DNA from: Mesorhizobium sp. NZP2077 | Lineage (GTDB): Bacteria; Pseudomonadota; Alphaproteobacteria; Rhizobiales; Rhizobiaceae | Direction: 5' to 3' | DNA: 64,000 bases | Assembly (NCBI RefSeq): GCF_013170805.1 | Contig: NZ_CP051294.1 | Coordinates: forward strand, 186,001-250,000 | Shown: piece by piece, positions 1 through 64,000 of the stretch | Position numbering within the stretch: position 1 is the first letter of the stretch | Layout of the letters: the number at the start of each line of letters is the position of its first letter | Program-made: the position numbers and the translations under genes | The notes under the pieces: generated by a model | Told to the model about the DNA's origin: nothing | The model's database searches: none | The model's input: the letters and a program-made list of their open reading frames with translations, nothing else

Positions 1-682
1 GTCTCCAGACCACGACCGTTCCTTTAAGGCCCTTGGCGCGAGCGGTCCGGACATAGTCCTCATTGAGGACGCCCAGCATTGAGGATCGCGTCACGCGTGT
101 GACATAGGCCGCCATGACGAGCGCGAGGCTGATCCCCGGCAGTACGAGACTGCGTAGTTGATTACCGAGACCACCCGAACCGTCGCTGACGACGGGAAAT
201 ACCGGAAACCGGATTGAGAACACTAGCATGAGAACGATTCCGGATACGAAAACCGGGAACGACAGACCCGCCAGGGAAAGGATCCTTATCAGGTAATCCG
301 CCATGCGGTTGCGCCGGATTGCCGCCCAAATGCCCAAGGGAAGGCCAACGGCGAGGCCGAACACGATGCCGACACCAGTAAGCTCCAGCGTCAGCGGAAG
401 AACCTTCATCAATTCGCCAGAGACCGGCGCATCGGTGATCATGGATCTGCCAAGATCGCCATGGAAGATGCCGGACAGAAAATCCCAATACTGAATGATA
501 AGCGGACGGTCGAGCCCCAGCCTCTCCCGGGTCGCAACCAGCGCTTCCGAACCCGCCTGGTCACCGAGAATGACGAGTGCGGGGTCGCCCGGGATGACGC
601 GGACGATTAGGAACACAGCGGTCAAAACTGAAACCAGTGTGAAGATAGCGACGAGAAGACGGGTGATAAAGAACCTGACCAT
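1..682 (-). CDS. Peptide-type ABC transporter permease, DppB-like (partial)
   Basis: Inner-membrane permease of a dipeptide/oligopeptide-type importer. Reading the minus strand from the ATG at 682 gives an open frame to the window edge (about 227 codons), so the C-terminal third is missing. It starts MVRFFITRLLVAIFTLVSVL, a first membrane segment typical of DppB, followed by RVIPGDPA. It carries the ERLGLDRPL motif and, near the cut, the EAA-type cytoplasmic loop with MLGVLNEDYVRTARAKGL, which contacts the ATPase. It lies 150 bp downstream of the binding-protein gene in the same direction, so the two probably form one transporter operon that continues outside the window. The peptide substrate class is inferred from family. 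Confidence 0.9.
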   Translation of the reverse strand, partial: MVRFFITRLLVAIFTLVSVLTAVFLIVRVIPGDPALVILGDQAGSEALVATRERLGLDRPLIIQYWDFLSGIFHGDLGRSMITDAPVSGELMKVLPLTLELTGVGIVFGLAVGLPLGIWAAIRRNRMADYLIRILSLAGLSFPVFVSGIVLMLVFSIRFPVFPVVSDGSGGLGNQLRSLVLPGISLALVMAAYVTRVTRSSMLGVLNEDYVRTARAKGLKGTVVVWR

Positions 683-832
683 GAAACCTACTCCGGCGTA
701 ATAACGAGGGTACGGCTGATCCTGCAGCCGTTCGCCCTAAGTGACGAGACAACCACACTTAGGCGAGACATATCCCCTCGACAAAAAGTCCGCTGAATGC
801 GCCGCTTTGGCGCATTCAGCGGGGATACTGCC

Positions 833-2395
833 CTACTTCGCAAAGTGCGTCTGCTCGGTCAGCATCGGACCGCCGGTAAGGCTGCCGACATATTCAAACC
901 CAAGGTCCAGGTCGTTCGCCTTGCCCCAATCCCACAAGCCTTCATACAGTGGAATGGCGCAGACATTCTCGATCACCTTTCGCTGCGCTTTCGCCCAGAG
1001 CTGGAGCTGCTTATTTGCATCAGTCTCGACCCGAGCGGCGTCTATATCGACATCAGCCACGTCGCAATGCGAGAAGTTGGTTACCGCAGTCGGCTTATTA
1101 ATGGCGCTACGCGAGTGGTAGAATTGGGTCAGATAAACATCCGCTATAGGGAACCTGGACGCGCCATAGTACACGACCTCGCTCAAATCTTTACGGATCT
1201 GCTGGTGATATGTGGCATGATCTACGACGTTGATCTCAAGCTCGACCCCTATCTGAGCTAACTGAGCCTGCAAGACTTGCATCGTAGGAAGAATAGTTGG
1301 CTTGTTGGAGACTATAGTGCTTAGTTTCAATCCGTCAGCAAAACCCGCTTCCGTCAGAAGGGCTTTGGCGGCCTTAATGTCGTATTTGGGAAGGATATCG
1401 GAGAAGTCCTTGTAGCCGAGGTTGTTGGACGGGATGACAGACGTTGCCGGCCATGCCGTGTGGCCGAACAGTGCGATTATGTCGTCCCTATTGATCGCCA
1501 TGGCGAGCGCCTTGCGCACACGTATATCGTTGAGCGGAGGCACTGTCACATTCAGGTGGAGCACAGACAATTCAGGTGGTCCGCCAAGAAAAGCATGAAA
1601 CCCGTTCTTGGCATTGATGCGGTCGACATAGTCCGATGTCCCAGTACCCTGCATAATATCGATCTCACCGGACATCAGTGCAAGTTCCCGGCTTGCATCC
1701 GATGGCAGGTACCGGTAGAGGATTTTCTTGATCTGCGGCGAACCTCGGAAATAGGCTTCATTCGCCGAAAGCGTGATCGCCTGCTGCGGAGCATAGCTTT
1801 CAAACACGAATGGTCCAGTACCGACCGGGTCGCGGGCAAAGTCATCGCCCAGCGCTTCTACCGCTGCTTTGCAGACAATATTGCCTCCTTGGAAATTGGT
1901 CACAAGGCCCAGAAGGCTGGGCACATGGTCGGACAAAGTGATCTTGACTGTATACCGATCGACGGCAACGACCGTCTTGAACTGGGCGAAGTCAGACGCA
2001 AAACTTGACGTCTTGGGGTTGGCGGCCCGATGGAGCGAGAACACGACGTCGTCCGCTGTCAATTCTCCATAGCCCTTGTGGCACATCACGCCGTGACGCA
2101 GGTGAAAGGTCCATTCCAGACCGTCGGCACTCGAGTCCCAGCTTTCGGCCAGATCCGGCTCGATGTATTTCGGGTTGGACTGGCCTGGTGCGATGCGAAC
2201 GAGACCGTTGAAAATCCAACTTAGCACCACCTTGTCCTGAGTTGTGGCCGTCTTGTGCGGATCGAGGGAATTGGCATCAGCGGCTGCAATGCCAAAGTTC
2301 AGCGTGGTGCGTTGGGCAAGCGCTGGCGCCGCGCCTCCTCCCGCCAATGCGGCCGCTACAAATGCGGCTCCAATCAGTTTCCTAATTTTTCCCAT
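833..2395 (-). CDS. ABC transporter substrate-binding protein, family 5 (peptide type)
   Basis: A 520-residue periplasmic solute receptor. The first 27 residues are a Sec signal peptide (basic start, alanine-rich core, ALAQ cleavage region). The mature protein has family 5 features: LDPHKTATTQDKVVLSWIFNGL near the N-terminus (shown here in part: SLDPHKTATTQDK) and the EPDLAESW and NPKTSS segments. Start ATG at 2395 follows a GGGAG ribosome site. The upstream SelA-like gene overlaps it by 22 bp, indicating translational coupling, and the permease follows. The ligand cannot be read from sequence; dipeptides, opines or amino-sugar derivatives are all known for this family, and the neighbouring PLP enzyme and epimerase favour an amino-acid-containing ligand. 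Confidence 0.9.
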   Translation of the reverse strand: MGKIRKLIGAAFVAAALAGGGAAPALAQRTTLNFGIAAADANSLDPHKTATTQDKVVLSWIFNGLVRIAPGQSNPKYIEPDLAESWDSSADGLEWTFHLRHGVMCHKGYGELTADDVVFSLHRAANPKTSSFASDFAQFKTVVAVDRYTVKITLSDHVPSLLGLVTNFQGGNIVCKAAVEALGDDFARDPVGTGPFVFESYAPQQAITLSANEAYFRGSPQIKKILYRYLPSDASRELALMSGEIDIMQGTGTSDYVDRINAKNGFHAFLGGPPELSVLHLNVTVPPLNDIRVRKALAMAINRDDIIALFGHTAWPATSVIPSNNLGYKDFSDILPKYDIKAAKALLTEAGFADGLKLSTIVSNKPTILPTMQVLQAQLAQIGVELEINVVDHATYHQQIRKDLSEVVYYGASRFPIADVYLTQFYHSRSAINKPTAVTNFSHCDVADVDIDAARVETDANKQLQLWAKAQRKVIENVCAIPLYEGLWDWGKANDLDLGFEYVGSLTGGPMLTEQTHFAK

Positions 2396-3657
2396 TTGAG
2401 GTCTCCCTGTTTATTATTTTGCCCCTGCGAAAAAGGACTATGATTTGCAGGCTGGTTCAGAATCTCGCGGATGGCCGATACGATGGGCGAAACGTGCTGG
2501 CGCCGCAGGCAAGCTGGATCGACGATGAGAATGTTTTCGGCGATCAGGCGTTCGGTCAGCTGGATAGGTGGACTGGATTGACCGAGTTGGCGTGCCACGT
2601 CGATTGCGGCAAGACCCAAAGATATTTCATCGAAATGGAGCTCCAGCGCGGGCCGTCGGTAGGTGGTGGAGGCTGACCTCAATTCGGTCTTCAGCCCCCG
2701 GACGCCGGCGAGGCCATCGGCGATCGCGCGAAGAATGCCCTCCATCTCGGCAAACTCGCCTTCATGATCGCGCGCGACAAAGCGCTCGAGCGCGACGATC
2801 AAACCGAAAATCGTCTCCTTTGAAACCTTGAAACCGCGGCCAATTCCGTGCCTCGGAATAGCTGTCAAGTTGCCCCCTGGCAAAAGCGTTTCAGGCAGGC
2901 GCCAGTTGTCCGCGACGACATTCATGTCTAGCTGCTGGAGAAGCGCCGAGGCCACGAGTTCTTTTTGTCCGCAGAGAATGCCCGAGGCCTGCGGGCCACG
3001 AATAGCCTTGCCCCCGCTGAAGGCCACGAGCGACGCGCCCGCATCGCAAAAAAGGCGAAGATTTTCCACGGGCGGGAGCCAAGGTGCGGCATCAACCAGG
3101 ACAGGAAGGCCATGCTTTTGACCGAGCCTCGCCCAGACTTCCAGTTCCCGCAGGTTGTGCGGGGTCGCCATAAAGGCGAAGCCGGCCGTCTTTTCAGAAA
3201 TCGCACTCTCGATCTCCCAGGTATCGGTGCGCCTGATTCCCGCGTTGAGCGCCTGATCGTTCACGCCGACGTCGATGATCTTCGCCCCGGCGGCCCGTAT
3301 GGCATGGTCGTAGCTCGACCGATGCGCCCGCATCATGATGAACTCAGACGGCATATTCGCCGCGTGCGGAAGCGCATCCATGCGCGCCGGATCGAGGCCG
3401 GCCATGCACGCTGCCGCCCCGAGTGTCAGAGCCGCCGTTGCGCCAGCGGTTACGATCCCCGATTCAGCTCCTGTGTGGCGGGCGATGATGCCCGCCGCGA
3501 TTGCTTGGAGCTCCGCGATGTCGACAAACACTCCGGTGGCTTCGCGCATCGCCGACGACACTTCCTCCGGTAGCTCGTTGCCCCCGAGCCGAGTGAGATA
3601 TCCGGCGGCATTGATCCATGTCCGGATGCCAAGGCTGTCGAGAGTGTGACCCTTCAT
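2374..3657 (-). CDS. SelA-like PLP-dependent enzyme
   Basis: A 427-residue fold-type I PLP enzyme of the SelA-like group, which contains L-seryl-tRNA(Sec) selenium transferase relatives such as D-glucosaminate-6-phosphate ammonia-lyase. The motif AFSGGKAIRGPQ holds the probable PLP lysine at about residue 217, and VLVDAA supplies the cofactor aspartate at about 189. TAGATAALTLGAA is the phosphate-binding region. It is shorter than true SelA and no selenocysteine genes are nearby, so a catabolic lyase or racemase role is more likely. It is the first gene of the transporter operon and overlaps the binding-protein gene. An AGGAG lies 12 bases before the ATG. It is divergent from the LysR gene, which probably controls it. 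Confidence 0.75.
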   Translation of the reverse strand: MKGHTLDSLGIRTWINAAGYLTRLGGNELPEEVSSAMREATGVFVDIAELQAIAAGIIARHTGAESGIVTAGATAALTLGAAACMAGLDPARMDALPHAANMPSEFIMMRAHRSSYDHAIRAAGAKIIDVGVNDQALNAGIRRTDTWEIESAISEKTAGFAFMATPHNLRELEVWARLGQKHGLPVLVDAAPWLPPVENLRLFCDAGASLVAFSGGKAIRGPQASGILCGQKELVASALLQQLDMNVVADNWRLPETLLPGGNLTAIPRHGIGRGFKVSKETIFGLIVALERFVARDHEGEFAEMEGILRAIADGLAGVRGLKTELRSASTTYRRPALELHFDEISLGLAAIDVARQLGQSSPPIQLTERLIAENILIVDPACLRRQHVSPIVSAIREILNQPANHSPFSQGQNNKQGDLKWEKLGN

Positions 3658-3753
3658 GATCGCTCAATTCTCCTAATCGTGTTCGCGGCGTTGTTAGCAA
3701 TGGTTCGCGCTCAACGCTTGAAGTTAGGGAGGATTTTGGCTTGCATGGCTAAT

Positions 3754-3784
3754 TAACGTCAAATACAAAAGTATCCTGACGTTA
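3754..3784. promoter_or_regulatory. Dyad operator between SelA-like gene and lysR
   Basis: Perfect inverted repeat TAACGTCA (3754-3761) and TGACGTTA (3777-3784), with a second dyad ATAC/GTAT (3763-3766 and 3771-3774) almost on the same centre. The inner ATAC-AAAA-GTAT fits the T-N11-A type box bound by LysR regulators. It sits 28 bp before the lysR start in the divergent promoter region, the classic position for autoregulation plus activation of the opposite operon. Confidence 0.7.
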
Positions 3785-3811
3785 TTCACCAAGTTATGAA
3801 GTTGATGCGAT

Positions 3812-4729
3812 ATGAACCTGCGCCAGGTCGAGGCCTTCAGGGCGGTGATGCTGACTGGTACCGTAACGGCGGCCGCCGAAATGCTCCACATCTCGCAGCC
3901 TGCCGTCAGCCGGTTGATTGTCGACCTCGAGCGTGTCAGCGACCTGCGGCTTTTCGTGCGCGAGAAGAAACGGCTGACCCCCACGCCCGAAGCGAAGATC
4001 TTTTTCGTGGAGGTCCAGCGGGCGTTCGTGGGGGTAGAGCACCTCAGGAAGAAGGCTCAGGACATAAGAAACTTTAATACTGGGCACCTGCGGATCGCGG
4101 CCAACCCCGCATTAAGCATGGGGTTTTTGAGAACCGTGCTCGAAGAGTTCCTCACCTCGCACGAAGGGGTCACGGCAACGTTGCAAACCCATGTTTCGAC
4201 CATCGTCAAGGACACCGTCGCTTCTCAACTCAACGACATTGGGCTGGTTTTCGGCGACGCGGACGAACCCTCCCTCCGCTCCGAGGTCTTTGCCCGGGTG
4301 AACGCTATCTGCATTCTGCCACCCGGCCATCGCCTCGCGGACAAGGACATCATTGAGCCGCAGGACCTTGCGGATGAGGATTTCGTCTCACTGGGCGCAA
4401 ACGACACCACACGCCTTCGGATTGATCAGGCGTTCCAGCAGGCCGGCATCGACAGAGTAATTCCTCTTGAGGCACAGCTTGCGACAGTCGTCTGTGGCTT
4501 TGTCCTCGATGGGTTCGGCGTGTCTATCGTCAACCCGTTCACAGCCTTAGAATACCGCGAGCGCGGACTGCTCCTGAAAGCCTTCCGGCCGGAAATTCCG
4601 ATCCACTTTCAGCTGGTGCGACCCGCGCAACAAACGCAATCGACGCTCACGGACGGCTTCGTCAAAACCCTTCACCGCTATTGCGGCGAGTGTCTCAAGA
4701 CCTTCCAAGAATTGGGGCTGATGACCTGA
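3812..4729 (+). CDS. LysR family transcriptional regulator
   Basis: 305 residues, usual LysR length. The N-terminal winged helix-turn-helix is plain: MNLRQVEAFRAVMLTGTVTA followed by AAEMLHISQPAVSRLI at residues 20-37. Residues about 90-295 form the effector-binding domain (HLRIAANPALSMGFL onwards). The start of the protein resembles the NocR/OccR group that responds to opines or amino acids, though that is only by eye. Divergent from the SelA-like/transporter operon with a dyad between them, so it is the likely regulator of that operon, with a transported amino-acid-like compound as effector. It is also upstream of the epimerase-like gene in the same direction (about 105 bp gap). Confidence 0.92.
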   Translation: MNLRQVEAFRAVMLTGTVTAAAEMLHISQPAVSRLIVDLERVSDLRLFVREKKRLTPTPEAKIFFVEVQRAFVGVEHLRKKAQDIRNFNTGHLRIAANPALSMGFLRTVLEEFLTSHEGVTATLQTHVSTIVKDTVASQLNDIGLVFGDADEPSLRSEVFARVNAICILPPGHRLADKDIIEPQDLADEDFVSLGANDTTRLRIDQAFQQAGIDRVIPLEAQLATVVCGFVLDGFGVSIVNPFTALEYRERGLLLKAFRPEIPIHFQLVRPAQQTQSTLTDGFVKTLHRYCGECLKTFQELGLMT

Positions 4730-4834
4730 CCACATCCTTGCTTTCAGGAATAAGGTTCGCAACAAATTCTATTTGATCTTTCTCGGCCAAACCGAACTTC
4801 TCGACACGGAGAAACGTAAAATCGGAGTTTGGCC

Positions 4835-5827
4835 ATGACGAGACAAATTAACATCACCACGCATTGCTGGCCGCTGACCCAACCGTTCCGGTCGGCTTAT
4901 GGCCGGATCACCCAAGTCGAGTCGGTTCGGATCGAACTCACCGAGGGGCCCCATCGCGGGCGGGGCGAATGCCGGCCCTTCCATGCCTACGGCCAAGACG
5001 TGACCCGTGTGCTTTCGGAGATGGGCGCCGTCACCGAAAAGCTTGCCGAGGGCATGACCCGTGCCGCATTGCAGGAAGCGCTGCCGCCGGGCTCGGCGCG
5101 TAACGCCATCGATTGCGCATTGTGGGATCTCGGGGCCAAACAGGCCGGGGAACCGGTGTGGCGACTCGCCGGCTTGTCCGCACCACGCCCGTTCCCGCAG
5201 ATGCTTTTCGTTCCGGCCATCGACCCGACGGGCGCGGGCGAGATTGCGGCGGAAGTCGCCGCCCCTTTTGCTGCGCCGCTGATGAAGGTGAAAATGCCAG
5301 GAGACAACGATCTAGAGCGGATCGTTGAAATCCATCGGCGCGCACCTCACGCCCGCATCGTGGTAGATCCCAATGGCTCTTGGACCGAACAGGACTATCT
5401 CAATGCCATGCCGGTTCTAGCTAGGAACGGCGTGGTGCTGGTCGAGCAACCATTTGCACCAGAGGAGGACCAGCGGCTGGACCATCTGCCCCATCCAGTC
5501 CCGCTCTGTGCGGACGAGTCGTGCCGAGACGCTGCCTCGCTTGACGGTCTCCGAAATCGATACAAGTGCATCAGCATCAAGCTAGAGAAAGCAGGAGGGC
5601 TGACCGAAGCTCTTGCCGTGTTGCGGCGAGCACGGGAGTTGCGGTTTGGTGTCATGGTCTCGTGCATGATCTCACCGTCGCTAGCGTTGGCGCCCGCGAT
5701 AATTCTCGCGGGAGAAGCAGACTACCCGGATATCAGCGTTCCGGGCGGCATCGAGGGCGACCCTCAGCCCACCCTCGAGACACGCGACGGCCTGTGCCTG
5801 CCGCCGGCGCCCGAACTCTGGGGCTAG
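4835..5827 (+). CDS. Enolase superfamily enzyme, dipeptide epimerase-like
   Basis: About 330 residues of the mandelate racemase/muconate lactonizing enzyme superfamily. The catalytic set of the dipeptide (L-Ala-D/L-Glu type) epimerase branch is visible: LMKVKM (KxK) near residue 150, metal ligands in VVDPNGSW, LVEQPF and PLCADES, and the second base lysine in ISIKLEKAGGLTEAL. The C-terminal CMISPSLALAPA matches that branch too. The ATG at 4835 is preferred because GGAG lies 7 bases before it; a TTG six bases upstream is too close to that site. Next to a peptide-type transporter, a role in converting D,L-dipeptides is plausible. Substrate is not provable from sequence. Confidence 0.82.
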   Translation: MTRQINITTHCWPLTQPFRSAYGRITQVESVRIELTEGPHRGRGECRPFHAYGQDVTRVLSEMGAVTEKLAEGMTRAALQEALPPGSARNAIDCALWDLGAKQAGEPVWRLAGLSAPRPFPQMLFVPAIDPTGAGEIAAEVAAPFAAPLMKVKMPGDNDLERIVEIHRRAPHARIVVDPNGSWTEQDYLNAMPVLARNGVVLVEQPFAPEEDQRLDHLPHPVPLCADESCRDAASLDGLRNRYKCISIKLEKAGGLTEALAVLRRARELRFGVMVSCMISPSLALAPAIILAGEADYPDISVPGGIEGDPQPTLETRDGLCLPPAPELWG

Positions 5828-6234
5828 AGCGTGCTATTGTTCATGCGGAAGCATAGCCCACGCAATGGCCTCGACCGATTCGCCGGCTTTCGCCGTGTTG
5901 CCTCGACGGTTCGGCGGCTTTTCTGATCAGGAGCTGAGGCGAAGGCCCATGTGTGCCGGCGGCCAGGACGGCCGGCACACTACTCCACCTTTGTGACTGG
6001 CGATGTTTGTCGAGAATGACGACGTCGCCCTTCGCCACTGTAGACGAGGACTGTCTCGACACAGAGGTGAAGAGTTCGCCGTTGCTCGGTCCGTCATTGA
6101 CCCGGGTCGCTGACTCTCCCGATCAGGGCGTCCCGTCAGTAGACCGCTCCTCCAATCACCACCTCTCCCGGGCCAACGGTTTGTTCAATCCCCGGCTCCG
6201 AAGTCGTGGCCGCAGCCTACACGGCCGGAGAGGA
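5828..6234. other. Intergenic region between convergent genes
   Basis: About 400 bp between the convergent epimerase-like and M81 genes. It holds one strong hairpin (5951-5980) and no coding sequence I recognise. Confidence 0.6.
5951..5980 (+). terminator. Strong hairpin, possible terminator
   Basis: Perfect 10-bp stem GTGTGCCGGC / GCCGGCACAC with a 10-base loop, 124 bp after the epimerase-like gene and between convergent genes. There is no T-run after it, so intrinsic termination is uncertain. Confidence 0.45.
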
Positions 6235-7695
6235 TCAACGCGCCTCAAATGGGTCCTCAACGCACGGCCAGAAGGGGGTCTTGAATTTGGTGTATGGCAC
6301 CGTTGCATAGTCGAGGGTCAGAAGACCATCGGTTGCGGGGTATAGAATCTCAGTTGCAATCGGCGCGAATCCCGCCCGGAAATGGTTGGACGATTTCACA
6401 ATGATTGCACGTTTTCCCGTGAGTTCGATCCCGAACTGCGTGAAAGCGTCTGGCTGGTATATCTGTTGGCGCGTCTCGGTGAGCACAATATCGATGGCAT
6501 CGTCTGTACGGACGCAAACCGCGTCGCCGATCGAGTCGGTGGTGCCGGCAAAATGCTGCGAGGCATTCTCGATGATGCGCATAACGGTCACATTCAGGTC
6601 TAGCGGCTGACCGGACGCCCTGCAAACCTTGCCGCCGATCCGCAGATCGAGCTTGGCGCCTTCCCCGGCGGCGATGCAAAGGCCGACAGCGCCCTGGTCC
6701 CAGATAAAGCCGCAAGCGGAATTTCCGATTCCCCGCTCCACCAGCGCGCGGAGAATATGCGTTGAATCGCTCGGCGCGCCACCTCCGGAATTGTCGCAAA
6801 AATCGGCAATGACGATCGGCCCCGACTTTGCTGTTGCCACTTTGTCGAGAACGGCGTCGAGGCTCTCCCATGTGCGGGCGGTTTCCCGCCGCATATCCCA
6901 CAGCCTTTGTCCAAGGTCGCGCGCAAGCGTTTCGGCAGCAGCCGCATTCCCGTTCGCAATGACGAGAACCTTTGCGCCGCCTTCCGGCACGTCGGCCAAT
7001 CCGAAACCATGCGCAAAAGAGGCTGAAAGAATATCCCCTCGCCCCTCGCAGTCCATCATGTACCGAACGAAGCCGGCCATGGGCTCGCGGTCCGTCGGCC
7101 ACGTTGAAACCATCCGGCATTCATGGATCGCCGTGACCGGCTTTATTTCTCGGCGAACGGCTGCGTCGCAGAGGGCGAACACTTCCGGGGCCCTCTCCTC
7201 GACATCCGTGTGAGGGCTGAGTTTATAGGTGATAAGAATGTTCGCGGCGGCGACCATTTTGCGGGTTATGCTGCAGTGAGGATCGAGTTCTGCGCCAATA
7301 ACTACATCGGGACCGACAATGGACCTCACCCGTTCAAGCAAGTCACCTTCGCAGTCGTCATAGCCCTCCGCGATCATCGAGCCATGTAGGGACAAAAGTA
7401 CCATATCCACATCGCCCGCGCTGCGCAGGTCATTGAGAATCTCGTCCCGAAGCTCCTCATAAACAGCGCGCACCACCGGAGCGCCCGACCCGGCACTCGC
7501 ACAAAGGCTCTCTATGACCTCGTAACCCTTTTGCTCGGCCAGTGTCTTCCAGATGTGCATCGGCGCCGAAGCCCAGCCCGGTGGGTGAGCCGTGGCGTCA
7601 CCATGAAAGGTTTCCCCGGCGAAAGACCCGCGCCCAATGGGCACAGGAGAGAAACTGTTGGTCTCGGTATACAGACCGCACATGAACATACGCAT
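6235..7695 (-). CDS. M81 family metallopeptidase (MlrC-like)
   Basis: 486 residues, normal for the M81 family, named after microcystinase MlrC, which opens small cyclic or linear peptides. It starts with the family signature GLYTETNSFSPVPIG. Further landmarks are LLSLHGSMIAEGYDDCEGD, GAELDPHCSITRKM (a likely metal-binding stretch), ADFCDNSGGGAPSDST and the C-terminal ELTGKRAIIVKSSNHFRAGF. No signal peptide, so cytoplasmic. Genes of this family often sit beside peptide-type ABC transporters, as here, and most are not microcystin degraders. With the epimerase-like enzyme it suggests processing of an imported peptide-like compound. Confidence 0.88.
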   Translation of the reverse strand: MRMFMCGLYTETNSFSPVPIGRGSFAGETFHGDATAHPPGWASAPMHIWKTLAEQKGYEVIESLCASAGSGAPVVRAVYEELRDEILNDLRSAGDVDMVLLSLHGSMIAEGYDDCEGDLLERVRSIVGPDVVIGAELDPHCSITRKMVAAANILITYKLSPHTDVEERAPEVFALCDAAVRREIKPVTAIHECRMVSTWPTDREPMAGFVRYMMDCEGRGDILSASFAHGFGLADVPEGGAKVLVIANGNAAAAETLARDLGQRLWDMRRETARTWESLDAVLDKVATAKSGPIVIADFCDNSGGGAPSDSTHILRALVERGIGNSACGFIWDQGAVGLCIAAGEGAKLDLRIGGKVCRASGQPLDLNVTVMRIIENASQHFAGTTDSIGDAVCVRTDDAIDIVLTETRQQIYQPDAFTQFGIELTGKRAIIVKSSNHFRAGFAPIATEILYPATDGLLTLDYATVPYTKFKTPFWPCVEDPFEAR

Positions 7696-8121
7696 ATTGG
7701 AAAGCCCTCTGCTTAACGGTCCCCAATGGTCCCAGCCGAGTGCTCTTCCGTCAAATTCAGTTTGTTCGCTAACAACGCTGATGAGGTTATGAAGTCATGG
7801 TTCGATGCATCGCCATGCTCCAACTGGTTGCCTTGCCCAGGCGTATCGAGCGGCGCTTGAAGCGCAGGCTACCGTGGGCGTACATCGAGATCAGGTGCAG
7901 GTTAAGCCGCGTTTCCGGCTCGAGGTCGATCTCCGAACCTCCGAACGAAACGCAACCTTGCAAGCCGTCGGCGCCGTGAACCGGAACACAGAACCCCGTG
8001 ACGAGGCCTACGTTGTGATTAGGCGTGGAATAAGGCCCCGTGATGTGGAGTGCGCCCCGTGGGGCGGACAGATTAGGATTTTGGGATTGACCCAGTCAGC
8101 CGGGTTTTCGGAAAGAAGACC
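7696..8121. other. Non-coding stretch, left flank of an IS3 remnant
   Basis: Nothing recognisable up to about 8040. From about 8045 (GTGGAGTGCGCCCCGTGGGG, a small self-complementary stretch) the sequence looks like the left end and leader of the IS3-type element whose orfA remnant follows. Confidence 0.4.
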
Positions 8122-8305
8122 ATGGCAAGATATCGTACCCAGAGCATCGAGTTTAAGCGGCAGGTCAGCGACAGCTGATCCGTGTCTGGGTCCGCAAATA
8201 TGAGGAAGGCGCGCTCGATGAGGACGCGCAGGCAGCCGACCTGATCCAGGAATATGAGGCCCGCATCGCAGCACTTGAACGGCTCGTGGGCAAGCAGGCT
8301 GTCGG
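8122..8305 (+). pseudogene. IS3 family transposase OrfA remnant
   Basis: ATG at 8122 opens MARYRTQSIEFKRQVSDS and then a TGA at 8176. From 8175 another frame reads LIRVWVRKYEEGALDED and then AALERLVGKQA, the helix-turn-helix and leucine-zipper parts of IS3-group OrfA. The usual segment between these two is missing, so there is an internal deletion of roughly 60 bp. The gene is also cut after the GKQA motif, where the ISKra4-type remnant begins on the other strand. Not functional. Confidence 0.8.
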
Positions 8306-8326
8306 AGACCGGTAACTTCTCTGGGG

Positions 8327-9757
8327 TTAGGCGGCGCGCAGAAGGGGCGGTTTGGGCTTGAATAATGGAGGCACGTTCGGTTCTGGCTGTCGGAACGGTG
8401 CCCGCAGCCGATCGCGAAGCTCACCATTGATCTCCGCCGTCCTGACCTGCATGAGCATGTGCGCACCGTGGAGAGACCAGCGCATCTGCTGCTTCTTGAC
8501 CATGCGTTTGCCGACAAGCGAATTCACTGCTGACTCGGCGAGGCTGGTGGCGACACGAAGCCCAGCTCGGTATCGCTTGCCATAGTTGACGATCGCGCCG
8601 CGGTTCGATCTGACATAGGTCAGGAGCTGCGAGCCGAGGCTATGAAGCCGTGCGATCGAGAACTCGCTGTCTCCTTGCGAATACTCTCCAAGAGTTGCTC
8701 CAGGTCGCGGATCGCGCGATCGACGCGCCCATGCCACAGGCGCCACTTCACGGCTCTGATGTCCCTGTGGAGGGTTGGAAGGGGCCTGGCACCGTCCGCG
8801 CGAGATCGAACCATGTGGTCGGCGATCTGCTGCATTGGTTGGAGCTTCATGGCGATGTGGAACCAGTCGATGATATGGCTGGTCGGCCTTGGCATGGCGC
8901 GGGGCAGGCGCTTCAGGATTTCGGCGCCATCCGAGATCACGGTGACGTCGCCAAAGCCGCAATATCCTTCTTGCTGAAGCGCGTGGAGCGCTCGATCCCG
9001 GATTGCGGTTGGTCGGTGCTGCTGGTCACGAAATAGCGGCCACCGGGTTCGCCCCGACCGCCGCAACCGCATCTGGCTACAACGAGTTCGAAGTTTCGCG
9101 CTGCATTGGGATCGGCGCTGCGCACATGCGCTGTGTCGATGCTGATGATAAACTCTTTGCGCCGATCGCCGGGAAGCTCCATTTCGAGCTGGCGCCGATC
9201 ATCAGCTTGCGCCCTTGCGCGCCGTTCTTCCTCTGCAACCTGCTCGCCCAGCCGTTCACCGATCCTGATGGTGCGCTTGCGCACGGTCGCATGCGTCTCG
9301 GTAGGCTCAATGGGCAGGAATTCGGTGAGCACTCTGGCGGCCTGCCGGTACGGCATCATGCTTCCCAGCCGCGCCGTCAGTTCCATCAGCTCGGGCGTCG
9401 CCCGATCCGGGCAGATTTCCTTCAGTGGCGCGAAAGCAACGACCATCCCTGGATGGCAACCCCACACAGCATCCAGCGGGGATTGCGCACCTCCACCGTG
9501 CCGAACACAGTTCGGATCCGGCGCGCCGTATAGTCTTTGACCGGCCGGAACGTGTGGCAGTCCGGGCAAACCCGCCGAAACAGAGCATAGGCATTCACCT
9601 CCTGGTTTACGACCGCGCTCTGCAGCGCCGTCATGATCTTCTTGCCGTCTTCGATCGACAGGCCGATTTCGCCGTCGAACAGGCGCTCCCAGCTCTTGTC
9701 GACCCGGACCTCCCGACGACAAACGTCGCCGAACTCGCTCGTGATAACCGCGATGCC
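8327..9757 (-). pseudogene. ISKra4-type transposase, multiply frameshifted
   Basis: Read on the minus strand in three frames, a nearly full transposase can be pieced together: [20 protein letters not shown] and CPDCHTFRPVKDYTARRIRT (zinc-binding part), then APLKEICPDRATPELMELTA, then EFIISIDTAHVRSADPNAAR (catalytic Asp), then VTVISDGAEILKRLPRAM and HIIDWFHIAMKLQPM (second Asp), and a C-terminal part ending at 8327. At least three frameshifts separate these blocks, around 9445, 8965 and 8680. The 5' end runs directly into the aminotransferase remnant, so the element was inserted there or recombined into it. Family name by motif resemblance. Confidence 0.75.
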
Positions 9758-10202
9758 GCGAGATGATCTTTTTTCTTTTCAGGGCGGCCGAGAATGTCGT
9801 TGTAGTACCAGACGAGCTTGATATTGGTTTCATTGGCATCGGACCCGGACAGGCCAAAATAAACCCTTTGCCGGTTCCGGGCTGCTCACCAGAAGCCTGG
9901 ACAGGCCTTCCATTCTTTCACAAGTTCTTCGGCCATGTTCTGCCCGAAATCGGCCAAACGTGCGACAGGCTCCGTGCCCTGGCTGGCATAGACATGCGCG
10001 AAGGGCAGTTCGTACGCCTGCTTCGCAATGGCGTCGGCGATCTCCGTGCATCCATATCCCCTGTGACGCAGTAACGGCCGCCGAAACCACCGAGGCTCTT
10101 TCGACCTTCGGTATCCCAGCTGTAGACACCTTCCTCCAACGGCCTGCTAGGCTTTCGCCCAAGGCTATGTTTGGCGGCAAGCAGATAGAGACCGCAGGTC
10201 AT
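9746..10202 (-). pseudogene. Class III aminotransferase remnant, cut by transposase
   Basis: The minus strand here encodes pieces of the same protein as the intact gene at 43638-45017. SWDTEGRKSLGGFGGRYCV near the start matches the intact VWDNNGRKSIDAFAGLYCV. After a frame change come EIADAIAKQA and, finally, [18 protein letters not shown] and GRPEKKKIISR, which match the intact copy nearly residue for residue. At about 9746 the coding sequence stops at the ISKra4-type transposase, and the C-terminal two thirds (with the PLP lysine) are absent. Its ATG overlaps the stop of the upstream ketobutyrate ligase gene as ATGA, a relic of an operon. Confidence 0.8.
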
Positions 10203-12409
10203 ACGATCGAAAGCTCCCTTGCCACCTCAGCAAACGCCTCGACCGCGCGGTCGATGTCGGCACTGGAGTGCGCCGCCGACATCTGCGTGCGGATGCGGGC
10301 CTGGCCCTTCGGCACCACCGGGAAGGAAAAGCCGATGACGTAGATGCCGCGCTTCAGCATGCGCGCCGCCATTTCCTGCGCCAGTGTCGCGTCGCCCAGC
10401 ATCACCGGGATGATCGGATGGTCGGCGCCCGCCAGCGTGAAGCCGAGCTCGCCCATCTGCGACCGGAACCGCGCCGCATTGGCATTGAGGCGCTCGCGCA
10501 AGGCGTCGCCATTGCGGACCAGTTCGAACACCTTGATCGAGGCGCCGGCGATCGCCGGCATCAGCGTGTTTGAGAAGAGATAGGGCCGCGAGCGCTGACG
10601 CAGCCAGTCGACCACCTGTTTCCTGCCGGACGTGTAGCCGCCGGACGCGCCGCCGAGTGCCTTGCCCAGCGTGCCGGTGATGATGTCGACCCTGCCCTCG
10701 ACGCCGCAATGTTCGGCCGAGCCGCGGCCATTTTTGCCCACGAAGCCGACGGCATGGCTGTCGTCGACCATCACCATGGCATCGTATTTGTCGGCGAGGT
10801 CGCAGACACCCCTGAGATTGGCGATGATGCCATCCATGGAAAACACCCCGTCGGTGGCGATCAGCCGGAAGCGGCAGTCCTTGGCTTCCTTCAAGCGCGC
10901 TTCGAGATCGGCCATGTCGTTGTTGGCGTAGCGGAAGCGTTTGGCCTTCGACAGCCGCACACCATCGATGATCGAGGCGTGGTTCAGCGCATCGGAAATG
11001 ATCGCGTCGTCATCACCGAGCAACGTCTCGAACAGGCCGCCATTGGCGTCGAAGCAGGAGCCGTAAAGGATGGTGTCTTCCAGGCCGAGGAAGGATGAAA
11101 TCGTCGCCTCGAGCTGCTTGTGCTCCTCTTGCGTGCCGCAGATGAAGCGTACCGAGGCCATGCCGTAGCCATAGCGGTCGAGCGCCCGGCTGGCCGCGGC
11201 ACGCAGGTCGGCGCTGTCGGCGAGGCCGAGATAGTTGTTGGCGCAGAAATTAAGCACCTTCTCGCCGCCCACCACGATCTCGGCAGACTGCGTCGAGGCA
11301 ATCACCCGCTCGGATTTGTAGAGGCCGGCGGACTTTAACCCGGCGAGCTCATTCGAGAGATAAGAAATGAAAGCGGAGGTCATTGGCAGACTCACGGCAG
11401 CACAGCCCTCGCCGCGCGAGGGAGGAACGCTCGACAAGATATCGCGGTACGATGCGTAATTTACGGCGGTCGACCATGCCGGATCGGCATGCTTCTCCCA
11501 ATACAGGTCTGTCAGCTGGCGAGTCAGGGCACCAACCTTGCCGTCGCCTACAACGGTCTCGTTAATCTTGGATACTGGCATGATCCCGCCCGCTGTAGAC
11601 GTAATGAAAACCTCATCGGAGCCCTTAAGCTCGTCGCGATCAATGTCGCCGGCGCTGACCGATAGGCTCAGTTCGCCGCATAGATCAAATACGGTCTGGC
11701 GGGTAATGCCGGTGAGGACGCCATAAGCCGGTGTCTTCAAGCGGCCGCCCTTCACGGTGAAAACGTTGAAGCCAGGCCCCTCGGCAATGTTGCCGTTGAT
11801 GTCGACGATCAATGCAGTTTCGGCACCGTAGTCGTACGCATCGAACAGGCCTTTGATCAAATCGAGCCAGTGATAGTTCTTGATGGTCGAATCGATCGAC
11901 TTGGGCGGGATTCGGACGGTGCTGCTGATGGCGACATGCAGGCCGCGCTCTAGTTGCTCCTTGTTGGCAACCGACCCGAAAGGCACCGCGAACGCGATGA
12001 AACGGTTCTCCGCCTCGCGCGGATCGCGGCTGAAGGTGGGCGAGCCACCGCGCGTGCAGATCATTTCGACATAGGCGGACTTGTGCCCGGACAACGCCAC
12101 ACAAGTTGACAGGATCTTTTCGATCTCGCAGCGGCTGTAGGGAACTTTCATGCGGAGCTTTTCCATTCCGCGGCAGAACCGGTCCAGGTGCAGGTCCAGC
12201 CTGAAAAACCTGCCGTCCCATACATGAACGGTATCGTAGGTGGCATCGGAATGCAGAAAGCCCCAGTCAAGAACGGATATCTTGGCTTCGGACATCGGCA
12301 GGTACTGACCATCCATGAAGGCTATGCCGTGAGGATAATGCCGTTGATCCCGGTGGCGTTTTTCTATGGCTGGGAGAGCTGTTGCAGGTTCGGCTGCAGC
12401 AAGTGTCAT
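10199..12409 (-). CDS. kbl: Fusion: class IV aminotransferase + 2-amino-3-ketobutyrate CoA ligase
   Basis: One open frame of 736 codons with two complete enzymes. Residues 1 to about 330 are a fold-type IV PLP aminotransferase ([23 protein letters not shown] lysine in [16 protein letters not shown]). Residues about 343-736 are a full glycine C-acetyltransferase (KBL) that cleaves 2-amino-3-ketobutyrate with CoA in threonine breakdown: [22 protein letters not shown] and the PLP lysine in [14 protein letters not shown]. The start at 12409 has GGAGG eight bases before it; the frame is open further upstream but without homology. The 15-20 residue linker reads like former untranslated DNA (see the hairpin at 11406-11422). 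An internal ATG at 11383 would give KBL alone. Confidence 0.85.
11406..11422. repeat. Hairpin inside the fusion linker
   Basis: Perfect 7-bp inverted repeat CCCTCGC / GCGAGGG with a 3-base loop, 23 bp upstream of the internal KBL ATG at 11383. It lies in the linker-coding part of the fusion and looks like a relic of intergenic DNA. Confidence 0.5.
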
Positions 12410-12799
12410 TCCTGAGTCCTCCAAATCTTGCAATCCAGACGCTCCGCACACCCGGTCACGATTTGCCGCCGCGAAACCGCCCCAGCGGCTCCATCTCAGC
12501 AGTTGGCGCACCTCGAACCGCCAGCACGCCGCGCCTGCCAGATTTCGTCATCGCGATCGGTTACCGCCTGGGCGGGTCCATAAGCCCGTTCGTGGGCGGC
12601 AGTCGCTCACCCGAAAGCCTAACTAAATCGCAGACTTCGATGCGTCGATAGCGATCAAAGTGGCTCCCCGGCCGCAATGCACGCTTCAAAAACGGGATGG
12701 GAGTGGCGAAACATTCAGTCTTAAAAGGGCTGCACCAGCACTCGGGGCGGTGGCGTCGCCTTATCCGGCTGGTGCGGATCCGTAGGATAGTCTACCTGC
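12410..12799. other. Intergenic region
   Basis: About 390 bp upstream of the fusion gene and before the IS6 relic. It contains the GGAGG ribosome site of the fusion gene next to 12410; I see no other gene or clear signal. Confidence 0.5.
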
Positions 12800-13502
12800 A
12801 TGATTGAAGACTCGCCCGCCCGCTACAAACGTCACCTATTTCCTACCGAGATCATCGCGCACGCGGCATGGCTCTACTATCGGTTTCCACTGAGCCTGCG
12901 CGACGTCGAAGACCTGCTTGCCGAGCGCGGTATCGTTTCAGACAGTCTGGGAGTGGGCGGAAAAGTTCGGCCTCAAGTTCGCCATCAACTGCGGCAACGG
13001 TCCCGCGGTCACTTTGCCGACAAGTGCACCTCGACGAGATGGTCGTGTCCATCAAGGGAAAGAAGTTCTGGCTGTGGCGTGCCGTCGATGCCAATAGCTA
13101 CCTTCTCGACGCTATTCTCCAAAACCGCAGAAACAGGGGGGCCGCTCTTTGGCTGATGCGCAAGCTTCTAAGCGCCAGGGCGTCCCGCCGCGGGTGATGG
13201 TGACCGAAAAGCTGCGCTCGTACTCCACCGCAAGGGCCGAGTTGATGCCGGGCGTCGAGCACCGTTCGCACAAAGGGCTCAACAATCGCGCCGTGAACTG
13301 TCATCTTGCTCTGCGGCGACGAGAGTGGCGCATGATGCGCTTCAAATCGGCACGAAAATGCCAACGTTTCGTCTCAACCCACAGTCAGATTGCCAATCTC
13401 TTCCACATTCACCGAAACTATCTCACTGTCGCCGATCATCGCCAACTTCGCGCACATGCTATTGCGAGTTGGCAAAAGATTGCCTTGTCAGCTTCTGCTT
13501 GA
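12800..13502 (+). pseudogene. IS6 family transposase, frameshifted
   Basis: Pieces in several frames rebuild an IS6-type DDE transposase of about 230 residues: FPTEIIAHAAWLYYRFPLSL and RDVEDLLAERGIV in the first frame, a second frame with VWEWAEKFGLKF, then VHLDEMVVSIKGKKFWLWRA (first catalytic Asp), RRNRGAALWLMRKLL, then VMVTEKLRSYSTARAELMPG and VEHRSHKGLNNRA. The second catalytic Asp of the usual ITDKL motif is Glu here, and there are at least three frameshifts. Not functional. I could not identify terminal repeats. Confidence 0.8.
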
Positions 13503-13949
13503 AGGAAAGTCCATATGCCCTCTTCCCGAGTCGAGCTCCGTCAAGGCGACGCCACCTTTCAGTATCTCGACGAGACAAACGCATGTGGCCATTCCAGCCC
13601 GAGTCGCTGGCGCATGACTTGACCGCGTTGTTTCCAACGCGCGCGTACCGTTTCCTGACGAATCGGGCAGGCCGGAATGTTCCAGCATGAAACGCGTCCG
13701 GCTTTTGATCGGAATGCTGTCTGGCAAACCGTCGGAATCTGCAGTCCGGATGTTGCCGGTGCGAAAGTGACCGGTCTCGATTAGCAATCGACAATCGTCG
13801 CCTTACGAGGGTCGGCTGAGCATCATGCATACTGCCTAATGCGTGGTCTCAGCCGCAGCCAAGCTCACGCTCACCAGCTTCTTCCGCTTGACAACCAGGA
13901 ACGTGCACCTCCGTGCGGCATCCATTTGACGCACAACCCATGCATCTCC
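13503..13949. other. Unassigned stretch
   Basis: About 450 bp between the IS6 relic and the end of the M20 gene. Minus-strand open frames of 99-123 codons exist but resemble nothing I know and overlap each other; I treat them as chance. Confidence 0.4.
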
Positions 13950-15137
13950 TTACTGCTGGGTCGTAGGTTTGTAAGGCAGAAGGGTCTCCACGAGCTTAAC
14001 CCACCAGCCGATACCGTAAGGCAATGCTTCATCATTAAAATCAAATTTCGGATGGTGAAAATCCGCGCTCGGTCCATTACCAATGAAGATATAAGCACCG
14101 GGCCTCTCCTGAAGCATATAGGAGAAGTCCTCAGCGCCAACTTCTTCTCGAATGTTGTCATTCACGGACGCATCACCGACTAGATCGCGTGCTGCCGCGA
14201 CGGCCAGTTTGGTTTGCTGTGGATAGTTGAAGGTCGCCGGCACTGAGCGCATGTACTTGAATTCGATTTCCGCGCCATAGCCTTGAGCAATTCCAGCTGC
14301 AATGACAGGTATCTGCTTTTCTGCGAAATCTTGGAGGCTGGCTCCCAACGCTCTGACCGTCCCCGATATTTCAGCCTGGTCAGGAATGACGTTATATGCC
14401 TTCGCAGCGCTCATCTTTGTGACGGACAAAGTAAGCGTTTCTCGAGGGTCAATTTTCCGGGAAACCAACGATTGGAGACCAAGAATGATATGTGCAGCTA
14501 TCACAACCGGGTCCACGGTGAGATGAGGATCGCATGGATGTCCTCCTTTGCCTTTTACAACTATGTCGAAATCGTCCTGCGAACCCATTGCAGCACCAGG
14601 GCGAATGCCAAATTCACCAATTTTGAAACCCGGGTGGATGTGCATCCCGTAGACTTGGGATATGCCGAACCGATCGATGATTCCCTCCTGAACCATCCTC
14701 AGGGCGCCTGAAGGCAGTTCCACCTCTTCGGCAGGTTGGAATATCAAGGCAACGGTGCCTTTGAAGTTTCGGGTCGAGGCAAGATGTTTCGCAGCGCCTA
14801 ACAGCATTGCGGTATGGCCATCATGACCGCATGCGTGCATAATACCAAGGTTTTTCGATGACCATGGCGCGTTTGTTTCTTCAATGATCGGCAGCGCATC
14901 CATGTCCGCCCTCAATCCAATTGTCGGTCCTTCGCCCCCTTCGCCTTGGATTAGCGCCACGATGCCGGTTTCAGCGATGCCGGTCTCGATGTGGTTGATG
15001 CCGAATGAAGCCAGCTTTTCCGCCACAAATCTTGCGGTGTTCTCCAACCGGTAGTCCAGCTCCGGATTTTCATGGAGATACCGACGCCACTCAGTCACCT
15101 CGCTCTGCAGCCCCCGGAAGGTTTCGATGCTGGTCAT
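13950..15137 (-). CDS. M20 family amidohydrolase
   Basis: 395 residues, normal for the M20D hippurate/N-acyl-amino-acid hydrolase group, which removes acyl groups from amino acids in the cytoplasm. Motifs: RADMDALPI, HACGHDGHTAML (metal ligands), FQPAEEVELPSGA (catalytic Glu pair), VYGMHIHPG, and ADFHHPKFDFND near the end. The middle section is the dimerisation lid domain. The gene starts 66 bp downstream of the IS66 insertion at 15203, so its original upstream region is now about 9 kb away and it may have lost its promoter or its operon partners (the repeat protein and small membrane protein at 24.5-28 kb). Confidence 0.9.
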   Translation of the reverse strand: MTSIETFRGLQSEVTEWRRYLHENPELDYRLENTARFVAEKLASFGINHIETGIAETGIVALIQGEGGEGPTIGLRADMDALPIIEETNAPWSSKNLGIMHACGHDGHTAMLLGAAKHLASTRNFKGTVALIFQPAEEVELPSGALRMVQEGIIDRFGISQVYGMHIHPGFKIGEFGIRPGAAMGSQDDFDIVVKGKGGHPCDPHLTVDPVVIAAHIILGLQSLVSRKIDPRETLTLSVTKMSAAKAYNVIPDQAEISGTVRALGASLQDFAEKQIPVIAAGIAQGYGAEIEFKYMRSVPATFNYPQQTKLAVAAARDLVGDASVNDNIREEVGAEDFSYMLQERPGAYIFIGNGPSADFHHPKFDFNDEALPYGIGWWVKLVETLLPYKPTTQQ

Positions 15138-15202
15138 GCTGTGTTTGCCTTTCGGATCAATTCTGCCAGACGCCGGACAGGATAGGTCCGGCTATTGGAA
15201 GC

Positions 15203-15210
15203 CTTCTTGA
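15203..15210. repeat. 8-bp target duplication, left copy (first IS66)
   Basis: CTTCTTGA directly before the left inverted repeat of the IS66 element; the identical copy is at 24451-24458. IS66 elements make 8-bp duplications. Confidence 0.92.
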
Positions 15211-15267
15211 GTAAGCGGTGCACCAAGGCACCTTGCAATAGGCCGATGAACATGGAGTTTTCGCGCC

Positions 15268-15705
15268 ATGACATTGGAACATGCAGAGGGCGATTTGGTC
15301 GCCGAGTTAAGCGGTGCGGCGGCGGCCGAAGACCGTGCAACAGTGATTGGGCGCGCGCGGCAACGAAGGCTGTGGAGCTGCACTGAGAAGCGCGCGTTGG
15401 TCGACCTGGCGAGCGCGGCGGGGTCGTCGGTGACCGAAGTCGCGCAGGCTTTCGGCGTAGCCCCATCACAGCTCTATGCCTGGCGCAAGCAGATGGCCGG
15501 CGGCGAGCCTGATGCCGATCAGGCGATGGCGACCTTCGCGCGGATCGAGGTGAGCGATCTGCCCGAGGTTGAACGCCCCGTCGCCGATTGTCCGGACCCG
15601 GCCGGCAGGATCGTCGTGGCCTTTCCGAACGGCGCGCGATTGCGGATCGACGGGATCGTCGATCCGACAGCGCTACGTATCGTCCTGACGGAGTTGACCA
15701 GGTGA
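15268..15705 (+). CDS. tnpA: IS66 accessory protein TnpA
   Basis: 145 residues. The helix-turn-helix segment KRALVDLASAAGSSVTEVAQ followed by AFGVAPSQLYAWRKQM is the typical IS66 OrfA DNA-binding part, and the C-terminal FPNGARLRIDGIVDPTALRI is the conserved tail. It starts 57 bp inside the left inverted repeat. Its stop overlaps the GTG start of tnpB. Part of the first IS66 element. Confidence 0.88.
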   Translation: MTLEHAEGDLVAELSGAAAAEDRATVIGRARQRRLWSCTEKRALVDLASAAGSSVTEVAQAFGVAPSQLYAWRKQMAGGEPDADQAMATFARIEVSDLPEVERPVADCPDPAGRIVVAFPNGARLRIDGIVDPTALRIVLTELTR

Positions 15706-16052
15706 TCACGGTGGTGCCGACCGACCGGATTTACCTTTGCTGCGGTGAGACCGATATGCGCCGCGGGATCAACAGCCTGGCACGCATGGTGCAGCAGGTG
15801 CTCGCGCTCAATCCGCACACTGGCGCGATCTTCTGCTTCCGTGGACGCAAGGGTCATATCATCAAGATTCTGGCGCATGACGACCAGGGGTTCTGCCTTT
15901 TTACAAAACGGCTTTCCGAGGGTTGTTTCGCCTGGCCAACCACCAAGGATCAGGTCGCCGTGTCGCTCACCAAGGCGCAGCTTTCGCTGCTTCTGGACGG
16001 GATCGACTGGCGCCGGCCGAGCAAGATTTATCGACCGCGTCTGGCTGGCTGA
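15702..16052 (+). CDS. tnpB: IS66 accessory protein TnpB
   Basis: 116 residues with GTG start at 15702 overlapping the tnpA stop (GTGA). Family signature: YLCCGETDMRRGINSLARMV and RKGHIIKILAHDDQGFCLF, ending in WPTTKDQVAVSLTKAQLSLL and LLDGIDWRRP. It is complete. Required with TnpA and TnpC for IS66 transposition in studied members. Confidence 0.9.
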   Translation: MITVVPTDRIYLCCGETDMRRGINSLARMVQQVLALNPHTGAIFCFRGRKGHIIKILAHDDQGFCLFTKRLSEGCFAWPTTKDQVAVSLTKAQLSLLLDGIDWRRPSKIYRPRLAG

Positions 16053-16123
16053 TTTTGACGTTTCTCATTGATTTTGTGTCGATTCTGCTTCCGTAAAGAA
16101 GCTCTTTCGGGTATGTAATTTGG

Positions 16124-16750
16124 GTGTCGGAACAGACCCCCTCAATCGCTGATTTCCTCGCCCGGATCGCCCTTCTGGAGGCGGCCGTTTCTGCCCGTGA
16201 CATCACCATCGCCGAGCGGGATGAGCAACTGCGAAGGGAGCGCGCCGAGGCCGCACTTCGCATCCAGCGCCTGCAGCTGCGGATCGATCGCTTCAACCGC
16301 AAGGCCTTCGGCCGCTCGTCCGAGAAGCTGGGCCAGATGCTGCTCGAACTCGAAGATCTCGAGACAGATTTTGCCGCCGGCGTGCCCGATATCGAGCTGC
16401 CCATCGTCGCCGACACCGACAAGGTCCGGGTGTTGCCGGTGCGCAAGCTCAACCCGAACCTGCCGCGAAAGAGGATCGTTCGCGAGCCGTCTTGCGCATG
16501 CTGTCCGGGCTGCGGCGGCGATCTGCGCGCCATGGGCGAAGATAGCGAGGAGATGCTCGATCTGGTCGCCCAGGCCTGGCAGGTGATGGAGACCATTCGA
16601 CCCAAGTACAGCTGCCGGGCCTGCGATAAAATCATCCAGGCGCCGGCACCAGCCAATGCCATTGCACGCGGCAAACTCAGCTATGCCGCGCTCGCCCATA
16701 TCATGATGGCGAAGTGGGGTTATCATCTACCCTTCTACCGTTTATGTTGA
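16124..16750 (+). pseudogene. tnpC: IS66 transposase TnpC, 5' part (split gene)
   Basis: GTG at 16124 opens a coiled-coil-like N-terminus, then FNRKAFGRSSEKLGQ, the zinc-binding CACCPGCGGDLRAMGEDSEE and KYSCRACDKIIQAPAPAN, and LAHIMMAKWGYHLPFYR. At about 16741 foreign DNA begins and a stop follows after two codons. The remaining two thirds, with all three catalytic residues, lie at 22799-23768 in the same orientation. Joining FYR to RQTQMMAAKG at the two TACCGT copies restores the normal frame, which fixes the insertion point. Confidence 0.9.
16736..16741. repeat. TACCGT at left edge of nested DNA
   Basis: Direct repeat TACCGT at 16736-16741 and 22797-22802, flanking the roughly 6.05-kb insert in tnpC. 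It may be the target duplication or the recombination core of the RIT element. Confidence 0.6.
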
Positions 16751-16848
16751 TGTCAACATAATGCAGAGCGTTTTTAGCTTGGCGTCGCGCAGAAAGGCGG
16801 CTGGCGAGAGCGCGCTGTGGTGGATCGCGACGGTGAGCTAAAAACGTG
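16742..16848. repeat. 107-bp structured segment of unknown origin
   Basis: Between the tnpC break and the IS91-like element. It opens with TTATGTTGA / TCAACATAA (16742-16761, perfect 9-bp stem, 2-base loop) and then has an imperfect inverted repeat with arms at 16770-16788 and 16827-16845 (GTTTTTAGCT against AGCTAAAAAC, then GGCGTCGC against GCGACGGT). It is not homologous to the 91-bp RIT repeats. It may be an IS91-type end or a small non-autonomous element. Confidence 0.5.
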
Positions 16849-16857
16849 TTGGACTAA

Positions 16858-17131
16858 GCCGCGGGCACAGGTGGCCGCTATGGGCGTTCAATTGAGGCCG
16901 TGCCCATGAACCGGCATGGCGTGGGCGCGGATGCGGTCGTGGACGCGGCGATTGCAGGGGTCGGTGCGCCGAAAGCGGCACGGATATCGGTTGCGGCAAG
17001 GTGAGGACCGGCGCCGCGCCCTGCCGGGAGAGGCTGCCCGGGGGTGACGGCGCGCACCTTCGCGGGACCGGCTCGGTTTTGCGGCCGAACGGCCCGGGCG
17101 ATACGGTGACGACGAAAGCTGAGCGCTTCTT
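16858..17131. other. Non-coding end of IS91-like element
   Basis: Downstream of the transposase stop. GC-rich; no gene recognised. In IS91-type elements this side of the transposase would hold the replication terminus or origin, but I cannot tell which. Confidence 0.35.
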
Positions 17132-18331
17132 TCATGATGTATCCCGGTATGGCGGGGGTCCGGTGACGCCGTCGAACGTTTCGATGACGATCATCCGCCC
17201 CTGATGACAGGCCGGGCATTGCCGGAGGGAATGCCCGGTAAGGTCCTCGTAGCGGTCGCGGTAGTCCTTCGCCGAGCAGCTGTTCGACGCCTCTGGAGCC
17301 GGCATGCCGAGCAGGTCGCGGCAGTGGGCGAGCTTTTGCGCGCGATGGCGATTGCCGAGGAAGCCGTAATAGCGGATGCGATGGAAGCCGTCGGGCAGGA
17401 CATGCAGCAGGAAGCGGCGCATGAACTCGTCGGCCGAGACGGTCATGACCTTTTGCCGATTGCCGTGCCGATAGTCCTTCCAGCGGAAACGAACGGTGCC
17501 ATCCTCGATGGCGACGAGGCGATTGTTGGAAATGGCGACGCGGTGCGTATAGCGGCCGACGTAGTCGAGGACCTGTTCGGGTCCGGCGAAGGGCGGCTTG
17601 GCGAAGATCACCCACTCGGCCTTTCGAAGGGGCGCCAGATAGCGCCGGAAGGCGTCGCGCTCGCTCAAGGCCTGCAAGCTAGAGAAGAACTTCAACTGGC
17701 CGGCCGCGAAGGCTTTCTCCAGGTGCTCCAGAAACAAGCGTCGGAACAGGCGTGAGAGCACCCGGACCGGCAGGAAGAAGCCGGGTTTGCAGGCAATCCA
17801 TCGCGTGCCGTCGGCAGAAAGGCCACCGCCTGGGACGACGCAGTGCAGGTGGGGATGGTGCAGCAAGTTCTGGCCCCAGGTGTGCAGCACGGCGAAGAAG
17901 CCGATCTCGGCACCCAGGTGTTTGGGATCGGCGGCAATGGTGCGCAGTGTCTCGGCGGTGGCGCGGAAGAGCAGACCGTAGACGAGCGCCTTGTTCTGAT
18001 AGGCGATGGCGGCAATGTCACCCGGCAGCGTGAAGACGACGTGGAAGTACTGTGTGTCGAGAAGCTCGGCGCGACGGTCCTCCAGCCATTGCGCGCGGGC
18101 CAGCGATTGGCAGCGGGGACAATGTCTGTCGCGGCAGCTGTTGAAGGCGATGCGCTGGTGGCCGCATTGATCGCACTGCTCGATATGCCCGCCGAGCGCG
18201 GCGGTGCGGCAGAGTTCGATCGCCGTCATGACGCGACGCTGCGCGGTGCTGAGCGACGCGTCATGCTGCACGCGATAGGCTTCGCCATAGCGGCGGAATA
18301 TATCCGCCACCTCCGGCCCCGAGCGGGCCAT
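17132..18331 (-). CDS. IS91 family transposase
   Basis: About 399 residues from the ATG at 18331. N-terminal zinc-binding cysteines appear in EQCDQCGHQRIAFNSCRDRH and CPRCQSLARAQW. The HUH motif for metal binding is HPHLHCVVPGGG, and the catalytic tyrosine region is YVGRYTHRVAISNNRLV. This is rolling-circle transposition chemistry. The frame is open to 18619, but that part lies inside the integrase gene in another frame and has no homology, so the ATG 11 bases after the integrase stop is chosen. Looks intact. Confidence 0.9.
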   Translation of the reverse strand: MARSGPEVADIFRRYGEAYRVQHDASLSTAQRRVMTAIELCRTAALGGHIEQCDQCGHQRIAFNSCRDRHCPRCQSLARAQWLEDRRAELLDTQYFHVVFTLPGDIAAIAYQNKALVYGLLFRATAETLRTIAADPKHLGAEIGFFAVLHTWGQNLLHHPHLHCVVPGGGLSADGTRWIACKPGFFLPVRVLSRLFRRLFLEHLEKAFAAGQLKFFSSLQALSERDAFRRYLAPLRKAEWVIFAKPPFAGPEQVLDYVGRYTHRVAISNNRLVAIEDGTVRFRWKDYRHGNRQKVMTVSADEFMRRFLLHVLPDGFHRIRYYGFLGNRHRAQKLAHCRDLLGMPAPEASNSCSAKDYRDRYEDLTGHSLRQCPACHQGRMIVIETFDGVTGPPPYRDTS

Positions 18332-18341
18332 CGGCTTGAGC

Positions 18342-19265
18342 TCAGAAGTACTGAGGCTTGGCCGGCGGCGGCGGGGTGGGGGCCGGACGCGGTAAGAGCT
18401 CGTACGGGCTCGACGTGGCGCAGACCTTGTTGGTGGCAATCCGCAGGTAATGGGCGGTGGTCGCGAGGCTGCGGTGACCGAGCAGCAGTTGAATGGTGCG
18501 CACGTCGGCGCCGGCCTCCAATAGATGGACGGCAAAGGCGTGCCGCAGGCTGTGCGGCGTGACCGGTTTGGGCAAGCGGGAGAGGTCGCGCGCTTTCGCG
18601 CAGGCTTGTCCCACCGCATCCCTGGTGATCGGCTGGCCGGCGCGATCGCCGGGGAAGAGCCTCGCCTCTGGCCGGCACACCTTCCAATAGCTGCGCAGGA
18701 TCTCCAGCAGCTTGGGCGACAGCATCACGTAGCGGTCCTTCTGGCCTTTGCCCTGCTCGACGCGGATGACCATTCTCTGGCTGTCGATGTCCGTGGTCTT
18801 CAGCTGAACCGCCTCCGAGATGCGCAAGCCGGCGGCATAGCAGGTGGTCAGGATGGCGTGGTGTTTGACGTTGAGGACGCAGCCGAGGAATTGCTGAACT
18901 TCCTCGGGGCTGAGGATGATCGGCAGCTTCTGCGGCTTCTTGGGAAACGGGAGGACCTCTTCAGGCGCCCAGTCCCTTTCGAGCGTCACACTGTAGAGAA
19001 AGCGCAGCGCAGCGATGGCGGTGTGGATCGAACCGGACGCCAGCTTCTTCTCGTTGGTCAGATAGACCTGATAGGTCCGAATGTCCTCGCGCCCGAGCAC
19101 GTCCGGCGACTTGCCGAAGTGGCGGGCGAACAGCGACACCTGTTGCAGATAGGAGAGCTGGGTGTTGAGCGCGAAGTTGCGCACCTGCATGTCCTCGCTC
19201 ATGCGTTGCCGAAGTTGGGTCATGACAAGCTCCTTTGTCCGATGGAATGGGCTGCAAGCAGCCAC
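18342..19265 (-). CDS. Tyrosine recombinase of the IS91-like element
   Basis: 307 residues. N-terminal SAM-like domain (FALNTQLSYLQQVSLFARHF) and a full catalytic domain: ATCYAAGLRISEAVQL with the first Arg, GKGQKDR, HSLRHAFAVHLLEAGAD (HxxR) and LLGHRSLATTAHYLRI with GH and the nucleophile Tyr. Directly upstream of the IS91-type transposase (10-bp gap), which suggests co-transcription. Several IS91 relatives carry such an accessory recombinase; its job there is not well known. A better start may be the ATG of MTQLRQRMSED 14 codons in, with AGGAG-like AAGGAG upstream. Confidence 0.88.
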   Translation of the reverse strand: MAACSPFHRTKELVMTQLRQRMSEDMQVRNFALNTQLSYLQQVSLFARHFGKSPDVLGREDIRTYQVYLTNEKKLASGSIHTAIAALRFLYSVTLERDWAPEEVLPFPKKPQKLPIILSPEEVQQFLGCVLNVKHHAILTTCYAAGLRISEAVQLKTTDIDSQRMVIRVEQGKGQKDRYVMLSPKLLEILRSYWKVCRPEARLFPGDRAGQPITRDAVGQACAKARDLSRLPKPVTPHSLRHAFAVHLLEAGADVRTIQLLLGHRSLATTAHYLRIATNKVCATSSPYELLPRPAPTPPPPAKPQYF

Positions 19266-19390
19266 CCCATGCTCGCGCAGTTGGAGCTCCTATTGAACGC
19301 CTGACCGGCACGACAGAGGACGCCATCAAGACCGCGCCGTCGGCGTACACCCCCCTTGCCGCTCCGCCGTGGCGGAGCGGGTTAGTCCAA

Positions 19391-19481
19391 ACGGTAAGAT
19401 GTTGCGCAGAGGATTATGCTGCGGAGGCTCCATTTCCTCCCTGATTTCAGGCAATCTGGAGTAATCTCCGCAACATAATTT
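19391..19481 (+). repeat. RIT terminal inverted repeat, left
   Basis: About 91 bp, matching the complement of 22712-22802 except for a few positions clustered in the inner half. It contains a smaller internal dyad: ATTATGCTGCGGAGG and, further in, CTCCGCAACATAAT, suggesting paired recombinase binding sites. Confidence 0.88.
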
Positions 19482-19488
19482 ATTGGAC

Positions 19489-20484
19489 TCAAATAGCGTT
19501 TAGGAACGCCATCACGCCCTTGTTCTCTTTCCACGGCCTTTCCGGTCGCGGAGCGGCGGCGCTGCAGAGTGCCATCGCTTTCGCTTTCATCTCGAGATCG
19601 ATCTCGGCGTAGATGTTGGTGGTCTCAAGGCTTACATGTCCGAGCCATGCACGGATGGTGTTAAGGTCGACACCCGCCTGCAGCAGATGGCAGGCGCATG
19701 TATGGCGGATCACGTGGGGTGTGATCGGCCTTGCAGCGAGCGATGGCACCTGTGCCGCACATCGCTCGACAAGCCGATAAACTCCGAACCGCGTATATCG
19801 TTTGCGATGGCGGCTGAGGAAGACGGGCTCGCAGGTTTCCCGTCCCTGAATGAGCTCGCCGAGCGTATCCTCTGTGCGCGCCCACAGTGGGCATTGGCGG
19901 ATTTTGTTGCCTTTGCCGTGAAGAGTGACGAGCGCATGATTATCGCCGCGCCGACTGATCTGAAGATCGCCGACCTCTAATCTCGTGGCTTCCGAGACCC
20001 GCGCTCCCGTGTTGTAGAGGAAGAGCAACAGGGCATGCTCGGCCTGGCCGCGTAGGGTTTGGCGGTCGGGAACCGTTACAAGCGCTTCCATTTCGTCCCT
20101 GCTCATCCACGAGACCGGCTGCGGCGCGGCCTTCTTTGTCGTGATGGCACGGATCTGCGCGCACCAGGCAAGATGAGCTGGGTCACGGCTGGCGACAAAG
20201 CGCGCGAAGGATCGGATCGCCGTCAGACGTTGGTTTCGGGTCTGTACCGAGCAACTGCGGCTCTCCTCAAGATGAGCAAGGAACTGCAGTATGAGTGCCG
20301 GAGTAATATCTTCGACATTCAGACGATCCGCTGATTTGCGGATCTTTGTACTGATAAATGGCAGCAGCAGCGTGAAGCTGTCGCGATAGCTCATTTGCGT
20401 ATTGCGGGCGAGACGGCGTTCAGTGAAGATGTAATCAGCCAGAAAGCGCCGAAGCCAAGGGCCGAGTGTACGAAGATCACGCAT
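19489..20484 (-). CDS. RIT tyrosine recombinase, third gene
   Basis: 331 residues, phage-integrase type. Catalytic landmarks: LYNTGARVSEATRLEVGDL (Arg I), HGKGNKIRQCPL (Lys), PHVIRHTCACHLLQAGVD (HxxR), WLGHVSLETTNIYAEIDLE (GH and Tyr). N-terminal SAM-like domain with ARNTQMSYRDSFTLLLPF. Overlaps the second gene by 8 bp and ends 8 bp from the left inverted repeat. Full catalytic set, so probably active. Confidence 0.92.
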   Translation of the reverse strand: MRDLRTLGPWLRRFLADYIFTERRLARNTQMSYRDSFTLLLPFISTKIRKSADRLNVEDITPALILQFLAHLEESRSCSVQTRNQRLTAIRSFARFVASRDPAHLAWCAQIRAITTKKAAPQPVSWMSRDEMEALVTVPDRQTLRGQAEHALLLFLYNTGARVSEATRLEVGDLQISRRGDNHALVTLHGKGNKIRQCPLWARTEDTLGELIQGRETCEPVFLSRHRKRYTRFGVYRLVERCAAQVPSLAARPITPHVIRHTCACHLLQAGVDLNTIRAWLGHVSLETTNIYAEIDLEMKAKAMALCSAAAPRPERPWKENKGVMAFLNAI

Positions 20485-21427
20485 GGTGTCCTCCGTTGAC
20501 GTAGCGGTCGAAGCAGGCCGATGCTTCGTGTAACAGTTCCGGTGTCATCGACAGGTAGACGCTTGTGCCGTCCAGGTCGGCGTGACCGAGATATGTCGAG
20601 AGTGCTGGTAGCAGCCGTTGCACATCTGCGCCGTCGCGATACCAGGACGTCAGCCGATGGACGGCTGCAGTATGCCTCAGGGCGTGGAGACACGGGGCGC
20701 GTCGGCCATCATCCTTATGGTCGATTCCGACATGCTTGAGTAGCCGTTTGAATGCATGATCGACATTGTGTTTCCTTACCTGCGTTCCGTCGCGGTTTGC
20801 GAGAAAGGCGGACGCCATTCCTTCTGGCAGGGGGCGATCGGCACGGAGTTCGGCATAACGTCTAAGGGCACCGGCAAGTTGAGGCGCTACAGGAACGAGA
20901 CGGCTCTTGTAGAATTTGGTGTTCCTCACCGTCAGGATGGCGTCCGCAAGCTCGACATCCTTCATGGTCAGATGGAGCGCTTCGCTGGTTCGCAGCCCCG
21001 CGCCATACAGGATCAAGAGCAACATATGGAAGGTCTCGGCGTCGAGCCGGATACTGCGCTTGCGGCTAATGCCAATGCTTCCAAACAGACGCTGCAGTTC
21101 CTCACGGGAGTAGATGTAAGAGGGCGCTGATTGCGGCTCCCGCGGCTCTTCGTCCGCCGGCGGCAACGGCGAGGCGACAGCATAACCGCGACTGATCGCA
21201 TAACGGTAAAAACCGGCGAGAGTGCCATATTTGTTCGCGCGGCAACGCGTGAGCGGACCGGTTCCAGCGAGAAAGCGGCGCGCATCGCTTTCGGTAACCG
21301 CATCGCAGCACGCGTGCTCGGGGAAGTTCTTGCAAAATTGGTACAATGTCCTTGCGCTGGTGATAAATCGCGCGCCATGGGCGCGCCGCCATACGACATA
21401 GTGGTCGACCGCTTCACGAAGAATCAT
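20477..21427 (-). CDS. RIT tyrosine recombinase, second gene
   Basis: 316 residues. Catalytic landmarks: LYGAGLRTSEALHLTMKDVE, TKFYKSRLVP (Lys region), LHALRHTAAVHRLTSW and YLGHADLDGTSVYLSMTPEL with the final Tyr. Its ATG overlaps the first gene stop (ATGA). Complete. The middle gene of the trio; all three are likely translated from one mRNA. Confidence 0.92.
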   Translation of the reverse strand: MILREAVDHYVVWRRAHGARFITSARTLYQFCKNFPEHACCDAVTESDARRFLAGTGPLTRCRANKYGTLAGFYRYAISRGYAVASPLPPADEEPREPQSAPSYIYSREELQRLFGSIGISRKRSIRLDAETFHMLLLILYGAGLRTSEALHLTMKDVELADAILTVRNTKFYKSRLVPVAPQLAGALRRYAELRADRPLPEGMASAFLANRDGTQVRKHNVDHAFKRLLKHVGIDHKDDGRRAPCLHALRHTAAVHRLTSWYRDGADVQRLLPALSTYLGHADLDGTSVYLSMTPELLHEASACFDRYVNGGHHA

Positions 21428-22656
21428 AGGAGGCCTCCCAGATCGATCTCCGCAACCTCGCGAAGAACATTGAGATTGACCTTGGCGTAGATCGCGGTGG
21501 CCCTCGTGCTTCGATGACCGAGATAGTCTCCGACCGCCTTCATCGATAAACCTTGATCCAGGAGATGTTGGGCCGCGGCATGGCGTAACGCATGTGGGCC
21601 GCGGCGCTTGCCTGTGATTCCGAGATCATTGAGACGAGTAAAGACGATCCCCTTAATTACCCCGCGGGTAAGCGGCCTAATCGGGGCTTTCATCGTCAGG
21701 AACAGTGTCCGTTCAGGGTGCGCGGGTCGAACCTCGCGCAAGTAACGCAGGATCGCTTGCCCCACATCTGGTGACAGCGGATAGAGATGGGTGCGTCCGG
21801 GCTTGGGGCAGCGTACCCGCAACATCTCCTGCTGCCAGTCTAAGTCTCCCAGCTGCAGGCCGCTGACTTCTCCGGCACGCAGACCGTAGGTGATCAGCAG
21901 CATCAGGATAGCGCGGGCGCGTATCTCGTGGGGATGGTTTCCTTCTGTGGTAGCGAGTAGACGGGTGACCTCGTCCCGGTTCAATCCCTTCGGAATTGTC
22001 TCGCCCGGATAGCGCCGTGGCGGCATGATCCCGTCGGCCAATCCCGGTCTGCACCAAGCCTGCTGCTCGGCGAACCGGATGAACCTACGAAGTTGTTGAG
22101 CATAGAGATGGGCGGTTGAACGATTAAAACCGCGCGCATGATAACGCGCGATAAACTGATCGAAGTAGGATATCCCTGCCGACGATAGATCGACGCCTGT
22201 TTCATCCAGCCAAACGAAAAAGCTGTCGACCGTTCGACAACAATCATCGATCGTCTTCTTCGCCCATCCGCGTTCGGAGGCCATGCGCGTGGCAAAGATA
22301 GCAACCTCGCGCGTATGGGAGTGGAACATAGCCCGCGGCTCAAACCAGCCCATAAAGCGCATCCACCGCTCAGCGTGCCCGAAGAAGCGCCGACCTGCGC
22401 GAGATCGTGACTTGCGTTCCGCGGGTGAGGACCACCGCCGGAGCGCGTTCTCGATCTTGGACAAGTTCGAACTGTCGTTGTCGTGCAAATCGAGAATGCG
22501 CACCAAATCCCACTGGTGGTATGCGATCTTCCGCAATGTCTCGATCTTAATGCCGAGACGCTCGCAATGCGAAAGATACTGAAGCCGCTCCTTCTGCAAT
22601 GGGGCGGAACGATAGCGCGCGATCGTGCGCGGTTGTCCAAATAGAATTTCAAACAT
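21424..22656 (-). CDS. RIT tyrosine recombinase, first gene
   Basis: 410 residues, longest of the three, which fits RIT order. The N-terminal half has an added helical region before the SAM-like domain. Catalytic landmarks: LITYGLRAGEVSGLQLGDLD, KPGRTHLYPL, GPHALRHAAAQHLLDQGLS, YLGHRSTRATAIYAKVNLN. Starts 55 bp inside the right inverted repeat. Complete. Confidence 0.92.
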   Translation of the reverse strand: MFEILFGQPRTIARYRSAPLQKERLQYLSHCERLGIKIETLRKIAYHQWDLVRILDLHDNDSSNLSKIENALRRWSSPAERKSRSRAGRRFFGHAERWMRFMGWFEPRAMFHSHTREVAIFATRMASERGWAKKTIDDCCRTVDSFFVWLDETGVDLSSAGISYFDQFIARYHARGFNRSTAHLYAQQLRRFIRFAEQQAWCRPGLADGIMPPRRYPGETIPKGLNRDEVTRLLATTEGNHPHEIRARAILMLLITYGLRAGEVSGLQLGDLDWQQEMLRVRCPKPGRTHLYPLSPDVGQAILRYLREVRPAHPERTLFLTMKAPIRPLTRGVIKGIVFTRLNDLGITGKRRGPHALRHAAAQHLLDQGLSMKAVGDYLGHRSTRATAIYAKVNLNVLREVAEIDLGGLL

Positions 22657-22711
22657 GATCCGAGTCTCCTTGTTGTTGGAGCCCTGATCATGCCACCGGC
22701 TTGGCTTCAGA

Positions 22712-22802
22712 AAATTATGTTGCGGAGATTACTTCAAATTGTCTGAAATCTGGGAGGAAATGGAGCCTCCGCAGCATAATCCTCTGCGCAACATCTTACC
22801 GT
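22712..22802 (-). repeat. RIT terminal inverted repeat, right
   Basis: Partner of 19391-19481. Its last bases TACCGT (22797-22802) are shared with the IS66 tnpC sequence at the insertion point. Confidence 0.88.
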
Positions 22803-23768
22803 CAGACACAGATGATGGCCGCCAAGGGCGTCGATATCGAGCGATCCACCCTTGCGCGCAGCGCCGGCTACGCCGCCGCCTTGCTCGATCCGATCTACAA
22901 TCGCATCCGCGAGATCGGCCGTACCCGCACCAAGATTCACACCGACGACACGCGGCTTCCGATCCTGGCGCCCGGCACCGGCAAGACGCACAAGGGCGCG
23001 CTCTGGGTTTACGTCGCCGACGACCGCAACTCAGGCTCGCAGGAGCCGCCGATCGCCTGGTATCGCGCCACCATGGGACGCGCCGGCGAGAGCGTGATGA
23101 CCGAGCTCGCCGGATTTGCCGGCACGCTCCAGGCCGACGGTTTCAGCGGCTATAACCAGATCTACAAGGGCGGCGCCATTCGAGAAGCTGCCTGCCTGGC
23201 CCATCTGCGTCGCAAGATATTCGACGTTCACGACAGCCAGCCGACCGAACTCAGCACGACGGCGATGGCCGGTATCCAGGCGATCTACCGGATCGAGGAA
23301 GAGATACGGGGGCTCCCGCCCGCCGAGCGATTGGCCGCACGACGAAGGCGGACCCGCCCCCTGGTCCGGGCGCTGCGACGACAGCTCATGCGCCAGGGCA
23401 ACGGTTTGTCGCGCCATGCCGATATCGCGAAGGCCTTCGCCTATGGCGCCAGGCGATGGCGCGCGTTCAACCGCTTCCTATACGATGGCCGGCTCGAGCC
23501 CGACAACCTGATCGCGGAGCGGGCGATTCGTGGATTTACGGTTGGCCGGCGCAATTGGCTTTTCTCGGGCAACTTCGCCGCGGCAGAGCGGTCCGCGGTC
23601 GTGCTCAGCATCATTGAGACCTGCAAGCTGTGCGGCGTCGATGCCGAAGCCTACATGGCCGATGTCACCGAGCGCATCCAGAACGACTGGCCAGCCTCGC
23701 GCTGGGACGAGCTGATGCCATGGAATTGGGGGCGCCGCCAAGAGATGCCGCTCCCCTTGGCGGCATGA
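22799..23768 (+). pseudogene. tnpC: IS66 transposase TnpC, 3' part (split gene)
   Basis: Continuation of the gene started at 16124. It carries the whole catalytic core: HTDDTRLPILAPG (first Asp), LQADGFSGYNQIY (second Asp), LAHLRRKIFDVH and NLIAERAIRGFTVGRRNWLF (Glu), plus the small C-terminal domain ETCKLCGVDAEAYM. No start of its own; separated from its N-terminal part by about 6 kb. Its stop overlaps the start of the UPF0149 gene (ATGA). Confidence 0.9.
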
Positions 23769-24361
23769 GCGCGATCGATGACATGGCGCTGTCGGACGAG
23801 GCGCTCGAGGCCTGGATGGCCGCCAAGACCGCCCCCCGCCCGTTGGTGCGGACCATATCGGCGCTGGATGGCTTCGTAACGGCGGCGGTCACCGGGCCCC
23901 GGTTCGCGGACCCGCAAGACTGGATGTGCCCGCTCATGGGGTTGCCGCGCGACGTCCTGGCCAAAGGCTCTGCAACCGATCACGCGGTGTTTGCCAGCCT
24001 CGCCAGGATCCACAACCGGATCAACGAGACGCTGTTCGACAGACCGCAGGATTATGCGCCCCGGTTCGCCACCAAGCCCAGCGGCAGCATCGACCCCCGG
24101 CCGTGGTGCCAGGGCTTCCACACGGCCATGAATCTCAACATCAAACGCTGGAAACGGCTACTCGACCTCGACAACCCCAACCACGGCCTGCTGCTGCCGA
24201 TCCTGATCTACTGCGTGGACAAAAAGGGCAGGCCCGTCCTCGGCAAGCCCCGACCGGGGCCTGAGACCGCGCACTTCATCGAGCACGAGGCCTACAAAGA
24301 CATCGCCCTCGTCATCCCCGCCCTCCGCGAACTCCACTACGTCACCCACTACCATCAGTGA
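23765..24361 (+). CDS. UPF0149 (YecA-like) protein of IS66
   Basis: 198 residues. LSDEALEAWMAAKTAPRP then ISALDGFVTAAVTGPRF and WMCPLMGLP are the conserved UPF0149 features; proteins of this family ride in some IS66 elements downstream of tnpC. Its function in transposition is unknown. It lies between the tnpC stop (overlap ATGA) and the right inverted repeat at 24426. The ATG at 23765 is preferred to an upstream in-frame one within tnpC. Confidence 0.8.
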   Translation: MSAIDDMALSDEALEAWMAAKTAPRPLVRTISALDGFVTAAVTGPRFADPQDWMCPLMGLPRDVLAKGSATDHAVFASLARIHNRINETLFDRPQDYAPRFATKPSGSIDPRPWCQGFHTAMNLNIKRWKRLLDLDNPNHGLLLPILIYCVDKKGRPVLGKPRPGPETAHFIEHEAYKDIALVIPALRELHYVTHYHQ

Positions 24362-24450
24362 TCGGCGCCGGCGCGCGCCGGCCAACGAGCGACCTACCAT
24401 CGACGAGCCACAAGACGATTTTGGCCAAGGTGCCTTGGTGCATCGCTTAC

Positions 24451-24458
24451 CTTCTTGA
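24451..24458. repeat. 8-bp target duplication, right copy (first IS66)
   Basis: CTTCTTGA, identical to 15203-15210. Confidence 0.92.
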
Positions 24459-24561
24459 GGAAGATTCAGCGCTACATCGGCGCGCACACTGCGCTCACAC
24501 AGGCACTGACGTTGCAAAGTCGGTTATTTCGATCGCAGAGACTCTCAACTTCAGACGACAG

Positions 24562-24711
24562 CTAACGGCGCCGGGCGCTCGCGCGTCGGCGGAGCCACCG
24601 GCGACCGGCCACCATCGCTACAACCGTGAGCGCGGCGGCGATGTAGAGCATCTCGGTGGTGCCGTCGCCTCCATCTGGAGCCACGCCGAAAATCCGCTCG
24701 ATAAAATCCAT
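24562..24711 (-). CDS. Small membrane protein, 49 residues
   Basis: Minus-strand ATG at 24711 preceded by AAGGAG six bases upstream, a very good ribosome site. The product begins MDFIERIFGVAPDGGDGTTE, has one hydrophobic segment (about residues 21-36, LYIAAALTVVAMVAG) and ends in an arginine-rich tail RRWLRRRASARRR, so it should sit in the inner membrane with the C-terminus inside. Lies 48 bp after the BNR-repeat protein gene, same direction, so probably one transcript. I know of no family for it. Confidence 0.7.
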   Translation of the reverse strand: MDFIERIFGVAPDGGDGTTEMLYIAAALTVVAMVAGRRWLRRRASARRR

Positions 24712-24759
24712 GTGTTTCTCCTTCCTGAGATGAATAAGCTATCGGTATGCCTTCACGCG

Positions 24760-27700
24760 CTAGTTCCTTCCGATCCCTATTGGCTCGACGCCGGCGCTCC
24801 TGAGAGCGAGGTTGAGCGCGGCAGCCTCTTCCTTCCCCGCGTCAAACTTTTTGATTTCGGCATCGACCTTCGACACGATCTCATCGGCGACTTGTCGGGC
24901 GGGCTGCGTCGGCGCCTCGTCGGCAACGGCCACCACGCTGATGAGGTCAACCAGCTTATCCTTCAAGCCAGGCGGGTTCCGCTCTTGGTCTAGCGGCGTC
25001 TCCTGCTTGATGTCGATCAGCGCTCCCTCGATTGCCTCAAGCTGTCCAGCCAAGGCTTGAGCACGATCCCCAAGCGGAGTGCGCTTTTCTCCAAGCCACT
25101 TCTGCATATCCGCCATCTGTCGCTTCATCAGGCGAATATGATTGACCGTCTGATTGAGCGCAGAAAGCCTGCTGAACAACTCTTGTAGGAGCGCGAACTG
25201 CTCGGCGAATTCCTTCTCAGTCGTAACTACCCTTGGATCCTTGACGACGGAGAAGCTGACGATTTGATCCTTATCACCTGTTTCGAGCCGAACTCTATAG
25301 CTGCCTGGAATGACAGCAGGGCCGCTCGGATCCTCCCTCTCCGCCGCGAGAGCCTTGTACTTCGGGGTCTCCAGCGATCGGTCTAGCTGGGCCGCTCCCG
25401 GATATCTGAGATCCCAAACGAAGCGGTTGAGGCCAGCTTTCGTGCCGAGCTTCGAGTGAAGAGGAATGTCTTTGTCATCGCTTGAAAAGCTGGTGATGAC
25501 GTCGCCGCGAGCGTCCTGGAAGGTCAGTTTAATCGGGTGTTCCGCATCGCTGGCCAACCAATAATTGATGATCGCTCCGTCCGGCGGATTCTCACCGCAG
25601 TCGAGATAGCGACGATCGCTTCGCCCGTCGTCGAACTCCACGACTTCTTTGGCGGCGCCTATGCCCCAGCCCATGTAGCCGATACCGGGTTTGGAGATGC
25701 CGACTTTGGAGAAACTTTGCCCAGCGGCCCATGCCAGCTTGGTCCGGATTGCAGAACGTGGGTTCATCAGCTTTACGTCTTTTTGATCGGCATCTAGTTC
25801 GCGCAGTGGGGTAATGTCATCGAGGATCCAGAAAGACCGGCCATGGGTACCGACGACGAGGTCGCTTCCTTTGATCTTCAGATCGTAGACAGGAACGATG
25901 GGCAAACCCCCAGCCATACGGGACCAATGCGTACCGTCATCGAGACTGAAGAAAACTCCGGTTTCAGTGCCGACGAAAAGCAGTCCAGAACGAATTGGAT
26001 CAGCGCGTAACACACGAGTTATTTCGGCTTGCGGGAAGTTGCCGTTGATCGATTGCCAGCTCTTGCCTCCGTCCTTGGTGCGAAAGAGACAGGGCCGGTA
26101 GTCTGAAAGTTTGTATCGCGTGGCCGCGACATAAACGGTCTCTGCGTCGTGCGGGGAAATTTCCAGGCATCCCACATAGGCTAGTTCGGGCATCTGCTTG
26201 GGAGTGACGTTGCTCCACTGTGTTCCCTCGTTCCTTGTCACGTGGACAAGGCCGTCATCAGTAGACGCCCAGATCTCGCCTTTGCGGTGCGGAGACTCCA
26301 TGAGCGAAGCGCACGTCGCATGAACCTCGGCACCCGAGTTGTCGCGGGTCAAGATGCCGCCCGAATAGTCCTGCCGAACGGGATCGTTGAGGCTTAGATC
26401 CGGCGACATGGCTGTCCAGCTCGAGCCTTCGTCGCGGCTGCGGAAGACGTGATTGCCCCCGGCATAGAGCGTCTTTGCATCATGCGGAGAGAAAGCAATC
26501 GGGAAAGTCCAACCGAAACGGTAGCGCATGTTCTTTGGCGCTTCACTGACCGTGTATTCCGGCCAGACGTTGACCACGCGGATCTGGCGAGTGCGATGGT
26601 CATAACGTTGCAGAGCCGAGGTGCTGCCTGGGCTTGAGCCGATCGCGCCGCAATAGACGATATTGGGATCCTTGGGATCGACGACAATGAATCCACTCTC
26701 GCCGGTGCCGGGATAGGTGCAGTCGCCCAGTGGAATGACACCCCACTCCGAAGCGCTCGGAACCGAGATCGCGGTATTGTCCTGCTGCGTGGCGTAGACG
26801 CGGTATGGATACTGGTTATCGACGTCGATGCGATAGAACTGCGCCGTCATCTGGTTGTAGATCGATGACCACGTTGTGCCGCCATTGAACGTCACACAGG
26901 CGCCGCCATCATTGCCTTGAATCATCCGCTTGGGGTTTGCTGGGTCGATCCAAAGGTCGTGATTGTCAGGGTGCGGTGTCGTCACTTCGGCAAAATTTAC
27001 CCCGCCATCACTCGACTTCCACATCTGCAAATTGTTGACGTAAACTGTGTCGGCGTGGCGGGGATCGGCGAAGACATGTGTGTAGTAAAAAGGACGATGC
27101 ATCAGATCACGGTTCTGCGAGACCTGTATCCAATGGTCACCATGATCATCAGTGCGATACAGCCCGATTCTGTCGCCCTCAGCCTCAATAAGCGCGTAGG
27201 CTCGCCCGGATTGGGCTTCGGAGACGGAAACACCAAGTTTCCCGAGTGGGCCGTCGGGTAAGCCGTTCCGCCCGGACAACTCCTCCCAGCTATCACCCCC
27301 GTCCAGAGACCTGAACAGTCCGCTTCCCGGCCCGCCGCTGCTCAGGTTCCAGAAGTTCCGCCGTGTCTGCCAGATAGTGGCAAGAAGGATGCGCGGGTTG
27401 TTAGCATCCATCGAGATGTCGACTGCGCCGGCGTCGGGGCCGCGATCAAGGACCTTCTGCCAAGTCTTGCCTCCGTCCTTGGAGCGAAATACGCCGCGTT
27501 CCTCGTTGGGTCCAAACGCATCGCCGAGTGCAGCAACAAAGACGATGTCGGGATCATGCGGATGAATGCAAATCTTGCCGATGTGTCGGGTGTCTTTCAA
27601 ACCGAGATGAATCCAGCTGCGACCGGCGTCGGTCGACCTGTAAACGCCGTCGCCGTAGGAGACATCGTTGCGGATCGTCGTCTCGCCCATGCCCACATAG

Positions 27701-27960
27701 ATGACGTTCGAGTCCGAGCGGGCGACCGCCAGCGCACCGACACTTGCGCTGGAAAAGTAACCGTCGGATATGCAGCGCCAATAGACGCCGCCGTCTATTG
27801 TCTTCCACACACCCCCGGCACAAGCACCGAAATAGAAGACCATCGGCTCGTTGGGGTCTCCCGCCACCGCCACAACACGGCCGCCTCTGGCTGGTCCTAT
27901 GCATCTCCACTTAAGCGCTTCGAGGTGCTTGGGGTCCGTTACACGGATCGGCGTCGACAT
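24760..27960 (-). CDS. BNR/Asp-box (VPS10-type) beta-propeller repeat protein
   Basis: 1066 residues. At least nine Asp-box motifs of the S-x-D-x-G-x-[ST]-W type appear along residues about 50-690, for instance STDAGRSWIHLG, SKDGGKTWQKV, SLDGGDSWEEL, SRDEGSSWTAM and TKDGGKSWQSI. This predicts two seven-bladed propellers like sortilin/VPS10 or xyloglucanase folds. The last 300 residues are different: a beta-rich part then a helical, coiled-coil-like stretch (about 930-1010, FAEQFALLQELFSRLSALNQ). No signal peptide seen, which is odd for such folds. Substrate unknown. Followed by the 49-residue membrane protein; originally followed, before IS66 inserted, by the M20 gene. Confidence 0.85.
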   Translation of the reverse strand: MSTPIRVTDPKHLEALKWRCIGPARGGRVVAVAGDPNEPMVFYFGACAGGVWKTIDGGVYWRCISDGYFSSASVGALAVARSDSNVIYVGMGETTIRNDVSYGDGVYRSTDAGRSWIHLGLKDTRHIGKICIHPHDPDIVFVAALGDAFGPNEERGVFRSKDGGKTWQKVLDRGPDAGAVDISMDANNPRILLATIWQTRRNFWNLSSGGPGSGLFRSLDGGDSWEELSGRNGLPDGPLGKLGVSVSEAQSGRAYALIEAEGDRIGLYRTDDHGDHWIQVSQNRDLMHRPFYYTHVFADPRHADTVYVNNLQMWKSSDGGVNFAEVTTPHPDNHDLWIDPANPKRMIQGNDGGACVTFNGGTTWSSIYNQMTAQFYRIDVDNQYPYRVYATQQDNTAISVPSASEWGVIPLGDCTYPGTGESGFIVVDPKDPNIVYCGAIGSSPGSTSALQRYDHRTRQIRVVNVWPEYTVSEAPKNMRYRFGWTFPIAFSPHDAKTLYAGGNHVFRSRDEGSSWTAMSPDLSLNDPVRQDYSGGILTRDNSGAEVHATCASLMESPHRKGEIWASTDDGLVHVTRNEGTQWSNVTPKQMPELAYVGCLEISPHDAETVYVAATRYKLSDYRPCLFRTKDGGKSWQSINGNFPQAEITRVLRADPIRSGLLFVGTETGVFFSLDDGTHWSRMAGGLPIVPVYDLKIKGSDLVVGTHGRSFWILDDITPLRELDADQKDVKLMNPRSAIRTKLAWAAGQSFSKVGISKPGIGYMGWGIGAAKEVVEFDDGRSDRRYLDCGENPPDGAIINYWLASDAEHPIKLTFQDARGDVITSFSSDDKDIPLHSKLGTKAGLNRFVWDLRYPGAAQLDRSLETPKYKALAAEREDPSGPAVIPGSYRVRLETGDKDQIVSFSVVKDPRVVTTEKEFAEQFALLQELFSRLSALNQTVNHIRLMKRQMADMQKWLGEKRTPLGDRAQALAGQLEAIEGALIDIKQETPLDQERNPPGLKDKLVDLISVVAVADEAPTQPARQVADEIVSKVDAEIKKFDAGKEEAAALNLALRSAGVEPIGIGRN

Positions 27961-28793
27961 TGCACTACCTCCCGATGTTTAGGTCGTTACCATAACGCGC
28001 TGGCTCGTGTTGAGGGGTTTGGGTATTCACAGCGCCGAGACCGCTCCTAAGCGCTCGAGTGCATCGCAACGGACGCGAGTTCCATATCTTCTCATACAGC
28101 TACCCTTTGGTCCGCCTGCCCTGCCAACCGTCTGGAGCCGATCAGCCTCCAAGCCGAATGCAAATCGAATCCTCCATCGTGCCTGCGAAGGATGGTGCAT
28201 CGGAGCGCGGGCTAGGCACCAATCCACAAGTAGCCCTGAAACAAATGTGCCAGAAAGCGCTTCGGTTTGAAACGCCGCCGGCTTTGTGACCCGCGGTAGA
28301 GCGGACGCTCAGTGGTAGCGTCCGTTGCATTGACAGCGCACGTGCATGTCCGCCCTGGCACAGGGATCCAGGCGATACCGGTGTCTGCAGAGCAAGCGCG
28401 CATATGGCTGATACAAGGCGAGTTTCTTGGTGAGGAGGAAGGACATTTTGTGCACCGCGAGTATCAACTCGAGAGCTCGAACAGAGAAGCCACCGCGAGG
28501 CTATGTCTTACAGACGTAAAGCAGTCATTCACTTGGTCCATGGCACCTTCAATCACGCTGGTATTGATCACCTCTTGCTAACGGCCCGAAGATGTGCGGA
28601 CCCGCCAAGCAAGCCAAGGCACTCTGGTGCAAAGCTCAACAGCAGTACGGACAAGATTGTAGGCAAACCAGCCCGACCTATGAAACGAAAGGCTCACCGC
28701 AGGACCAAGAATGAAATGGAGTCGCCATTCATTTGGATATTGCAATAAACAGTCCGAGAGGCTATGCGATCGCATTGCTGAGCCAAGGGGAAC
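27961..28793. other. Long region without recognised genes
   Basis: About 830 bp between divergent genes. Short open frames of 60-90 codons occur on both strands, none with homology I recognise. A minus-strand stretch near 28600-28680 (GWFAYNLVRTAVEL) faintly recalls transposase C-termini but is too weak to call. Confidence 0.45.
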
Positions 28794-29249
28794 ATGATGG
28801 ACGATCTCGATCGGCGGATCCTCGCAGCGCTCCAGAAGAACAACCGTCTGTCGTTTGCCGAGATCGCGGACCTTGTCGGTTCGTCGGCGGCCTCGTGCAT
28901 GCGCCGCGTTAACAGGCTGCGCGCTGACGGCATCATTGTCGCCGATATTTCGCTTGTGGACCCGAAAGCGCTCGGCAAATCGCTCACTGTCGTCGTCACA
29001 GTAGAGCTGGATCGCGAGCGACTGGATCTAGTCGATGACTTCAAGCGAGCCATGCGCGCGGCACGGGAGGTGACGCAGTGCTATATGGTAACGGGCGATG
29101 CGGACTTCGTGCTCATTGTAGCAGTTGAGGATGTGGAGGCTTTCGACGTTTTTGTTAAGACAAAGCTCTACACGAACCAAAACGTCCGCAAATTCAAAAG
29201 CATGATCGCTTTGGACCGTGTGAAATTCGAGCCTAGGATTTTGCTCTAG
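28794..29249 (+). CDS. Lrp/AsnC family transcriptional regulator
   Basis: 151 residues. N-terminal helix-turn-helix: LDRRILAALQKNNRLSFAEI then ADLVGSSAASCMRRVNRLRA; C-terminal RAM ligand domain with VTQCYMVTGDADFVLIVAVE. Such regulators usually sense amino acids. The class IV aminotransferase gene follows 314 bp later in the same direction and is the likely target. Confidence 0.92.
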   Translation: MMDDLDRRILAALQKNNRLSFAEIADLVGSSAASCMRRVNRLRADGIIVADISLVDPKALGKSLTVVVTVELDRERLDLVDDFKRAMRAAREVTQCYMVTGDADFVLIVAVEDVEAFDVFVKTKLYTNQNVRKFKSMIALDRVKFEPRILL

Positions 29250-29563
29250 CTAGTGTTTGGGCTGATCCGTTTCCATCACTTCCTGTAGGTTTTTGAAGCG
29301 CGCGTTGCGCGCACATGGCAACTTTGATCGCACCCCACGCGAGCAATCTGCGATTGAATCTATGCGGCCAACTAATCAGGCTGTCAGGATCAAAGGGGCG
29401 CCGACCGTGCACGTCGCTGCGCGCGACGACCTAAAGCATGGTCAAGGGCCCCATCAACACTCGAGCCAGCGAACTGCGAAGCCCGCGGGCGGTTGCAGCT
29501 GCTGGCTCCAAAGATAACTGGGCGGCGGATCGCCTGGTCGTCGCGGACATGGAGCGAAAAAGA
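29250..29563. other. Leader region of aminotransferase gene
   Basis: 314 bp. The aminotransferase frame is open from 29438, but the part before 29564 lacks homology to its paralogue. A GGAG at 29551-29554 marks the chosen start. No terminator seen. Confidence 0.5.
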
Positions 29564-30523
29564 ATGACGTTTGCCGCTAGCGAGTCCGTGTCGGCTCCAC
29601 CAATCGTCGAGCAGCACCACCGAGATCATCGATTCTATCCCTCGGGTGTGGCTTTCATGGACGGACAATACTTGCCCGTGTCGGAAGCCAAAGTTTCCGT
29701 ACTAGATTGGGGGTTTCTGCACTCCGACGCAACCTATGACACGGTCCACGTTTGGGATGGCCGATTCTTCAGACTTAACCTACACCTCGATCGGTTCTTC
29801 CGAGGGATGGAACGTCTACGCATGAAGCTTCCTTACAGCCGGGCGGAGATCGAGGGCATCCTTGCCAACTGCGTTGCTCTTTCCGGTCACAAGTCCGCCT
29901 ATGTTGAGATGATCTGCACTCGTGGCGCCTCGCCGACCTTCAGCCGCGATCCGCGCGAGGCGGAGAACCGTTTCATCGCGTTCGCGGTGCCGTTCGGGTC
30001 CGTCGCTAACAAGGAACAGCTCGAGCGCGGCCTGCACATCGCCATTAGCGACACGGTGCGCATCCCTCCGAAATCAATTGACCCTACTATCAAGAATTAC
30101 CACTGGCTCGACCTCGTGAAAGGTCTTTTCGATGCGTATGACTCTGGAGCAGAGACGGCTCTGGTCGTCGATGACAACGACAACATCGCCGAGGGCCCCG
30201 GTTTCAATGTCTTCACCGTCAAGGACGGCCGTCTCCGGACACCGGGCTACGGGGTCCTCCCGGGCATCACGCGCCAGACGGTGCTCGATCTCTGCGGCGA
30301 GCTCGCCCTGACCGCTACCGTCGGCGACGTCGCACGTGGCGAGATCAAGGCTGCGGACGAAGTGTTCATCACCTCTACCGCCGGAGGTGTCATGCCGGTG
30401 ACGAAAATCGACGACTCTGCAGTCGGCGATGGTACGGTCGGCGCCGTCACCCGCCAGTTGATGGATCTCTATTGGAAGAAGCACGCCGATCCAGGCTGGT
30501 CGACCCCGGTGTCGTATGGCTGA
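29564..30523 (+). CDS. Class IV aminotransferase (PLP fold type IV)
   Basis: 319 residues from the ATG at 29564, which has GGAG nine bases upstream and lines up with the start of the paralogue at 12409. It transfers amino groups between amino and keto acids (branched-chain or D-amino-acid type). [20 protein letters not shown], the PLP lysine in [11 protein letters not shown], and [15 protein letters not shown] are the family landmarks. By eye most residues match the N-terminal half of the fusion at 10199-12409, so the two are recent duplicates; this copy stops at PVSYG exactly where the fusion continues. Upstream Lrp regulator probably controls it. Confidence 0.9.
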   Translation: MTFAASESVSAPPIVEQHHRDHRFYPSGVAFMDGQYLPVSEAKVSVLDWGFLHSDATYDTVHVWDGRFFRLNLHLDRFFRGMERLRMKLPYSRAEIEGILANCVALSGHKSAYVEMICTRGASPTFSRDPREAENRFIAFAVPFGSVANKEQLERGLHIAISDTVRIPPKSIDPTIKNYHWLDLVKGLFDAYDSGAETALVVDDNDNIAEGPGFNVFTVKDGRLRTPGYGVLPGITRQTVLDLCGELALTATVGDVARGEIKAADEVFITSTAGGVMPVTKIDDSAVGDGTVGAVTRQLMDLYWKKHADPGWSTPVSYG

Positions 30524-30844
30524 TCCCGCCGCGTAGTTGGCTATGTGATTTACCGCCTCTAAGAGCCTTCTGTCATGGCGGTCGTTGAGGTCAAAGTGCT
30601 CCTGTACTTTTTCTCGGACCGTTCCGCGGGTCACTCGCTTCTCTTCGCGGTCGGCGCTTGGGCCGCCGCATGACGGGGTCAGGACAGCGAGGCGTCTCAA
30701 TCTGTTTCACGACCTTGCCGAGTTTTGGCCTGCAGGTTCCGGGGCTCTTAACGAGATCGCCTCGCCCATCGTCACACGGAACGATCCGGGCATCGCCCGT
30801 TCGGGCGAAAGCTTTGCTTTTGCTCCTTCGGTGTTCGTCGCGGC
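30524..30844. other. Intergenic, no gene recognised
   Basis: About 320 bp between the aminotransferase and the IS110 relic. I see nothing definite in it. Confidence 0.45.
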
Positions 30845-31915
30845 TTACGCCTCCAGCGGGGCAGGCTCCTTTCCAAAGCGGAACTCGGTCGCGTCGGCCC
30901 ACATGCGATGCAGGATAACCGCCAGCTTGCGGGCCACCGCCATGCCGAGGCGTCTGGCGATGTTCATGCCCCAGGCGCGCAAGCTCGACCATTTCTTCGA
31001 GCGCACGAGCTGGGAATGCGCCGCCTCGTAGAGGGCGGTGCGGGCGAGTTCGTCGCCGAAGCGGCTCTCACCGGACTGGTAGCGCAACTGCGTCAGCGGC
31101 CTCGCCTTGTTGAAGTCCTGCCTCCATTCGGCGATGGCGCTTCGGGCGTGGTCGAGGCTGAAGAACAGGCTCTCGTTCAAGAACTCATCGCGCATCCGGC
31201 CGTTGAAGGATCCATTTTGCATCGGCTTGCCCGGCGCGATGTAGTGCCATTCGACGCGGTGATCGTTCGACCAGGCGAGGATCGCGTTCGAGGTGAACTC
31301 CGTGCCGTGATCGGAGACGATCATGTCCGGCTTGCCCCGCTGGACGATCAGGTCCGTCAGTTCGCGAGCAACGCGGCGACCGGAGATCGAGGCGTCCGGG
31401 ATCGCGGCAAGGCATTCGCGGGTCACGTCGTCGACGATGTTGAGCACGCGGAAGCGTCGTCTGCAGGCGAACTGCTCATGCACGAAGTCGAGCGACCAGC
31501 GCGCGTTCGGCTTCGCCTCGACCAGGATCGGCGCCCGCGTGCCAACCGCGCGGCGTCGCCCCTGGCGATCGGAAGCCCTGCATAATACGCTCCCGTTTTT
31601 GCAGCGGCACATACGAATTCTCCGCCCGTAGCCCCAGATGCGCTCCCACCGCCTGCGAGGAGCCGAACCGCTCCGGCCGGTCGATGGTGGCGCGGAAGGC
31701 GAGCGCGGTGATCGGCCCGACGCCCGGCGCACTTGTCAGCCGCCGGCAGACTTCCTCCTCCCGGACGATGTCGAGAACCTGCTTGGTCAGGCGGGCGAAC
31801 TCCTTAGCATGACGACGTCAGGCCCTCCTCGCGGTAGAGCCGGTAGATGCGGTTGATCCCCGATGCCTCGACCCGCGCCGGAGCAGGATGAACAATCGTC
31901 GATAGCCGAAACGTC
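30845..31915 (-). pseudogene. Interleaved IS3 OrfB and IS110 transposase remnants
   Basis: On the minus strand the order is: IS3 OrfB N-terminal piece (SGINRIYRLYREEGL, about 31915-31806), IS110 middle piece ([20 protein letters not shown], about 31806-31600, another frame), IS3 OrfB catalytic core ([57 protein letters not shown], about 31575-31100), then an IS110 C-terminus in the same frame ([39 protein letters not shown]). Neither transposase is complete. The IS3 piece is cut again at 31915 by the second IS66 element and resumes at 34502. Confidence 0.75.
31908..31915. repeat. 8-bp target duplication, left copy (second IS66)
   Basis: GAAACGTC directly before the left inverted repeat; identical copy at 34502-34509. 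Confidence 0.93.
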
Positions 31916-31997
31916 GTAAGCGCGAATTTCCCCGCACCTTTTGCTGTTGAGCGCTCTGATGCATGAGGTGTCCACCAAAATAGGTGGACACCAAGTG

Positions 31998-32471
31998 ATG
32001 GAAGAAGATGAGCAGAAACTGCGGGTGAGGCTTGTCGGTCGGAACGGGCGACGCCGATACGACCCCGCATCGAAGGACCGTCTTGTCGCGGCCTGCCTTG
32101 AGCCTGGCGTGTCGGTATCGAGGCTTGCGCTCGAACATGGGGTCAATGCGAACCTTCTTCGGAAGTGGATAAAGAAGCGCGCGGAGACCCAGTCCCTCCC
32201 GCCGTCCTCACCACCGGCGTTCATCCCGGTTCAGATTGAAAGTGCTGCCGATCGGGCCCTGTCGCGACAGAGTAGTATGGCTGCGGTGGATTTGCCGGCG
32301 ACCTGTGATGAAGTGCGTGGGTCGGAACCCAAAAGGGCTGCATCTTTTCCCTCTCCAGCCAAGATGAGCGCGTCGCTGCCGAACGGCGTGAAGCTGACGC
32401 TGGAATGCGGTGATGTGGATGCGTTGGCAGCCGTAATCGGAGCGCTGTGTCATGTTCACACTGGGCGCTAA
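31998..32471 (+). CDS. tnpA: IS66 accessory protein TnpA
   Basis: 157 residues from the ATG at 31998 (MEEDEQKLRVRLVGRNGRRR). Helix-turn-helix in SKDRLVAACLEPGVSVSRLA and VNANLLRKWIKKR; conserved tail LPNGVKLTLECGDVDALAAV. The frame is open further upstream but those codons lie in the IS leader. Overlaps tnpB by 20 bp. Confidence 0.9.
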   Translation: MEEDEQKLRVRLVGRNGRRRYDPASKDRLVAACLEPGVSVSRLALEHGVNANLLRKWIKKRAETQSLPPSSPPAFIPVQIESAADRALSRQSSMAAVDLPATCDEVRGSEPKRAASFPSPAKMSASLPNGVKLTLECGDVDALAAVIGALCHVHTGR

Positions 32472-32805
32472 TTTGAAAGTCTACCTGCACCGCGAGCCGA
32501 TCGACTTTCGGGCCGGGATCAACAGCCTTGCGGTTTTGGTTCAGGAGACGATGGCGCTCGACCCGTTTGCTCCGGCGATTTTTGCGTTCTGCAATCGCCG
32601 CCGCGACCGGATGAAGCTCCTGTTCTTCGATCGGTCGGGCTTTGTGCTGGTCCTGAAGCGGCTGACCGAGGACAGGTTCAGGTGGCCGCGCCGGGAGGCT
32701 GCGGTCGTCCAGCTTACGACCGAGCAATTGCACTGGATTCTCGACGGCATCGATATTGACGCAATGGTCCGCCATCCGGTGCGGCAATATCAGGTCGCAG
32801 GCTGA
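32452..32805 (+). CDS. tnpB: IS66 accessory protein TnpB
   Basis: 117 residues, complete. Signature YLHREPIDFRAGINSLAVLV, then FCNRRRDRMKLLFFDRSGFV and KRLTEDRFRWPR, ending WILDGIDIDAMVRHPVRQYQ. Overlaps the tnpA end. Confidence 0.93.
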   Translation: MFTLGANLKVYLHREPIDFRAGINSLAVLVQETMALDPFAPAIFAFCNRRRDRMKLLFFDRSGFVLVLKRLTEDRFRWPRREAAVVQLTTEQLHWILDGIDIDAMVRHPVRQYQVAG

Positions 32806-32859
32806 CGGCTCCCGAATTGTGCGGTTGACGCGGCGGCATGCTTTCGATTCAAGAATCTG

Positions 32860-34431
32860 ATGAATCGACCCGGCGAACCGACTGTTGAAGAGCTGATGGC
32901 GCGCATTGCTGCGCTGCAGGCGCAGAACCGTCAACTCGCCGACCGGGTCGTCAAACTCGAGGAAGAGTTGGCGCTTGCGCGGCTGCATCGTTTTGCGCCG
33001 AAGAGCGAAAAGCACATTGACCGCCTCTTCAATGAAGCCGAACAGGCCGCGGATGAGGAAGACGCCGACAGCGAAGATGGCGATGTCGTTGTCCTGCCGG
33101 ACACGGGCTTGCCGGCGAGCGAAGGGGCGACGGGAAAGAAGCGCGGCCGCAAGGCCTTGCCGGAAAACCTGCCGCGCGAGCGTGTCGAGTATGACCTTCC
33201 CGACGCCCAGAAGGCTTGTCCTTGCTGCCGTCACCAGATGCATCGCATGGGCGAGAGCGTTACCGAACAGCTTCATATCGAGGTGAAGGCGAAGGTCCTG
33301 CAGAATGTGCGGTTCAAATATGCTTGCCGTCATTGCGACCGCACCGGGATCAACACGCCGGTCGTGATCGCGCCGATGCCCACGCAACCTTTGCCGGGCA
33401 GCATCGCTACGGCCTCGACGCTGGCCTTTGCGCTCGTTCACAAATACGTCGACGGCACGCCGCTCTACCGCCTGGCGCAGGCCTTCGAGCGCGCCGGTGT
33501 TCCTGTCAGCCGAGGCGCTCTGGGCCACTGGGTGATCGGCTCGAGCGAAAAGCATCTCTCCCGCATCTATGACGCGCTGAAGCTGCGGCTCAGATCGCAG
33601 CCCCTCATCCATGGTGACGAGACCACGGTCCAGGTGCTGAAGGAAATGGACAGAGAGGCCGCCAGCACGTCATATATGTGGGCTTACCGGAGCGGCGAGG
33701 ACAGTGACGAGCCGATCGTCCTGCTCGATTATCAGCCGGGCCGCGGCCAGATACACCCGCAGGCCTTCCTCGGCGATTACCGCGGCATAGTGATGAGCGA
33801 CGGCTACACCGCCTGGCGCACGCTGGAGGGCGCAACGCATCTTGGATGCATGGCCCATTCCAGGCGGCGCTTTGTCGAGGCCCTCAAGGCGAGAAAGAAG
33901 GGTGGCGGGCCGCCGGAACAGGCGGTCCGGTTCTTCGAACAGCTCTATCGGGTTGAAAGGCAGGCGCGGAACGAAATCCCCGATGACGGCGAAACGCGAG
34001 ATCACTGCATTCGCCGCTTCCGCCAGCAACATAGTGTCCCCGTCCTCCATGCTCTCAAGCTATGGCTCGACGACATCGCCCCGAAAGTCTTGCCGGACAG
34101 CAAGCTCGGCGACGCCGTGTCCTACACCTTGAACCAATGGGATTATCTGACGCGCTACACCGGGGACGGCAGCATGCCGATCGACAACAATCTTCTCGAG
34201 CGTGACATCAGGATCTTTGCCACTGGCCGGAAGAGTTGGCTGTTCAGCGATACCGTCGACGGAGCCAGGGCCAGCGCCGTCATCTACAGCCTGATGTTGA
34301 CCTGCCGCGCCTGTGGCGTCGAGCCGTTAGCGTGGCTGCGCCACGTCCTCACCGAATTGCCTCAACGCAACGAGGACGCTGATATCGACGATCTGCTGCC
34401 CTTCAACTTCGCCAAAGCCGCCGCAGCCTGA
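32860..34431 (+). CDS. tnpC: IS66 transposase TnpC
   Basis: 523 residues, full length for IS66. N-terminal coiled coil (residues about 8-45), zinc-binding CPCCRHQMHRMGESV and KYACRHCDRTGINTPV, DDE residues in IHGDETTVQVLKEM, GIVMSDGYTAWRTLEG and DNNLLERDIRIFATGRKSWL, and the short C-terminal domain LTCRACGVEPLAWLRHVLTE. No frameshift or missing catalytic residue. Confidence 0.96.
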   Translation: MNRPGEPTVEELMARIAALQAQNRQLADRVVKLEEELALARLHRFAPKSEKHIDRLFNEAEQAADEEDADSEDGDVVVLPDTGLPASEGATGKKRGRKALPENLPRERVEYDLPDAQKACPCCRHQMHRMGESVTEQLHIEVKAKVLQNVRFKYACRHCDRTGINTPVVIAPMPTQPLPGSIATASTLAFALVHKYVDGTPLYRLAQAFERAGVPVSRGALGHWVIGSSEKHLSRIYDALKLRLRSQPLIHGDETTVQVLKEMDREAASTSYMWAYRSGEDSDEPIVLLDYQPGRGQIHPQAFLGDYRGIVMSDGYTAWRTLEGATHLGCMAHSRRRFVEALKARKKGGGPPEQAVRFFEQLYRVERQARNEIPDDGETRDHCIRRFRQQHSVPVLHALKLWLDDIAPKVLPDSKLGDAVSYTLNQWDYLTRYTGDGSMPIDNNLLERDIRIFATGRKSWLFSDTVDGARASAVIYSLMLTCRACGVEPLAWLRHVLTELPQRNEDADIDDLLPFNFAKAAAA

Positions 34432-34501
34432 CCCGACGCGTCCGTCTGAAAGCGATCAGTTGTTGCAAGGGCCGTCAACGTGCGGGGAAATGAGCGCTTA
34501 C

Positions 34502-34509
34502 GAAACGTC
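34502..34509. repeat. 8-bp target duplication, right copy (second IS66)
   Basis: GAAACGTC, identical to 31908-31915. Confidence 0.93.
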
Positions 34510-34585
34510 TGCGCTCGTTGGCGAGGTCGCGCAACCTTGTGCGCAACTCCGTCTCTGGCGGACGCCGGGACCGATAGCGGACCAT
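34502..34585 (-). pseudogene. IS3 OrfB remnant, N-terminal piece
   Basis: Minus strand reads VRYRSRRPPETELRTRLRDL then ANERRRF, which joins in sense to GYRRL and the RLYREEGL piece beyond the second IS66 element (31806-31915). This shows that element inserted inside the IS3 orfB gene. Confidence 0.75.
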
Positions 34586-34770
34586 CCTGCTCGAGGCCGG
34601 CGTCAAGCTCGGCACGCCGTCGCGCACCGCCTTTGCCGGCCGCGTGCGCGAGCTGGCCGGCGCCGACGCCTAGGTAATGGCGATGGTCGAGCCACTGCTT
34701 GCGATCCTCAGCGGTGCGGAAGCGACGCTGCAACGCTCCGTCTCGATCTTATTAGCACTCAGAAATCTCT
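34586..34770 (+). pseudogene. IS110 transposase fragment
   Basis: Plus strand reads LLEAGVKLGTPSRTAFAGRV, RELAGADA, a stop, then VMAMVEPLLAILSGAEATLQ, as in the linker region of IS110-type transposases. It points opposite to the IS110 pieces at 30845-31806, so an inversion separated parts of one element, or two copies were present. Confidence 0.6.
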
Positions 34771-35135
34771 TCGTCCCAGCCCGCTCACACCGCTCCGCGT
34801 TCGAAATTCACCACCACCGCCTCCAGGCCCTGACGGCGTGGAAAACCGTGATTTGGGACCAGGTGAATCGGCGCCGCAGGCCTTATCGCGTTCTAATCTA
34901 GACAACGTGACATCGCCCTGTCGTCATCACCGCCAAAGTGATGCGCGCGGTCTTGTCTCCCAGCGCGACGATTGCGACGTGGATATGGCGTTGAGCGGCG
35001 ACCCACGCTCCACTTGCCCGACCATAACAGCGGTCATAATATCTCGTCGTTCTCCCCAAACCGAATGACGGCTTGGTCGCGGAGGCCGTACATCTCATTA
35101 CGTGCGAGACGATCGGCGATTTGTACGCTGATGCT
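34771..35135. other. Scrap region, possible IS110 C-terminal relic
   Basis: On the minus strand near 34917-35000 the reading VAIVALGDKTARITLAVMTT resembles the end of IS110/IS1111 transposases. Nothing else recognised. Confidence 0.4.
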
Positions 35136-36575
35136 TCAAGCTCTAATGAATGCACCCGAACCGCGTCGTTGGTCCAAGTTCGGCTGCAAACGGATCACTC
35201 CGACGCCTTTATCGATCTCAATTGCCGTGCCGAGCGACTTAGAGAGTTCCTGAATTCTCTTTAGAATTGAGTGCCCTTGCGTCGCTGGAGCTATACGCGG
35301 AACTCCGCGGTTGGCGAACCTCTCCAAGCGACGGAGCTCAATCGGGTAGAGCCGTATCTCAGCGATTTGGTTGTCCTCGAAACGGCTCACGCTGATGACG
35401 CTCTCATAAAACTCTGCCTCGCGAAGCGGTATAAAGCCTTCTGCCGACGGATATCCTACCGCCATTTCGTGAGCGCTTACCTCTGCATCGGTAGCAACCC
35501 GAGGATCCTTACCGTGTGCGTCGAACATGTCCGCACCCACTGGCGATCTTAAGTCCTGATTGAAGAAATTGCCCAATGCATAAAAAATTGGTCTGCCCTT
35601 GTAGATTTCGATACCCCTGACGTGATGAGGCCCATGATTAATATATACATCCGCTCCGGCGTCGATCAGTTTGCGCGCAAATGCTTGTTCGTAGTCAGCC
35701 GGTTCTCGGCTGAACTCGCCCGGCTCATGCCCGTGGTTCGTAGCTATGCAGAAGTCGCCGAATTGCTTACCCTGGCGCACGTTGCGAAGAATATTGTCAA
35801 CGTCCTGCGCATTCGGTTCAAAGCTGTAGCCCGGCTTTTCCCCTGCTTTGAATACTACCTCTCCAAATGGCCATTGAATGGCCACACAGGAGGCCTTTTT
35901 GGGAGGGGGAGCATACCAGGGAAGGGACTCTCGCACACGCCTTAGGTTCTCGAGCATCTCTGACGAGACGACGATGCTTTTCGCCAAACGAAGGGGATTA
36001 AGGCCTGGTCTGCCGGGGGCCTCGCCCGCAGGATCGCCCGCACGAGCCATGGGCTCGAACGTAGCCGCAAAGGAAACCAACGCCACTCTACCACGTGGGG
36101 TTTCCAGGAAGCGGGCTGCACCGGCCTGCGCTAGATTCTCCCCGGCGCCTGCATGGACGATCCCGTGGTCATTTAGGGCGCGACTCGTCTCGCGCAAACC
36201 TTCAACGCCCCAGTCAAGTGTATGGTTATTCGCGCGGCTCACGATATTGAAACCCATTGTGCTCAGATCGGGTGCAACTTCTGGAACACTGATCAGGTAG
36301 GCTCCGCCATATTCAGCTTGAGGGCACCCCTTGGACTGAACATCCAAGATATTAGTCTCCAAATTTCCAAAGACCACGTCGTTGCCATGAAAAATCTTGA
36401 GGACCTCATCCAGCCCAGGGTAATAGCCTTTTGTTACAGGCCGTCCGTAAAGAAGATCGCCGACCGCAGCCATTGTGAAACCATCAGCAACATTTGTTGC
36501 AATAGAACCAACCTCGTCAAAACGATCATCGCTGTCAGTTGGATGAACGTCGTTTTCGCCTAAATCTTTCTGCAT
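35136..36575 (-). CDS. CapA family protein (poly-gamma-glutamate capsule type)
   Basis: 479 residues from the ATG at 36575, with GGAAG just upstream; the frame is open to 36824 but only over the preceding transporter gene. The CapA metallophosphatase-like domain spans about 35-370: AAVGDLLYGRPV, VVFGNLETNI, RANNHTLDWGVEGL, HAGAGENLAQA, CIATNHGHEPGEFSREPADY and NHGPHHVRGIEIYKGRPIFY. No signal peptide seen. Distinct CapA/PgsA proteins make poly-gamma-glutamate, but stand-alone homologues are often of unknown enzymatic role. It is the last gene of a peptide transporter operon (51 bp after the ATPase), so it may act on the imported compound rather than in capsule synthesis. Confidence 0.85.
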   Translation of the reverse strand: MQKDLGENDVHPTDSDDRFDEVGSIATNVADGFTMAAVGDLLYGRPVTKGYYPGLDEVLKIFHGNDVVFGNLETNILDVQSKGCPQAEYGGAYLISVPEVAPDLSTMGFNIVSRANNHTLDWGVEGLRETSRALNDHGIVHAGAGENLAQAGAARFLETPRGRVALVSFAATFEPMARAGDPAGEAPGRPGLNPLRLAKSIVVSSEMLENLRRVRESLPWYAPPPKKASCVAIQWPFGEVVFKAGEKPGYSFEPNAQDVDNILRNVRQGKQFGDFCIATNHGHEPGEFSREPADYEQAFARKLIDAGADVYINHGPHHVRGIEIYKGRPIFYALGNFFNQDLRSPVGADMFDAHGKDPRVATDAEVSAHEMAVGYPSAEGFIPLREAEFYESVISVSRFEDNQIAEIRLYPIELRRLERFANRGVPRIAPATQGHSILKRIQELSKSLGTAIEIDKGVGVIRLQPNLDQRRGSGAFIRA

Positions 36576-36625
36576 ATGGTCTTCCACTTGTATGAGTGGC
36601 GAGAATCGCCTTGCCAAAAGTCTTC

Positions 36626-37677
36626 TTATCCAGAGATCGAGCTGTGCGATTCTGAAACCAGAGCGAGTTGATCCCCGGCAATTACATTCGATTGCTCCAA
36701 GAGATCGGTAACCGGAGCGCGCACATGACAGGCGACGACGCGCCCGTCCGCCATCGGCACCAGAGGCGGTACGTCGATGCGGCAACGCTCGACCGCGATC
36801 GGGCAGCGTGGATGGAACGCGCACCCGCTCGGCGGATTGATAGGGCTTGGTACCTCGCCCTCGACGGGCGCCTCCAGCCGAACCCGCGTCGGATCAGGTA
36901 TCGGGGCTGCCGCAATCAGCGCCTCCGTGTAAGGGTGGACAGGTTTGGCGAAAAGGGCCTCGCAGGGAGCGAGCTCGACGATCCGCCCCAAATACATGAC
37001 CGCGACGCGATGGCCGATATGCTCGACGACGCCAAGATCATGCGAGATGAAGACAAAGGCAATGCCCATCTGCTGCTGGAGATCCAGAAGCAGGTTCAGG
37101 ATCTGTGCCTGCACGGAAACATCGAGGGCTGAGACCGCCTCGTCGGCGATGATGAGCGAGGGCTGAAGAGCCAGGGCCCGCGCAATGCCGAGCCGCTGCC
37201 GCTGGCCGCCCGACAACTCCGACGGGAGCCTGTTCATCATCTCGGGCGACATGCCGACCTTTCGCAGAAGCTCCGCGGCAAGTGCTTTGCGCTGTTTCCG
37301 GCTGAGGCGTTCAAAATTCTCGACGGGCTCAGTAATGATCTTTTCAACGGTCAGGCGTGGATTGAGCGACGAGTAAGGATCCTGGAAGACCATCTGCATC
37401 CGCCGGCGCCAGGCGCGAAGAGCATTCTTCTTGAGGCCGGCGATATCGGTGCCGTCGATCAGCACGCGCCCGGCAGTCGGTTCGACGAGCCGCATCAGGA
37501 GCCGCGCGACCGTGGACTTGCCGCAGCCGGATTCGCCGACGATGCAGAGCGTCTCGCCAGCCTCGACCGAGAAGGATACATCCTCCACCGCCCGCACCAC
37601 CGGGATGGTCTTGTTCAGGAACCCAGTACCGAGCGGATAATGCTTGGTCAGGTTCTCGACTTTCAGCAGAGGACCGC

Positions 37678-37681
<4 letters not shown>
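36626..37681 (-). CDS. Peptide-type ABC transporter ATPase, DppF-like
   Basis: 351 residues. Walker [15 protein letters not shown], signature [15 protein letters not shown], Walker [13 protein letters not shown], and the C-terminal oligopeptide-type extension with a cysteine cluster [15 protein letters not shown], a likely iron-sulfur site in this family. ATG overlaps the stop of the partner ATPase gene (ATGA). Confidence 0.95.
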
Positions 37682-38685
<1,004 letters not shown>

Positions 38686-38686
38686 G

Positions 38687-39568
38687 TCAGCGTCTCCGCT
38701 TCGCGCGGGGGTCGAATAGGTCGCGCAAGCCATCGCCGAGCAGGTTGACGGCAAGAACCGTGACAGCAAGGCAGATGCCTGGGGCAAAGATAGTCAATGG
38801 CGCGATGGCGAGATACAGTCGTGAACTGGCGATCATGTTTCCCCAACTGGGGATCTCGGGCGGTACGCCCACGCCGAGGAAACTCAGGGCGGCCTCGGTC
38901 AGTATCGCACTGGCACACACATTGGCGCCCTGGACCATCAGCGGCGGGATGGTGCTCGGCAGGATATGCCGCCACAATACCTTCGGCAGGCGCGCGCCGC
39001 CACAAACCGCGGCCTCGACATAGGGACGTTCACGCACACCTAGAACGACTGAACGGACCAGCCGCGCGACACCCGGTAGTTCGGGGATGGCGATTGCGAC
39101 GATGAGGATGCCGATGCCCGGGCCGGTCAGCGAAATCAGCGCAATGGCCAGCAAAATCGTCGGGATCGACATCAGGCCATCCATCACCCGCATCGCGACA
39201 CTGTCGAAGGCGCGGCTGTATCCGGCAAGGATGCCGATCAAAAGCCCACCCACGGCCGCGTACGCCGCCGATATCAATCCCACCATGAGGGAGATCCGGG
39301 TACCGAACATAGTTCGCGCAAACACGTCCCGGCCCAGATTGTCGCTCCCGAACCACATCTCGGGGGATGGCGGTTGAAGGCGTTTGAAGGGATCCATATT
39401 CAGTGGATCGCCGGCGTAAAGTGGTGCTGCAAGCGCCAGCACGATTAACAAGGTCAGGAGGCCCCCGCCTATGAAGACGAGAGGATGCCGCTTTGCCAGA
39501 CGGGGAAGGTCGGATAGGCGCTGCCGGCCTATCGGCACGGTTTCAACGGGTGCGGAGAGGAGCGTCAT
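38687..39568 (-). CDS. Peptide-type ABC transporter permease, DppC-like
   Basis: 293 residues, about six membrane segments, an N-terminal cytoplasmic stretch typical of Dpp[21 protein letters not shown], and the EAA loop region [20 protein letters not shown]. Second permease of the transporter; its start follows the first permease stop by 2 bp. Confidence 0.94.
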
Positions 39569-39569
39569 A

Positions 39570-40511
39570 TCAATACCGGATTCGAGGGTCGATCAGGGTG
39601 TACCCAAGATCGACGGCGAGATTGACAAGGACATACATGCCAGAAGCAAGGATCAGCACGCCCTGGATGATGGGATAGTCGCGGTTGTTGATCGCATCGA
39701 CAGTCAGGCGGCCGATACCAGGGACGTTGAACACGGTTTCGGTAATGACGACGCCGGAGATCAGATAGGCGAAACATAAGCCTACGACGGTCAGGATCGG
39801 TACACCGGCATTCTTCAATGCATGGTGGAAAAGCATAGCGTAGGACGATGCGCCCTTTGCAGCGGCCGTTCGCATATAGTCTTCCGACAGAACCTCCAAC
39901 ATGCTGGCGCGCGTGATCCGGGCGATGAAGGCAATATAGCCGAGACTCAGAGCCAGGGTTGGCAGGATCAGGTGGTCAAACCACGGGCCGATGCCTTGAC
40001 CAATCGGCTGGTAGCCCTGGACCGGTAGCCAATGCAAGTTGATTGCGAACCAGTATATGGCAAAAAAGCCGATGACGAATACCGGGACAGAAAAACCCAG
40101 TGCCGCGAAGGCAGAAAGCATGCGGTCGACGAGCCCGCCGGCCCGCCATGCGGCAACGATGCCGAAGGAAACGCCGACTGTTACCGAAACGATCATCGTC
40201 AGCATCGAAAGAGAAAGAGTCGGTTCAAGCCGCTGCCCGATGAGTTCGAGCACCGGTCGTCCGGCAAAGATGGAAGTTCCGAAATCTCCGCCGAGCATGT
40301 CGCGCACCCAACGGATGAACTGGATCGGCATGGGATCGTTGAGGCCCAGCTTTTCTCGGATGCCAGCAATCATCTCCGCCGTGGCTGACTTGCCGGCGAT
40401 GATAGCAGCCGGGTCGCCTGGCGCCAGCCTGAGGAGCAGGAACACGAACATCCCGACCATCGCCATGACGGCGATGGCCGAAACCATCCTGCGAAGGATG
40501 TAGGCAGCCAT
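39570..40511 (-). CDS. Peptide-type ABC transporter permease, DppB-like
   Basis: 313 residues from the ATG at 40511, which overlaps the binding-protein stop as TGATG. MAAYILRRMVSAIAVMAMVG first membrane segment, RLAPGDPA, REKLGLNDPM, EAA loop RASMLEVLSEDYMRTAAAKG, and the terminal DLGYTLIDPRIRY. First permease of the operon. Confidence 0.95.
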   Translation of the reverse strand: MAAYILRRMVSAIAVMAMVGMFVFLLLRLAPGDPAAIIAGKSATAEMIAGIREKLGLNDPMPIQFIRWVRDMLGGDFGTSIFAGRPVLELIGQRLEPTLSLSMLTMIVSVTVGVSFGIVAAWRAGGLVDRMLSAFAALGFSVPVFVIGFFAIYWFAINLHWLPVQGYQPIGQGIGPWFDHLILPTLALSLGYIAFIARITRASMLEVLSEDYMRTAAAKGASSYAMLFHHALKNAGVPILTVVGLCFAYLISGVVITETVFNVPGIGRLTVDAINNRDYPIIQGVLILASGMYVLVNLAVDLGYTLIDPRIRY

Positions 40512-42121
40512 CAGGCAGAAGTCTTCTGCATGTTCCACATCGGCACGATCGCAGGCACACCGATGAGGCCCGTGAGGGTCTTGCGGCGCGCGATCGGGGA
40601 AATGTATTTTCCCAACCTCACATCGCCGACGAAGTCCCACCAGATTGCTTGCATTTTTCGGGCAAGCTCCTTGCGCTCTTCGAGTGTTTGGACATCCGCC
40701 AACTTACGCCTAAGAGCCTCGTATTCGTCGTTATTCGGCCAGCCGTACCAAGCCTTATCGCCATTGGCGGTCAGGAGTGGGTCCGTCAGAGGGTTGCCAA
40801 GGGAGAAATCCATTTCAGATGTGATGAACATGCTCCAGCCACCGTTCTCAACGGGCCCCTTGTTCGCGCGTCGTGTCGTGACACCACCCCAGTCCATGGG
40901 TGCCAACTCGGCGTTTACTCCTACTTTCTGCAGCGCCGCCGCCAGAAGCTGAGAGGCATTGTCTCCCTCGTGCCAGTCCGTCGGATCGAGAATGACCACC
41001 TTCTGCCCGGCATATCCAGCTTGCTTAAAAAGCTCTTTTGCTTTTTCTGGATCGCCGCCCTTCTTGTACCATCCGGTATTCTCGCCGTTAGACAATAAGG
41101 TATCTTTACCGAATATCGAAGTGACAGAGTCGATGTATTTTGGGTCAGGGTACATGGCGCGCATGAACGCCTCCTGATCGATCAGGTGAAGCACCGCTTG
41201 GCGCGCTTTTACGTTGTCGAATGGCGGCTGCAGGAAATTCATGCGCACGAGCGCGTCCTGGCCCGCCTTATCCAGAACTTGAAGAGCAAGATTGGGATCG
41301 CTCTCGATCGACGAGTAGAAATCGGCAGGAGGCAACTCGAAATAGTCAATCTCACCGGCTTGTAAGGCCGCCATAGCCGTCTGCTGGTCGGCGATAACAT
41401 CCCAGACGACTCGGTCGACCTTGACGACCTTCCCGCCAGCCATCCCGTCCGACGGCTCCTTACGAGGGATGTATTTTTCATTACGATCGTAGGTGATGCT
41501 TGCGCCGGGCTTTGCGAGAGCTTCATTGAATTTGAAAGGCCCCGATCCAATCTTTGTCGTCACTTGTTCGCTAGCGGGATGGCTGGCATCCTTCTCGCGC
41601 ATGATGAACAAGCATGGGGGAGTTAGATCTGCCAAGAGATCGATCAGAAGCCCAAGCGGCTCCCTGAGCGAAATTGTGAAAGTCTTATCGTCCTTTTTCG
41701 AGATGTCGCTAGCCCGTTCCAAGAGGAGCTGCCCGCCGGGTGCCACTTGGCCCCAGCGATGGATCGAAGCGACGCAATCCGCGGCGGTAACGGAGGTGCC
41801 GTCATGCCAACCTAGGCCGTCCCGCAGCTCGAAAGTGTAAGTCTTCTTGTCGTCGGAGAGCCCCCACCTACCCACCATTTGTGGTTGAGGCATGAACTTC
41901 GAGTCGACTGAAAACAGCGTGTCGTAAATCGCCGCGCCGTGGTCGGCAGTGATGTTTGTCGCCGTCCAGATGGGATCGAACACGCGCAAGTCGGTAGACT
42001 TCACCATGCGGACCGTACGGTCGGGGGCTGGCTGTGTCTGCGCCCGGAGGATGGATGAGACGGATATGGCCGCTCCCGCAGCAATACCCGCCTTGAAGAG
42101 AGTGCGGCGAGAAAGTGTCAT
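40511..42121 (-). CDS. ABC transporter substrate-binding protein, family 5
   Basis: 536 residues, first gene of the operon. The N-terminus SRRTLFKAGIAAGAAI is a twin-arginine (Tat) signal, so the protein is probably exported folded. Family 5 features: DPIWTATNITADHGAAIYDT, GLGWHDGTSVTAADCV and FKFNEALAKPGASITYDRNE. The ligand is unknown; the downstream CapA-like gene is the only clue. Translational coupling to the DppB-like permease. Confidence 0.92.
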   Translation of the reverse strand: MTLSRRTLFKAGIAAGAAISVSSILRAQTQPAPDRTVRMVKSTDLRVFDPIWTATNITADHGAAIYDTLFSVDSKFMPQPQMVGRWGLSDDKKTYTFELRDGLGWHDGTSVTAADCVASIHRWGQVAPGGQLLLERASDISKKDDKTFTISLREPLGLLIDLLADLTPPCLFIMREKDASHPASEQVTTKIGSGPFKFNEALAKPGASITYDRNEKYIPRKEPSDGMAGGKVVKVDRVVWDVIADQQTAMAALQAGEIDYFELPPADFYSSIESDPNLALQVLDKAGQDALVRMNFLQPPFDNVKARQAVLHLIDQEAFMRAMYPDPKYIDSVTSIFGKDTLLSNGENTGWYKKGGDPEKAKELFKQAGYAGQKVVILDPTDWHEGDNASQLLAAALQKVGVNAELAPMDWGGVTTRRANKGPVENGGWSMFITSEMDFSLGNPLTDPLLTANGDKAWYGWPNNDEYEALRRKLADVQTLEERKELARKMQAIWWDFVGDVRLGKYISPIARRKTLTGLIGVPAIVPMWNMQKTSA

Positions 42122-42651
42122 GACGATTCCCCTTTGGAGTTATAGCGCAGTTGGTTCGCGCGCCTCATTTTGACTTGTTACGCCGCCACCTACGGTTTCC
42201 TCACTAAGCTAACGAGCTATCGGTGGAGCATTTAAATCACTACTACCATCGTGAGCCAGAGTTCGTGCAAAAGGCATCGATCGATGAAATGCATGCCCCA
42301 CACTGCGGCGCAATTTGAAATGACGTCAAGCATCACGGTCGGGGAACGGGATCCCGTATCCCACGAGCCGTACCGCACCGTGTGAACGACGACCTGGTAA
42401 GGTGGATATCCTAAGCTCCGCCATGAAACTGGCTCAACGTCATCGTCGAGGCAACCTAAACCCTACGCCACACCATCGGGTTCACGTCCTTCAGCATATG
42501 CGGAATTATAGGATGAAAACCTCATCGTCCGAGGCTGCCGTCTCTTCGAGCGTTTTGTTTGCTGCCCGTTTTGCCCTCCTCACATCCGCCGGCGTGCGCT
42601 TCCGCTCCGAGGGCGATTACAAGCTTGCCGCCAATGATGGAATATGGTGAT
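42122..42651. other. Upstream region of transporter operon
   Basis: About 530 bp. The part nearest 42122 must contain the operon promoter and has a GGGGA-type site before the start. I recognise no gene; an open frame at 42487-42650 has no homology I know. Confidence 0.45.
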
Positions 42652-42715
42652 GACCCAGTTCAATGGATTGCCGCGCAGCAATGGTCGAGCGGCAAGGTCG
42701 GGAGTTATGGCTGCT
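42652..42715 (+). pseudogene. S15/CocE-type hydrolase fragment
   Basis: Reads DDPVQWIAAQQWSSGKVGSY then G, matching the segment before the nucleophile elbow of X-Pro dipeptidyl-peptidase/CocE hydrolases. Only about 22 codons remain. Confidence 0.45.
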
Positions 42716-42880
42716 CTTCTTGTCTTCCCTGGCGGCCGGCCACCAAGACGTTGCTACCGCAGCTCGTCGAGGCGCTGAAGCAAAAGGGATCGGCAACATA
42801 ATCGTGGTTTGCGACGGCGTCGTGCCCCGTCAGGACTCTCAATTTCTTGTCGAGCACTGTGTGGCGGCTGTCTTCGGCCC
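42716..42880 (+). pseudogene. Methylmalonyl-CoA mutase B12-domain fragment
   Basis: Reads SSLAAGH, then in another frame KTLLPQLVEALKQKG, then IGNIIVVCDGVVPRQDSQFL and VEHCVAAVFGP, i.e. the last part of the cobalamin-binding domain of methylmalonyl-CoA mutase. Two frameshifts; no other part of the gene nearby. Confidence 0.65.
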
Positions 42881-43170
42881 CTGTAGGCCTCGTTCTGACG
42901 GGGCAGGAGGCCGAGAGCGCGAAGGCACACTTCGTGTCCCGCTACTTCGCGCCAGGTGCAGGTATACCCGAAGACCCGGTTACGGGGTCGATCCATGCCA
43001 CACTTGTTCCCTATTGGGCGAAGCGGTTGGGTTGCGACTAGCTCTTAGCTTATCAGGCGTCGGCCCGTGGGGGTTGGCTCGTCTGCGAATTGACTAAAGA
43101 TCGTGTTTTCCTGTGTGGGAATGCTGTGACCTTCATGGAGGCGGAAATTTCTATTCCCAATGCTGCTTAA
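42868..43170 (+). pseudogene. PhzF family protein, C-terminal fragment
   Basis: Reads AHFVSRYFAPGAGIPEDPVT then GSIHATLVPYWAKRLG, a TAG at 43039, and on in the same frame YQASARGGWLVCELTKDRVF to a TAA at 43168. This is the C-terminal domain of PhzF-like epimerases/isomerases; the N-terminal half is missing. Confidence 0.75.
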
Positions 43171-43289
43171 TGCAAGGTTGTTGATCTGGCGTCAGGCGTG
43201 TTCTGTCCGAAGCAGCCCGGTAGCATAAAAAGCTGGGGGCCTCGTCGGCTCTACGTTTGCGTCTCGAAGCCGAACTCGGCCCCAAGCAG

Positions 43290-43645
43290 GCGACGTCGCA
43301 AACCGTCCCAGGCCAAATGGAACAAGATGCCGATGCCCGGACCGCCCGTGAGGATCGGCATCGGTGGCGGCTACGTGCGCAGTTGGACCAACAGACCGAC
43401 CAATCGAGGTGATCGTCGGCAAATCCGTGCCCGAGGATGGGCCGGCACGGCGCTTTGGCTTCGTAGCCGGGCACGACGAAAAGCAAAAGGCCGTTTACAC
43501 GAGCTGTTGGTCAATCAGGGCATCGTGATGAACCAGGAGGTGACCTTCATGTCGGATGGCGCCTGCAATCTGCGAGACCTCCAATATTACATGCGCCCCA
43601 ACGCGGAGCACTTTCTCGACTATTTCATGGCTGGATGTCAGATAC
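43290..43645 (+). pseudogene. ISKra4-type transposase fragment
   Basis: Reads MPMPGPPVRIGIGGGYVRSW, a second frame VIVGKSVPEDGPARRFGFVA, then back to LHELLVNQGIVMNQEVTFMS and LRDLQYYMRPNAEHFLDYF, the catalytic middle of an ISKra4-type transposase different from the relic at 8.3-9.8 kb. Two compensating frameshifts. It ends against the stop of the aminotransferase gene. Confidence 0.65.
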
Positions 43646-45017
43646 TTGCAAACACGCTGTTCACGGCGTCGGCGGTCCTGGCGACGATTGTGTCGGCCTC
43701 CTCACGCGTCAGGCAGAGCGGCGGCGCGAAGCCGAGAATGTCGCCCTGCGGCATGGCGCGGCCGATGACGCCGCTCGCCGCAAGCGCCGTAGCAATCTGC
43801 GGCCCGACCTTCAGCGACGGATCGAAGAAGACGCGGTCGTCGCGGTCCTTCACGAACTCGACCGCGGCCAGCATGCCGTCACCGCGCACCTCGCCAACGT
43901 GTTTGTGGCCGCCGACGGCCTTGGCGAGCTCGGCGCGGAAATAGGCGCCGGTCTCGCCGGCGTTCCGCACCAGGTCCATCTCGTCGATCAGTTCGAGATT
44001 GGCGACACCCGCGGCAACGCAGATCGGATGCGCCGAATAGGTCCAGCCGTGGCCGAGCGAACCGAGCTTGTCGGAACCCTGCACCAGCACCTGCCACATC
44101 TTGTCCGCGACAATCACGCCCGACAGTGGCGCATAGGCCGAGGTCAGGCCCTTGGCGATGGTGATCAGGTCCGGCTTGATGCCATAGTGGTCGGAGCCGA
44201 ACATGGTGCCGAGCCGGCCAAAGCCGGTCACCACTTCGTCGGCGACCAGCAGCACGTCATATTTTTTCAGCACGGCCTGGATCTTTTCCCAGTAGGCGGC
44301 CGGCGGCGGCACGATGCCACCAGTACCGAGGATCGGCTCGCCGATGAAGGCGGCGACGGTGTCAGGGCCTTCGGCGAGGATCATCTGCTCGAGCTTGTCG
44401 GCGCAATGTTGCGAGAACTGCTCCTCGCTCATCGAGCGGTCGGCGCGGCGGAAATAATACGGCGCCTCGGTGTGCAGGATCGGCGCGCGCGGCAGGTCGA
44501 AGGCGTTGTGGAACAAGTCGAGCCCGGTCAGCGAACCGGTCATCACGCCCGAGCCGTGATAGCCGCGCCAGCGCGAGATGATCTTCTTCTTCTCGGGTCG
44601 TCCCAGCACATTGTTGTAGTACCAGATCAGCTTGATGTTGGTCTCGTTGGCATCGGAGCCCGACAGCCCGAAATAGACCCGGCTCATGCCCTGCGGCGCG
44701 CGGTCGATGATCATCTTGGCAAGCCGGATTGACGCCTCGGTGCCGTGTCCGACATAGGCATGATAGTAGGCGAGGTTTTTTGCCTGCTCGGCGATGGCAT
44801 CGGCGATCTTCTGGCGGCCATAACCGACATTGACGCAATAGAGGCCGGCAAAGGCATCGATGCTCTTCCTGCCATTGTTGTCCCAGACGGTGACGCCTTC
44901 GCCGCCGGCCATGATGCGGGTCGGGCTTTCGCCGCGCGCGTGCGTGCCCATATGCGTCGAGGGATGGAAGAAGTGATCGCGATCCCAGGCGGCGAGTTCG
45001 TTGGACTGGTCGAGCAT
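43638..45017 (-). CDS. Class III aminotransferase (omega-amino acid:pyruvate type)
   Basis: 459 residues from the ATG at 45017, nine bases after AAGGAG; an in-frame TTG 24 bases earlier is less likely. PLP enzyme moving amino groups from diamines, beta-alanine or gamma-aminobutyrate to pyruvate or similar. Landmarks: [15 protein letters not shown] (about 118-132), DEVVTGFGRLGTMFG (Asp about 260), PLP lysine about 289 in ITIAKGLTSAYAPLSG. Second gene of an operon with the aldehyde dehydrogenase (36 bp gap), a standard pairing for omega-amine breakdown. A broken paralogue lies at 9746-10202. Confidence 0.93.
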   Translation of the reverse strand: MLDQSNELAAWDRDHFFHPSTHMGTHARGESPTRIMAGGEGVTVWDNNGRKSIDAFAGLYCVNVGYGRQKIADAIAEQAKNLAYYHAYVGHGTEASIRLAKMIIDRAPQGMSRVYFGLSGSDANETNIKLIWYYNNVLGRPEKKKIISRWRGYHGSGVMTGSLTGLDLFHNAFDLPRAPILHTEAPYYFRRADRSMSEEQFSQHCADKLEQMILAEGPDTVAAFIGEPILGTGGIVPPPAAYWEKIQAVLKKYDVLLVADEVVTGFGRLGTMFGSDHYGIKPDLITIAKGLTSAYAPLSGVIVADKMWQVLVQGSDKLGSLGHGWTYSAHPICVAAGVANLELIDEMDLVRNAGETGAYFRAELAKAVGGHKHVGEVRGDGMLAAVEFVKDRDDRVFFDPSLKVGPQIATALAASGVIGRAMPQGDILGFAPPLCLTREEADTIVARTADAVNSVFASI

Positions 45018-45053
45018 TCTTTTTGACTCCTTGAAAGACAAAGCGGTCGCAGC

Positions 45054-46547
45054 CTACGCCACGTCCAGGCAGAGGTATTTGAGATCGGTGAAGGCTTCGA
45101 GCCCGTGGCGCGATCCTTCGCGGCCGATGCCGGATTGCTTGACGCCCCCGAACGGGATTGGCGCGCCCGTGATCTTGACGCGGTTGATGGCAACCATGCC
45201 GTAGTCGAGTGCGCGGCCCATGCGCTGCTGGCGGGCGCCGTTCTCGGTCACGACATAGGCGACCAGGCCATATTCGGTGGCGTTGGCGCGGGCAATCACC
45301 TCGGCCTCGCTGTCGAACGGCGTGACGGCCGCGACGGGGCCAAAGGTCTCTTCGCGCATGATCAGCGCTTCGTCGGCGACATCTACCAGCAGCGTCGGCT
45401 GGTAGAACAGCGATCCCGCCGCGTGAAGCTTGCCGCCGGCAAGGCAGCGCGCGCCGCGGGCGAGCGCATCGGCGACCTGCTCCTCGACCTTCTTGATGGC
45501 GCGCTCATGCATCAGCGGTCCGATTTCGGTCTCATCGGCAAGCCCATTGCCGGTTCGCAGCGTCTCGATGCGCCGCGCAAAGGCGGCGCAGAAACGGTCG
45601 TAAAGCGAGCGCTGCACATAGATGCGGTTGGCGGCGAGGCAGTCCTGACCCGATGTGGCGAACTTGGCATCGATGGCGATGCTAACCGCTTTCTCGAGAT
45701 CCGCGTCGGCAAACACGATCAGCGGCGCGTGGCCGCCGAGCTCCATCACCAGCCGCTTCATCGTCGGCGCGCTCTGTGCGGCGATCAGCCTGCCGATTTC
45801 TGTCGAGCCGGTGAAGCTCATGGCGCGAACGCGCGGGTCCTCGCACATCCGACCGACAATGATGGAAGCCTTTCCGGTAACGACGTTGAAGACGCCGGCG
45901 GGCAGCCCGGCGCGCTCGCCAAGCTCGGCAAGCGCCAGCGCGGACAGCGGCGTTTCCGAGGACGGATGCGCGACAATGGTGCAGCCGGCGGCGAGTGCTG
46001 CCGCCGCCTTGCGGGTCAACATCGCCGACGGAAAGTTCCATGGCGTGACGATGCCGACGACGCCGAGCGGTTCGCGCCGCGCCATCATCTCGGCCCCGGG
46101 CAGGTGGCTGGTGACGCTTTCGGCATTGAGGCGTTTGGCTTCTTCGGCGTACCACTCTACGAAGGATGCGGCGTAGTCGATCTCTCCCAGCGACTCCTTA
46201 AGTGGCTTGCCCTGTTCCAGCGTCATCAGCAGCGCCAGATCGTCCCTGGAGGCGACGACCAGCTCGAACCATTTTCGCAGGGTTCTCGACCGCTCTTGCG
46301 GCAGCAATGCCCTCCAGGCTGGAAAGGCGCGCGAAGCGGCGTTGATCGCCTTCGTTGTCTGTCCGGCATCGAGTGCGGCAACGAAGGCGACGGTGGCGCC
46401 GCTGGCTGGATCGGTGACTTCGAAGCTTTCAGCAACCTCGCTCGCCGTCCACTGTCCATCGACATAGGCGAGCTCGCGCAGCAGCCGACGATCGACGAGG
46501 CGGTCGAGTGCGTCATGGCGGATCGTGCGGGCAACGTGCGCGGACAT
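45054..46547 (-). CDS. NAD(P)-dependent aldehyde dehydrogenase, succinate-semialdehyde type
   Basis: 497 residues. It oxidises semialdehydes, most simply the product of the neighbouring omega-transaminase. TPWNFPSAMLTRKAAAAL, FTGSTEIGRLIAAQ (cofactor loop), ELGGHAPLIVF (general base Glu), SGQDCLAANRIYV (catalytic Cys) and EETFGPVAAVTPF are present. C-terminal GGVKQSGIGREGSRHGLEAF is as in GabD. Start ATG at 46547, with a GGAGG upstream. Preceded by an Lrp gene on the same strand. Substrate could be succinate, malonate or aspartate semialdehyde. Confidence 0.93.
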   Translation of the reverse strand: MSAHVARTIRHDALDRLVDRRLLRELAYVDGQWTASEVAESFEVTDPASGATVAFVAALDAGQTTKAINAASRAFPAWRALLPQERSRTLRKWFELVVASRDDLALLMTLEQGKPLKESLGEIDYAASFVEWYAEEAKRLNAESVTSHLPGAEMMARREPLGVVGIVTPWNFPSAMLTRKAAAALAAGCTIVAHPSSETPLSALALAELGERAGLPAGVFNVVTGKASIIVGRMCEDPRVRAMSFTGSTEIGRLIAAQSAPTMKRLVMELGGHAPLIVFADADLEKAVSIAIDAKFATSGQDCLAANRIYVQRSLYDRFCAAFARRIETLRTGNGLADETEIGPLMHERAIKKVEEQVADALARGARCLAGGKLHAAGSLFYQPTLLVDVADEALIMREETFGPVAAVTPFDSEAEVIARANATEYGLVAYVVTENGARQQRMGRALDYGMVAINRVKITGAPIPFGGVKQSGIGREGSRHGLEAFTDLKYLCLDVA

Positions 46548-46682
46548 GGTGGAGGCCTCCCGGATCGGACTGATACAGGGAGACTATTCGCCATCGGCAG
46601 ACAGAGAGGCTGTTTGGATGCCTACGTGAAGAGAGATTCTCCTTATTGCGCGCGCCGGCAAGAGAATATCACTCTGGTTCCG

Positions 46683-47174
46683 CTACGAATGTGGTGGCAG
46701 CAGGTCGGCCAACGGCAAGACGGTCTCATCCTTCACCGTCTTGGTGACTATGTAAGTGAAGTAGCGGTCGATGCCGATCTCCCGCTCGAGCAAGGCATCG
46801 ACCAGCCTCTGGTAGGCGTCGACATCGCGCGCCATAACCTTCAGCACATAGTCAACGCCGCCGCCCACCGACCAACATGCGACGATCTCGGGGACGTCGC
46901 GGATCACGCGCTCGAAGCGATCGAAGTCGGCTTGTCGATGGCTGGCCAGCGTCACTTCCATCAGCACGGTGGCGACCGGCGCCACGACACGCATGGCGAT
47001 GCGGGCGTGATAGCCCGAGACGATGCCGGCCTTTTCCAGCTTGCGCAGCCGCATCCAGCACGGCGTCGGCGACAGGCCGACCTTGTCGGCCAGCGCCAGC
47101 TTGGTGATACGGCCATCGCGCTGGATGGCGTCGAGGATTTTCAGGTCGATCGGGTCAAGTTTTGCGGCGGTCAT
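46683..47174 (-). CDS. Lrp/AsnC family transcriptional regulator
   Basis: 163 residues from the ATG at 47174 (MTAAKLDPIDLKILDAIQRD); the frame is open to 47213 without homology. HTH: KLALADKVGLSPTPCWMRLR; RAM domain with EIVACWSVGGGVDYVLKVMA. It precedes the aldehyde dehydrogenase/aminotransferase operon by about 135 bp and is divergent from the ProV-like gene, so either or both could be targets. Confidence 0.92.
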   Translation of the reverse strand: MTAAKLDPIDLKILDAIQRDGRITKLALADKVGLSPTPCWMRLRKLEKAGIVSGYHARIAMRVVAPVATVLMEVTLASHRQADFDRFERVIRDVPEIVACWSVGGGVDYVLKVMARDVDAYQRLVDALLEREIGIDRYFTYIVTKTVKDETVLPLADLLPPHS

Positions 47175-47400
47175 CAGTAAGTTTCCTGACCTATAGGCCA
47201 GCCCATAAGGCATCGAACTCGTGTTTGTGACCCTAGCCCAGCCTGCCCGCTAGCGCCCGGTAAAGTAATTCAGATCTTAGCATTCCCCTCTCATTCTCGC
47301 ATCTAGACAGGCGATGTGTGGCGGCGATTTTACTGGTCACCGCGCGGTTTAGCAGCTTAAAGATCGCGAAATACGCGCGAGAAGTGCGCTCGGCGCTCAA

Positions 47401-47406
47401 TATACT
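47401..47406 (+). promoter_or_regulatory. Possible -10 box of the betaine transporter operon
   Basis: TATACT 30 bp before the ProV-like start, in the 261-bp divergent region. No convincing -35 hexamer at the right distance. Confidence 0.3.
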
Positions 47407-47435
47407 GTCAGCTAACAAGGGGAACAAAACGGACC

Positions 47436-48563
47436 ATGACGAATTTCGCTGATGCTATGCACAGCAGAAGCCACGCTTCGGCCTTCGAGGAAGGTCAGCG
47501 AGTTGGCAACCAACTGGGCGTCGACCAGCGCGAACCAGTGGTATCCTGTTCCAACGTGTGGAAGATTTTCGGCACCCGTGCGCCGGAGGCTATGGAGGCT
47601 ATCTTGGATGAAGGCCTCGGTAAGGACGAGGTTCTCGCGCGCTTCGGGTGTGTCGTTGCGGTCAGAGACGTAAGTTTTTCGATCAAGAAGGGCGAAATCC
47701 TTGCGATCATGGGCCTCTCCGGAAGTGGCAAGTCAACGCTCGTCAGACATGTGAACCGTCTCATCGAAGCGACAACCGGGATAATTCGCCTCAATGGCGT
47801 TGACATTTCCAAGGTTACGAGTGCGGAGCTCCGCTCAATTCGCTCCAAGCAGGTCGGGATGGTCTTCCAGGATTTTGCCCTCCTGCCCCACCGGACAGTC
47901 AGGGACAACGTCGCCTTTGGCCTTGAACTGCAAGGCGTGTCAAAGCGTCAGCGCTGGGCAAACGCTCAGGCCGCAATCGAACAGATGGACCTCAAGGGGT
48001 GGGAAGACCGGGTTCCCTCCGAGCTCTCTGGCGGTATGCGCCAGCGCGTCGGAATTGCGCGAGCTCTGGCTGCCGATCCGTCAGTCTTGCTGATGGATGA
48101 GCCGTTTGGAGCACTTGATCCGCTGATCCGCCGGGATCTGCAGGACCAATTCCTGGCGCTCTCACGCGACCTCGGAAAAACCACTTTGTTCATCACGCAC
48201 GACCTGGAGGAAGCCTTCCATCTGGGTGACCGCATCGCGATCATGAAAGACGGCGCGATCGTCCAACTCGGAACGGCTGCAGACATCATTACCTCGCCGG
48301 CAGATGCCTATGTTGCAGACTTTGTCCGCGGCATCTCGCGCGTTCCCATCCTTACCGCGCGTCACGTGATGACTCCGGCAAATTCTACTGAGCCCCCCCA
48401 CGTTGCAAACGCACCCGTCGCCACACTTGAAACGCCTCTGGCGGAGTTGATCGCCACAGGCGCAAAAACCCGCTCCGACATTGCAATCGTGGATCAATCC
48501 GGACGTACCGTCGGAATGGTGACAATAGAGACGATGCTGTCCGCAATGAAGGAAGTCCGCTGA
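47436..48563 (+). CDS. Glycine betaine/proline-type ABC transporter ATPase (ProV-like)
   Basis: 375 residues. An N-terminal ProV-type extension (VWKIFGTRAPEAMEAILDEG) precedes the ABC domain: Walker A GLSGSGKSTLVRHVN, signature ELSGGMRQRVGIARAL, Walker B VLLMDEPFGALDP, switch His in FITHDLEEAF. The tail has one short CBS-like segment (ARHVMTPANS to GRTVGMVTIETMLSAMKE), a likely osmotic or nucleotide sensor in this family. First gene of a ProV-W-X operon. Confidence 0.93.
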   Translation: MTNFADAMHSRSHASAFEEGQRVGNQLGVDQREPVVSCSNVWKIFGTRAPEAMEAILDEGLGKDEVLARFGCVVAVRDVSFSIKKGEILAIMGLSGSGKSTLVRHVNRLIEATTGIIRLNGVDISKVTSAELRSIRSKQVGMVFQDFALLPHRTVRDNVAFGLELQGVSKRQRWANAQAAIEQMDLKGWEDRVPSELSGGMRQRVGIARALAADPSVLLMDEPFGALDPLIRRDLQDQFLALSRDLGKTTLFITHDLEEAFHLGDRIAIMKDGAIVQLGTAADIITSPADAYVADFVRGISRVPILTARHVMTPANSTEPPHVANAPVATLETPLAELIATGAKTRSDIAIVDQSGRTVGMVTIETMLSAMKEVR

Positions 48564-48564
48564 C

Positions 48565-50076
48565 ATGACAAGGTCATACAGGGAGCAGGACTGGTCGAGT
48601 TCAATCGCCGAATTCACGGGCGTCAACAGCAGCTACTACCAAGGTAAGTTTGCGGACCTCTTTGAGGGAAGCCGCGCCAGACTCAGACCCAATTGGGCAG
48701 CCGCCATAGTAGGTCCATTGTGGGCTGCTTCACGCGGCTTGTTCGGGGCGTTCCTGGTAGCAGGGCTGGTCGAGATTGCCTTGGTCATCGGCATTGTCTT
48801 CCTGAGCACCGGTGGCCTCAGCGTCGACAACATGTCGCGTGCTCAGTCACTTGAAAAACTTAGTGAGGCGCGCCTCACCCAGGCGAATGACGAGCGCCAG
48901 AAAGGGAATGAGGCGGCGGCGAACCAGATGCAGGAACTTTCGAAGTCGCTCGCTCAGTCAGCGGCGAACGAAAGAGCAGTTGCCAACGACAAGGCTCGGG
49001 CCGCAACGATGCTAATCGTCTCAACTATCGCAGGCCTGCTAGGTTTGCGGGCGATTTTTGCAGTGGCAGGAGATTGGCTCTATTCGCGCCAGTACATGCG
49101 CTGGCGGCGGGACCGAGCCACGCCATCAAGACGCAGCTATCAGCGTGTCGTGGCCTGTGGGCTCTTGTTAGTCATCATCTACGTCGTCGCGCTTTTCGGC
49201 GCCAAAGTACCACAACTTGCCAGTACGCTGGCCATCCAGACGAACACCTCAGAGCTGGCAGGTATTACAGCAACTGCCCTCGATCGATTTTTTACGTCGA
49301 TAACACAATCGGGCCGGTCGATCTTTGATGCGATTACAGGAAGCATCTCGGCACTAGTCGCCTCGGTGGAAAGCCTTCTCGAAGGACTTCCGTGGATTTG
49401 TACGATCCTGGTGGTTGTCTTTGCTGCATGGCTGCTTGCGGGCTCTGGAACCGCAGCGTTCACCGGGGCAGGATTGGTTTACCTGGCTCTTTTCGGTTTC
49501 TGGCAGAAGAGCATGGTTACGATCGCGCTTTTGGGAACGGCGGCTGTGTTGGCGCTCAGCATAGGCATTCCCTTGGGAATTATCTGCGGCAAGAGCCCAA
49601 GGGCGTACCGCATATTCCGGCCTATGCTCGATCTCATGCAGACGATGCCCGCGTTCATCTATCTGGTGCCCATCATCGCATTCTTTGGCATCGGTAAGAC
49701 GCCGGGGGTCTTGGCCACGATTATCTTCGGAATGCCGCCGGTAGCGCGCCTGACAGCTCTGGGTCTTCAGCAGGTACCGCTCAGCATCAGGGAGGCGGCC
49801 GTCGCGTTCGGTGCGACCCCTTGGCAGAGTCTGGTGAAAGTCGAGTTGCCGCTCGCCATGCCGTCGATCATGGCAGGGATCAACCAGACGATCTTGATGT
49901 GTTTATCGATGGTGGTGATTGCTTCGCTCATTGGCGCCGGCGGCCTGGGCGAGGATGTTTTGCAGGCACTGCAATTCGCGTCCGTCGGACAAGGTTTCTT
50001 GGTGGGGGCGGCAGTGCTGATCTGCGCCATCATCTTGGATAGGCTCATACAAGGGAAAAGGAGTAATAACCAATGA
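48565..50076 (+). CDS. ProW-like permease with extended N-terminal domain
   Basis: 503 residues, about 150-200 more than ordinary ProW. Residues about 270-500 are the permease with several membrane segments and the EAA loop LQQVPLSIREAAVAFGATPW. The added N-terminal part begins with a soluble stretch then RPNWAAAIVGPLWAASRGLF (recalling DUF2628), membrane helices, and a charged coiled-coil-like section (about 95-140, AQSLEKLSEARLTQANDERQ) placed between helices. Stop overlaps the ProX-like start (ATGA). ATG starts one base after the ProV-like stop. Confidence 0.9.
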   Translation: MTRSYREQDWSSSIAEFTGVNSSYYQGKFADLFEGSRARLRPNWAAAIVGPLWAASRGLFGAFLVAGLVEIALVIGIVFLSTGGLSVDNMSRAQSLEKLSEARLTQANDERQKGNEAAANQMQELSKSLAQSAANERAVANDKARAATMLIVSTIAGLLGLRAIFAVAGDWLYSRQYMRWRRDRATPSRRSYQRVVACGLLLVIIYVVALFGAKVPQLASTLAIQTNTSELAGITATALDRFFTSITQSGRSIFDAITGSISALVASVESLLEGLPWICTILVVVFAAWLLAGSGTAAFTGAGLVYLALFGFWQKSMVTIALLGTAAVLALSIGIPLGIICGKSPRAYRIFRPMLDLMQTMPAFIYLVPIIAFFGIGKTPGVLATIIFGMPPVARLTALGLQQVPLSIREAAVAFGATPWQSLVKVELPLAMPSIMAGINQTILMCLSMVVIASLIGAGGLGEDVLQALQFASVGQGFLVGAAVLICAIILDRLIQGKRSNNQ

Positions 50077-51038
50077 AGATCAAGCTTTCGATGCTCGCTC
50101 TTGCCGTCGCAATGGGGTTGGCCGCACCGGCAGCGGCCCAGGAGAAAATCAAGATCGGATCCTCCAATTGGCCATCGCTCCAGGCGATGTCCAGTGTCCT
50201 GAAGGAAATAACAGAAAAATACTTCGGTGCGTCTGCCGAGGTGGTCAACAGTACACTGCCTATCATTATGGCATCGATGGATAAAGGCGAGATCGATATT
50301 CTGCCAGAAATCTGGTCTCCGAACCACGACAGTCTGATCAACACCTACGTCAAGGAAAAGCAAACCGTCAAACTGGGCAGTTTGACTTTCCCTTCAATTT
50401 CCGGGATGTGCACCACGCGTCACACGCAGGAGAAATTCGGCGTGAAGTCGATCTATGATCTGTCGCGTCCCGAGATCGCAGACGTATTCAGGTCGGCTGC
50501 AGGCGGCAAGCCGAAACTTTGGGTCGGCCCTGCCGGCTGGAGCTCGTCAAAAACCGAGCTTATCCGTGCCCGAGACTACGGATATGCCGACCTCTTTGAA
50601 CTGACGACTGTCGAGGAAAGCCTTGCGATTGTGGACTTGGAACAGGCGATAAGAGCTGACACGCCATGGATAGGCATCTGCTACACCCCTCACCCGACCT
50701 TCTCCCGCAAGGAGGTCGTAATGCTCGACGAGCCGCCGCATGACCCGGCGAAGTGGAAGATTGTACAGCCCGACCAGAACCCGAACTGGCTTGCGATGTC
50801 ATCGTCGACGACCGCCTGGGCTCCGATCTCGGTCAACATCGCCTATGCCAAGGAGCTGGAAGCAAAGGATCCGAAGCTTGTCGCACTCCTCAACAACATC
50901 ACGCTTGATCCGGCTGAAATCGCCCAGTGGATCGATGCGGTTGGCACCAAGAAAATCGATCCCGACACCTTCGCGAAGGACTGGGTCTCGAAGAACGACG
51001 CAAAAATTCTCGGCTGGATGGCAGGCAAAGCCCAATAG
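50073..51038 (+). CDS. Betaine-type substrate-binding protein (ProX/OpuAC-like)
   Basis: 321 residues with a Sec signal peptide (residues 1-22, ending APAAAQ). Mature protein begins EKIKIGSSNWPSLQAMSSVL. Tryptophans in SNWPS, PEIWSPNHD and GPAGWSSS could form the aromatic cage that holds a quaternary ammonium group, as known for ProX/OpuAC. GGAG lies 10 bases before the ATG. Glycine betaine is the default ligand, but related ligands are possible given the downstream genes. Confidence 0.9.
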   Translation: MKIKLSMLALAVAMGLAAPAAAQEKIKIGSSNWPSLQAMSSVLKEITEKYFGASAEVVNSTLPIIMASMDKGEIDILPEIWSPNHDSLINTYVKEKQTVKLGSLTFPSISGMCTTRHTQEKFGVKSIYDLSRPEIADVFRSAAGGKPKLWVGPAGWSSSKTELIRARDYGYADLFELTTVEESLAIVDLEQAIRADTPWIGICYTPHPTFSRKEVVMLDEPPHDPAKWKIVQPDQNPNWLAMSSSTTAWAPISVNIAYAKELEAKDPKLVALLNNITLDPAEIAQWIDAVGTKKIDPDTFAKDWVSKNDAKILGWMAGKAQ

Positions 51039-51067
51039 GCACTAGAGTCAGAAAGTTGAGAAGTCAC

Positions 51068-52249
51068 ATGTCATATGTAATCCCATTCGACGCGGAAGAG
51101 TACGATGCGCGCCTTCGAAAGATCAAGGAGAGGATGGAAGGTGCTGGAATAGACCTTCTGCTTTGTACCGACCCGGCGAACATTAATTACCTAACGGGTC
51201 TTGATGCGCTCTCGTTCTATGTGCCCCAGGTCCTCCTGGTGCACAAAGACGAAGCTGAACCGTTCTGGTTCGGTCGCATGATGGACACATCGTCCCTCAA
51301 GGTTACCACCCGACTGCCCGAGAAGAATTTGTTGCCGTACCCAGAAACTATGCTGCATCAGCAGCACGTCCATCCCTTCCAGTTGCTAAGCGAGCACATC
51401 CAAACTCGCGGGTGGGCCAGCCAAACGATCGGGGTCGAAATGGACGTCGACTACTACACTGCCCGATGCCATCAGACTCTCGTGGTGGGGTTGCCCAACG
51501 CCAAGATCGTCGACAACCGTCGTCTCGTAAACTGGGTTCGGCTGGCTAAATCGCCAGCGGAACTCCGTTACATGCGAGAGGCCGGGAAAATCACCACCGT
51601 CGCCATGCAGGAGGCTATCGACAACTTGCTGGCCGGAAAAAGGAGCTATGAGGTAGCAGCTGACATCCTCCATACATCGGTCATGGGCACCGATGGGCTC
51701 TACGGGGACTCTCCTGCGGCATTTCCATTTGTGATGGTTGGTGAGAATGCCCACGCCTGCCATCTGTACTGGACCGACCGGGACATGCCCGAGAACGAAA
51801 TGGTTGTTCTAGAACTGGCGGGCGTCCGCAAGCGGTATCACAGCCCGCTTGCTCGAACGATCCTTCTTGGTAAAGTGACCGACGAGCCGCGCCGACTTGC
51901 CGATATCATCATCGAAGGTGTCGATCGGGCACTTGAGGCTGCGAAACCGGGTGTGACGTGCGGCGAGGTCGAGAATATCTGGCAGGATGTCCTGCGAAGG
52001 AATAATCTTACAAAAGACAGCCGCGTTGGCTATCCTGTTGGCATTGCCTACCCGCCGGACTGGGGTGAGAAGACAGCCAACATCCAGAATGGTGATAAGA
52101 CTGTCCTGGAAGCGGGAATGTGCTTCCACTTCCAGTCAGGCCTTTGGCTAGATAAGCAGGGTATTGCGCTCTCGGAGACGTTCGCAGTCACCGAAAACGG
52201 AGGTGAACGCCTAGCCCAGGTCCCACATCGCCTATTTTATCAACATTGA
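51068..52249 (+). CDS. M24 family hydrolase, ectoine hydrolase-like (EutD/DoeA type)
   Basis: 393 residues, ATG at 51068, 29 bp after the ProX-like gene. N-terminal domain FDAEEYDARLRKIKERMEGA then LLLCTDPANINYLTGLDALS; C-terminal pita-bread domain. It strongly recalls ectoine hydrolase: GWASQTIGVEMDVDYYTARC, VKSP-type LAKSPAELRYMREAGKI, LELAGVRKRYHSPLARTILL, DSRVGYPVGIAYPPDWGEKT and ETFAVTENGGERLAQVPHRL. The metal ligands of true M24 aminopeptidases are replaced (Asp by Glu in LELAG, SD by SP in YHSP, His lost in GYPVG), as expected of the metal-free ectoine group. It may open a ring or remove an acyl group from a compatible solute. Confidence 0.8.
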   Translation: MSYVIPFDAEEYDARLRKIKERMEGAGIDLLLCTDPANINYLTGLDALSFYVPQVLLVHKDEAEPFWFGRMMDTSSLKVTTRLPEKNLLPYPETMLHQQHVHPFQLLSEHIQTRGWASQTIGVEMDVDYYTARCHQTLVVGLPNAKIVDNRRLVNWVRLAKSPAELRYMREAGKITTVAMQEAIDNLLAGKRSYEVAADILHTSVMGTDGLYGDSPAAFPFVMVGENAHACHLYWTDRDMPENEMVVLELAGVRKRYHSPLARTILLGKVTDEPRRLADIIIEGVDRALEAAKPGVTCGEVENIWQDVLRRNNLTKDSRVGYPVGIAYPPDWGEKTANIQNGDKTVLEAGMCFHFQSGLWLDKQGIALSETFAVTENGGERLAQVPHRLFYQH

Positions 52250-52260
52250 AAATGACGGCC

Positions 52261-52293
52261 GCCGCACCGTCGTGCGCTTTACAATGGTGCGGC
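52261..52293 (+). terminator. Hairpin after the M24 gene
   Basis: GCCGCACC (52261-52268) and GGTGCGGC (52286-52293), perfect 8-bp stem, 17-base loop, 12 bp past the M24 stop. No T-run follows. Confidence 0.4.
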
Positions 52294-52495
52294 CCCCACT
52301 CCAGACGTGAGATTTGCATGGTTTCCAAACCCCCGCCGAAACGTCTAGGTGTGGAAATCAACAGTGGGCATCAGACAGCCTTCTGGCTCAGACGACCAAT
52401 GCGTTGGTCTGCTTTTATCTGGAGGTGTTGGCAGACAGTACAGGCTCCGGTTAAAACTTGCGGGGATCGCTGTTCAGTTTCGTCGGAGGCAACCT

Positions 52496-52966
52496 GTGAG
52501 CACTGAAGACATCGACGACTACGACAGGAAGATCCTCGAGATCATCCAGGTCGACGCCGAACTCCCGGCCTCGACGATCGCCGAAGTGGTGAACCTGTCG
52601 GCATCGGCGGTCCAGCGCCGAATCAAACGTCTGAAAGACTTAGGGGTTATCGTCGCTACCGTCGCTGTGGTTGACGGCAAAAAGGTCGGCCGCCCGCTGG
52701 TATTCCTAGCCGCCGTAGAGGTTGAGCGAGAGCGCAAGGACCTTCTTAACCAGCTTAAGAAATGGTTGCTGGGCGAGAGCTATGTACAGCAGGCGTTCTA
52801 CACAACAGGTGCATCCGACCTCACCGTGATCATTACAGCGAAAGATGTTGAGGAATATGATCACATTACCCAGATGATGGTGGAGATGAACCCGAACATA
52901 AAGCGGATTAATACGAGCGTCTGTCTGCAGATTTACAAACGTGGAAGCATTATCCCAACTGACTGA
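52496..52966 (+). CDS. Lrp/AsnC family transcriptional regulator
   Basis: 156 residues from the GTG at 52496, which has a GGAGG six bases before it; an upstream open frame to 52349 has no homology. HTH in DYDRKILEIIQVDAELPAST then IAEVVNLSASAVQRRIKRLK; RAM domain with QQAFYTTGASDLTVIITAKD. Ectoine-degradation clusters often carry an AsnC-type regulator (DoeX), so it probably controls the surrounding catabolic genes. Confidence 0.92.
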   Translation: MSTEDIDDYDRKILEIIQVDAELPASTIAEVVNLSASAVQRRIKRLKDLGVIVATVAVVDGKKVGRPLVFLAAVEVERERKDLLNQLKKWLLGESYVQQAFYTTGASDLTVIITAKDVEEYDHITQMMVEMNPNIKRINTSVCLQIYKRGSIIPTD

Positions 52967-53604
52967 GTGAACATCCGGTGCCCGCAGCCGGCAAGGATTT
53001 GGCACAAACCCGAGTCGGGCCATTGCATACTACCAATCTCCTAGAGACAATTTACTAACACTGATCCTGATATCAATTTGTACGCAACCATGCGGGATAC
53101 AGGCCGGTGACGTATCCAGAATGGTCGGGATGATCATAGCTGTTTCTGGATTCCACTGATCCAAATGATTTTCGTTTGTGTTGTGTCCTCGTAAATACGC
53201 CTTCGAAGCTCGTGTTGCCGTGCTTGGACCCGCCGAAGCGCATGGCATCAAATACGGCAATCCGATGAACACTGATCATTACGCCCTCCGGGTCAATGCC
53301 CGCGGCGTACGCCGCGTCAGGAAATCTCGATCTCGTCAACACTAGTTGCAAGGGATTTCAAAGATAACCCAGCACGCGATCTAGCCCCCTACCCCGTCTC
53401 AGAGTGCATCTTCTACATGGTAAGACGGCATCTTAGGGATCGAACGCGCCTGTTAGCCGCAAAAGTTCGACGCCACTCGCGGCCAAATCGATCATTCTAT
53501 GTAAAAAACGCAGAATATGCACGCCGCACACGGCTAACTTTGACCAAGTATTTGCAGAGAACGCGGCGGCTTCACATGCCCCTTCATTCAATCCATAGGG
53601 TTCC
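52967..53604. other. Intergenic region before the flavoenzyme gene
   Basis: About 640 bp. No recognisable gene; a 92-codon minus frame (53073-53351) has no known relatives. It must hold the promoter of the dehydrogenase gene at 53605. Confidence 0.45.
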
Positions 53605-56079
53605 ATGACACATTCCCCATTCGTGCGCCCCCGCGCTTTGGCAGCCCGTCATCACGAGATAGTCATTCTGGGAGGCGGCATAGCGGGCACCAGCGTTGCG
53701 TATCATCTTGCGAAGTTGGGCAAGAAGGATGTCGCGATCTTGGAGCGGAACACTCTCACTTCCGGCACGACTTGGCATGCGGCCGGCTTGATCATGCAGA
53801 CACGTGGCACACATTCGTTGACCGAAATCGCAAAATACAATGCCGAGCTTTACGATGCCCTTGAGGCCGAAACAGGCCAGGCCACCGGTTTCAAACGCAA
53901 CGGCACGCTCGGCGTTGCACGGACGAAGGATCGTCTCCACGAAACCGCCCGCAACGCGTCGGTCGCTAAGAGCTTTGGACTTGAAGCCCATATGATCTCC
54001 CCGGCGGAGGCGAAGGCGCTTTATCCTGCAATCGACGCTTCGATCATCGAGGGCGCAGTGTTCATCCCCCGGGATGGGCAGACAAACCCCATCGACACCT
54101 GCATGGCATTGGCAGCAGGTGCAAAGCAGAATGGGGTCCGAATTTTCGAAAACCAAGAGGTAAAAGACCTTTGGCGGACGCCGAAAGGTCTCTACCAGCT
54201 CCAGACCGACCATGGGGTCATAGAGGCGGAAACGCTGGTACTAGCCTGCGGGCTCTGGACACGTGATTTAGCAGCGCGGTTAGGTGCGCGCGTCCCATTG
54301 TACGCCGCCGAGCATTTCTACGTGGTCACGGAACCGATGGATTTCATCCGTCCTACGCTCCCGGTCCTGCGGGACACTGATGGTCACGTATACTTAAAGG
54401 AGGATGCGGGAAAGCTCCTTATCGGCGCCTTCGAGCCTTGGGGAAAGCCCCTCGCGATGGAGAGCCTGCCCAAGGAGACGGCTTTCATCGAACTTTTGGA
54501 AGATTGGGACCATTTCGAACTGCCTATGACCAAGGCTATTGAAATAGTTCCCGGACTTGCCGATGCGGGAATAGCTAAGTTCTTCAATGGCCCGGAAAGC
54601 TTTACTCCGGACCTGCTATTCATGATCGGCGAGGTCCCGGGACTGAACAACCTTTTTGTGTCTGCTGGTTACAACTCCGAAGGCATCGAGTATGGGGCGG
54701 GCGCCGGCCGCGCCTTAGCTGAATGGATCGTTGCCAAGTCCCCGCAGATGGACATCAGCTTCGTGGATGTGGCCCGCTTCCATCCCTTCCAGATCAACAA
54801 GCGTTACCTGCACGATCGCACGGCAGAAGTACTCGGCTTGCACTACAAGATGCACTGGCCGAGCCATCAACCAGAAACTTCGCGCGGGGTTCGCAAAAGT
54901 GCTCTCCATGATCGCTGGGCGAAACTTGGCGCGAGCTTTGGCGAGGGCATGGGCTGGGAGCGTCCAATGTGGTTCGCCGGAGAGGACCAGCCAACAAATA
55001 ACGTTTACTCGTACGACGAACCAAACTGGTTCAGACATACTGCCGAGGAGTGCCGCGCTGCGCGTGCTGACGCGGTGTTGTTCGACCAAAGTTCCTTCGG
55101 CAAGCACCTCATCCAGGGAAGGGACGCGTGCCGGTTCCTCCAATGGCTGTGCGCGGGTAATGTCGACGTCCCCGTCGGCAAACTCGTCTATACGCATATG
55201 CTCAACAAGAACGGTGGTATCGAGACCGACATTACCGTCAACCGGCTTTCGGAAACTGAATACCTCATCATATCCTCGGCCACTGTGCATCCGCGCGACA
55301 CAGCTTGGATCCGCAAACATATCGACGCGGAGTGGAACGTTACGCTGACGGATGTGACTTCAGCCTATGCGGTGCTATCCCTGCAGGGCCCAAAATCCCG
55401 TGACATCCTCTCGAAGGTCACCGACGCCGATCTCTCCAACGAATCGTTCCCTTTTGCCACCAGCCAAGTAATCGATGTCGGCTATGCGCGGGTCATCGCC
55501 AACCGCCTGACATATATCGGAGAGCTTGGCTGGGAACTGCATGTTCCTACGGAAATGGCTCAGCACGTTTTCGATATCTTATGGGAAGCCGGGGATGGGA
55601 ATGGTCTGCGTCCAGCCGGCTACCATGCCCTGGAGCATCTTCGCTCAGAACGCGCTTACCGCGAGTATGAGCTTGACCTCACGCCAGTCGACACCCTGCT
55701 CGAAGCCGGACTCGGATTCACAATTGACTGGTCGAAGCCGTGCGGCTTCCAGGGCAAGGACGTCTTGGATGCACAGAAGGCGGCCCGCACACCTCGCAAG
55801 CGGCTGCTTTCATTTAAGCTGATGGATCCCAGCCCCGTGCTCTTCCGCGAAGAGCTTATCCGACGCAACGGCGATATCGTCGGTTACGTTTCGTCCGGCG
55901 TAAAGAGTTTCACGCTCGGGTCTTCGATAGGACTTGGCTATGTCAAACACGCTGACGGTGTAAGCCGAGAATGGATCGACGCGGGAAACTGGCAGATCGA
56001 AATCGCTGGCAAGCTGTATGACGCGGACGCTTCGCTCCAGGCCTTTTTCGACCCTAAGGGCCTTAGAGCGAAAGTCTGA
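53605..56079 (+). CDS. FAD-dependent dimethylglycine/sarcosine dehydrogenase-type enzyme
   Basis: 824 residues, two-domain DMGDH layout. N-terminal DAO domain with FAD fingerprint GGGIAGTSVAYHL (from residue 23) and the SGTTWHAAGL motif whose His58 is the usual covalent FAD site. C-terminal folate-binding GcvT-type part from about 440 (FDQSSFGKHLIQGRDACRFL, HMLNKNGGIETDITVNRLSE, YIGELGWELHVPTEMA). It would demethylate an N-methylated amine such as dimethylglycine or sarcosine, passing the methyl to tetrahydrofolate. Fits the betaine-type transporter upstream. Start ATG follows TTCC only; no clear Shine-Dalgarno. Confidence 0.9.
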   Translation: MTHSPFVRPRALAARHHEIVILGGGIAGTSVAYHLAKLGKKDVAILERNTLTSGTTWHAAGLIMQTRGTHSLTEIAKYNAELYDALEAETGQATGFKRNGTLGVARTKDRLHETARNASVAKSFGLEAHMISPAEAKALYPAIDASIIEGAVFIPRDGQTNPIDTCMALAAGAKQNGVRIFENQEVKDLWRTPKGLYQLQTDHGVIEAETLVLACGLWTRDLAARLGARVPLYAAEHFYVVTEPMDFIRPTLPVLRDTDGHVYLKEDAGKLLIGAFEPWGKPLAMESLPKETAFIELLEDWDHFELPMTKAIEIVPGLADAGIAKFFNGPESFTPDLLFMIGEVPGLNNLFVSAGYNSEGIEYGAGAGRALAEWIVAKSPQMDISFVDVARFHPFQINKRYLHDRTAEVLGLHYKMHWPSHQPETSRGVRKSALHDRWAKLGASFGEGMGWERPMWFAGEDQPTNNVYSYDEPNWFRHTAEECRAARADAVLFDQSSFGKHLIQGRDACRFLQWLCAGNVDVPVGKLVYTHMLNKNGGIETDITVNRLSETEYLIISSATVHPRDTAWIRKHIDAEWNVTLTDVTSAYAVLSLQGPKSRDILSKVTDADLSNESFPFATSQVIDVGYARVIANRLTYIGELGWELHVPTEMAQHVFDILWEAGDGNGLRPAGYHALEHLRSERAYREYELDLTPVDTLLEAGLGFTIDWSKPCGFQGKDVLDAQKAARTPRKRLLSFKLMDPSPVLFREELIRRNGDIVGYVSSGVKSFTLGSSIGLGYVKHADGVSREWIDAGNWQIEIAGKLYDADASLQAFFDPKGLRAKV

Positions 56080-56330
56080 ACAGGCATTCACGCTCCTTCC
56101 ATTACGCCATTACGTGATTTTCGCGCAGTTCTAAATTTAAGCAGGATTGCCGCGTGAAAAGCATAAATTTGGGGTCTTGCGGCACTCTGTAGCATTTATT
56201 GTCGGGCATGCAGCGCTCGCTCCCGCAGCAGCTAGATATAAATCTGCGCTCGGTTTGGCTTGCCAATATTTGAATATCCAATCTGAACTAAAGACATTCG
56301 TCAATCTGGTCGCATCAGAAAGGCTAACCC

Positions 56331-57358
56331 ATGAAAGTCGCATGTCTGTGGCACGCAACCCAGGATGAACTCAACTTTATCAGGAGCTCATTGCCCGCCG
56401 ACACCGTAGTGACTGCTCCGCAAGGCCAATACGATTCGAGATTTGAAAGTTCATTCGTTGAACTGGATCCAATCACTCACGATGCTGATGCCCTCTTGGC
56501 GTGGGCGATTCCAAGAGGAGTCGTAGAGAACGCCAAAAAGCTCAAATTTTTGAGCTGGATGCACAGCGGAGTAGATGACTTGGGACAATTAGGGATCTTG
56601 GGCCTTGCCATAAAAAATCACTTCCGCATTGCGAATATACGTGGAGCCAATTCGATCGCGGTAGCCGAACAAGCGATGATGTTTGTGCTTTGCCTCGCCA
56701 AGAAGACTTTGCGCAATCACAAGAGGGGGCTTCGGACGGGACACAACAATTTCCGCTTTGGGATCCGACTGATCGTTCCGGTATGCTCAGCGGACGTCGC
56801 CTTGCAGTTGTAGGCGTCGGTGAGATCGGAGCGAGCGTCGCCAAGCGGGCGAAGGCCTTCGATATGGAGGTTATTGGCGTGCGCCGACACAAAGAGCGCC
56901 CTGTTGAGTACGTGGACCACATGTATGGACCGGCCGATTTGACCGCAATCCTGCCTGATTGCGACTATGTTGTTTTGGCAACGCCGCAAACGGAAGAAAC
57001 ACAGGAACTGTTCGGCGCAGAAGAGATTTCTGCAATGAAGAAAGGGGCATACCTGATCAACGTGGGCCGAGGCGGTCTCATCAAAGAAAGACCGCTTTAC
57101 GACGCGCTCGTTTCGGAACATCTGGGTGGCTTCGCCACAGATGTCTGGTGGAAGTATGAGTACGGCGCCGCCTTCCCGAATGGGTGGGGCTCTCGGCTTA
57201 ATATACAAAAGCTTCCAAACGTTGTCCTATCTTGGCATGAAGCTCACAATGCAGACGACGTTCTTGAAAGGAACCTGGAGCTTGGTACACAAAATTTACG
57301 CCAGTTTCTTGCTGGGCAACCTGTCTGCCGCGAAATCAATCTTGAACTTGGATATTGA
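56331..57358 (+). pseudogene. D-2-hydroxyacid dehydrogenase, frameshifted
   Basis: Frame one (56331-56813) gives the N-terminal half: MKVACLWHATQDELNFIRSS, FLSWMHSGVDDLGQ, SIAVAEQAMMFVLCLAKKTL. The NAD-binding half continues one frame over to 57358: LAVVGVGEIGASVAKRAKAF, VLATPQTEETQEL, INVGRGGLIKERPLYDAL and WHEAHNADD (catalytic His). The switch falls at a run of five G (56728-56736 area, AAGAGGGGGCTTCGG); six G would restore one frame of about 340 codons. It is either a true recent frameshift or a sequencing error. The enzyme reduces 2-keto acids or oxidises D-2-hydroxy acids. Confidence 0.8.
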
Positions 57359-57462
57359 GCTCGAACGCAGCTGTCGCGCTATTGACGGCCGGCCTGTGAG
57401 CCAAGTCTGGGCGGCTATACAATAGAGCGGATGGGTTAACGTGGAGCGGCCAGATCGATAGA

Positions 57463-58644
57463 TCATTTGCGGAGCAACAACTGACAGTATCGAATAGCCA
57501 GTTCAGTTGTCGGTATGAGCAAATCGTCGGAAGCTCCGAAGGTTGGCGTGTGAAGACCCGTTTCATAACCGGGTTCCTGACTGCCGAACCAAAAGTATAT
57601 GGATGGAACGCAGCTGGAATAGTAGCCGAAATCGTCGCTTCCTGAGAGAGCTGGTGGCTCAACGAATTTGGACTCCCCAACCGTTTCAAGAACAAGATCT
57701 CGGAACAGCGCGACCATCCCGACGTCGTTGATAACGGGCGGATCGCCAAGATGGGAGGTAAACACCGCCTCACCTCGATGTGTTGCCGCAATGCCCTCGG
57801 CGACCTCGCGAACGCGACGCACGAGATGGGCACGCCGCACCAGGCTAGTGGTGCGTATCGTTCCTGTCAGCAGAACAGACGAACAGATAATATTGCGAGC
57901 CTCGCCTCCGTGAACGGTCCCGACGGTAACAATGACCCCGTCATCGCCGGGAAACTCGCGCGATGCCACTTTTTGAACCTCGTTGATGAACGCGGCCGCT
58001 ATGGCGATGGCATCCACTCCCTCATGAGGCATGGCCCCATGAGCCATCAACCCCTTGAAAGTGACGTCAAACTGGTCAGCTGATTTGGTGGCCGCACCTG
58101 GCCGTGCGCCGTAGACTCCCGAGGGAATGCTTGGCATGATGTGCATTCCGACGGCCGCATCGAAACCATCGAGGAGCTTTTCCTTCAATACCGACAGGCC
58201 ACCTACCGGTTCCATTTCTTCTGCAGGTTGGAAGAAAACTCGCACTCTACCGGAAAAATCTGCCCGCATCCGATGGAGAGCAAGCGCTGCTCCCAATGCG
58301 ATCGAAGTATGCATGTCATGCCCACAGGCATGCATTCTACCAGGGAGCACTGACTGGTAGGACAAATCATCACGTTGCTCCTGGATTGGCAGCGCATCAA
58401 TGTCCCCACGCAATGCCACAGAACGGCAAGGACCCTCAGCCAATCCTTCAATGTCGACATAGAGGCCGGTTTTATGAAATGCCTTGGACCCCGTTAGACC
58501 AAACGCCTCTAGGGCGTCGCGAAGTCTCGCTTGGGTCTTCCACTCATTGTTTGAGAGCTCGGGCTCCTGGTGCATCGCGTGACGCATTTCGATCACCGCG
58601 TGGCGCTCTTCGGATGAGAGCAGGTTGTTGGTCAAAGCAGACAT
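57463..58644 (-). CDS. M20 family amidohydrolase
   Basis: 393 residues. LRGDIDALPIQEQRDDLSYQ, GRMHACGHDMHTSIALGAAL (metal ligands), FQPAEEMEPVGGLSV (catalytic Glu), AVGMHIMPSIPSGVYG and SGSDDFGYYSS plus ETGLHTPTFGASDD near the end. Only distantly like the M20 protein at 13950-15137. Divergent from the EutB-like gene across a 265-bp regulatory gap. In this context it may deacylate an N-acyl amino acid, for instance N-acetyl-diaminobutyrate-like compounds. Confidence 0.9.
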   Translation of the reverse strand: MSALTNNLLSSEERHAVIEMRHAMHQEPELSNNEWKTQARLRDALEAFGLTGSKAFHKTGLYVDIEGLAEGPCRSVALRGDIDALPIQEQRDDLSYQSVLPGRMHACGHDMHTSIALGAALALHRMRADFSGRVRVFFQPAEEMEPVGGLSVLKEKLLDGFDAAVGMHIMPSIPSGVYGARPGAATKSADQFDVTFKGLMAHGAMPHEGVDAIAIAAAFINEVQKVASREFPGDDGVIVTVGTVHGGEARNIICSSVLLTGTIRTTSLVRRAHLVRRVREVAEGIAATHRGEAVFTSHLGDPPVINDVGMVALFRDLVLETVGESKFVEPPALSGSDDFGYYSSCVPSIYFWFGSQEPGYETGLHTPTFGASDDLLIPTTELAIRYCQLLLRK

Positions 58645-58909
58645 TACATTGGCCTCTGCGCGTAAGCAGCATCATTCCAGTCCCTATGTTTAGACAAATG
58701 GCAACCTGTAAGGCCGCATGATCGTCGATCTTTACGCGCGATTTCGGCGTCAAACGCTGCCTTGTCAGTGAAATCCATCGCTGCAGGGTGATATGATTCC
58801 TATCGGTCGTATAGGCCAGTCGAGACTGTCCAACTCGCACGCAAGTACACCAACTCACCACCAGTCGCGCCGCCAACAGGGCCTTTGCAACGTAAGGAGT
58901 ATCATACCC

Positions 58910-59896
58910 TTGATACAACTGCCCGACATAAACGAGGCGCGCCGGCGCATCAGCGATGTGATTGTGAACACACCCCTGGTTCGCTCCACAGGGCTTTCCC
59001 GCGAGTCAGGGGTCGAAGTCTTCCTAAAAATGGAGCACCGACAGAAGACAGGAAGCTTCAAGCTCCGCGGCGCGACGAACGCCATCAGCCAACTCACCGA
59101 AGCTGAAAAGATACGCGGCGTCGTGACGGCTTCGACGGGAAATCATGGTCGCGCAGTGTCGTATGCTGCCACTGCTGCGAAGGTGCGTGCTACGATATGC
59201 GTTTCAAACCTCGTTCATGAAAACAAGATCGCAGAGATTCGAAGGCTGGGCGCAGATCTGCGTATCATAGGCAACTCCTATGACGAGGCCGAACAAGAGG
59301 CTGAGCGTCTCGCAGAACACGATCGCATGGTGATGATTCATGCATCAGACGACCCAAGGATTATTGCGGGTCAAGGCACAATCGGTCTCGAGCTTCTCGA
59401 AGCATTGCCTAATGTCGCGACGGTTCTCGTGGCCGTCGGAAGCGGAGGGCTTTCCGCTGGCGTCGGGCTTGCAATCTCGAGCTTACGTCCAAGTGCCCGG
59501 ATACTTGGTGTATCAATGGATCGTGGCGCCGCCATGAAGGCAAGCCTTGAGGCAGGCCATCCGGTTGAGGTTGAGGAATTGCCAAGTTTGGCAGACGCAC
59601 TCTGCGGCGGAATTGGCTTGCAAAACAAACTAACCTTTAAGGCATGCCAGAGCCTGCTTGATGACGTTATCCTTGTCAGTGAGGAAGAGATCGCCGCAGG
59701 CATCCGATATGCCTACGATCATGAGCATGAAGTAGTCGAGGGTGCGGGAGCCGTAGGCATTTCTGCACTTCTTGCCGGCAAGGTCACCGCTCTAAAGGGG
59801 CCTATCGCGATCATCATCTCGGGCGGCAATATCAATATGGCCCTTCATCGCCGCGTCATGGCCGGCGATCACACCATTTTCCAGCAGGTCGGCTAA
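58910..59896 (+). CDS. eutB: Threonine dehydratase-like PLP enzyme (EutB-like)
   Basis: 328 residues from the TTG at 58910, which follows AAGGAG by ten bases; the frame is open to 58793 but without homology. PLP lysine about residue 51 in KTGSFKLRGATNAI, phosphate loop GSGGLSAGVG, and TASTGNHGRAVSYAA. This fold-type II enzyme family includes EutB, which acts on hydroxyectoine-derived compounds in Sinorhizobium. The pairing with a cyclodeaminase-like gene whose ATG overlaps its stop (TAATG) is the main reason for the EutB call; a plain serine/threonine dehydratase is the alternative. Confidence 0.75.
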   Translation: MIQLPDINEARRRISDVIVNTPLVRSTGLSRESGVEVFLKMEHRQKTGSFKLRGATNAISQLTEAEKIRGVVTASTGNHGRAVSYAATAAKVRATICVSNLVHENKIAEIRRLGADLRIIGNSYDEAEQEAERLAEHDRMVMIHASDDPRIIAGQGTIGLELLEALPNVATVLVAVGSGGLSAGVGLAISSLRPSARILGVSMDRGAAMKASLEAGHPVEVEELPSLADALCGGIGLQNKLTFKACQSLLDDVILVSEEEIAAGIRYAYDHEHEVVEGAGAVGISALLAGKVTALKGPIAIIISGGNINMALHRRVMAGDHTIFQQVG

Positions 59897-60888
59897 TGCA
59901 AGAAGTCACCATTCTAACAGAGCAAGTCTTGAGAGGCCTCGTGCCATTGGACCAAAACGCTGTGCAATGCATCGAAGATGCCTTTCACGCGCTTGCCACT
60001 AAGCGGGTGGTGATGCCGCCAATCTTACGACTAGACATACCTGAACATCATGGCGAGGTGGACGTCAAAACGGCTTATGTGAGCGGTCTTGAAAGCTTCG
60101 CAGTGAAGATCGGACCCGGCTTTTTTGATAACCCTCGTATCGGACTGCCCAGCACAAGCGGGCTTATGGTGGTGCTTTCCAGCACGACCGGCCTGGTGCA
60201 GGCGGTGTTGCTTGACAATGGATACCTGACGGATATCCGCACCGCCGCAGCTGGAGCCGTGGCCGCAAAGCACCTCGCTCGCGACGATGCCTCCATTGCT
60301 GCAATCATTGGAGCCGGCGTCCAGGCGAAACTTCAGTTGCAGGCGCTCGCTCTCGTTCGGCCTATCCGAGAAGCCCGACTGTGGGCACGCAATATCACAA
60401 AGGCAGTAAGCGTTGCAGCAGAGCTTTCAAGTCGCCTAGGTTTCCCTGTTACTGCATATGCCGACCCTCGTGTCGCAATTGCCGGATCCGACGTCATCGT
60501 GACAACGACCCCGTCGACCCAGCCAATCCTGCTTGCCGAGTGGCTCGAACCCGGGCAGCATCTCACTGCCATGGGATCCGATGCAGAACATAAGAATGAA
60601 ATTGCGCCTGGTGCAATCGCACGCGCCGATGTGTACGTGGCAGACAGCTTGGCACAAACTCGGAAGTTGGGCGAACTCCGTTGCGCGCTTGCAGATAATG
60701 TTATCCCAGAAGGTCAACGCCACGTGGAACTTGGGCAACTCATAGCGCGGTCAGAGGTTGGAAGGATTACAAAAGCTCAGATTACGGTCGCGGATCTGAC
60801 CGGCACGGGGATTCAAGATACCGCAATTGCAACGCTCGCCTTTCACCGAGCGAAAGCTGTAGGTGCGGGTATGACCCTGTGGAACTGA
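59896..60888 (+). CDS. eutC: Ornithine cyclodeaminase family enzyme (EutC-like)
   Basis: 330 residues. Rossmann segment AAIIGAGVQAKLQLQALALV (about 132-151), ESFAVKIGPGFFDNP, and GYLTDIRTAAAGAVAAKHLA match the ornithine cyclodeaminase/mu-crystallin family, which includes imine reductases and alanine dehydrogenases as well as EutC. TAATG overlap with eutB shows tight co-translation. In the eut pathway EutB and EutC are thought to turn 5-hydroxyectoine toward ectoine. Confidence 0.78.
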   Translation: MQEVTILTEQVLRGLVPLDQNAVQCIEDAFHALATKRVVMPPILRLDIPEHHGEVDVKTAYVSGLESFAVKIGPGFFDNPRIGLPSTSGLMVVLSSTTGLVQAVLLDNGYLTDIRTAAAGAVAAKHLARDDASIAAIIGAGVQAKLQLQALALVRPIREARLWARNITKAVSVAAELSSRLGFPVTAYADPRVAIAGSDVIVTTTPSTQPILLAEWLEPGQHLTAMGSDAEHKNEIAPGAIARADVYVADSLAQTRKLGELRCALADNVIPEGQRHVELGQLIARSEVGRITKAQITVADLTGTGIQDTAIATLAFHRAKAVGAGMTLWN

Positions 60889-61084
60889 CCCTTTCCAGTC
60901 AGCATGAGTAGTAAACGCGAGCCTTTCTACGCGCCTCGTAGCGGCATGTGGCATCCAGTTTGGCGGCATTCGTGGTGGCGATCTCGGGTCGCTCCACATG
61001 CTCGGAGAGCGCTTGCGCAGGTCGATCCACGGTCTCGCAAGGAGGTGCTTCAGGATGCCGATGCAGAGATACTTCGTTTCATGG

Positions 61085-61600
61085 TTAGTGTTCGAACCCG
61101 TGGCGCGAACCCTCCTGCCCGATGCCGGGCTGCTTCATTCTGAAGGGTGCCGCTCCCGATGACATGCGTCCCGTGTTGATGCCCATGCCATGTTCCAAGG
61201 TCTCGGCCATCCGCCAGACACGAACCAGGTCCGCGGCAAGAAGTAGGCGGCCAGGCCGTAGACATTTGCCTCGTTCACAGCCTGACCCGCAGGGTCGAAG
61301 CGAAGGGATGTGGCCAGCGGCCCCCCTCTTGCGCAATCGGTTTTCGCCAGAGATTTGACTGAGGACCGGCGGTCGGAAAAGCGTGCCGTCCTTACCATTG
61401 TGCTTGCCCCCGTGGCCAATTTTGTCGCCGTTTGCGACCGCATCGGGGATATGAAATTCGATCTTGGCCAGAGCGTGACTATCGATTATCGGGCCGATTG
61501 CCGACCCTGAATCGAATCCGTCACCAACCCGAAATCGGCGATCCCGCTCGACAAACTCACCATGAACTCCCGATTGGACGTAAAGGCATTCGCGGTGGCA
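61085..61600 (-). pseudogene. Aldehyde dehydrogenase remnant
   Basis: On the minus strand, in three frames: VQSGVHGEFVERDRRFRVGD then GFDSGSAIGPIIDSHALAK, then GKHNGKDGTLFRPPVLSQIS, then NVYGLAAYFLPRTW, VRVWRMAETLEHGMGINTG and GIGQEGSRHGFEH. This is the C-terminal half of an aldehyde dehydrogenase related to the intact one at 45054-46547. The catalytic Cys part is absent. Confidence 0.75.
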
Positions 61601-61697
61601 GGGCCGGCACTACGGCTCTCGCTTCGATCGCACCACGAATCCATCGTTTGTATCTTTTCGCCTCAAGAGCAACCACAACAAGGGCTAAGGCTGTCCT

Positions 61698-62684
61698 CTA
61701 GCTGTTTGAAATTGGTTCGCGAAGAGTGCCGGGCGTGACACCAAAATTCTCTCGAAAAGCTCTTGTGAAATGAGATGCGTTTTCAAACCCAACCTCAATA
61801 GCAATATCCAGCAGTGGCGCGTGAGTAGCGATAATGAGTTGCCTTGCCCTTTCGAGCCGCAGCCGTTTGTAGACCACCGCTGGCGAACTTTTGATCGTTT
61901 TTGTGAACAAGCGCTCCAGCTGTCTCCGAGACAAACCGACCTCGGCCGCAAGTTCGGAAATCGAAAGCGTCCTGTCAATATTGCCATCCATCGCAATTAA
62001 AGCCGCCTGGACTCGTGGATCGCTGCTTCCAATAGACTCCGGTCTTCGCGGCTGTACATGAATTGCCGGACGTGCTTTGTCGATCTGGAGAACCTCCAAG
62101 GCGTTCCGTTCAGCCCTGTGACTAATGTGCCGCCTGACTATCGAAAAGGCCATGTCGGCAGCGCTGCTGCCACCAGCACAGGATCCTCTGGTACGGTCGA
62201 GATTGAATATGCGATCCGATCGGACTTGGTGATCCGGAAAACGCTGACGGAATTCTCTGAAGTGCAGCCAACTCACACAAGTCCGGTGGTGCCTCATCAG
62301 CCCTGCGTCAGCCAAAATGAATGTGCCCGTGCAGACACCAATTAGGGGGACCTTCTTGCTCGCAGCTTGCTTGAGATAATTAACTGTCGCGCTATCGACT
62401 GGGGAATCGTGCCTTAATAGACCTCCGATCACGACAATATAGTCGAAATTGCCGGGGTCCGTGAAATCCGACGTCGGGGTTACGCGGATACCGCAGCTTG
62501 AATCGATCGTATTCCGACAACTCGCCAAGACCTGCCAATCTGCAAAAACTCGACCCGATTTGTCGCCGTCGTCGCTAGCCAAACGTAAAGTGTCAACGAA
62601 CAAAGCAAACGCCGTGAGCGTGAACGAGCGTGCGAGTATGAAGCCCACTCTTAGTCGTGCGGTCTTTGTAATTTCTCCCAACAC
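61698..62684 (-). CDS. GlxA-type AraC family regulator
   Basis: 328 residues from the GTG at 62684, with GAGGAGG nine bases upstream. N-terminal DJ-1/PfpI-like domain (about 10-180, with VVIGGLLRHDS and GVCTGTFILADAGLMRHHR) and a C-terminal AraC double helix-turn-helix (SISELAAEVGLSRRQLERLF, LLDIAIEVGFENASHFTRAF). This layout is typical of GlxA/GbdR/CdhR-like regulators of betaine, carnitine and arginine use. Divergent from the EhuB-like gene, so probably its activator. Confidence 0.9.
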   Translation of the reverse strand: MLGEITKTARLRVGFILARSFTLTAFALFVDTLRLASDDGDKSGRVFADWQVLASCRNTIDSSCGIRVTPTSDFTDPGNFDYIVVIGGLLRHDSPVDSATVNYLKQAASKKVPLIGVCTGTFILADAGLMRHHRTCVSWLHFREFRQRFPDHQVRSDRIFNLDRTRGSCAGGSSAADMAFSIVRRHISHRAERNALEVLQIDKARPAIHVQPRRPESIGSSDPRVQAALIAMDGNIDRTLSISELAAEVGLSRRQLERLFTKTIKSSPAVVYKRLRLERARQLIIATHAPLLDIAIEVGFENASHFTRAFRENFGVTPGTLREPISNS

Positions 62685-62924
62685 CTGGTTTAGCCTCCTC
62701 TAGATATGATTGTGTTTGGCTGCGAGCCTGCGCAATGAAGAAGGGTAAGCTTGCCTCCGCTCAACCTCCTACGGGCCTGAGAAGAGAAAAAAGCAAGTAG
62801 CACCTTTTGTGCGCGCTTCTTAATCGCATCGAAGGCCGAAAACGCGGGATCGCCGCTCTTCAGCGCGTTAGACTGATTGTGCTTGACGGGTTATCCGATC
62901 AAGATTCAACCACGAGGCACTCAC

Positions 62925-63788
62925 ATGACAGCAGCAGGGAAGTTGGGAGTAAAGCATTTCGCACTCGCAGTCGTTCTGACAGCAATCACGCTTGGTGCTA
63001 CGGGACTAGCTGTTGCCGATGATCTGCTTACGCGCACGCGCGCCGGCGCCCCTCTTAGAATTGGCTTTTCAAATGAACGACCTTGGGCATTTCCCGATGA
63101 AAGCGGTAAAGCCGCAGGCCTGATGAATGTCGTCGCAATCAACACTCTCAAGGCAATGGGGATCACGAATATCGAGCCGGTTGTTGTAGAGTGGAATTCC
63201 TTAATTCCCGGCTTGCAGGCAGGGCGATATGACATGATCACCGGAGGGATGTACGTCCTGAAGACCCGCTGCGATAGCATCGTCTTCTCGGATCCAGTCA
63301 TAAGGATGGGGGATGTCTTTGGGGTCCCCAAGGGTAACCCAAAGAAGATCGAAACATTCGAAGACATCAAGAATCAAAATTCCGTCTTGGTCACCACCGC
63401 AGGTAACAACACGGTCGAAGTTGCCAAAAAGGTCGGGATTACAGACGACAAAATAATGCAAGTTCCCGGCCCCACAGAAATGCTAGCCGCAGTGCTAAGT
63501 AACCGGGCGGACGCGGCTGGAACAAATTATTTCAGCATAAAGGCTCTCGTCGACCAGAGTGATGGAAAGCTCGAAATCACAGATCTTAACAAAATGCCGG
63601 AGTGGACCTTGAATTGGGCTGCAATGGGCTTTCGCGAAGAGGACAAAAGTTTCATCGAGGAGTACAATAAATTTCAAAAGAAATATATAGGATCTGCCGA
63701 AATGATGAGCTCGGTCGCTGAATACGGTTACACAAAGGACAACCTGCCGGGTAATGTAGCGACGGATTGGTTGTGCAAGAACCGGTGA
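62925..63788 (+). CDS. Ectoine-type amino-acid ABC transporter binding protein (EhuB-like)
   Basis: 287 residues from the ATG at 62925 (GAGG eight bases upstream). Signal peptide about residues 1-32 ending AVAD. The mature protein is a family 3 solute receptor: LRIGFSNERPWAFPDESGKA, VVEWNSLIPGLQAGRYDMIT then GGMYVLKTRCDSIVFSDPVI, as in EhuB. No permease or ATPase gene follows; instead a DoeB-like gene starts 30 bp later, which is unusual. Confidence 0.85.
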   Translation: MTAAGKLGVKHFALAVVLTAITLGATGLAVADDLLTRTRAGAPLRIGFSNERPWAFPDESGKAAGLMNVVAINTLKAMGITNIEPVVVEWNSLIPGLQAGRYDMITGGMYVLKTRCDSIVFSDPVIRMGDVFGVPKGNPKKIETFEDIKNQNSVLVTTAGNNTVEVAKKVGITDDKIMQVPGPTEMLAAVLSNRADAAGTNYFSIKALVDQSDGKLEITDLNKMPEWTLNWAAMGFREEDKSFIEEYNKFQKKYIGSAEMMSSVAEYGYTKDNLPGNVATDWLCKNR

Positions 63789-63818
63789 AATAATGACTCT
63801 GTTGTAGGTCTACCGACG

Positions 63819-64000
63819 ATGGCGAAGAATCCAATTACGTCAACCGTTGATTTCCAGAGGGATGGAGTTCAGCATGGGTTCCTGAATTTGCCTTACTCGT
63901 GTGACCAGTCAGCCTGGGGATCGATTAGAATCCCAGTGACTGTAGCCAAAAATGGAGAGGGCCCGACGGTCCTCTTCACGGGTGCGAACCATGGGGACGA
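63819..64000 (+). CDS. doeB: DoeB/EutE-like N-acetyl-diaminobutyrate deacetylase (partial)
   Basis: Only the first 60 codons lie inside the window. MAKNPITSTVDFQRDGVQHG then FLNLPYSCDQSAWGSIRIPV and TVLFTGANHGDE match the start of DoeB (EutE), the succinylglutamate desuccinylase/aspartoacylase-type deacetylase that acts after ectoine hydrolase. The HGDE motif holds the first zinc ligands. Follows the EhuB-like gene by 30 bp. Confidence 0.82.
   Translation, partial: MAKNPITSTVDFQRDGVQHGFLNLPYSCDQSAWGSIRIPVTVAKNGEGPTVLFTGANHGD

Follow-up and report, generated by a model that had tools for sequence, protein, structure and literature searches.

Plasmid pMSNZP2077NSa of Mesorhizobium sp. NZP2077 appears, from its gene content, to carry a nearly complete second ectoine/hydroxyectoine pathway, although not a plain one. 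On balance we are inclined to regard this island as a second ectoine/5-hydroxyectoine pathway that is built from modules and has an added N-demethylation branch. Ectoine is regarded as a single nutrient that has one main route, and these genes suggest that rhizobia may eat a not yet recognized N-methylated ectoine relative.

Gene content of the plasmid island

The window, the 64,000-nucleotide stretch that was analyzed, cuts the locus at base 64000. A tight gene run by spacing, ehuB-eutE-eutA-eutD2-lta-ehuC-ehuD-ehuA (lta, threonine aldolase), is opened by an EhuB-like binding protein (62877-63788, forward strand) that scores narrowly below its cut-off (184.5 versus 190.9 bits), and only about 60 codons of eutE/doeB (63819-64000, forward; gene end equivalent to 64808) fall inside the window. 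Next come eutA, a second EutD-like M24 gene, the threonine aldolase, ehuC, ehuD, ehuA, an aldehyde dehydrogenase and a second EutA-like gene that ends at the equivalent of about 73442. The EutE/DoeB deacetylase (513.9 bits, cut-off 402.7), EhuA (399.7, 345.4) and EhuD (273.3, 205.2) all exceed curated cut-offs. EhuC is interrupted in the NZP2077 record, and its counterpart in a near-identical copy of the cluster in genome G048 passes (238.9, 196.95). EutA falls below its cut-off (234.7 versus 318 bits) but is still the sole NCBIfam match at E <= 1e-60. Within the window, eutB (58793-59896, forward; 464.9 bits) and eutC (59896-60888, forward; 523.4 bits) overlap by one base and pass the NCBIfam cut-offs of 413 and 471.65. 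The eutA-eutD2-lta order recurs in a Thioglobus metagenome-assembled genome (L022; 65, 76 and 66% identity), immediately before glycine-cleavage genes.

Directly upstream of the block is the asnC-ssd-atf trio of ectoine catabolism (43638-47213, reverse strand), which the block drawn in the initial annotation left out. The class III aminotransferase gene atf (43638-45041; PRK07482 866.7 bits, cut-off 687), predicted by family to convert DABA to aspartate semialdehyde, is 82-83% identical to the atf that adjoins ssd-asnC in the Sinorhizobium ectoine clusters L071, L119 and L121. The succinate-semialdehyde-dehydrogenase-type gene ssd (45054-46547) and the Lrp/AsnC regulator gene asnC (46683-47213) are 88% (235 residues compared) and 94% (over 160 residues) identical to their chromosomal counterparts. 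It is this trio, with the downstream genes from eutE to ehuA, that makes the predicted plasmid pathway nearly complete. An ordinary ectoine cluster is also present on the NZP2077 chromosome (L066), which makes the plasmid genes a second, paralogous set. Farther upstream lie genes for a CapA-family protein and an OppF-D-C-B-A peptide-type ABC transporter (35136-42121, reverse). The same set adjoins the ectoine-type cluster of S. fredii pNGR234a, with identities of 65% (OppA), 75% (OppB), 81% (OppC), 79% (OppD), 82% (OppF) and 58% (CapA).

The block itself begins with proV (47436-48563, forward), a betaine/choline-type ABC ATPase (TIGR01186 340.7 bits, cut-off 326.6), the permease gene proW (48565-50076, forward) and proX (50073-51038, forward), a divergent glycine-betaine-type binding protein whose best solved relative scores only 39 bits. 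An M24 hydrolase gene (51068-52249, forward; here M24w) follows with one-operon spacing throughout (1, -4 and 29 bp). Farther along are an Lrp/AsnC-type regulator (52349-52966, forward; annotated in the record as 52496-52966) and, 638 bp from it, a dimethylglycine/sarcosine-dehydrogenase-type gene (53605-56079, forward). A D-2-hydroxyacid dehydrogenase (56331-57358, forward) is split into two frames at a run of G in NZP2077, one of two cluster genes, with ehuC, that are interrupted in this record; it is a single open frame of 341 amino acids in the G048 copy (L069:5616-6641). An M20 amidohydrolase (57463-58644, reverse) is a relative of the NGR234-cluster M20 (64%) and of DoeB2, the M20 N-acetyl-DABA deacetylase, but does not reach that family's cut-off (NF038260; 206.9 versus 550 bits). 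Between eutC and ehuB is an AraC/GbdR-like regulator annotated as GlxA family (61698-62684, reverse; GbdR 213.6 bits, cut-off 480). When the MocR-type regulator from an ectoine cluster in Shinella served as query for EnuR (MocR/GabR), no match of at least 60 bits occurred in the plasmid cluster (L054).

The initial annotation had recognized the transporter, the M24, M20, dimethylglycine/sarcosine-dehydrogenase-type and hydroxyacid dehydrogenase genes, as well as EutB-, EutC-, EhuB- and DoeB-like genes, and all of them are present where it placed them, the DoeB-like gene being merely begun in the window. Its view that they are not arranged as the known operon is partly an effect of the window edge, because the run from EutE through EutA, the second M24, threonine aldolase, EhuC and EhuD to EhuA continues beyond base 64000.

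A divergent clade of EutD-like hydrolases

Neither plasmid M24 protein reaches the EutD/DoeA NCBIfam equivalog cut-off of 613 bits (391.6 for M24w and 423.7 for the second), whereas the chromosomal EutD of NZP2077 passes with 818 bits. The original label of M24w, ectoine hydrolase-like, is therefore apt, but the scores do not justify calling it an ectoine hydrolase. In the M24 tree, 35 rows including both plasmid proteins form one clade (SH-aLRT 100), here called EutD2, and DoeA/EutD forms a separate clade of 10 rows (SH-aLRT 100) within the same larger group. The initial annotation had named a placement of the M24, EutB-like and EutC-like proteins outside the ectoine clades as grounds for refutation, and on this point the outcome is split: EutB and EutC fall inside the ectoine families, and the M24 lies outside the DoeA/EutD clade. 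Fourteen positions distinguish EutD2 from the DoeA/EutD clade, and an EutD2-type plasmid M24 is 44-45% identical to an ordinary rhizobial EutD. Most DoeA motif residues, which we take to be catalytic, are kept; M24w differs from DoeA in the stretches DGW (DAL), PHLTW (CHLYW) and DWGER (DWGEK).

These scores bear on whether the island degrades only ectoine and hydroxyectoine, with the demethylase, the hydroxyacid dehydrogenase and the M20 enzyme either passengers or acting on ordinary turnover products, such as the gamma isomer of N-acetyl-diaminobutyrate in the case of M20. Such redundancy would be consistent with the cut-offs passed by EutB, EutC, EutE, EhuA, EhuD and the G048 EhuC. It would also fit the portions of a published account drawn on here (PMC5924519), in which ectoine clusters vary in gene content, some contain a hydroxyacid dehydrogenase of unknown role, DoeA makes two isomers and ProU takes up ectoine. 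However, both M24 proteins, EutA and, narrowly, EhuB score below their cut-offs, while the chromosomal EutD passes, and one substrate does not call for two EutD-like enzymes in one island; we consider this explanation rather improbable.

Linkage to N-demethylase-type genes

The dimethylglycine/sarcosine-dehydrogenase-type protein combines an N-terminal DAO domain with a C-terminal GcvT domain over its full length and matches human dimethylglycine dehydrogenase (414 bits) and dimethylglycine oxidase (330 bits), as expected of an N-demethylase-type enzyme. Relatives of 66-90% identity contain PF01266 and PF01571, and several entries close to it are named 4-methylaminobutanoate oxidase at the source. 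Across 119 Mesorhizobium genomes, a sarcosine-dehydrogenase/sarcosine-oxidase-type gene lies within 10 kb of 33 of 43 divergent M24 copies versus 7 of 112 ordinary EutD genes. Four of the 33 belong to the window's cluster and its G048 copy. The enzymes involved are of two FAD-GcvT subfamilies and the distantly related heterotetrameric SoxBDAG; members of the second FAD-GcvT subfamily (44-48% identical to the window's; L056, L058 in two pieces, and L094) fall below the E cut-off and outside the 33. Close copies of the window's enzyme (at least 79% identity) adjoin divergent EutD-like M24 genes in 10 of 13 cases in Mesorhizobium. In the three Sinorhizobium species with clusters L071, L119 and L121, M24a-M24b-SoxBDAG-eutB-eutC-eutD-eutE forms one run inside the ectoine cluster, facing away from ehuBCDA-gntR-asnC-ssd-atf.

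In two sets of loci from outside the genus the linkage is sparser. At L080, atf-EutD2 stands divergent to a gene of the window's FAD-GcvT subfamily (71%), the one case among six non-Mesorhizobium EutD2 loci of an order-level draw; L078, L079, L081, L082 and L083 have neither an FAD-GcvT fusion nor SoxB. Neither gene occurs in the stretches, some of them short, that were covered of the 11 metagenome-assembled EutD2 loci (L012-L022, found by M24 similarity). Since L078, L079 and L081 apparently duplicate the contigs of L014, L021 and L015, the two sets give 1 of 14 distinct loci. Downstream of five ordinary eut clusters (L107-L111) there is likewise a FAD-GcvT relative, of 47-48% identity. Of the 33 SoxB copies in Mesorhizobium, 12 lie away from EutD2, 9 of them with M24b and 2 with another M24, and every one of the 10 EutD2-SoxBDAG loci read in this genus contains M24b; SoxBDAG therefore tracks M24b more than EutD2.

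The demethylase might instead belong with proVWX and the GbdR-like regulator in a betaine/dimethylglycine unit that merely shares a plasmid region with a spare ehu-eut-asnC-ssd-atf cluster. The strand changes and the 638-bp gap divide the block; the demethylase, which lies beyond this gap, need not be co-transcribed with M24w. Among known regulators, the AraC-type protein comes closest to GbdR, which belongs to choline metabolism. As far as L075, L076, L077 and L115-L117 were read, the same FAD-GcvT subfamily stands there without an M24 gene, and at L116 it adjoins a Rieske oxygenase, an arrangement that parallels betaine demethylation. The one-operon spacing of proVWX with M24w and the recurrence of the demethylase beside divergent EutD-like M24 genes, in Mesorhizobium and at L080, argue against independent neighboring operons, and we doubt that this is the explanation.

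A guanidino/creatine-type pathway, in which a creatinase-fold M24 enzyme releases sarcosine for conversion to glycine by sarcosine dehydrogenase or oxidase, must also be weighed. Some M24 gene is near 32 of the 33 SoxB copies in Mesorhizobium (21 by position and 11 of the other 12 on reading), and the unit that recurs most constantly is M24b-SoxBDAG together with an Ehu-type transporter. Yet both M24w (305.4 versus 54.6 bits; creatinase 1chm) and M24b (131.7 versus 77.1 bits) are nearer to DoeA than to creatinase, and the creatinase substrate-binding arginines, at what we assume to be their positions, do not look kept in aligned M24b. A creatine-type substrate is thus very unlikely.

In place of plain ectoine, the initial annotation had put forward a related substrate, for example an N-methylated or acylated ectoine derivative or a betaine, and this view finds support in part. 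Most of the plain ectoine/hydroxyectoine machinery is present past the window end and clusters are known to vary, which weakens this proposal; the ordinary chromosomal cluster, the position of the plasmid M24 proteins outside the DoeA clade and the demethylase linkage favor it.

Proposed pathway

In the modular pathway with an N-demethylation branch, EhuBCDA and ProVWX would import ectoine-like zwitterions, and EutD2-type M24 enzymes, with DoeA-like chemistry, would hydrolyze a cyclic amidine or a related amide. Deacylation could then fall to EutE and the M20 enzyme, with Atf and Ssd converting diaminobutyrate to aspartate. One M24 enzyme may release an N-methyl amino acid that the FAD-GcvT enzyme demethylates. 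The hydroxylated form would be handled by EutABC or, alternatively, by threonine aldolase and aldehyde dehydrogenase, with 3-hydroxydiaminobutyrate yielding glycine and aminoacetaldehyde; this aldolase branch from hydroxyectoine to glycine is possible. Given such import, hydrolysis, deacylation and demethylation steps, the island probably broadens the range of ectoine-type solutes eaten to include a putative N-methylated one.

A bolder and distinctly tentative proposal is that rhizobia degrade an N-methylated, ectoine-type cyclic amidine by a route not yet described, a solute which the divergent EutD clade opens, a deacylase and the FAD-GcvT dehydrogenase or SoxBDAG oxidase strip of acyl and methyl groups, and ordinary ectoine enzymes finish, while threonine aldolase splits the 3-hydroxydiaminobutyrate of hydroxyectoine in place of EutABC. 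If the EutD-like clade is tied to N-demethylases, then rhizobia at least would meet and eat an unsought methylated relative of ectoine. Such a tie would account for the sarcosine oxidase genes that adjoin M24 genes annotated as peptidase or ectoine hydrolase, and it cautions that EutD-like genes under the curated cut-off cannot simply be counted as ectoine consumption.

Comparison with known systems

The plasmid EutB, EutC, EutE, EhuA, EhuC, EhuD, AsnC, Ssd and Atf belong to the same families as those of the ehuABCD-eutABCDE/asnC-ssd-atf cluster of S. meliloti and R. pomeroyi, and, as in S. meliloti, asnC-ssd-atf and the catabolic genes lie on opposite strands. Unlike that cluster, the island has two EutD-like enzymes, both from another clade, has eutE-eutA-eutD2-lta inside the ehu run, shows no EnuR and adds proVWX, an N-demethylase-type gene, M20 and threonine aldolase. 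The plasmid M24 enzymes share the M24 family and most motif residues with the ectoine hydrolase DoeA/EutD (6twj, 6twk). The pNGR234a cluster (L074) has in common EutB, EutC, M20, two M24 genes, an Ehu transporter, Opp-CapA, an aminotransferase and an aldehyde dehydrogenase, but its M24 proteins are of other subfamilies (33 and 43% identical to M24w), and the annotation of the 25 kb read lacks EutE, an FAD-GcvT enzyme and a threonine aldolase. The window enzyme shares its DAO-GcvT architecture with the dimethylglycine/sarcosine dehydrogenase family, including 4-methylaminobutanoate oxidase, but differs in that its close Mesorhizobium copies mostly adjoin EutD-like hydrolases. The creatinase-sarcosine oxidase pathway likewise joins an M24-fold hydrolase, a sarcosine-oxidizing-type enzyme and a transporter; the island has the same three elements, with hydrolases that are DoeA-like instead.

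Gene order and extent of the plasmid cluster

The window corresponds to bases 186001-250000 of a 364.8 kb contig (C2) in a two-contig genome and contains a genuine, unusual gene cluster. Its M24 hydrolase gene (M24w, 51068-52249) sits on plasmid pMSNZP2077NSa of Mesorhizobium sp. NZP2077, which is typed as conjugative. All of the genes named in the initial annotation exist, but the DoeB/EutE gene merely starts inside the window. Beyond the window end lie eutE, eutA, a second EutD-like M24 gene, a low-specificity L-threonine aldolase gene (lta), ehuC, ehuD, ehuA and an aldehyde dehydrogenase gene, with a second EutA-like gene approximately 1 kb past the latter. The cluster had been described as non-standard; it is indeed unusual, but it is more complete and closer to the ectoine pathway than was supposed. 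Two runs are tightly spaced, proV-proW-proX-M24w (1, -4 and 29 bp) and ehuB-eutE-eutA-eutD2-lta-ehuC-ehuD-ehuA (30, 35, 37, 16, 49, 0 and 0 bp), and eutB and eutC overlap. Promoter matches occur at about the chance level (10 found versus 8.0 expected) and terminator matches somewhat above expectation (23 versus 16.6), and neither was used as evidence.

Mesorhizobium loti DSM 2626 (L011) carries a copy of the cluster with proteins that are 95-100% identical, and the remainder of such a copy is seen in the Mesorhizobium genome G048 (L069, L070). The hydroxyacid dehydrogenase gene (56331-57358) and ehuC (L009:5949-6614) are interrupted in the record for NZP2077. In each gene the length difference relative to G048 falls in a run of G, so the interruptions could equally well reflect sequencing error or decay. 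Transposase genes and a run of tyrosine recombinase genes are found at 15268-23768 and 31998-34431, and a 1066-aa sialidase-family protein is encoded directly beyond the recombinase and IS66 block (24760-27960). Transposase-like and recombinase-like ORFs were also read by eye downstream of the cluster (L009, L010). The presence of such genes around the island suggests that it is, or formerly was, mobile.

Membership in ectoine catabolism families

EutB, EutC, EutE, EhuA, EhuD and EhuC (the last from the G048 copy) score above NCBIfam cut-offs, EhuB is narrowly below, and EutA and both plasmid M24 enzymes are clearly below. NZP2077 also carries an ordinary cluster on its chromosome (L066; eutE-eutD-eutC-eutB-eutA-ehuD-ehuC-ehuB-ehuA-mocR, plus asnC and ssd); the EutD encoded there reaches 818 bits. 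Of 119 Mesorhizobium genomes, with 8 to 16 candidates scored in each, 108 encode ordinary EutD (E <= 1e-170) and 35 the divergent M24 type (E <= 1e-110). Gene content varies among ectoine clusters in the parts consulted of an account that describes those of S. meliloti and R. pomeroyi; some carry a hydroxyacid dehydrogenase of unknown role, and ectoine is taken up via ProU (PMC5924519). The same parts report that DoeA yields two N-acetyl-diaminobutyrate isomers and that DoeB seems to act on one of them, a point that would offer the M20 enzyme of the window an ordinary task.

A divergent clade of M24 enzymes

A quick tree of 73 M24 sequences (72 of the 101 found plus Halomonas DoeA, the other 29 being near duplicates or too distant) unites the window enzyme, the second plasmid M24, the Shinella and Sinorhizobium 'M24a' proteins, a Mesorhizobium type and metagenome-assembled proteins in one 35-member clade with full SH-aLRT support (EutD2). 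Ordinary EutD and DoeA form a separate 10-member clade, the branching order of clades within the larger group is unresolved, and the window enzyme is long-branched. EutD2 proteins keep most DoeA motif residues and share 14 clade-specific positions, with additional changes within those motifs in the window enzyme. Because most motif residues are kept alongside clade-specific changes, these enzymes plausibly act by DoeA chemistry on a related, putative substrate. The consulted parts of a study with a tree of 575 EutD proteins note that clusters of Bacillaceae contain an additional eutD homologue; demethylases are not discussed there, and sarcosine appears in the reference list only (PMC13188858).

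Linkage between EutD2 and demethylase genes

Gene positions in the 119 Mesorhizobium genomes were compared for 43 EutD2 copies, 112 ordinary EutD copies, 26 copies of the window-type FAD-GcvT enzyme (E <= 1e-245), a dimethylglycine/sarcosine-dehydrogenase-type N-demethylase encoded at 53605-56079, and 33 copies of SoxB (E <= 1e-195), a subunit of heterotetrameric sarcosine oxidase (SoxBDAG). A FAD-GcvT or SoxB gene lies within 10 kb of 33 of the 43 EutD2 copies versus 7 of the 112 ordinary copies. The copies are related, and four of the 33 belong to the window's cluster and its G048 copy, so these are not 33 separate events. A tree-based tally (demethylase within 8 kb of 18 of 35 EutD2 and 4 of 9 canonical members) was not counted as evidence because its loci were chosen partly by adjacency.

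More than one kind of demethylase takes part in this linkage. Within Mesorhizobium, where 8 to 16 candidates were scored per genome, 10 of the 13 close copies of the window FAD-GcvT subfamily adjoin EutD2. A second subfamily, 44-48% identical to the window enzyme, occurs at three loci outside the 33 (L056, L058 in two pieces, and L094). The third type near EutD2, SoxBDAG, is distantly related; its SoxA and SoxB subunits score above NCBIfam cut-offs. The arrangement EutD2-M24b-SoxBDAG, where M24b is another M24 family, recurs at ten Mesorhizobium loci (L060, L062, L063, L084, L085, L086, L088, L089, L090, L091), in Shinella (L053) and at four further rhizobial plasmid loci (L071, L119, L120, L121). 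At L071, L119 and L121 the run extends into eutB-eutC-eutD-eutE, with ehu, gntR, asnC, ssd and atf on the opposite strand, and at L083 an ordinary eut operon ends with a EutD2 gene.

Several results run against the link. Among 12 SoxB loci away from EutD2, M24b is present in nine, another M24 in two and none in one (L098, a 10.6 kb contig); SoxBDAG tracks M24b more closely than EutD2, which counts against a EutD2-demethylase association. No FAD-GcvT fusion or SoxB was found within the stretches available for 11 metagenome-assembled EutD2 loci (L012-L022); among them, a single-domain DAO oxidoreductase is encoded at L013 and L021, and L022 carries a GcvT gene. An order-level draw (four candidates scored per genome) gave EutD2 in 12 of 397 genomes. 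Of the six outside Mesorhizobium, one has a demethylase (L080) and five have none, three of which appear to repeat the contigs of L014, L015 and L021. The window-type FAD-GcvT occurs without an M24 gene in the stretches read at L075, L076, L077, L115 (a 4.1 kb contig), L116 and L117; the last two have otherwise unrelated neighbours, with a Rieske oxygenase gene beside FAD-GcvT in L116 only and a PALP-family gene in L117. A FAD-GcvT relative (47-48%) lies downstream of five ordinary eut clusters (L107-L111). In samples at class and phylum level the window-type subfamily was found in 3 of 384 and 1 of 397 further genomes, respectively, the last being a Mesorhizobium; these counts may be too low because two candidates were scored per genome. 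Taken with the Mesorhizobium comparison, these cases show a strong link in the sampled rhizobia and a weak one in other genomes.

Other arrangements were seen in these surveys. One SoxBDAG type in Mesorhizobium has an M24-family gene near 32 of 33 copies, and gntR and an Ehu-type transporter frequently accompany the pair. Loci of this kind (L095, L096, L097, L100, L102, L103, L104, L105, L106) show a creatinase-like arrangement without a creatinase-like enzyme. The idea that the M24 enzymes are creatinases was dropped on bit scores and alignment. Two equal-scoring M24 genes 9 kb apart (L005, G000 C1:6931369-6932496, and L006, 6940270-6941397; loci L068, L106), with SoxBDAG beside one and SoxA fragments in between, suggest a chromosomal tandem duplication. 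The metagenome-assembled loci L018 and L020 read M20-ehuBCDA-PhyH-EutD2-M24b, placing a PhyH-type dioxygenase gene next to an ectoine-type transporter.

Threonine aldolase and the predicted solute

Sequence places the threonine aldolase within the ehuB-ehuA run in its family, the top match among solved structures scoring 343 bits. It shares 47% identity with a chromosomal threonine aldolase, and 99-100% copies were seen only in G000 and G048 among the 119 Mesorhizobium genomes. A Thioglobus metagenome-assembled locus (L022) has the order 2-hydroxyacid dehydrogenase-eutA-eutD2-lta-gcvT-gcvP, which would fit glycine as the aldolase product, and its dehydrogenase is weakly similar to that of the window (27% over 118 residues). 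Hydroxyectoine could conceivably be degraded through this aldolase. The published proposal, in the parts consulted, is that EutABC removes its hydroxyl group (PMC5924519). Threonine aldolase is absent from the literature matches listed for hydroxyectoine with EutB and EutC, and one match to hydroxyectoine, threonine aldolase, glycine and degradation (PMC10373932) concerns an unrelated topic in the part seen.

The initial annotation had favored a related solute, such as an N-methylated or acylated ectoine or a betaine, over plain ectoine. The demethylase linkage in rhizobia lends support to this predicted use of a related, possibly N-methylated solute. N-methylectoine and variants of its name returned nothing in the literature searched.

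Comparison with S. fredii pNGR234a

The genes asnC, ssd and atf precede the block on the minus strand. An Opp transporter and a CapA-type gene also precede it, and the same set adjoins the ectoine-type cluster of S. fredii pNGR234a. Nothing was found in the literature searched under y4tL, a gene name on that plasmid. Compared with the pNGR234a set, the Opp proteins are 65-82% identical and CapA is 58% identical.
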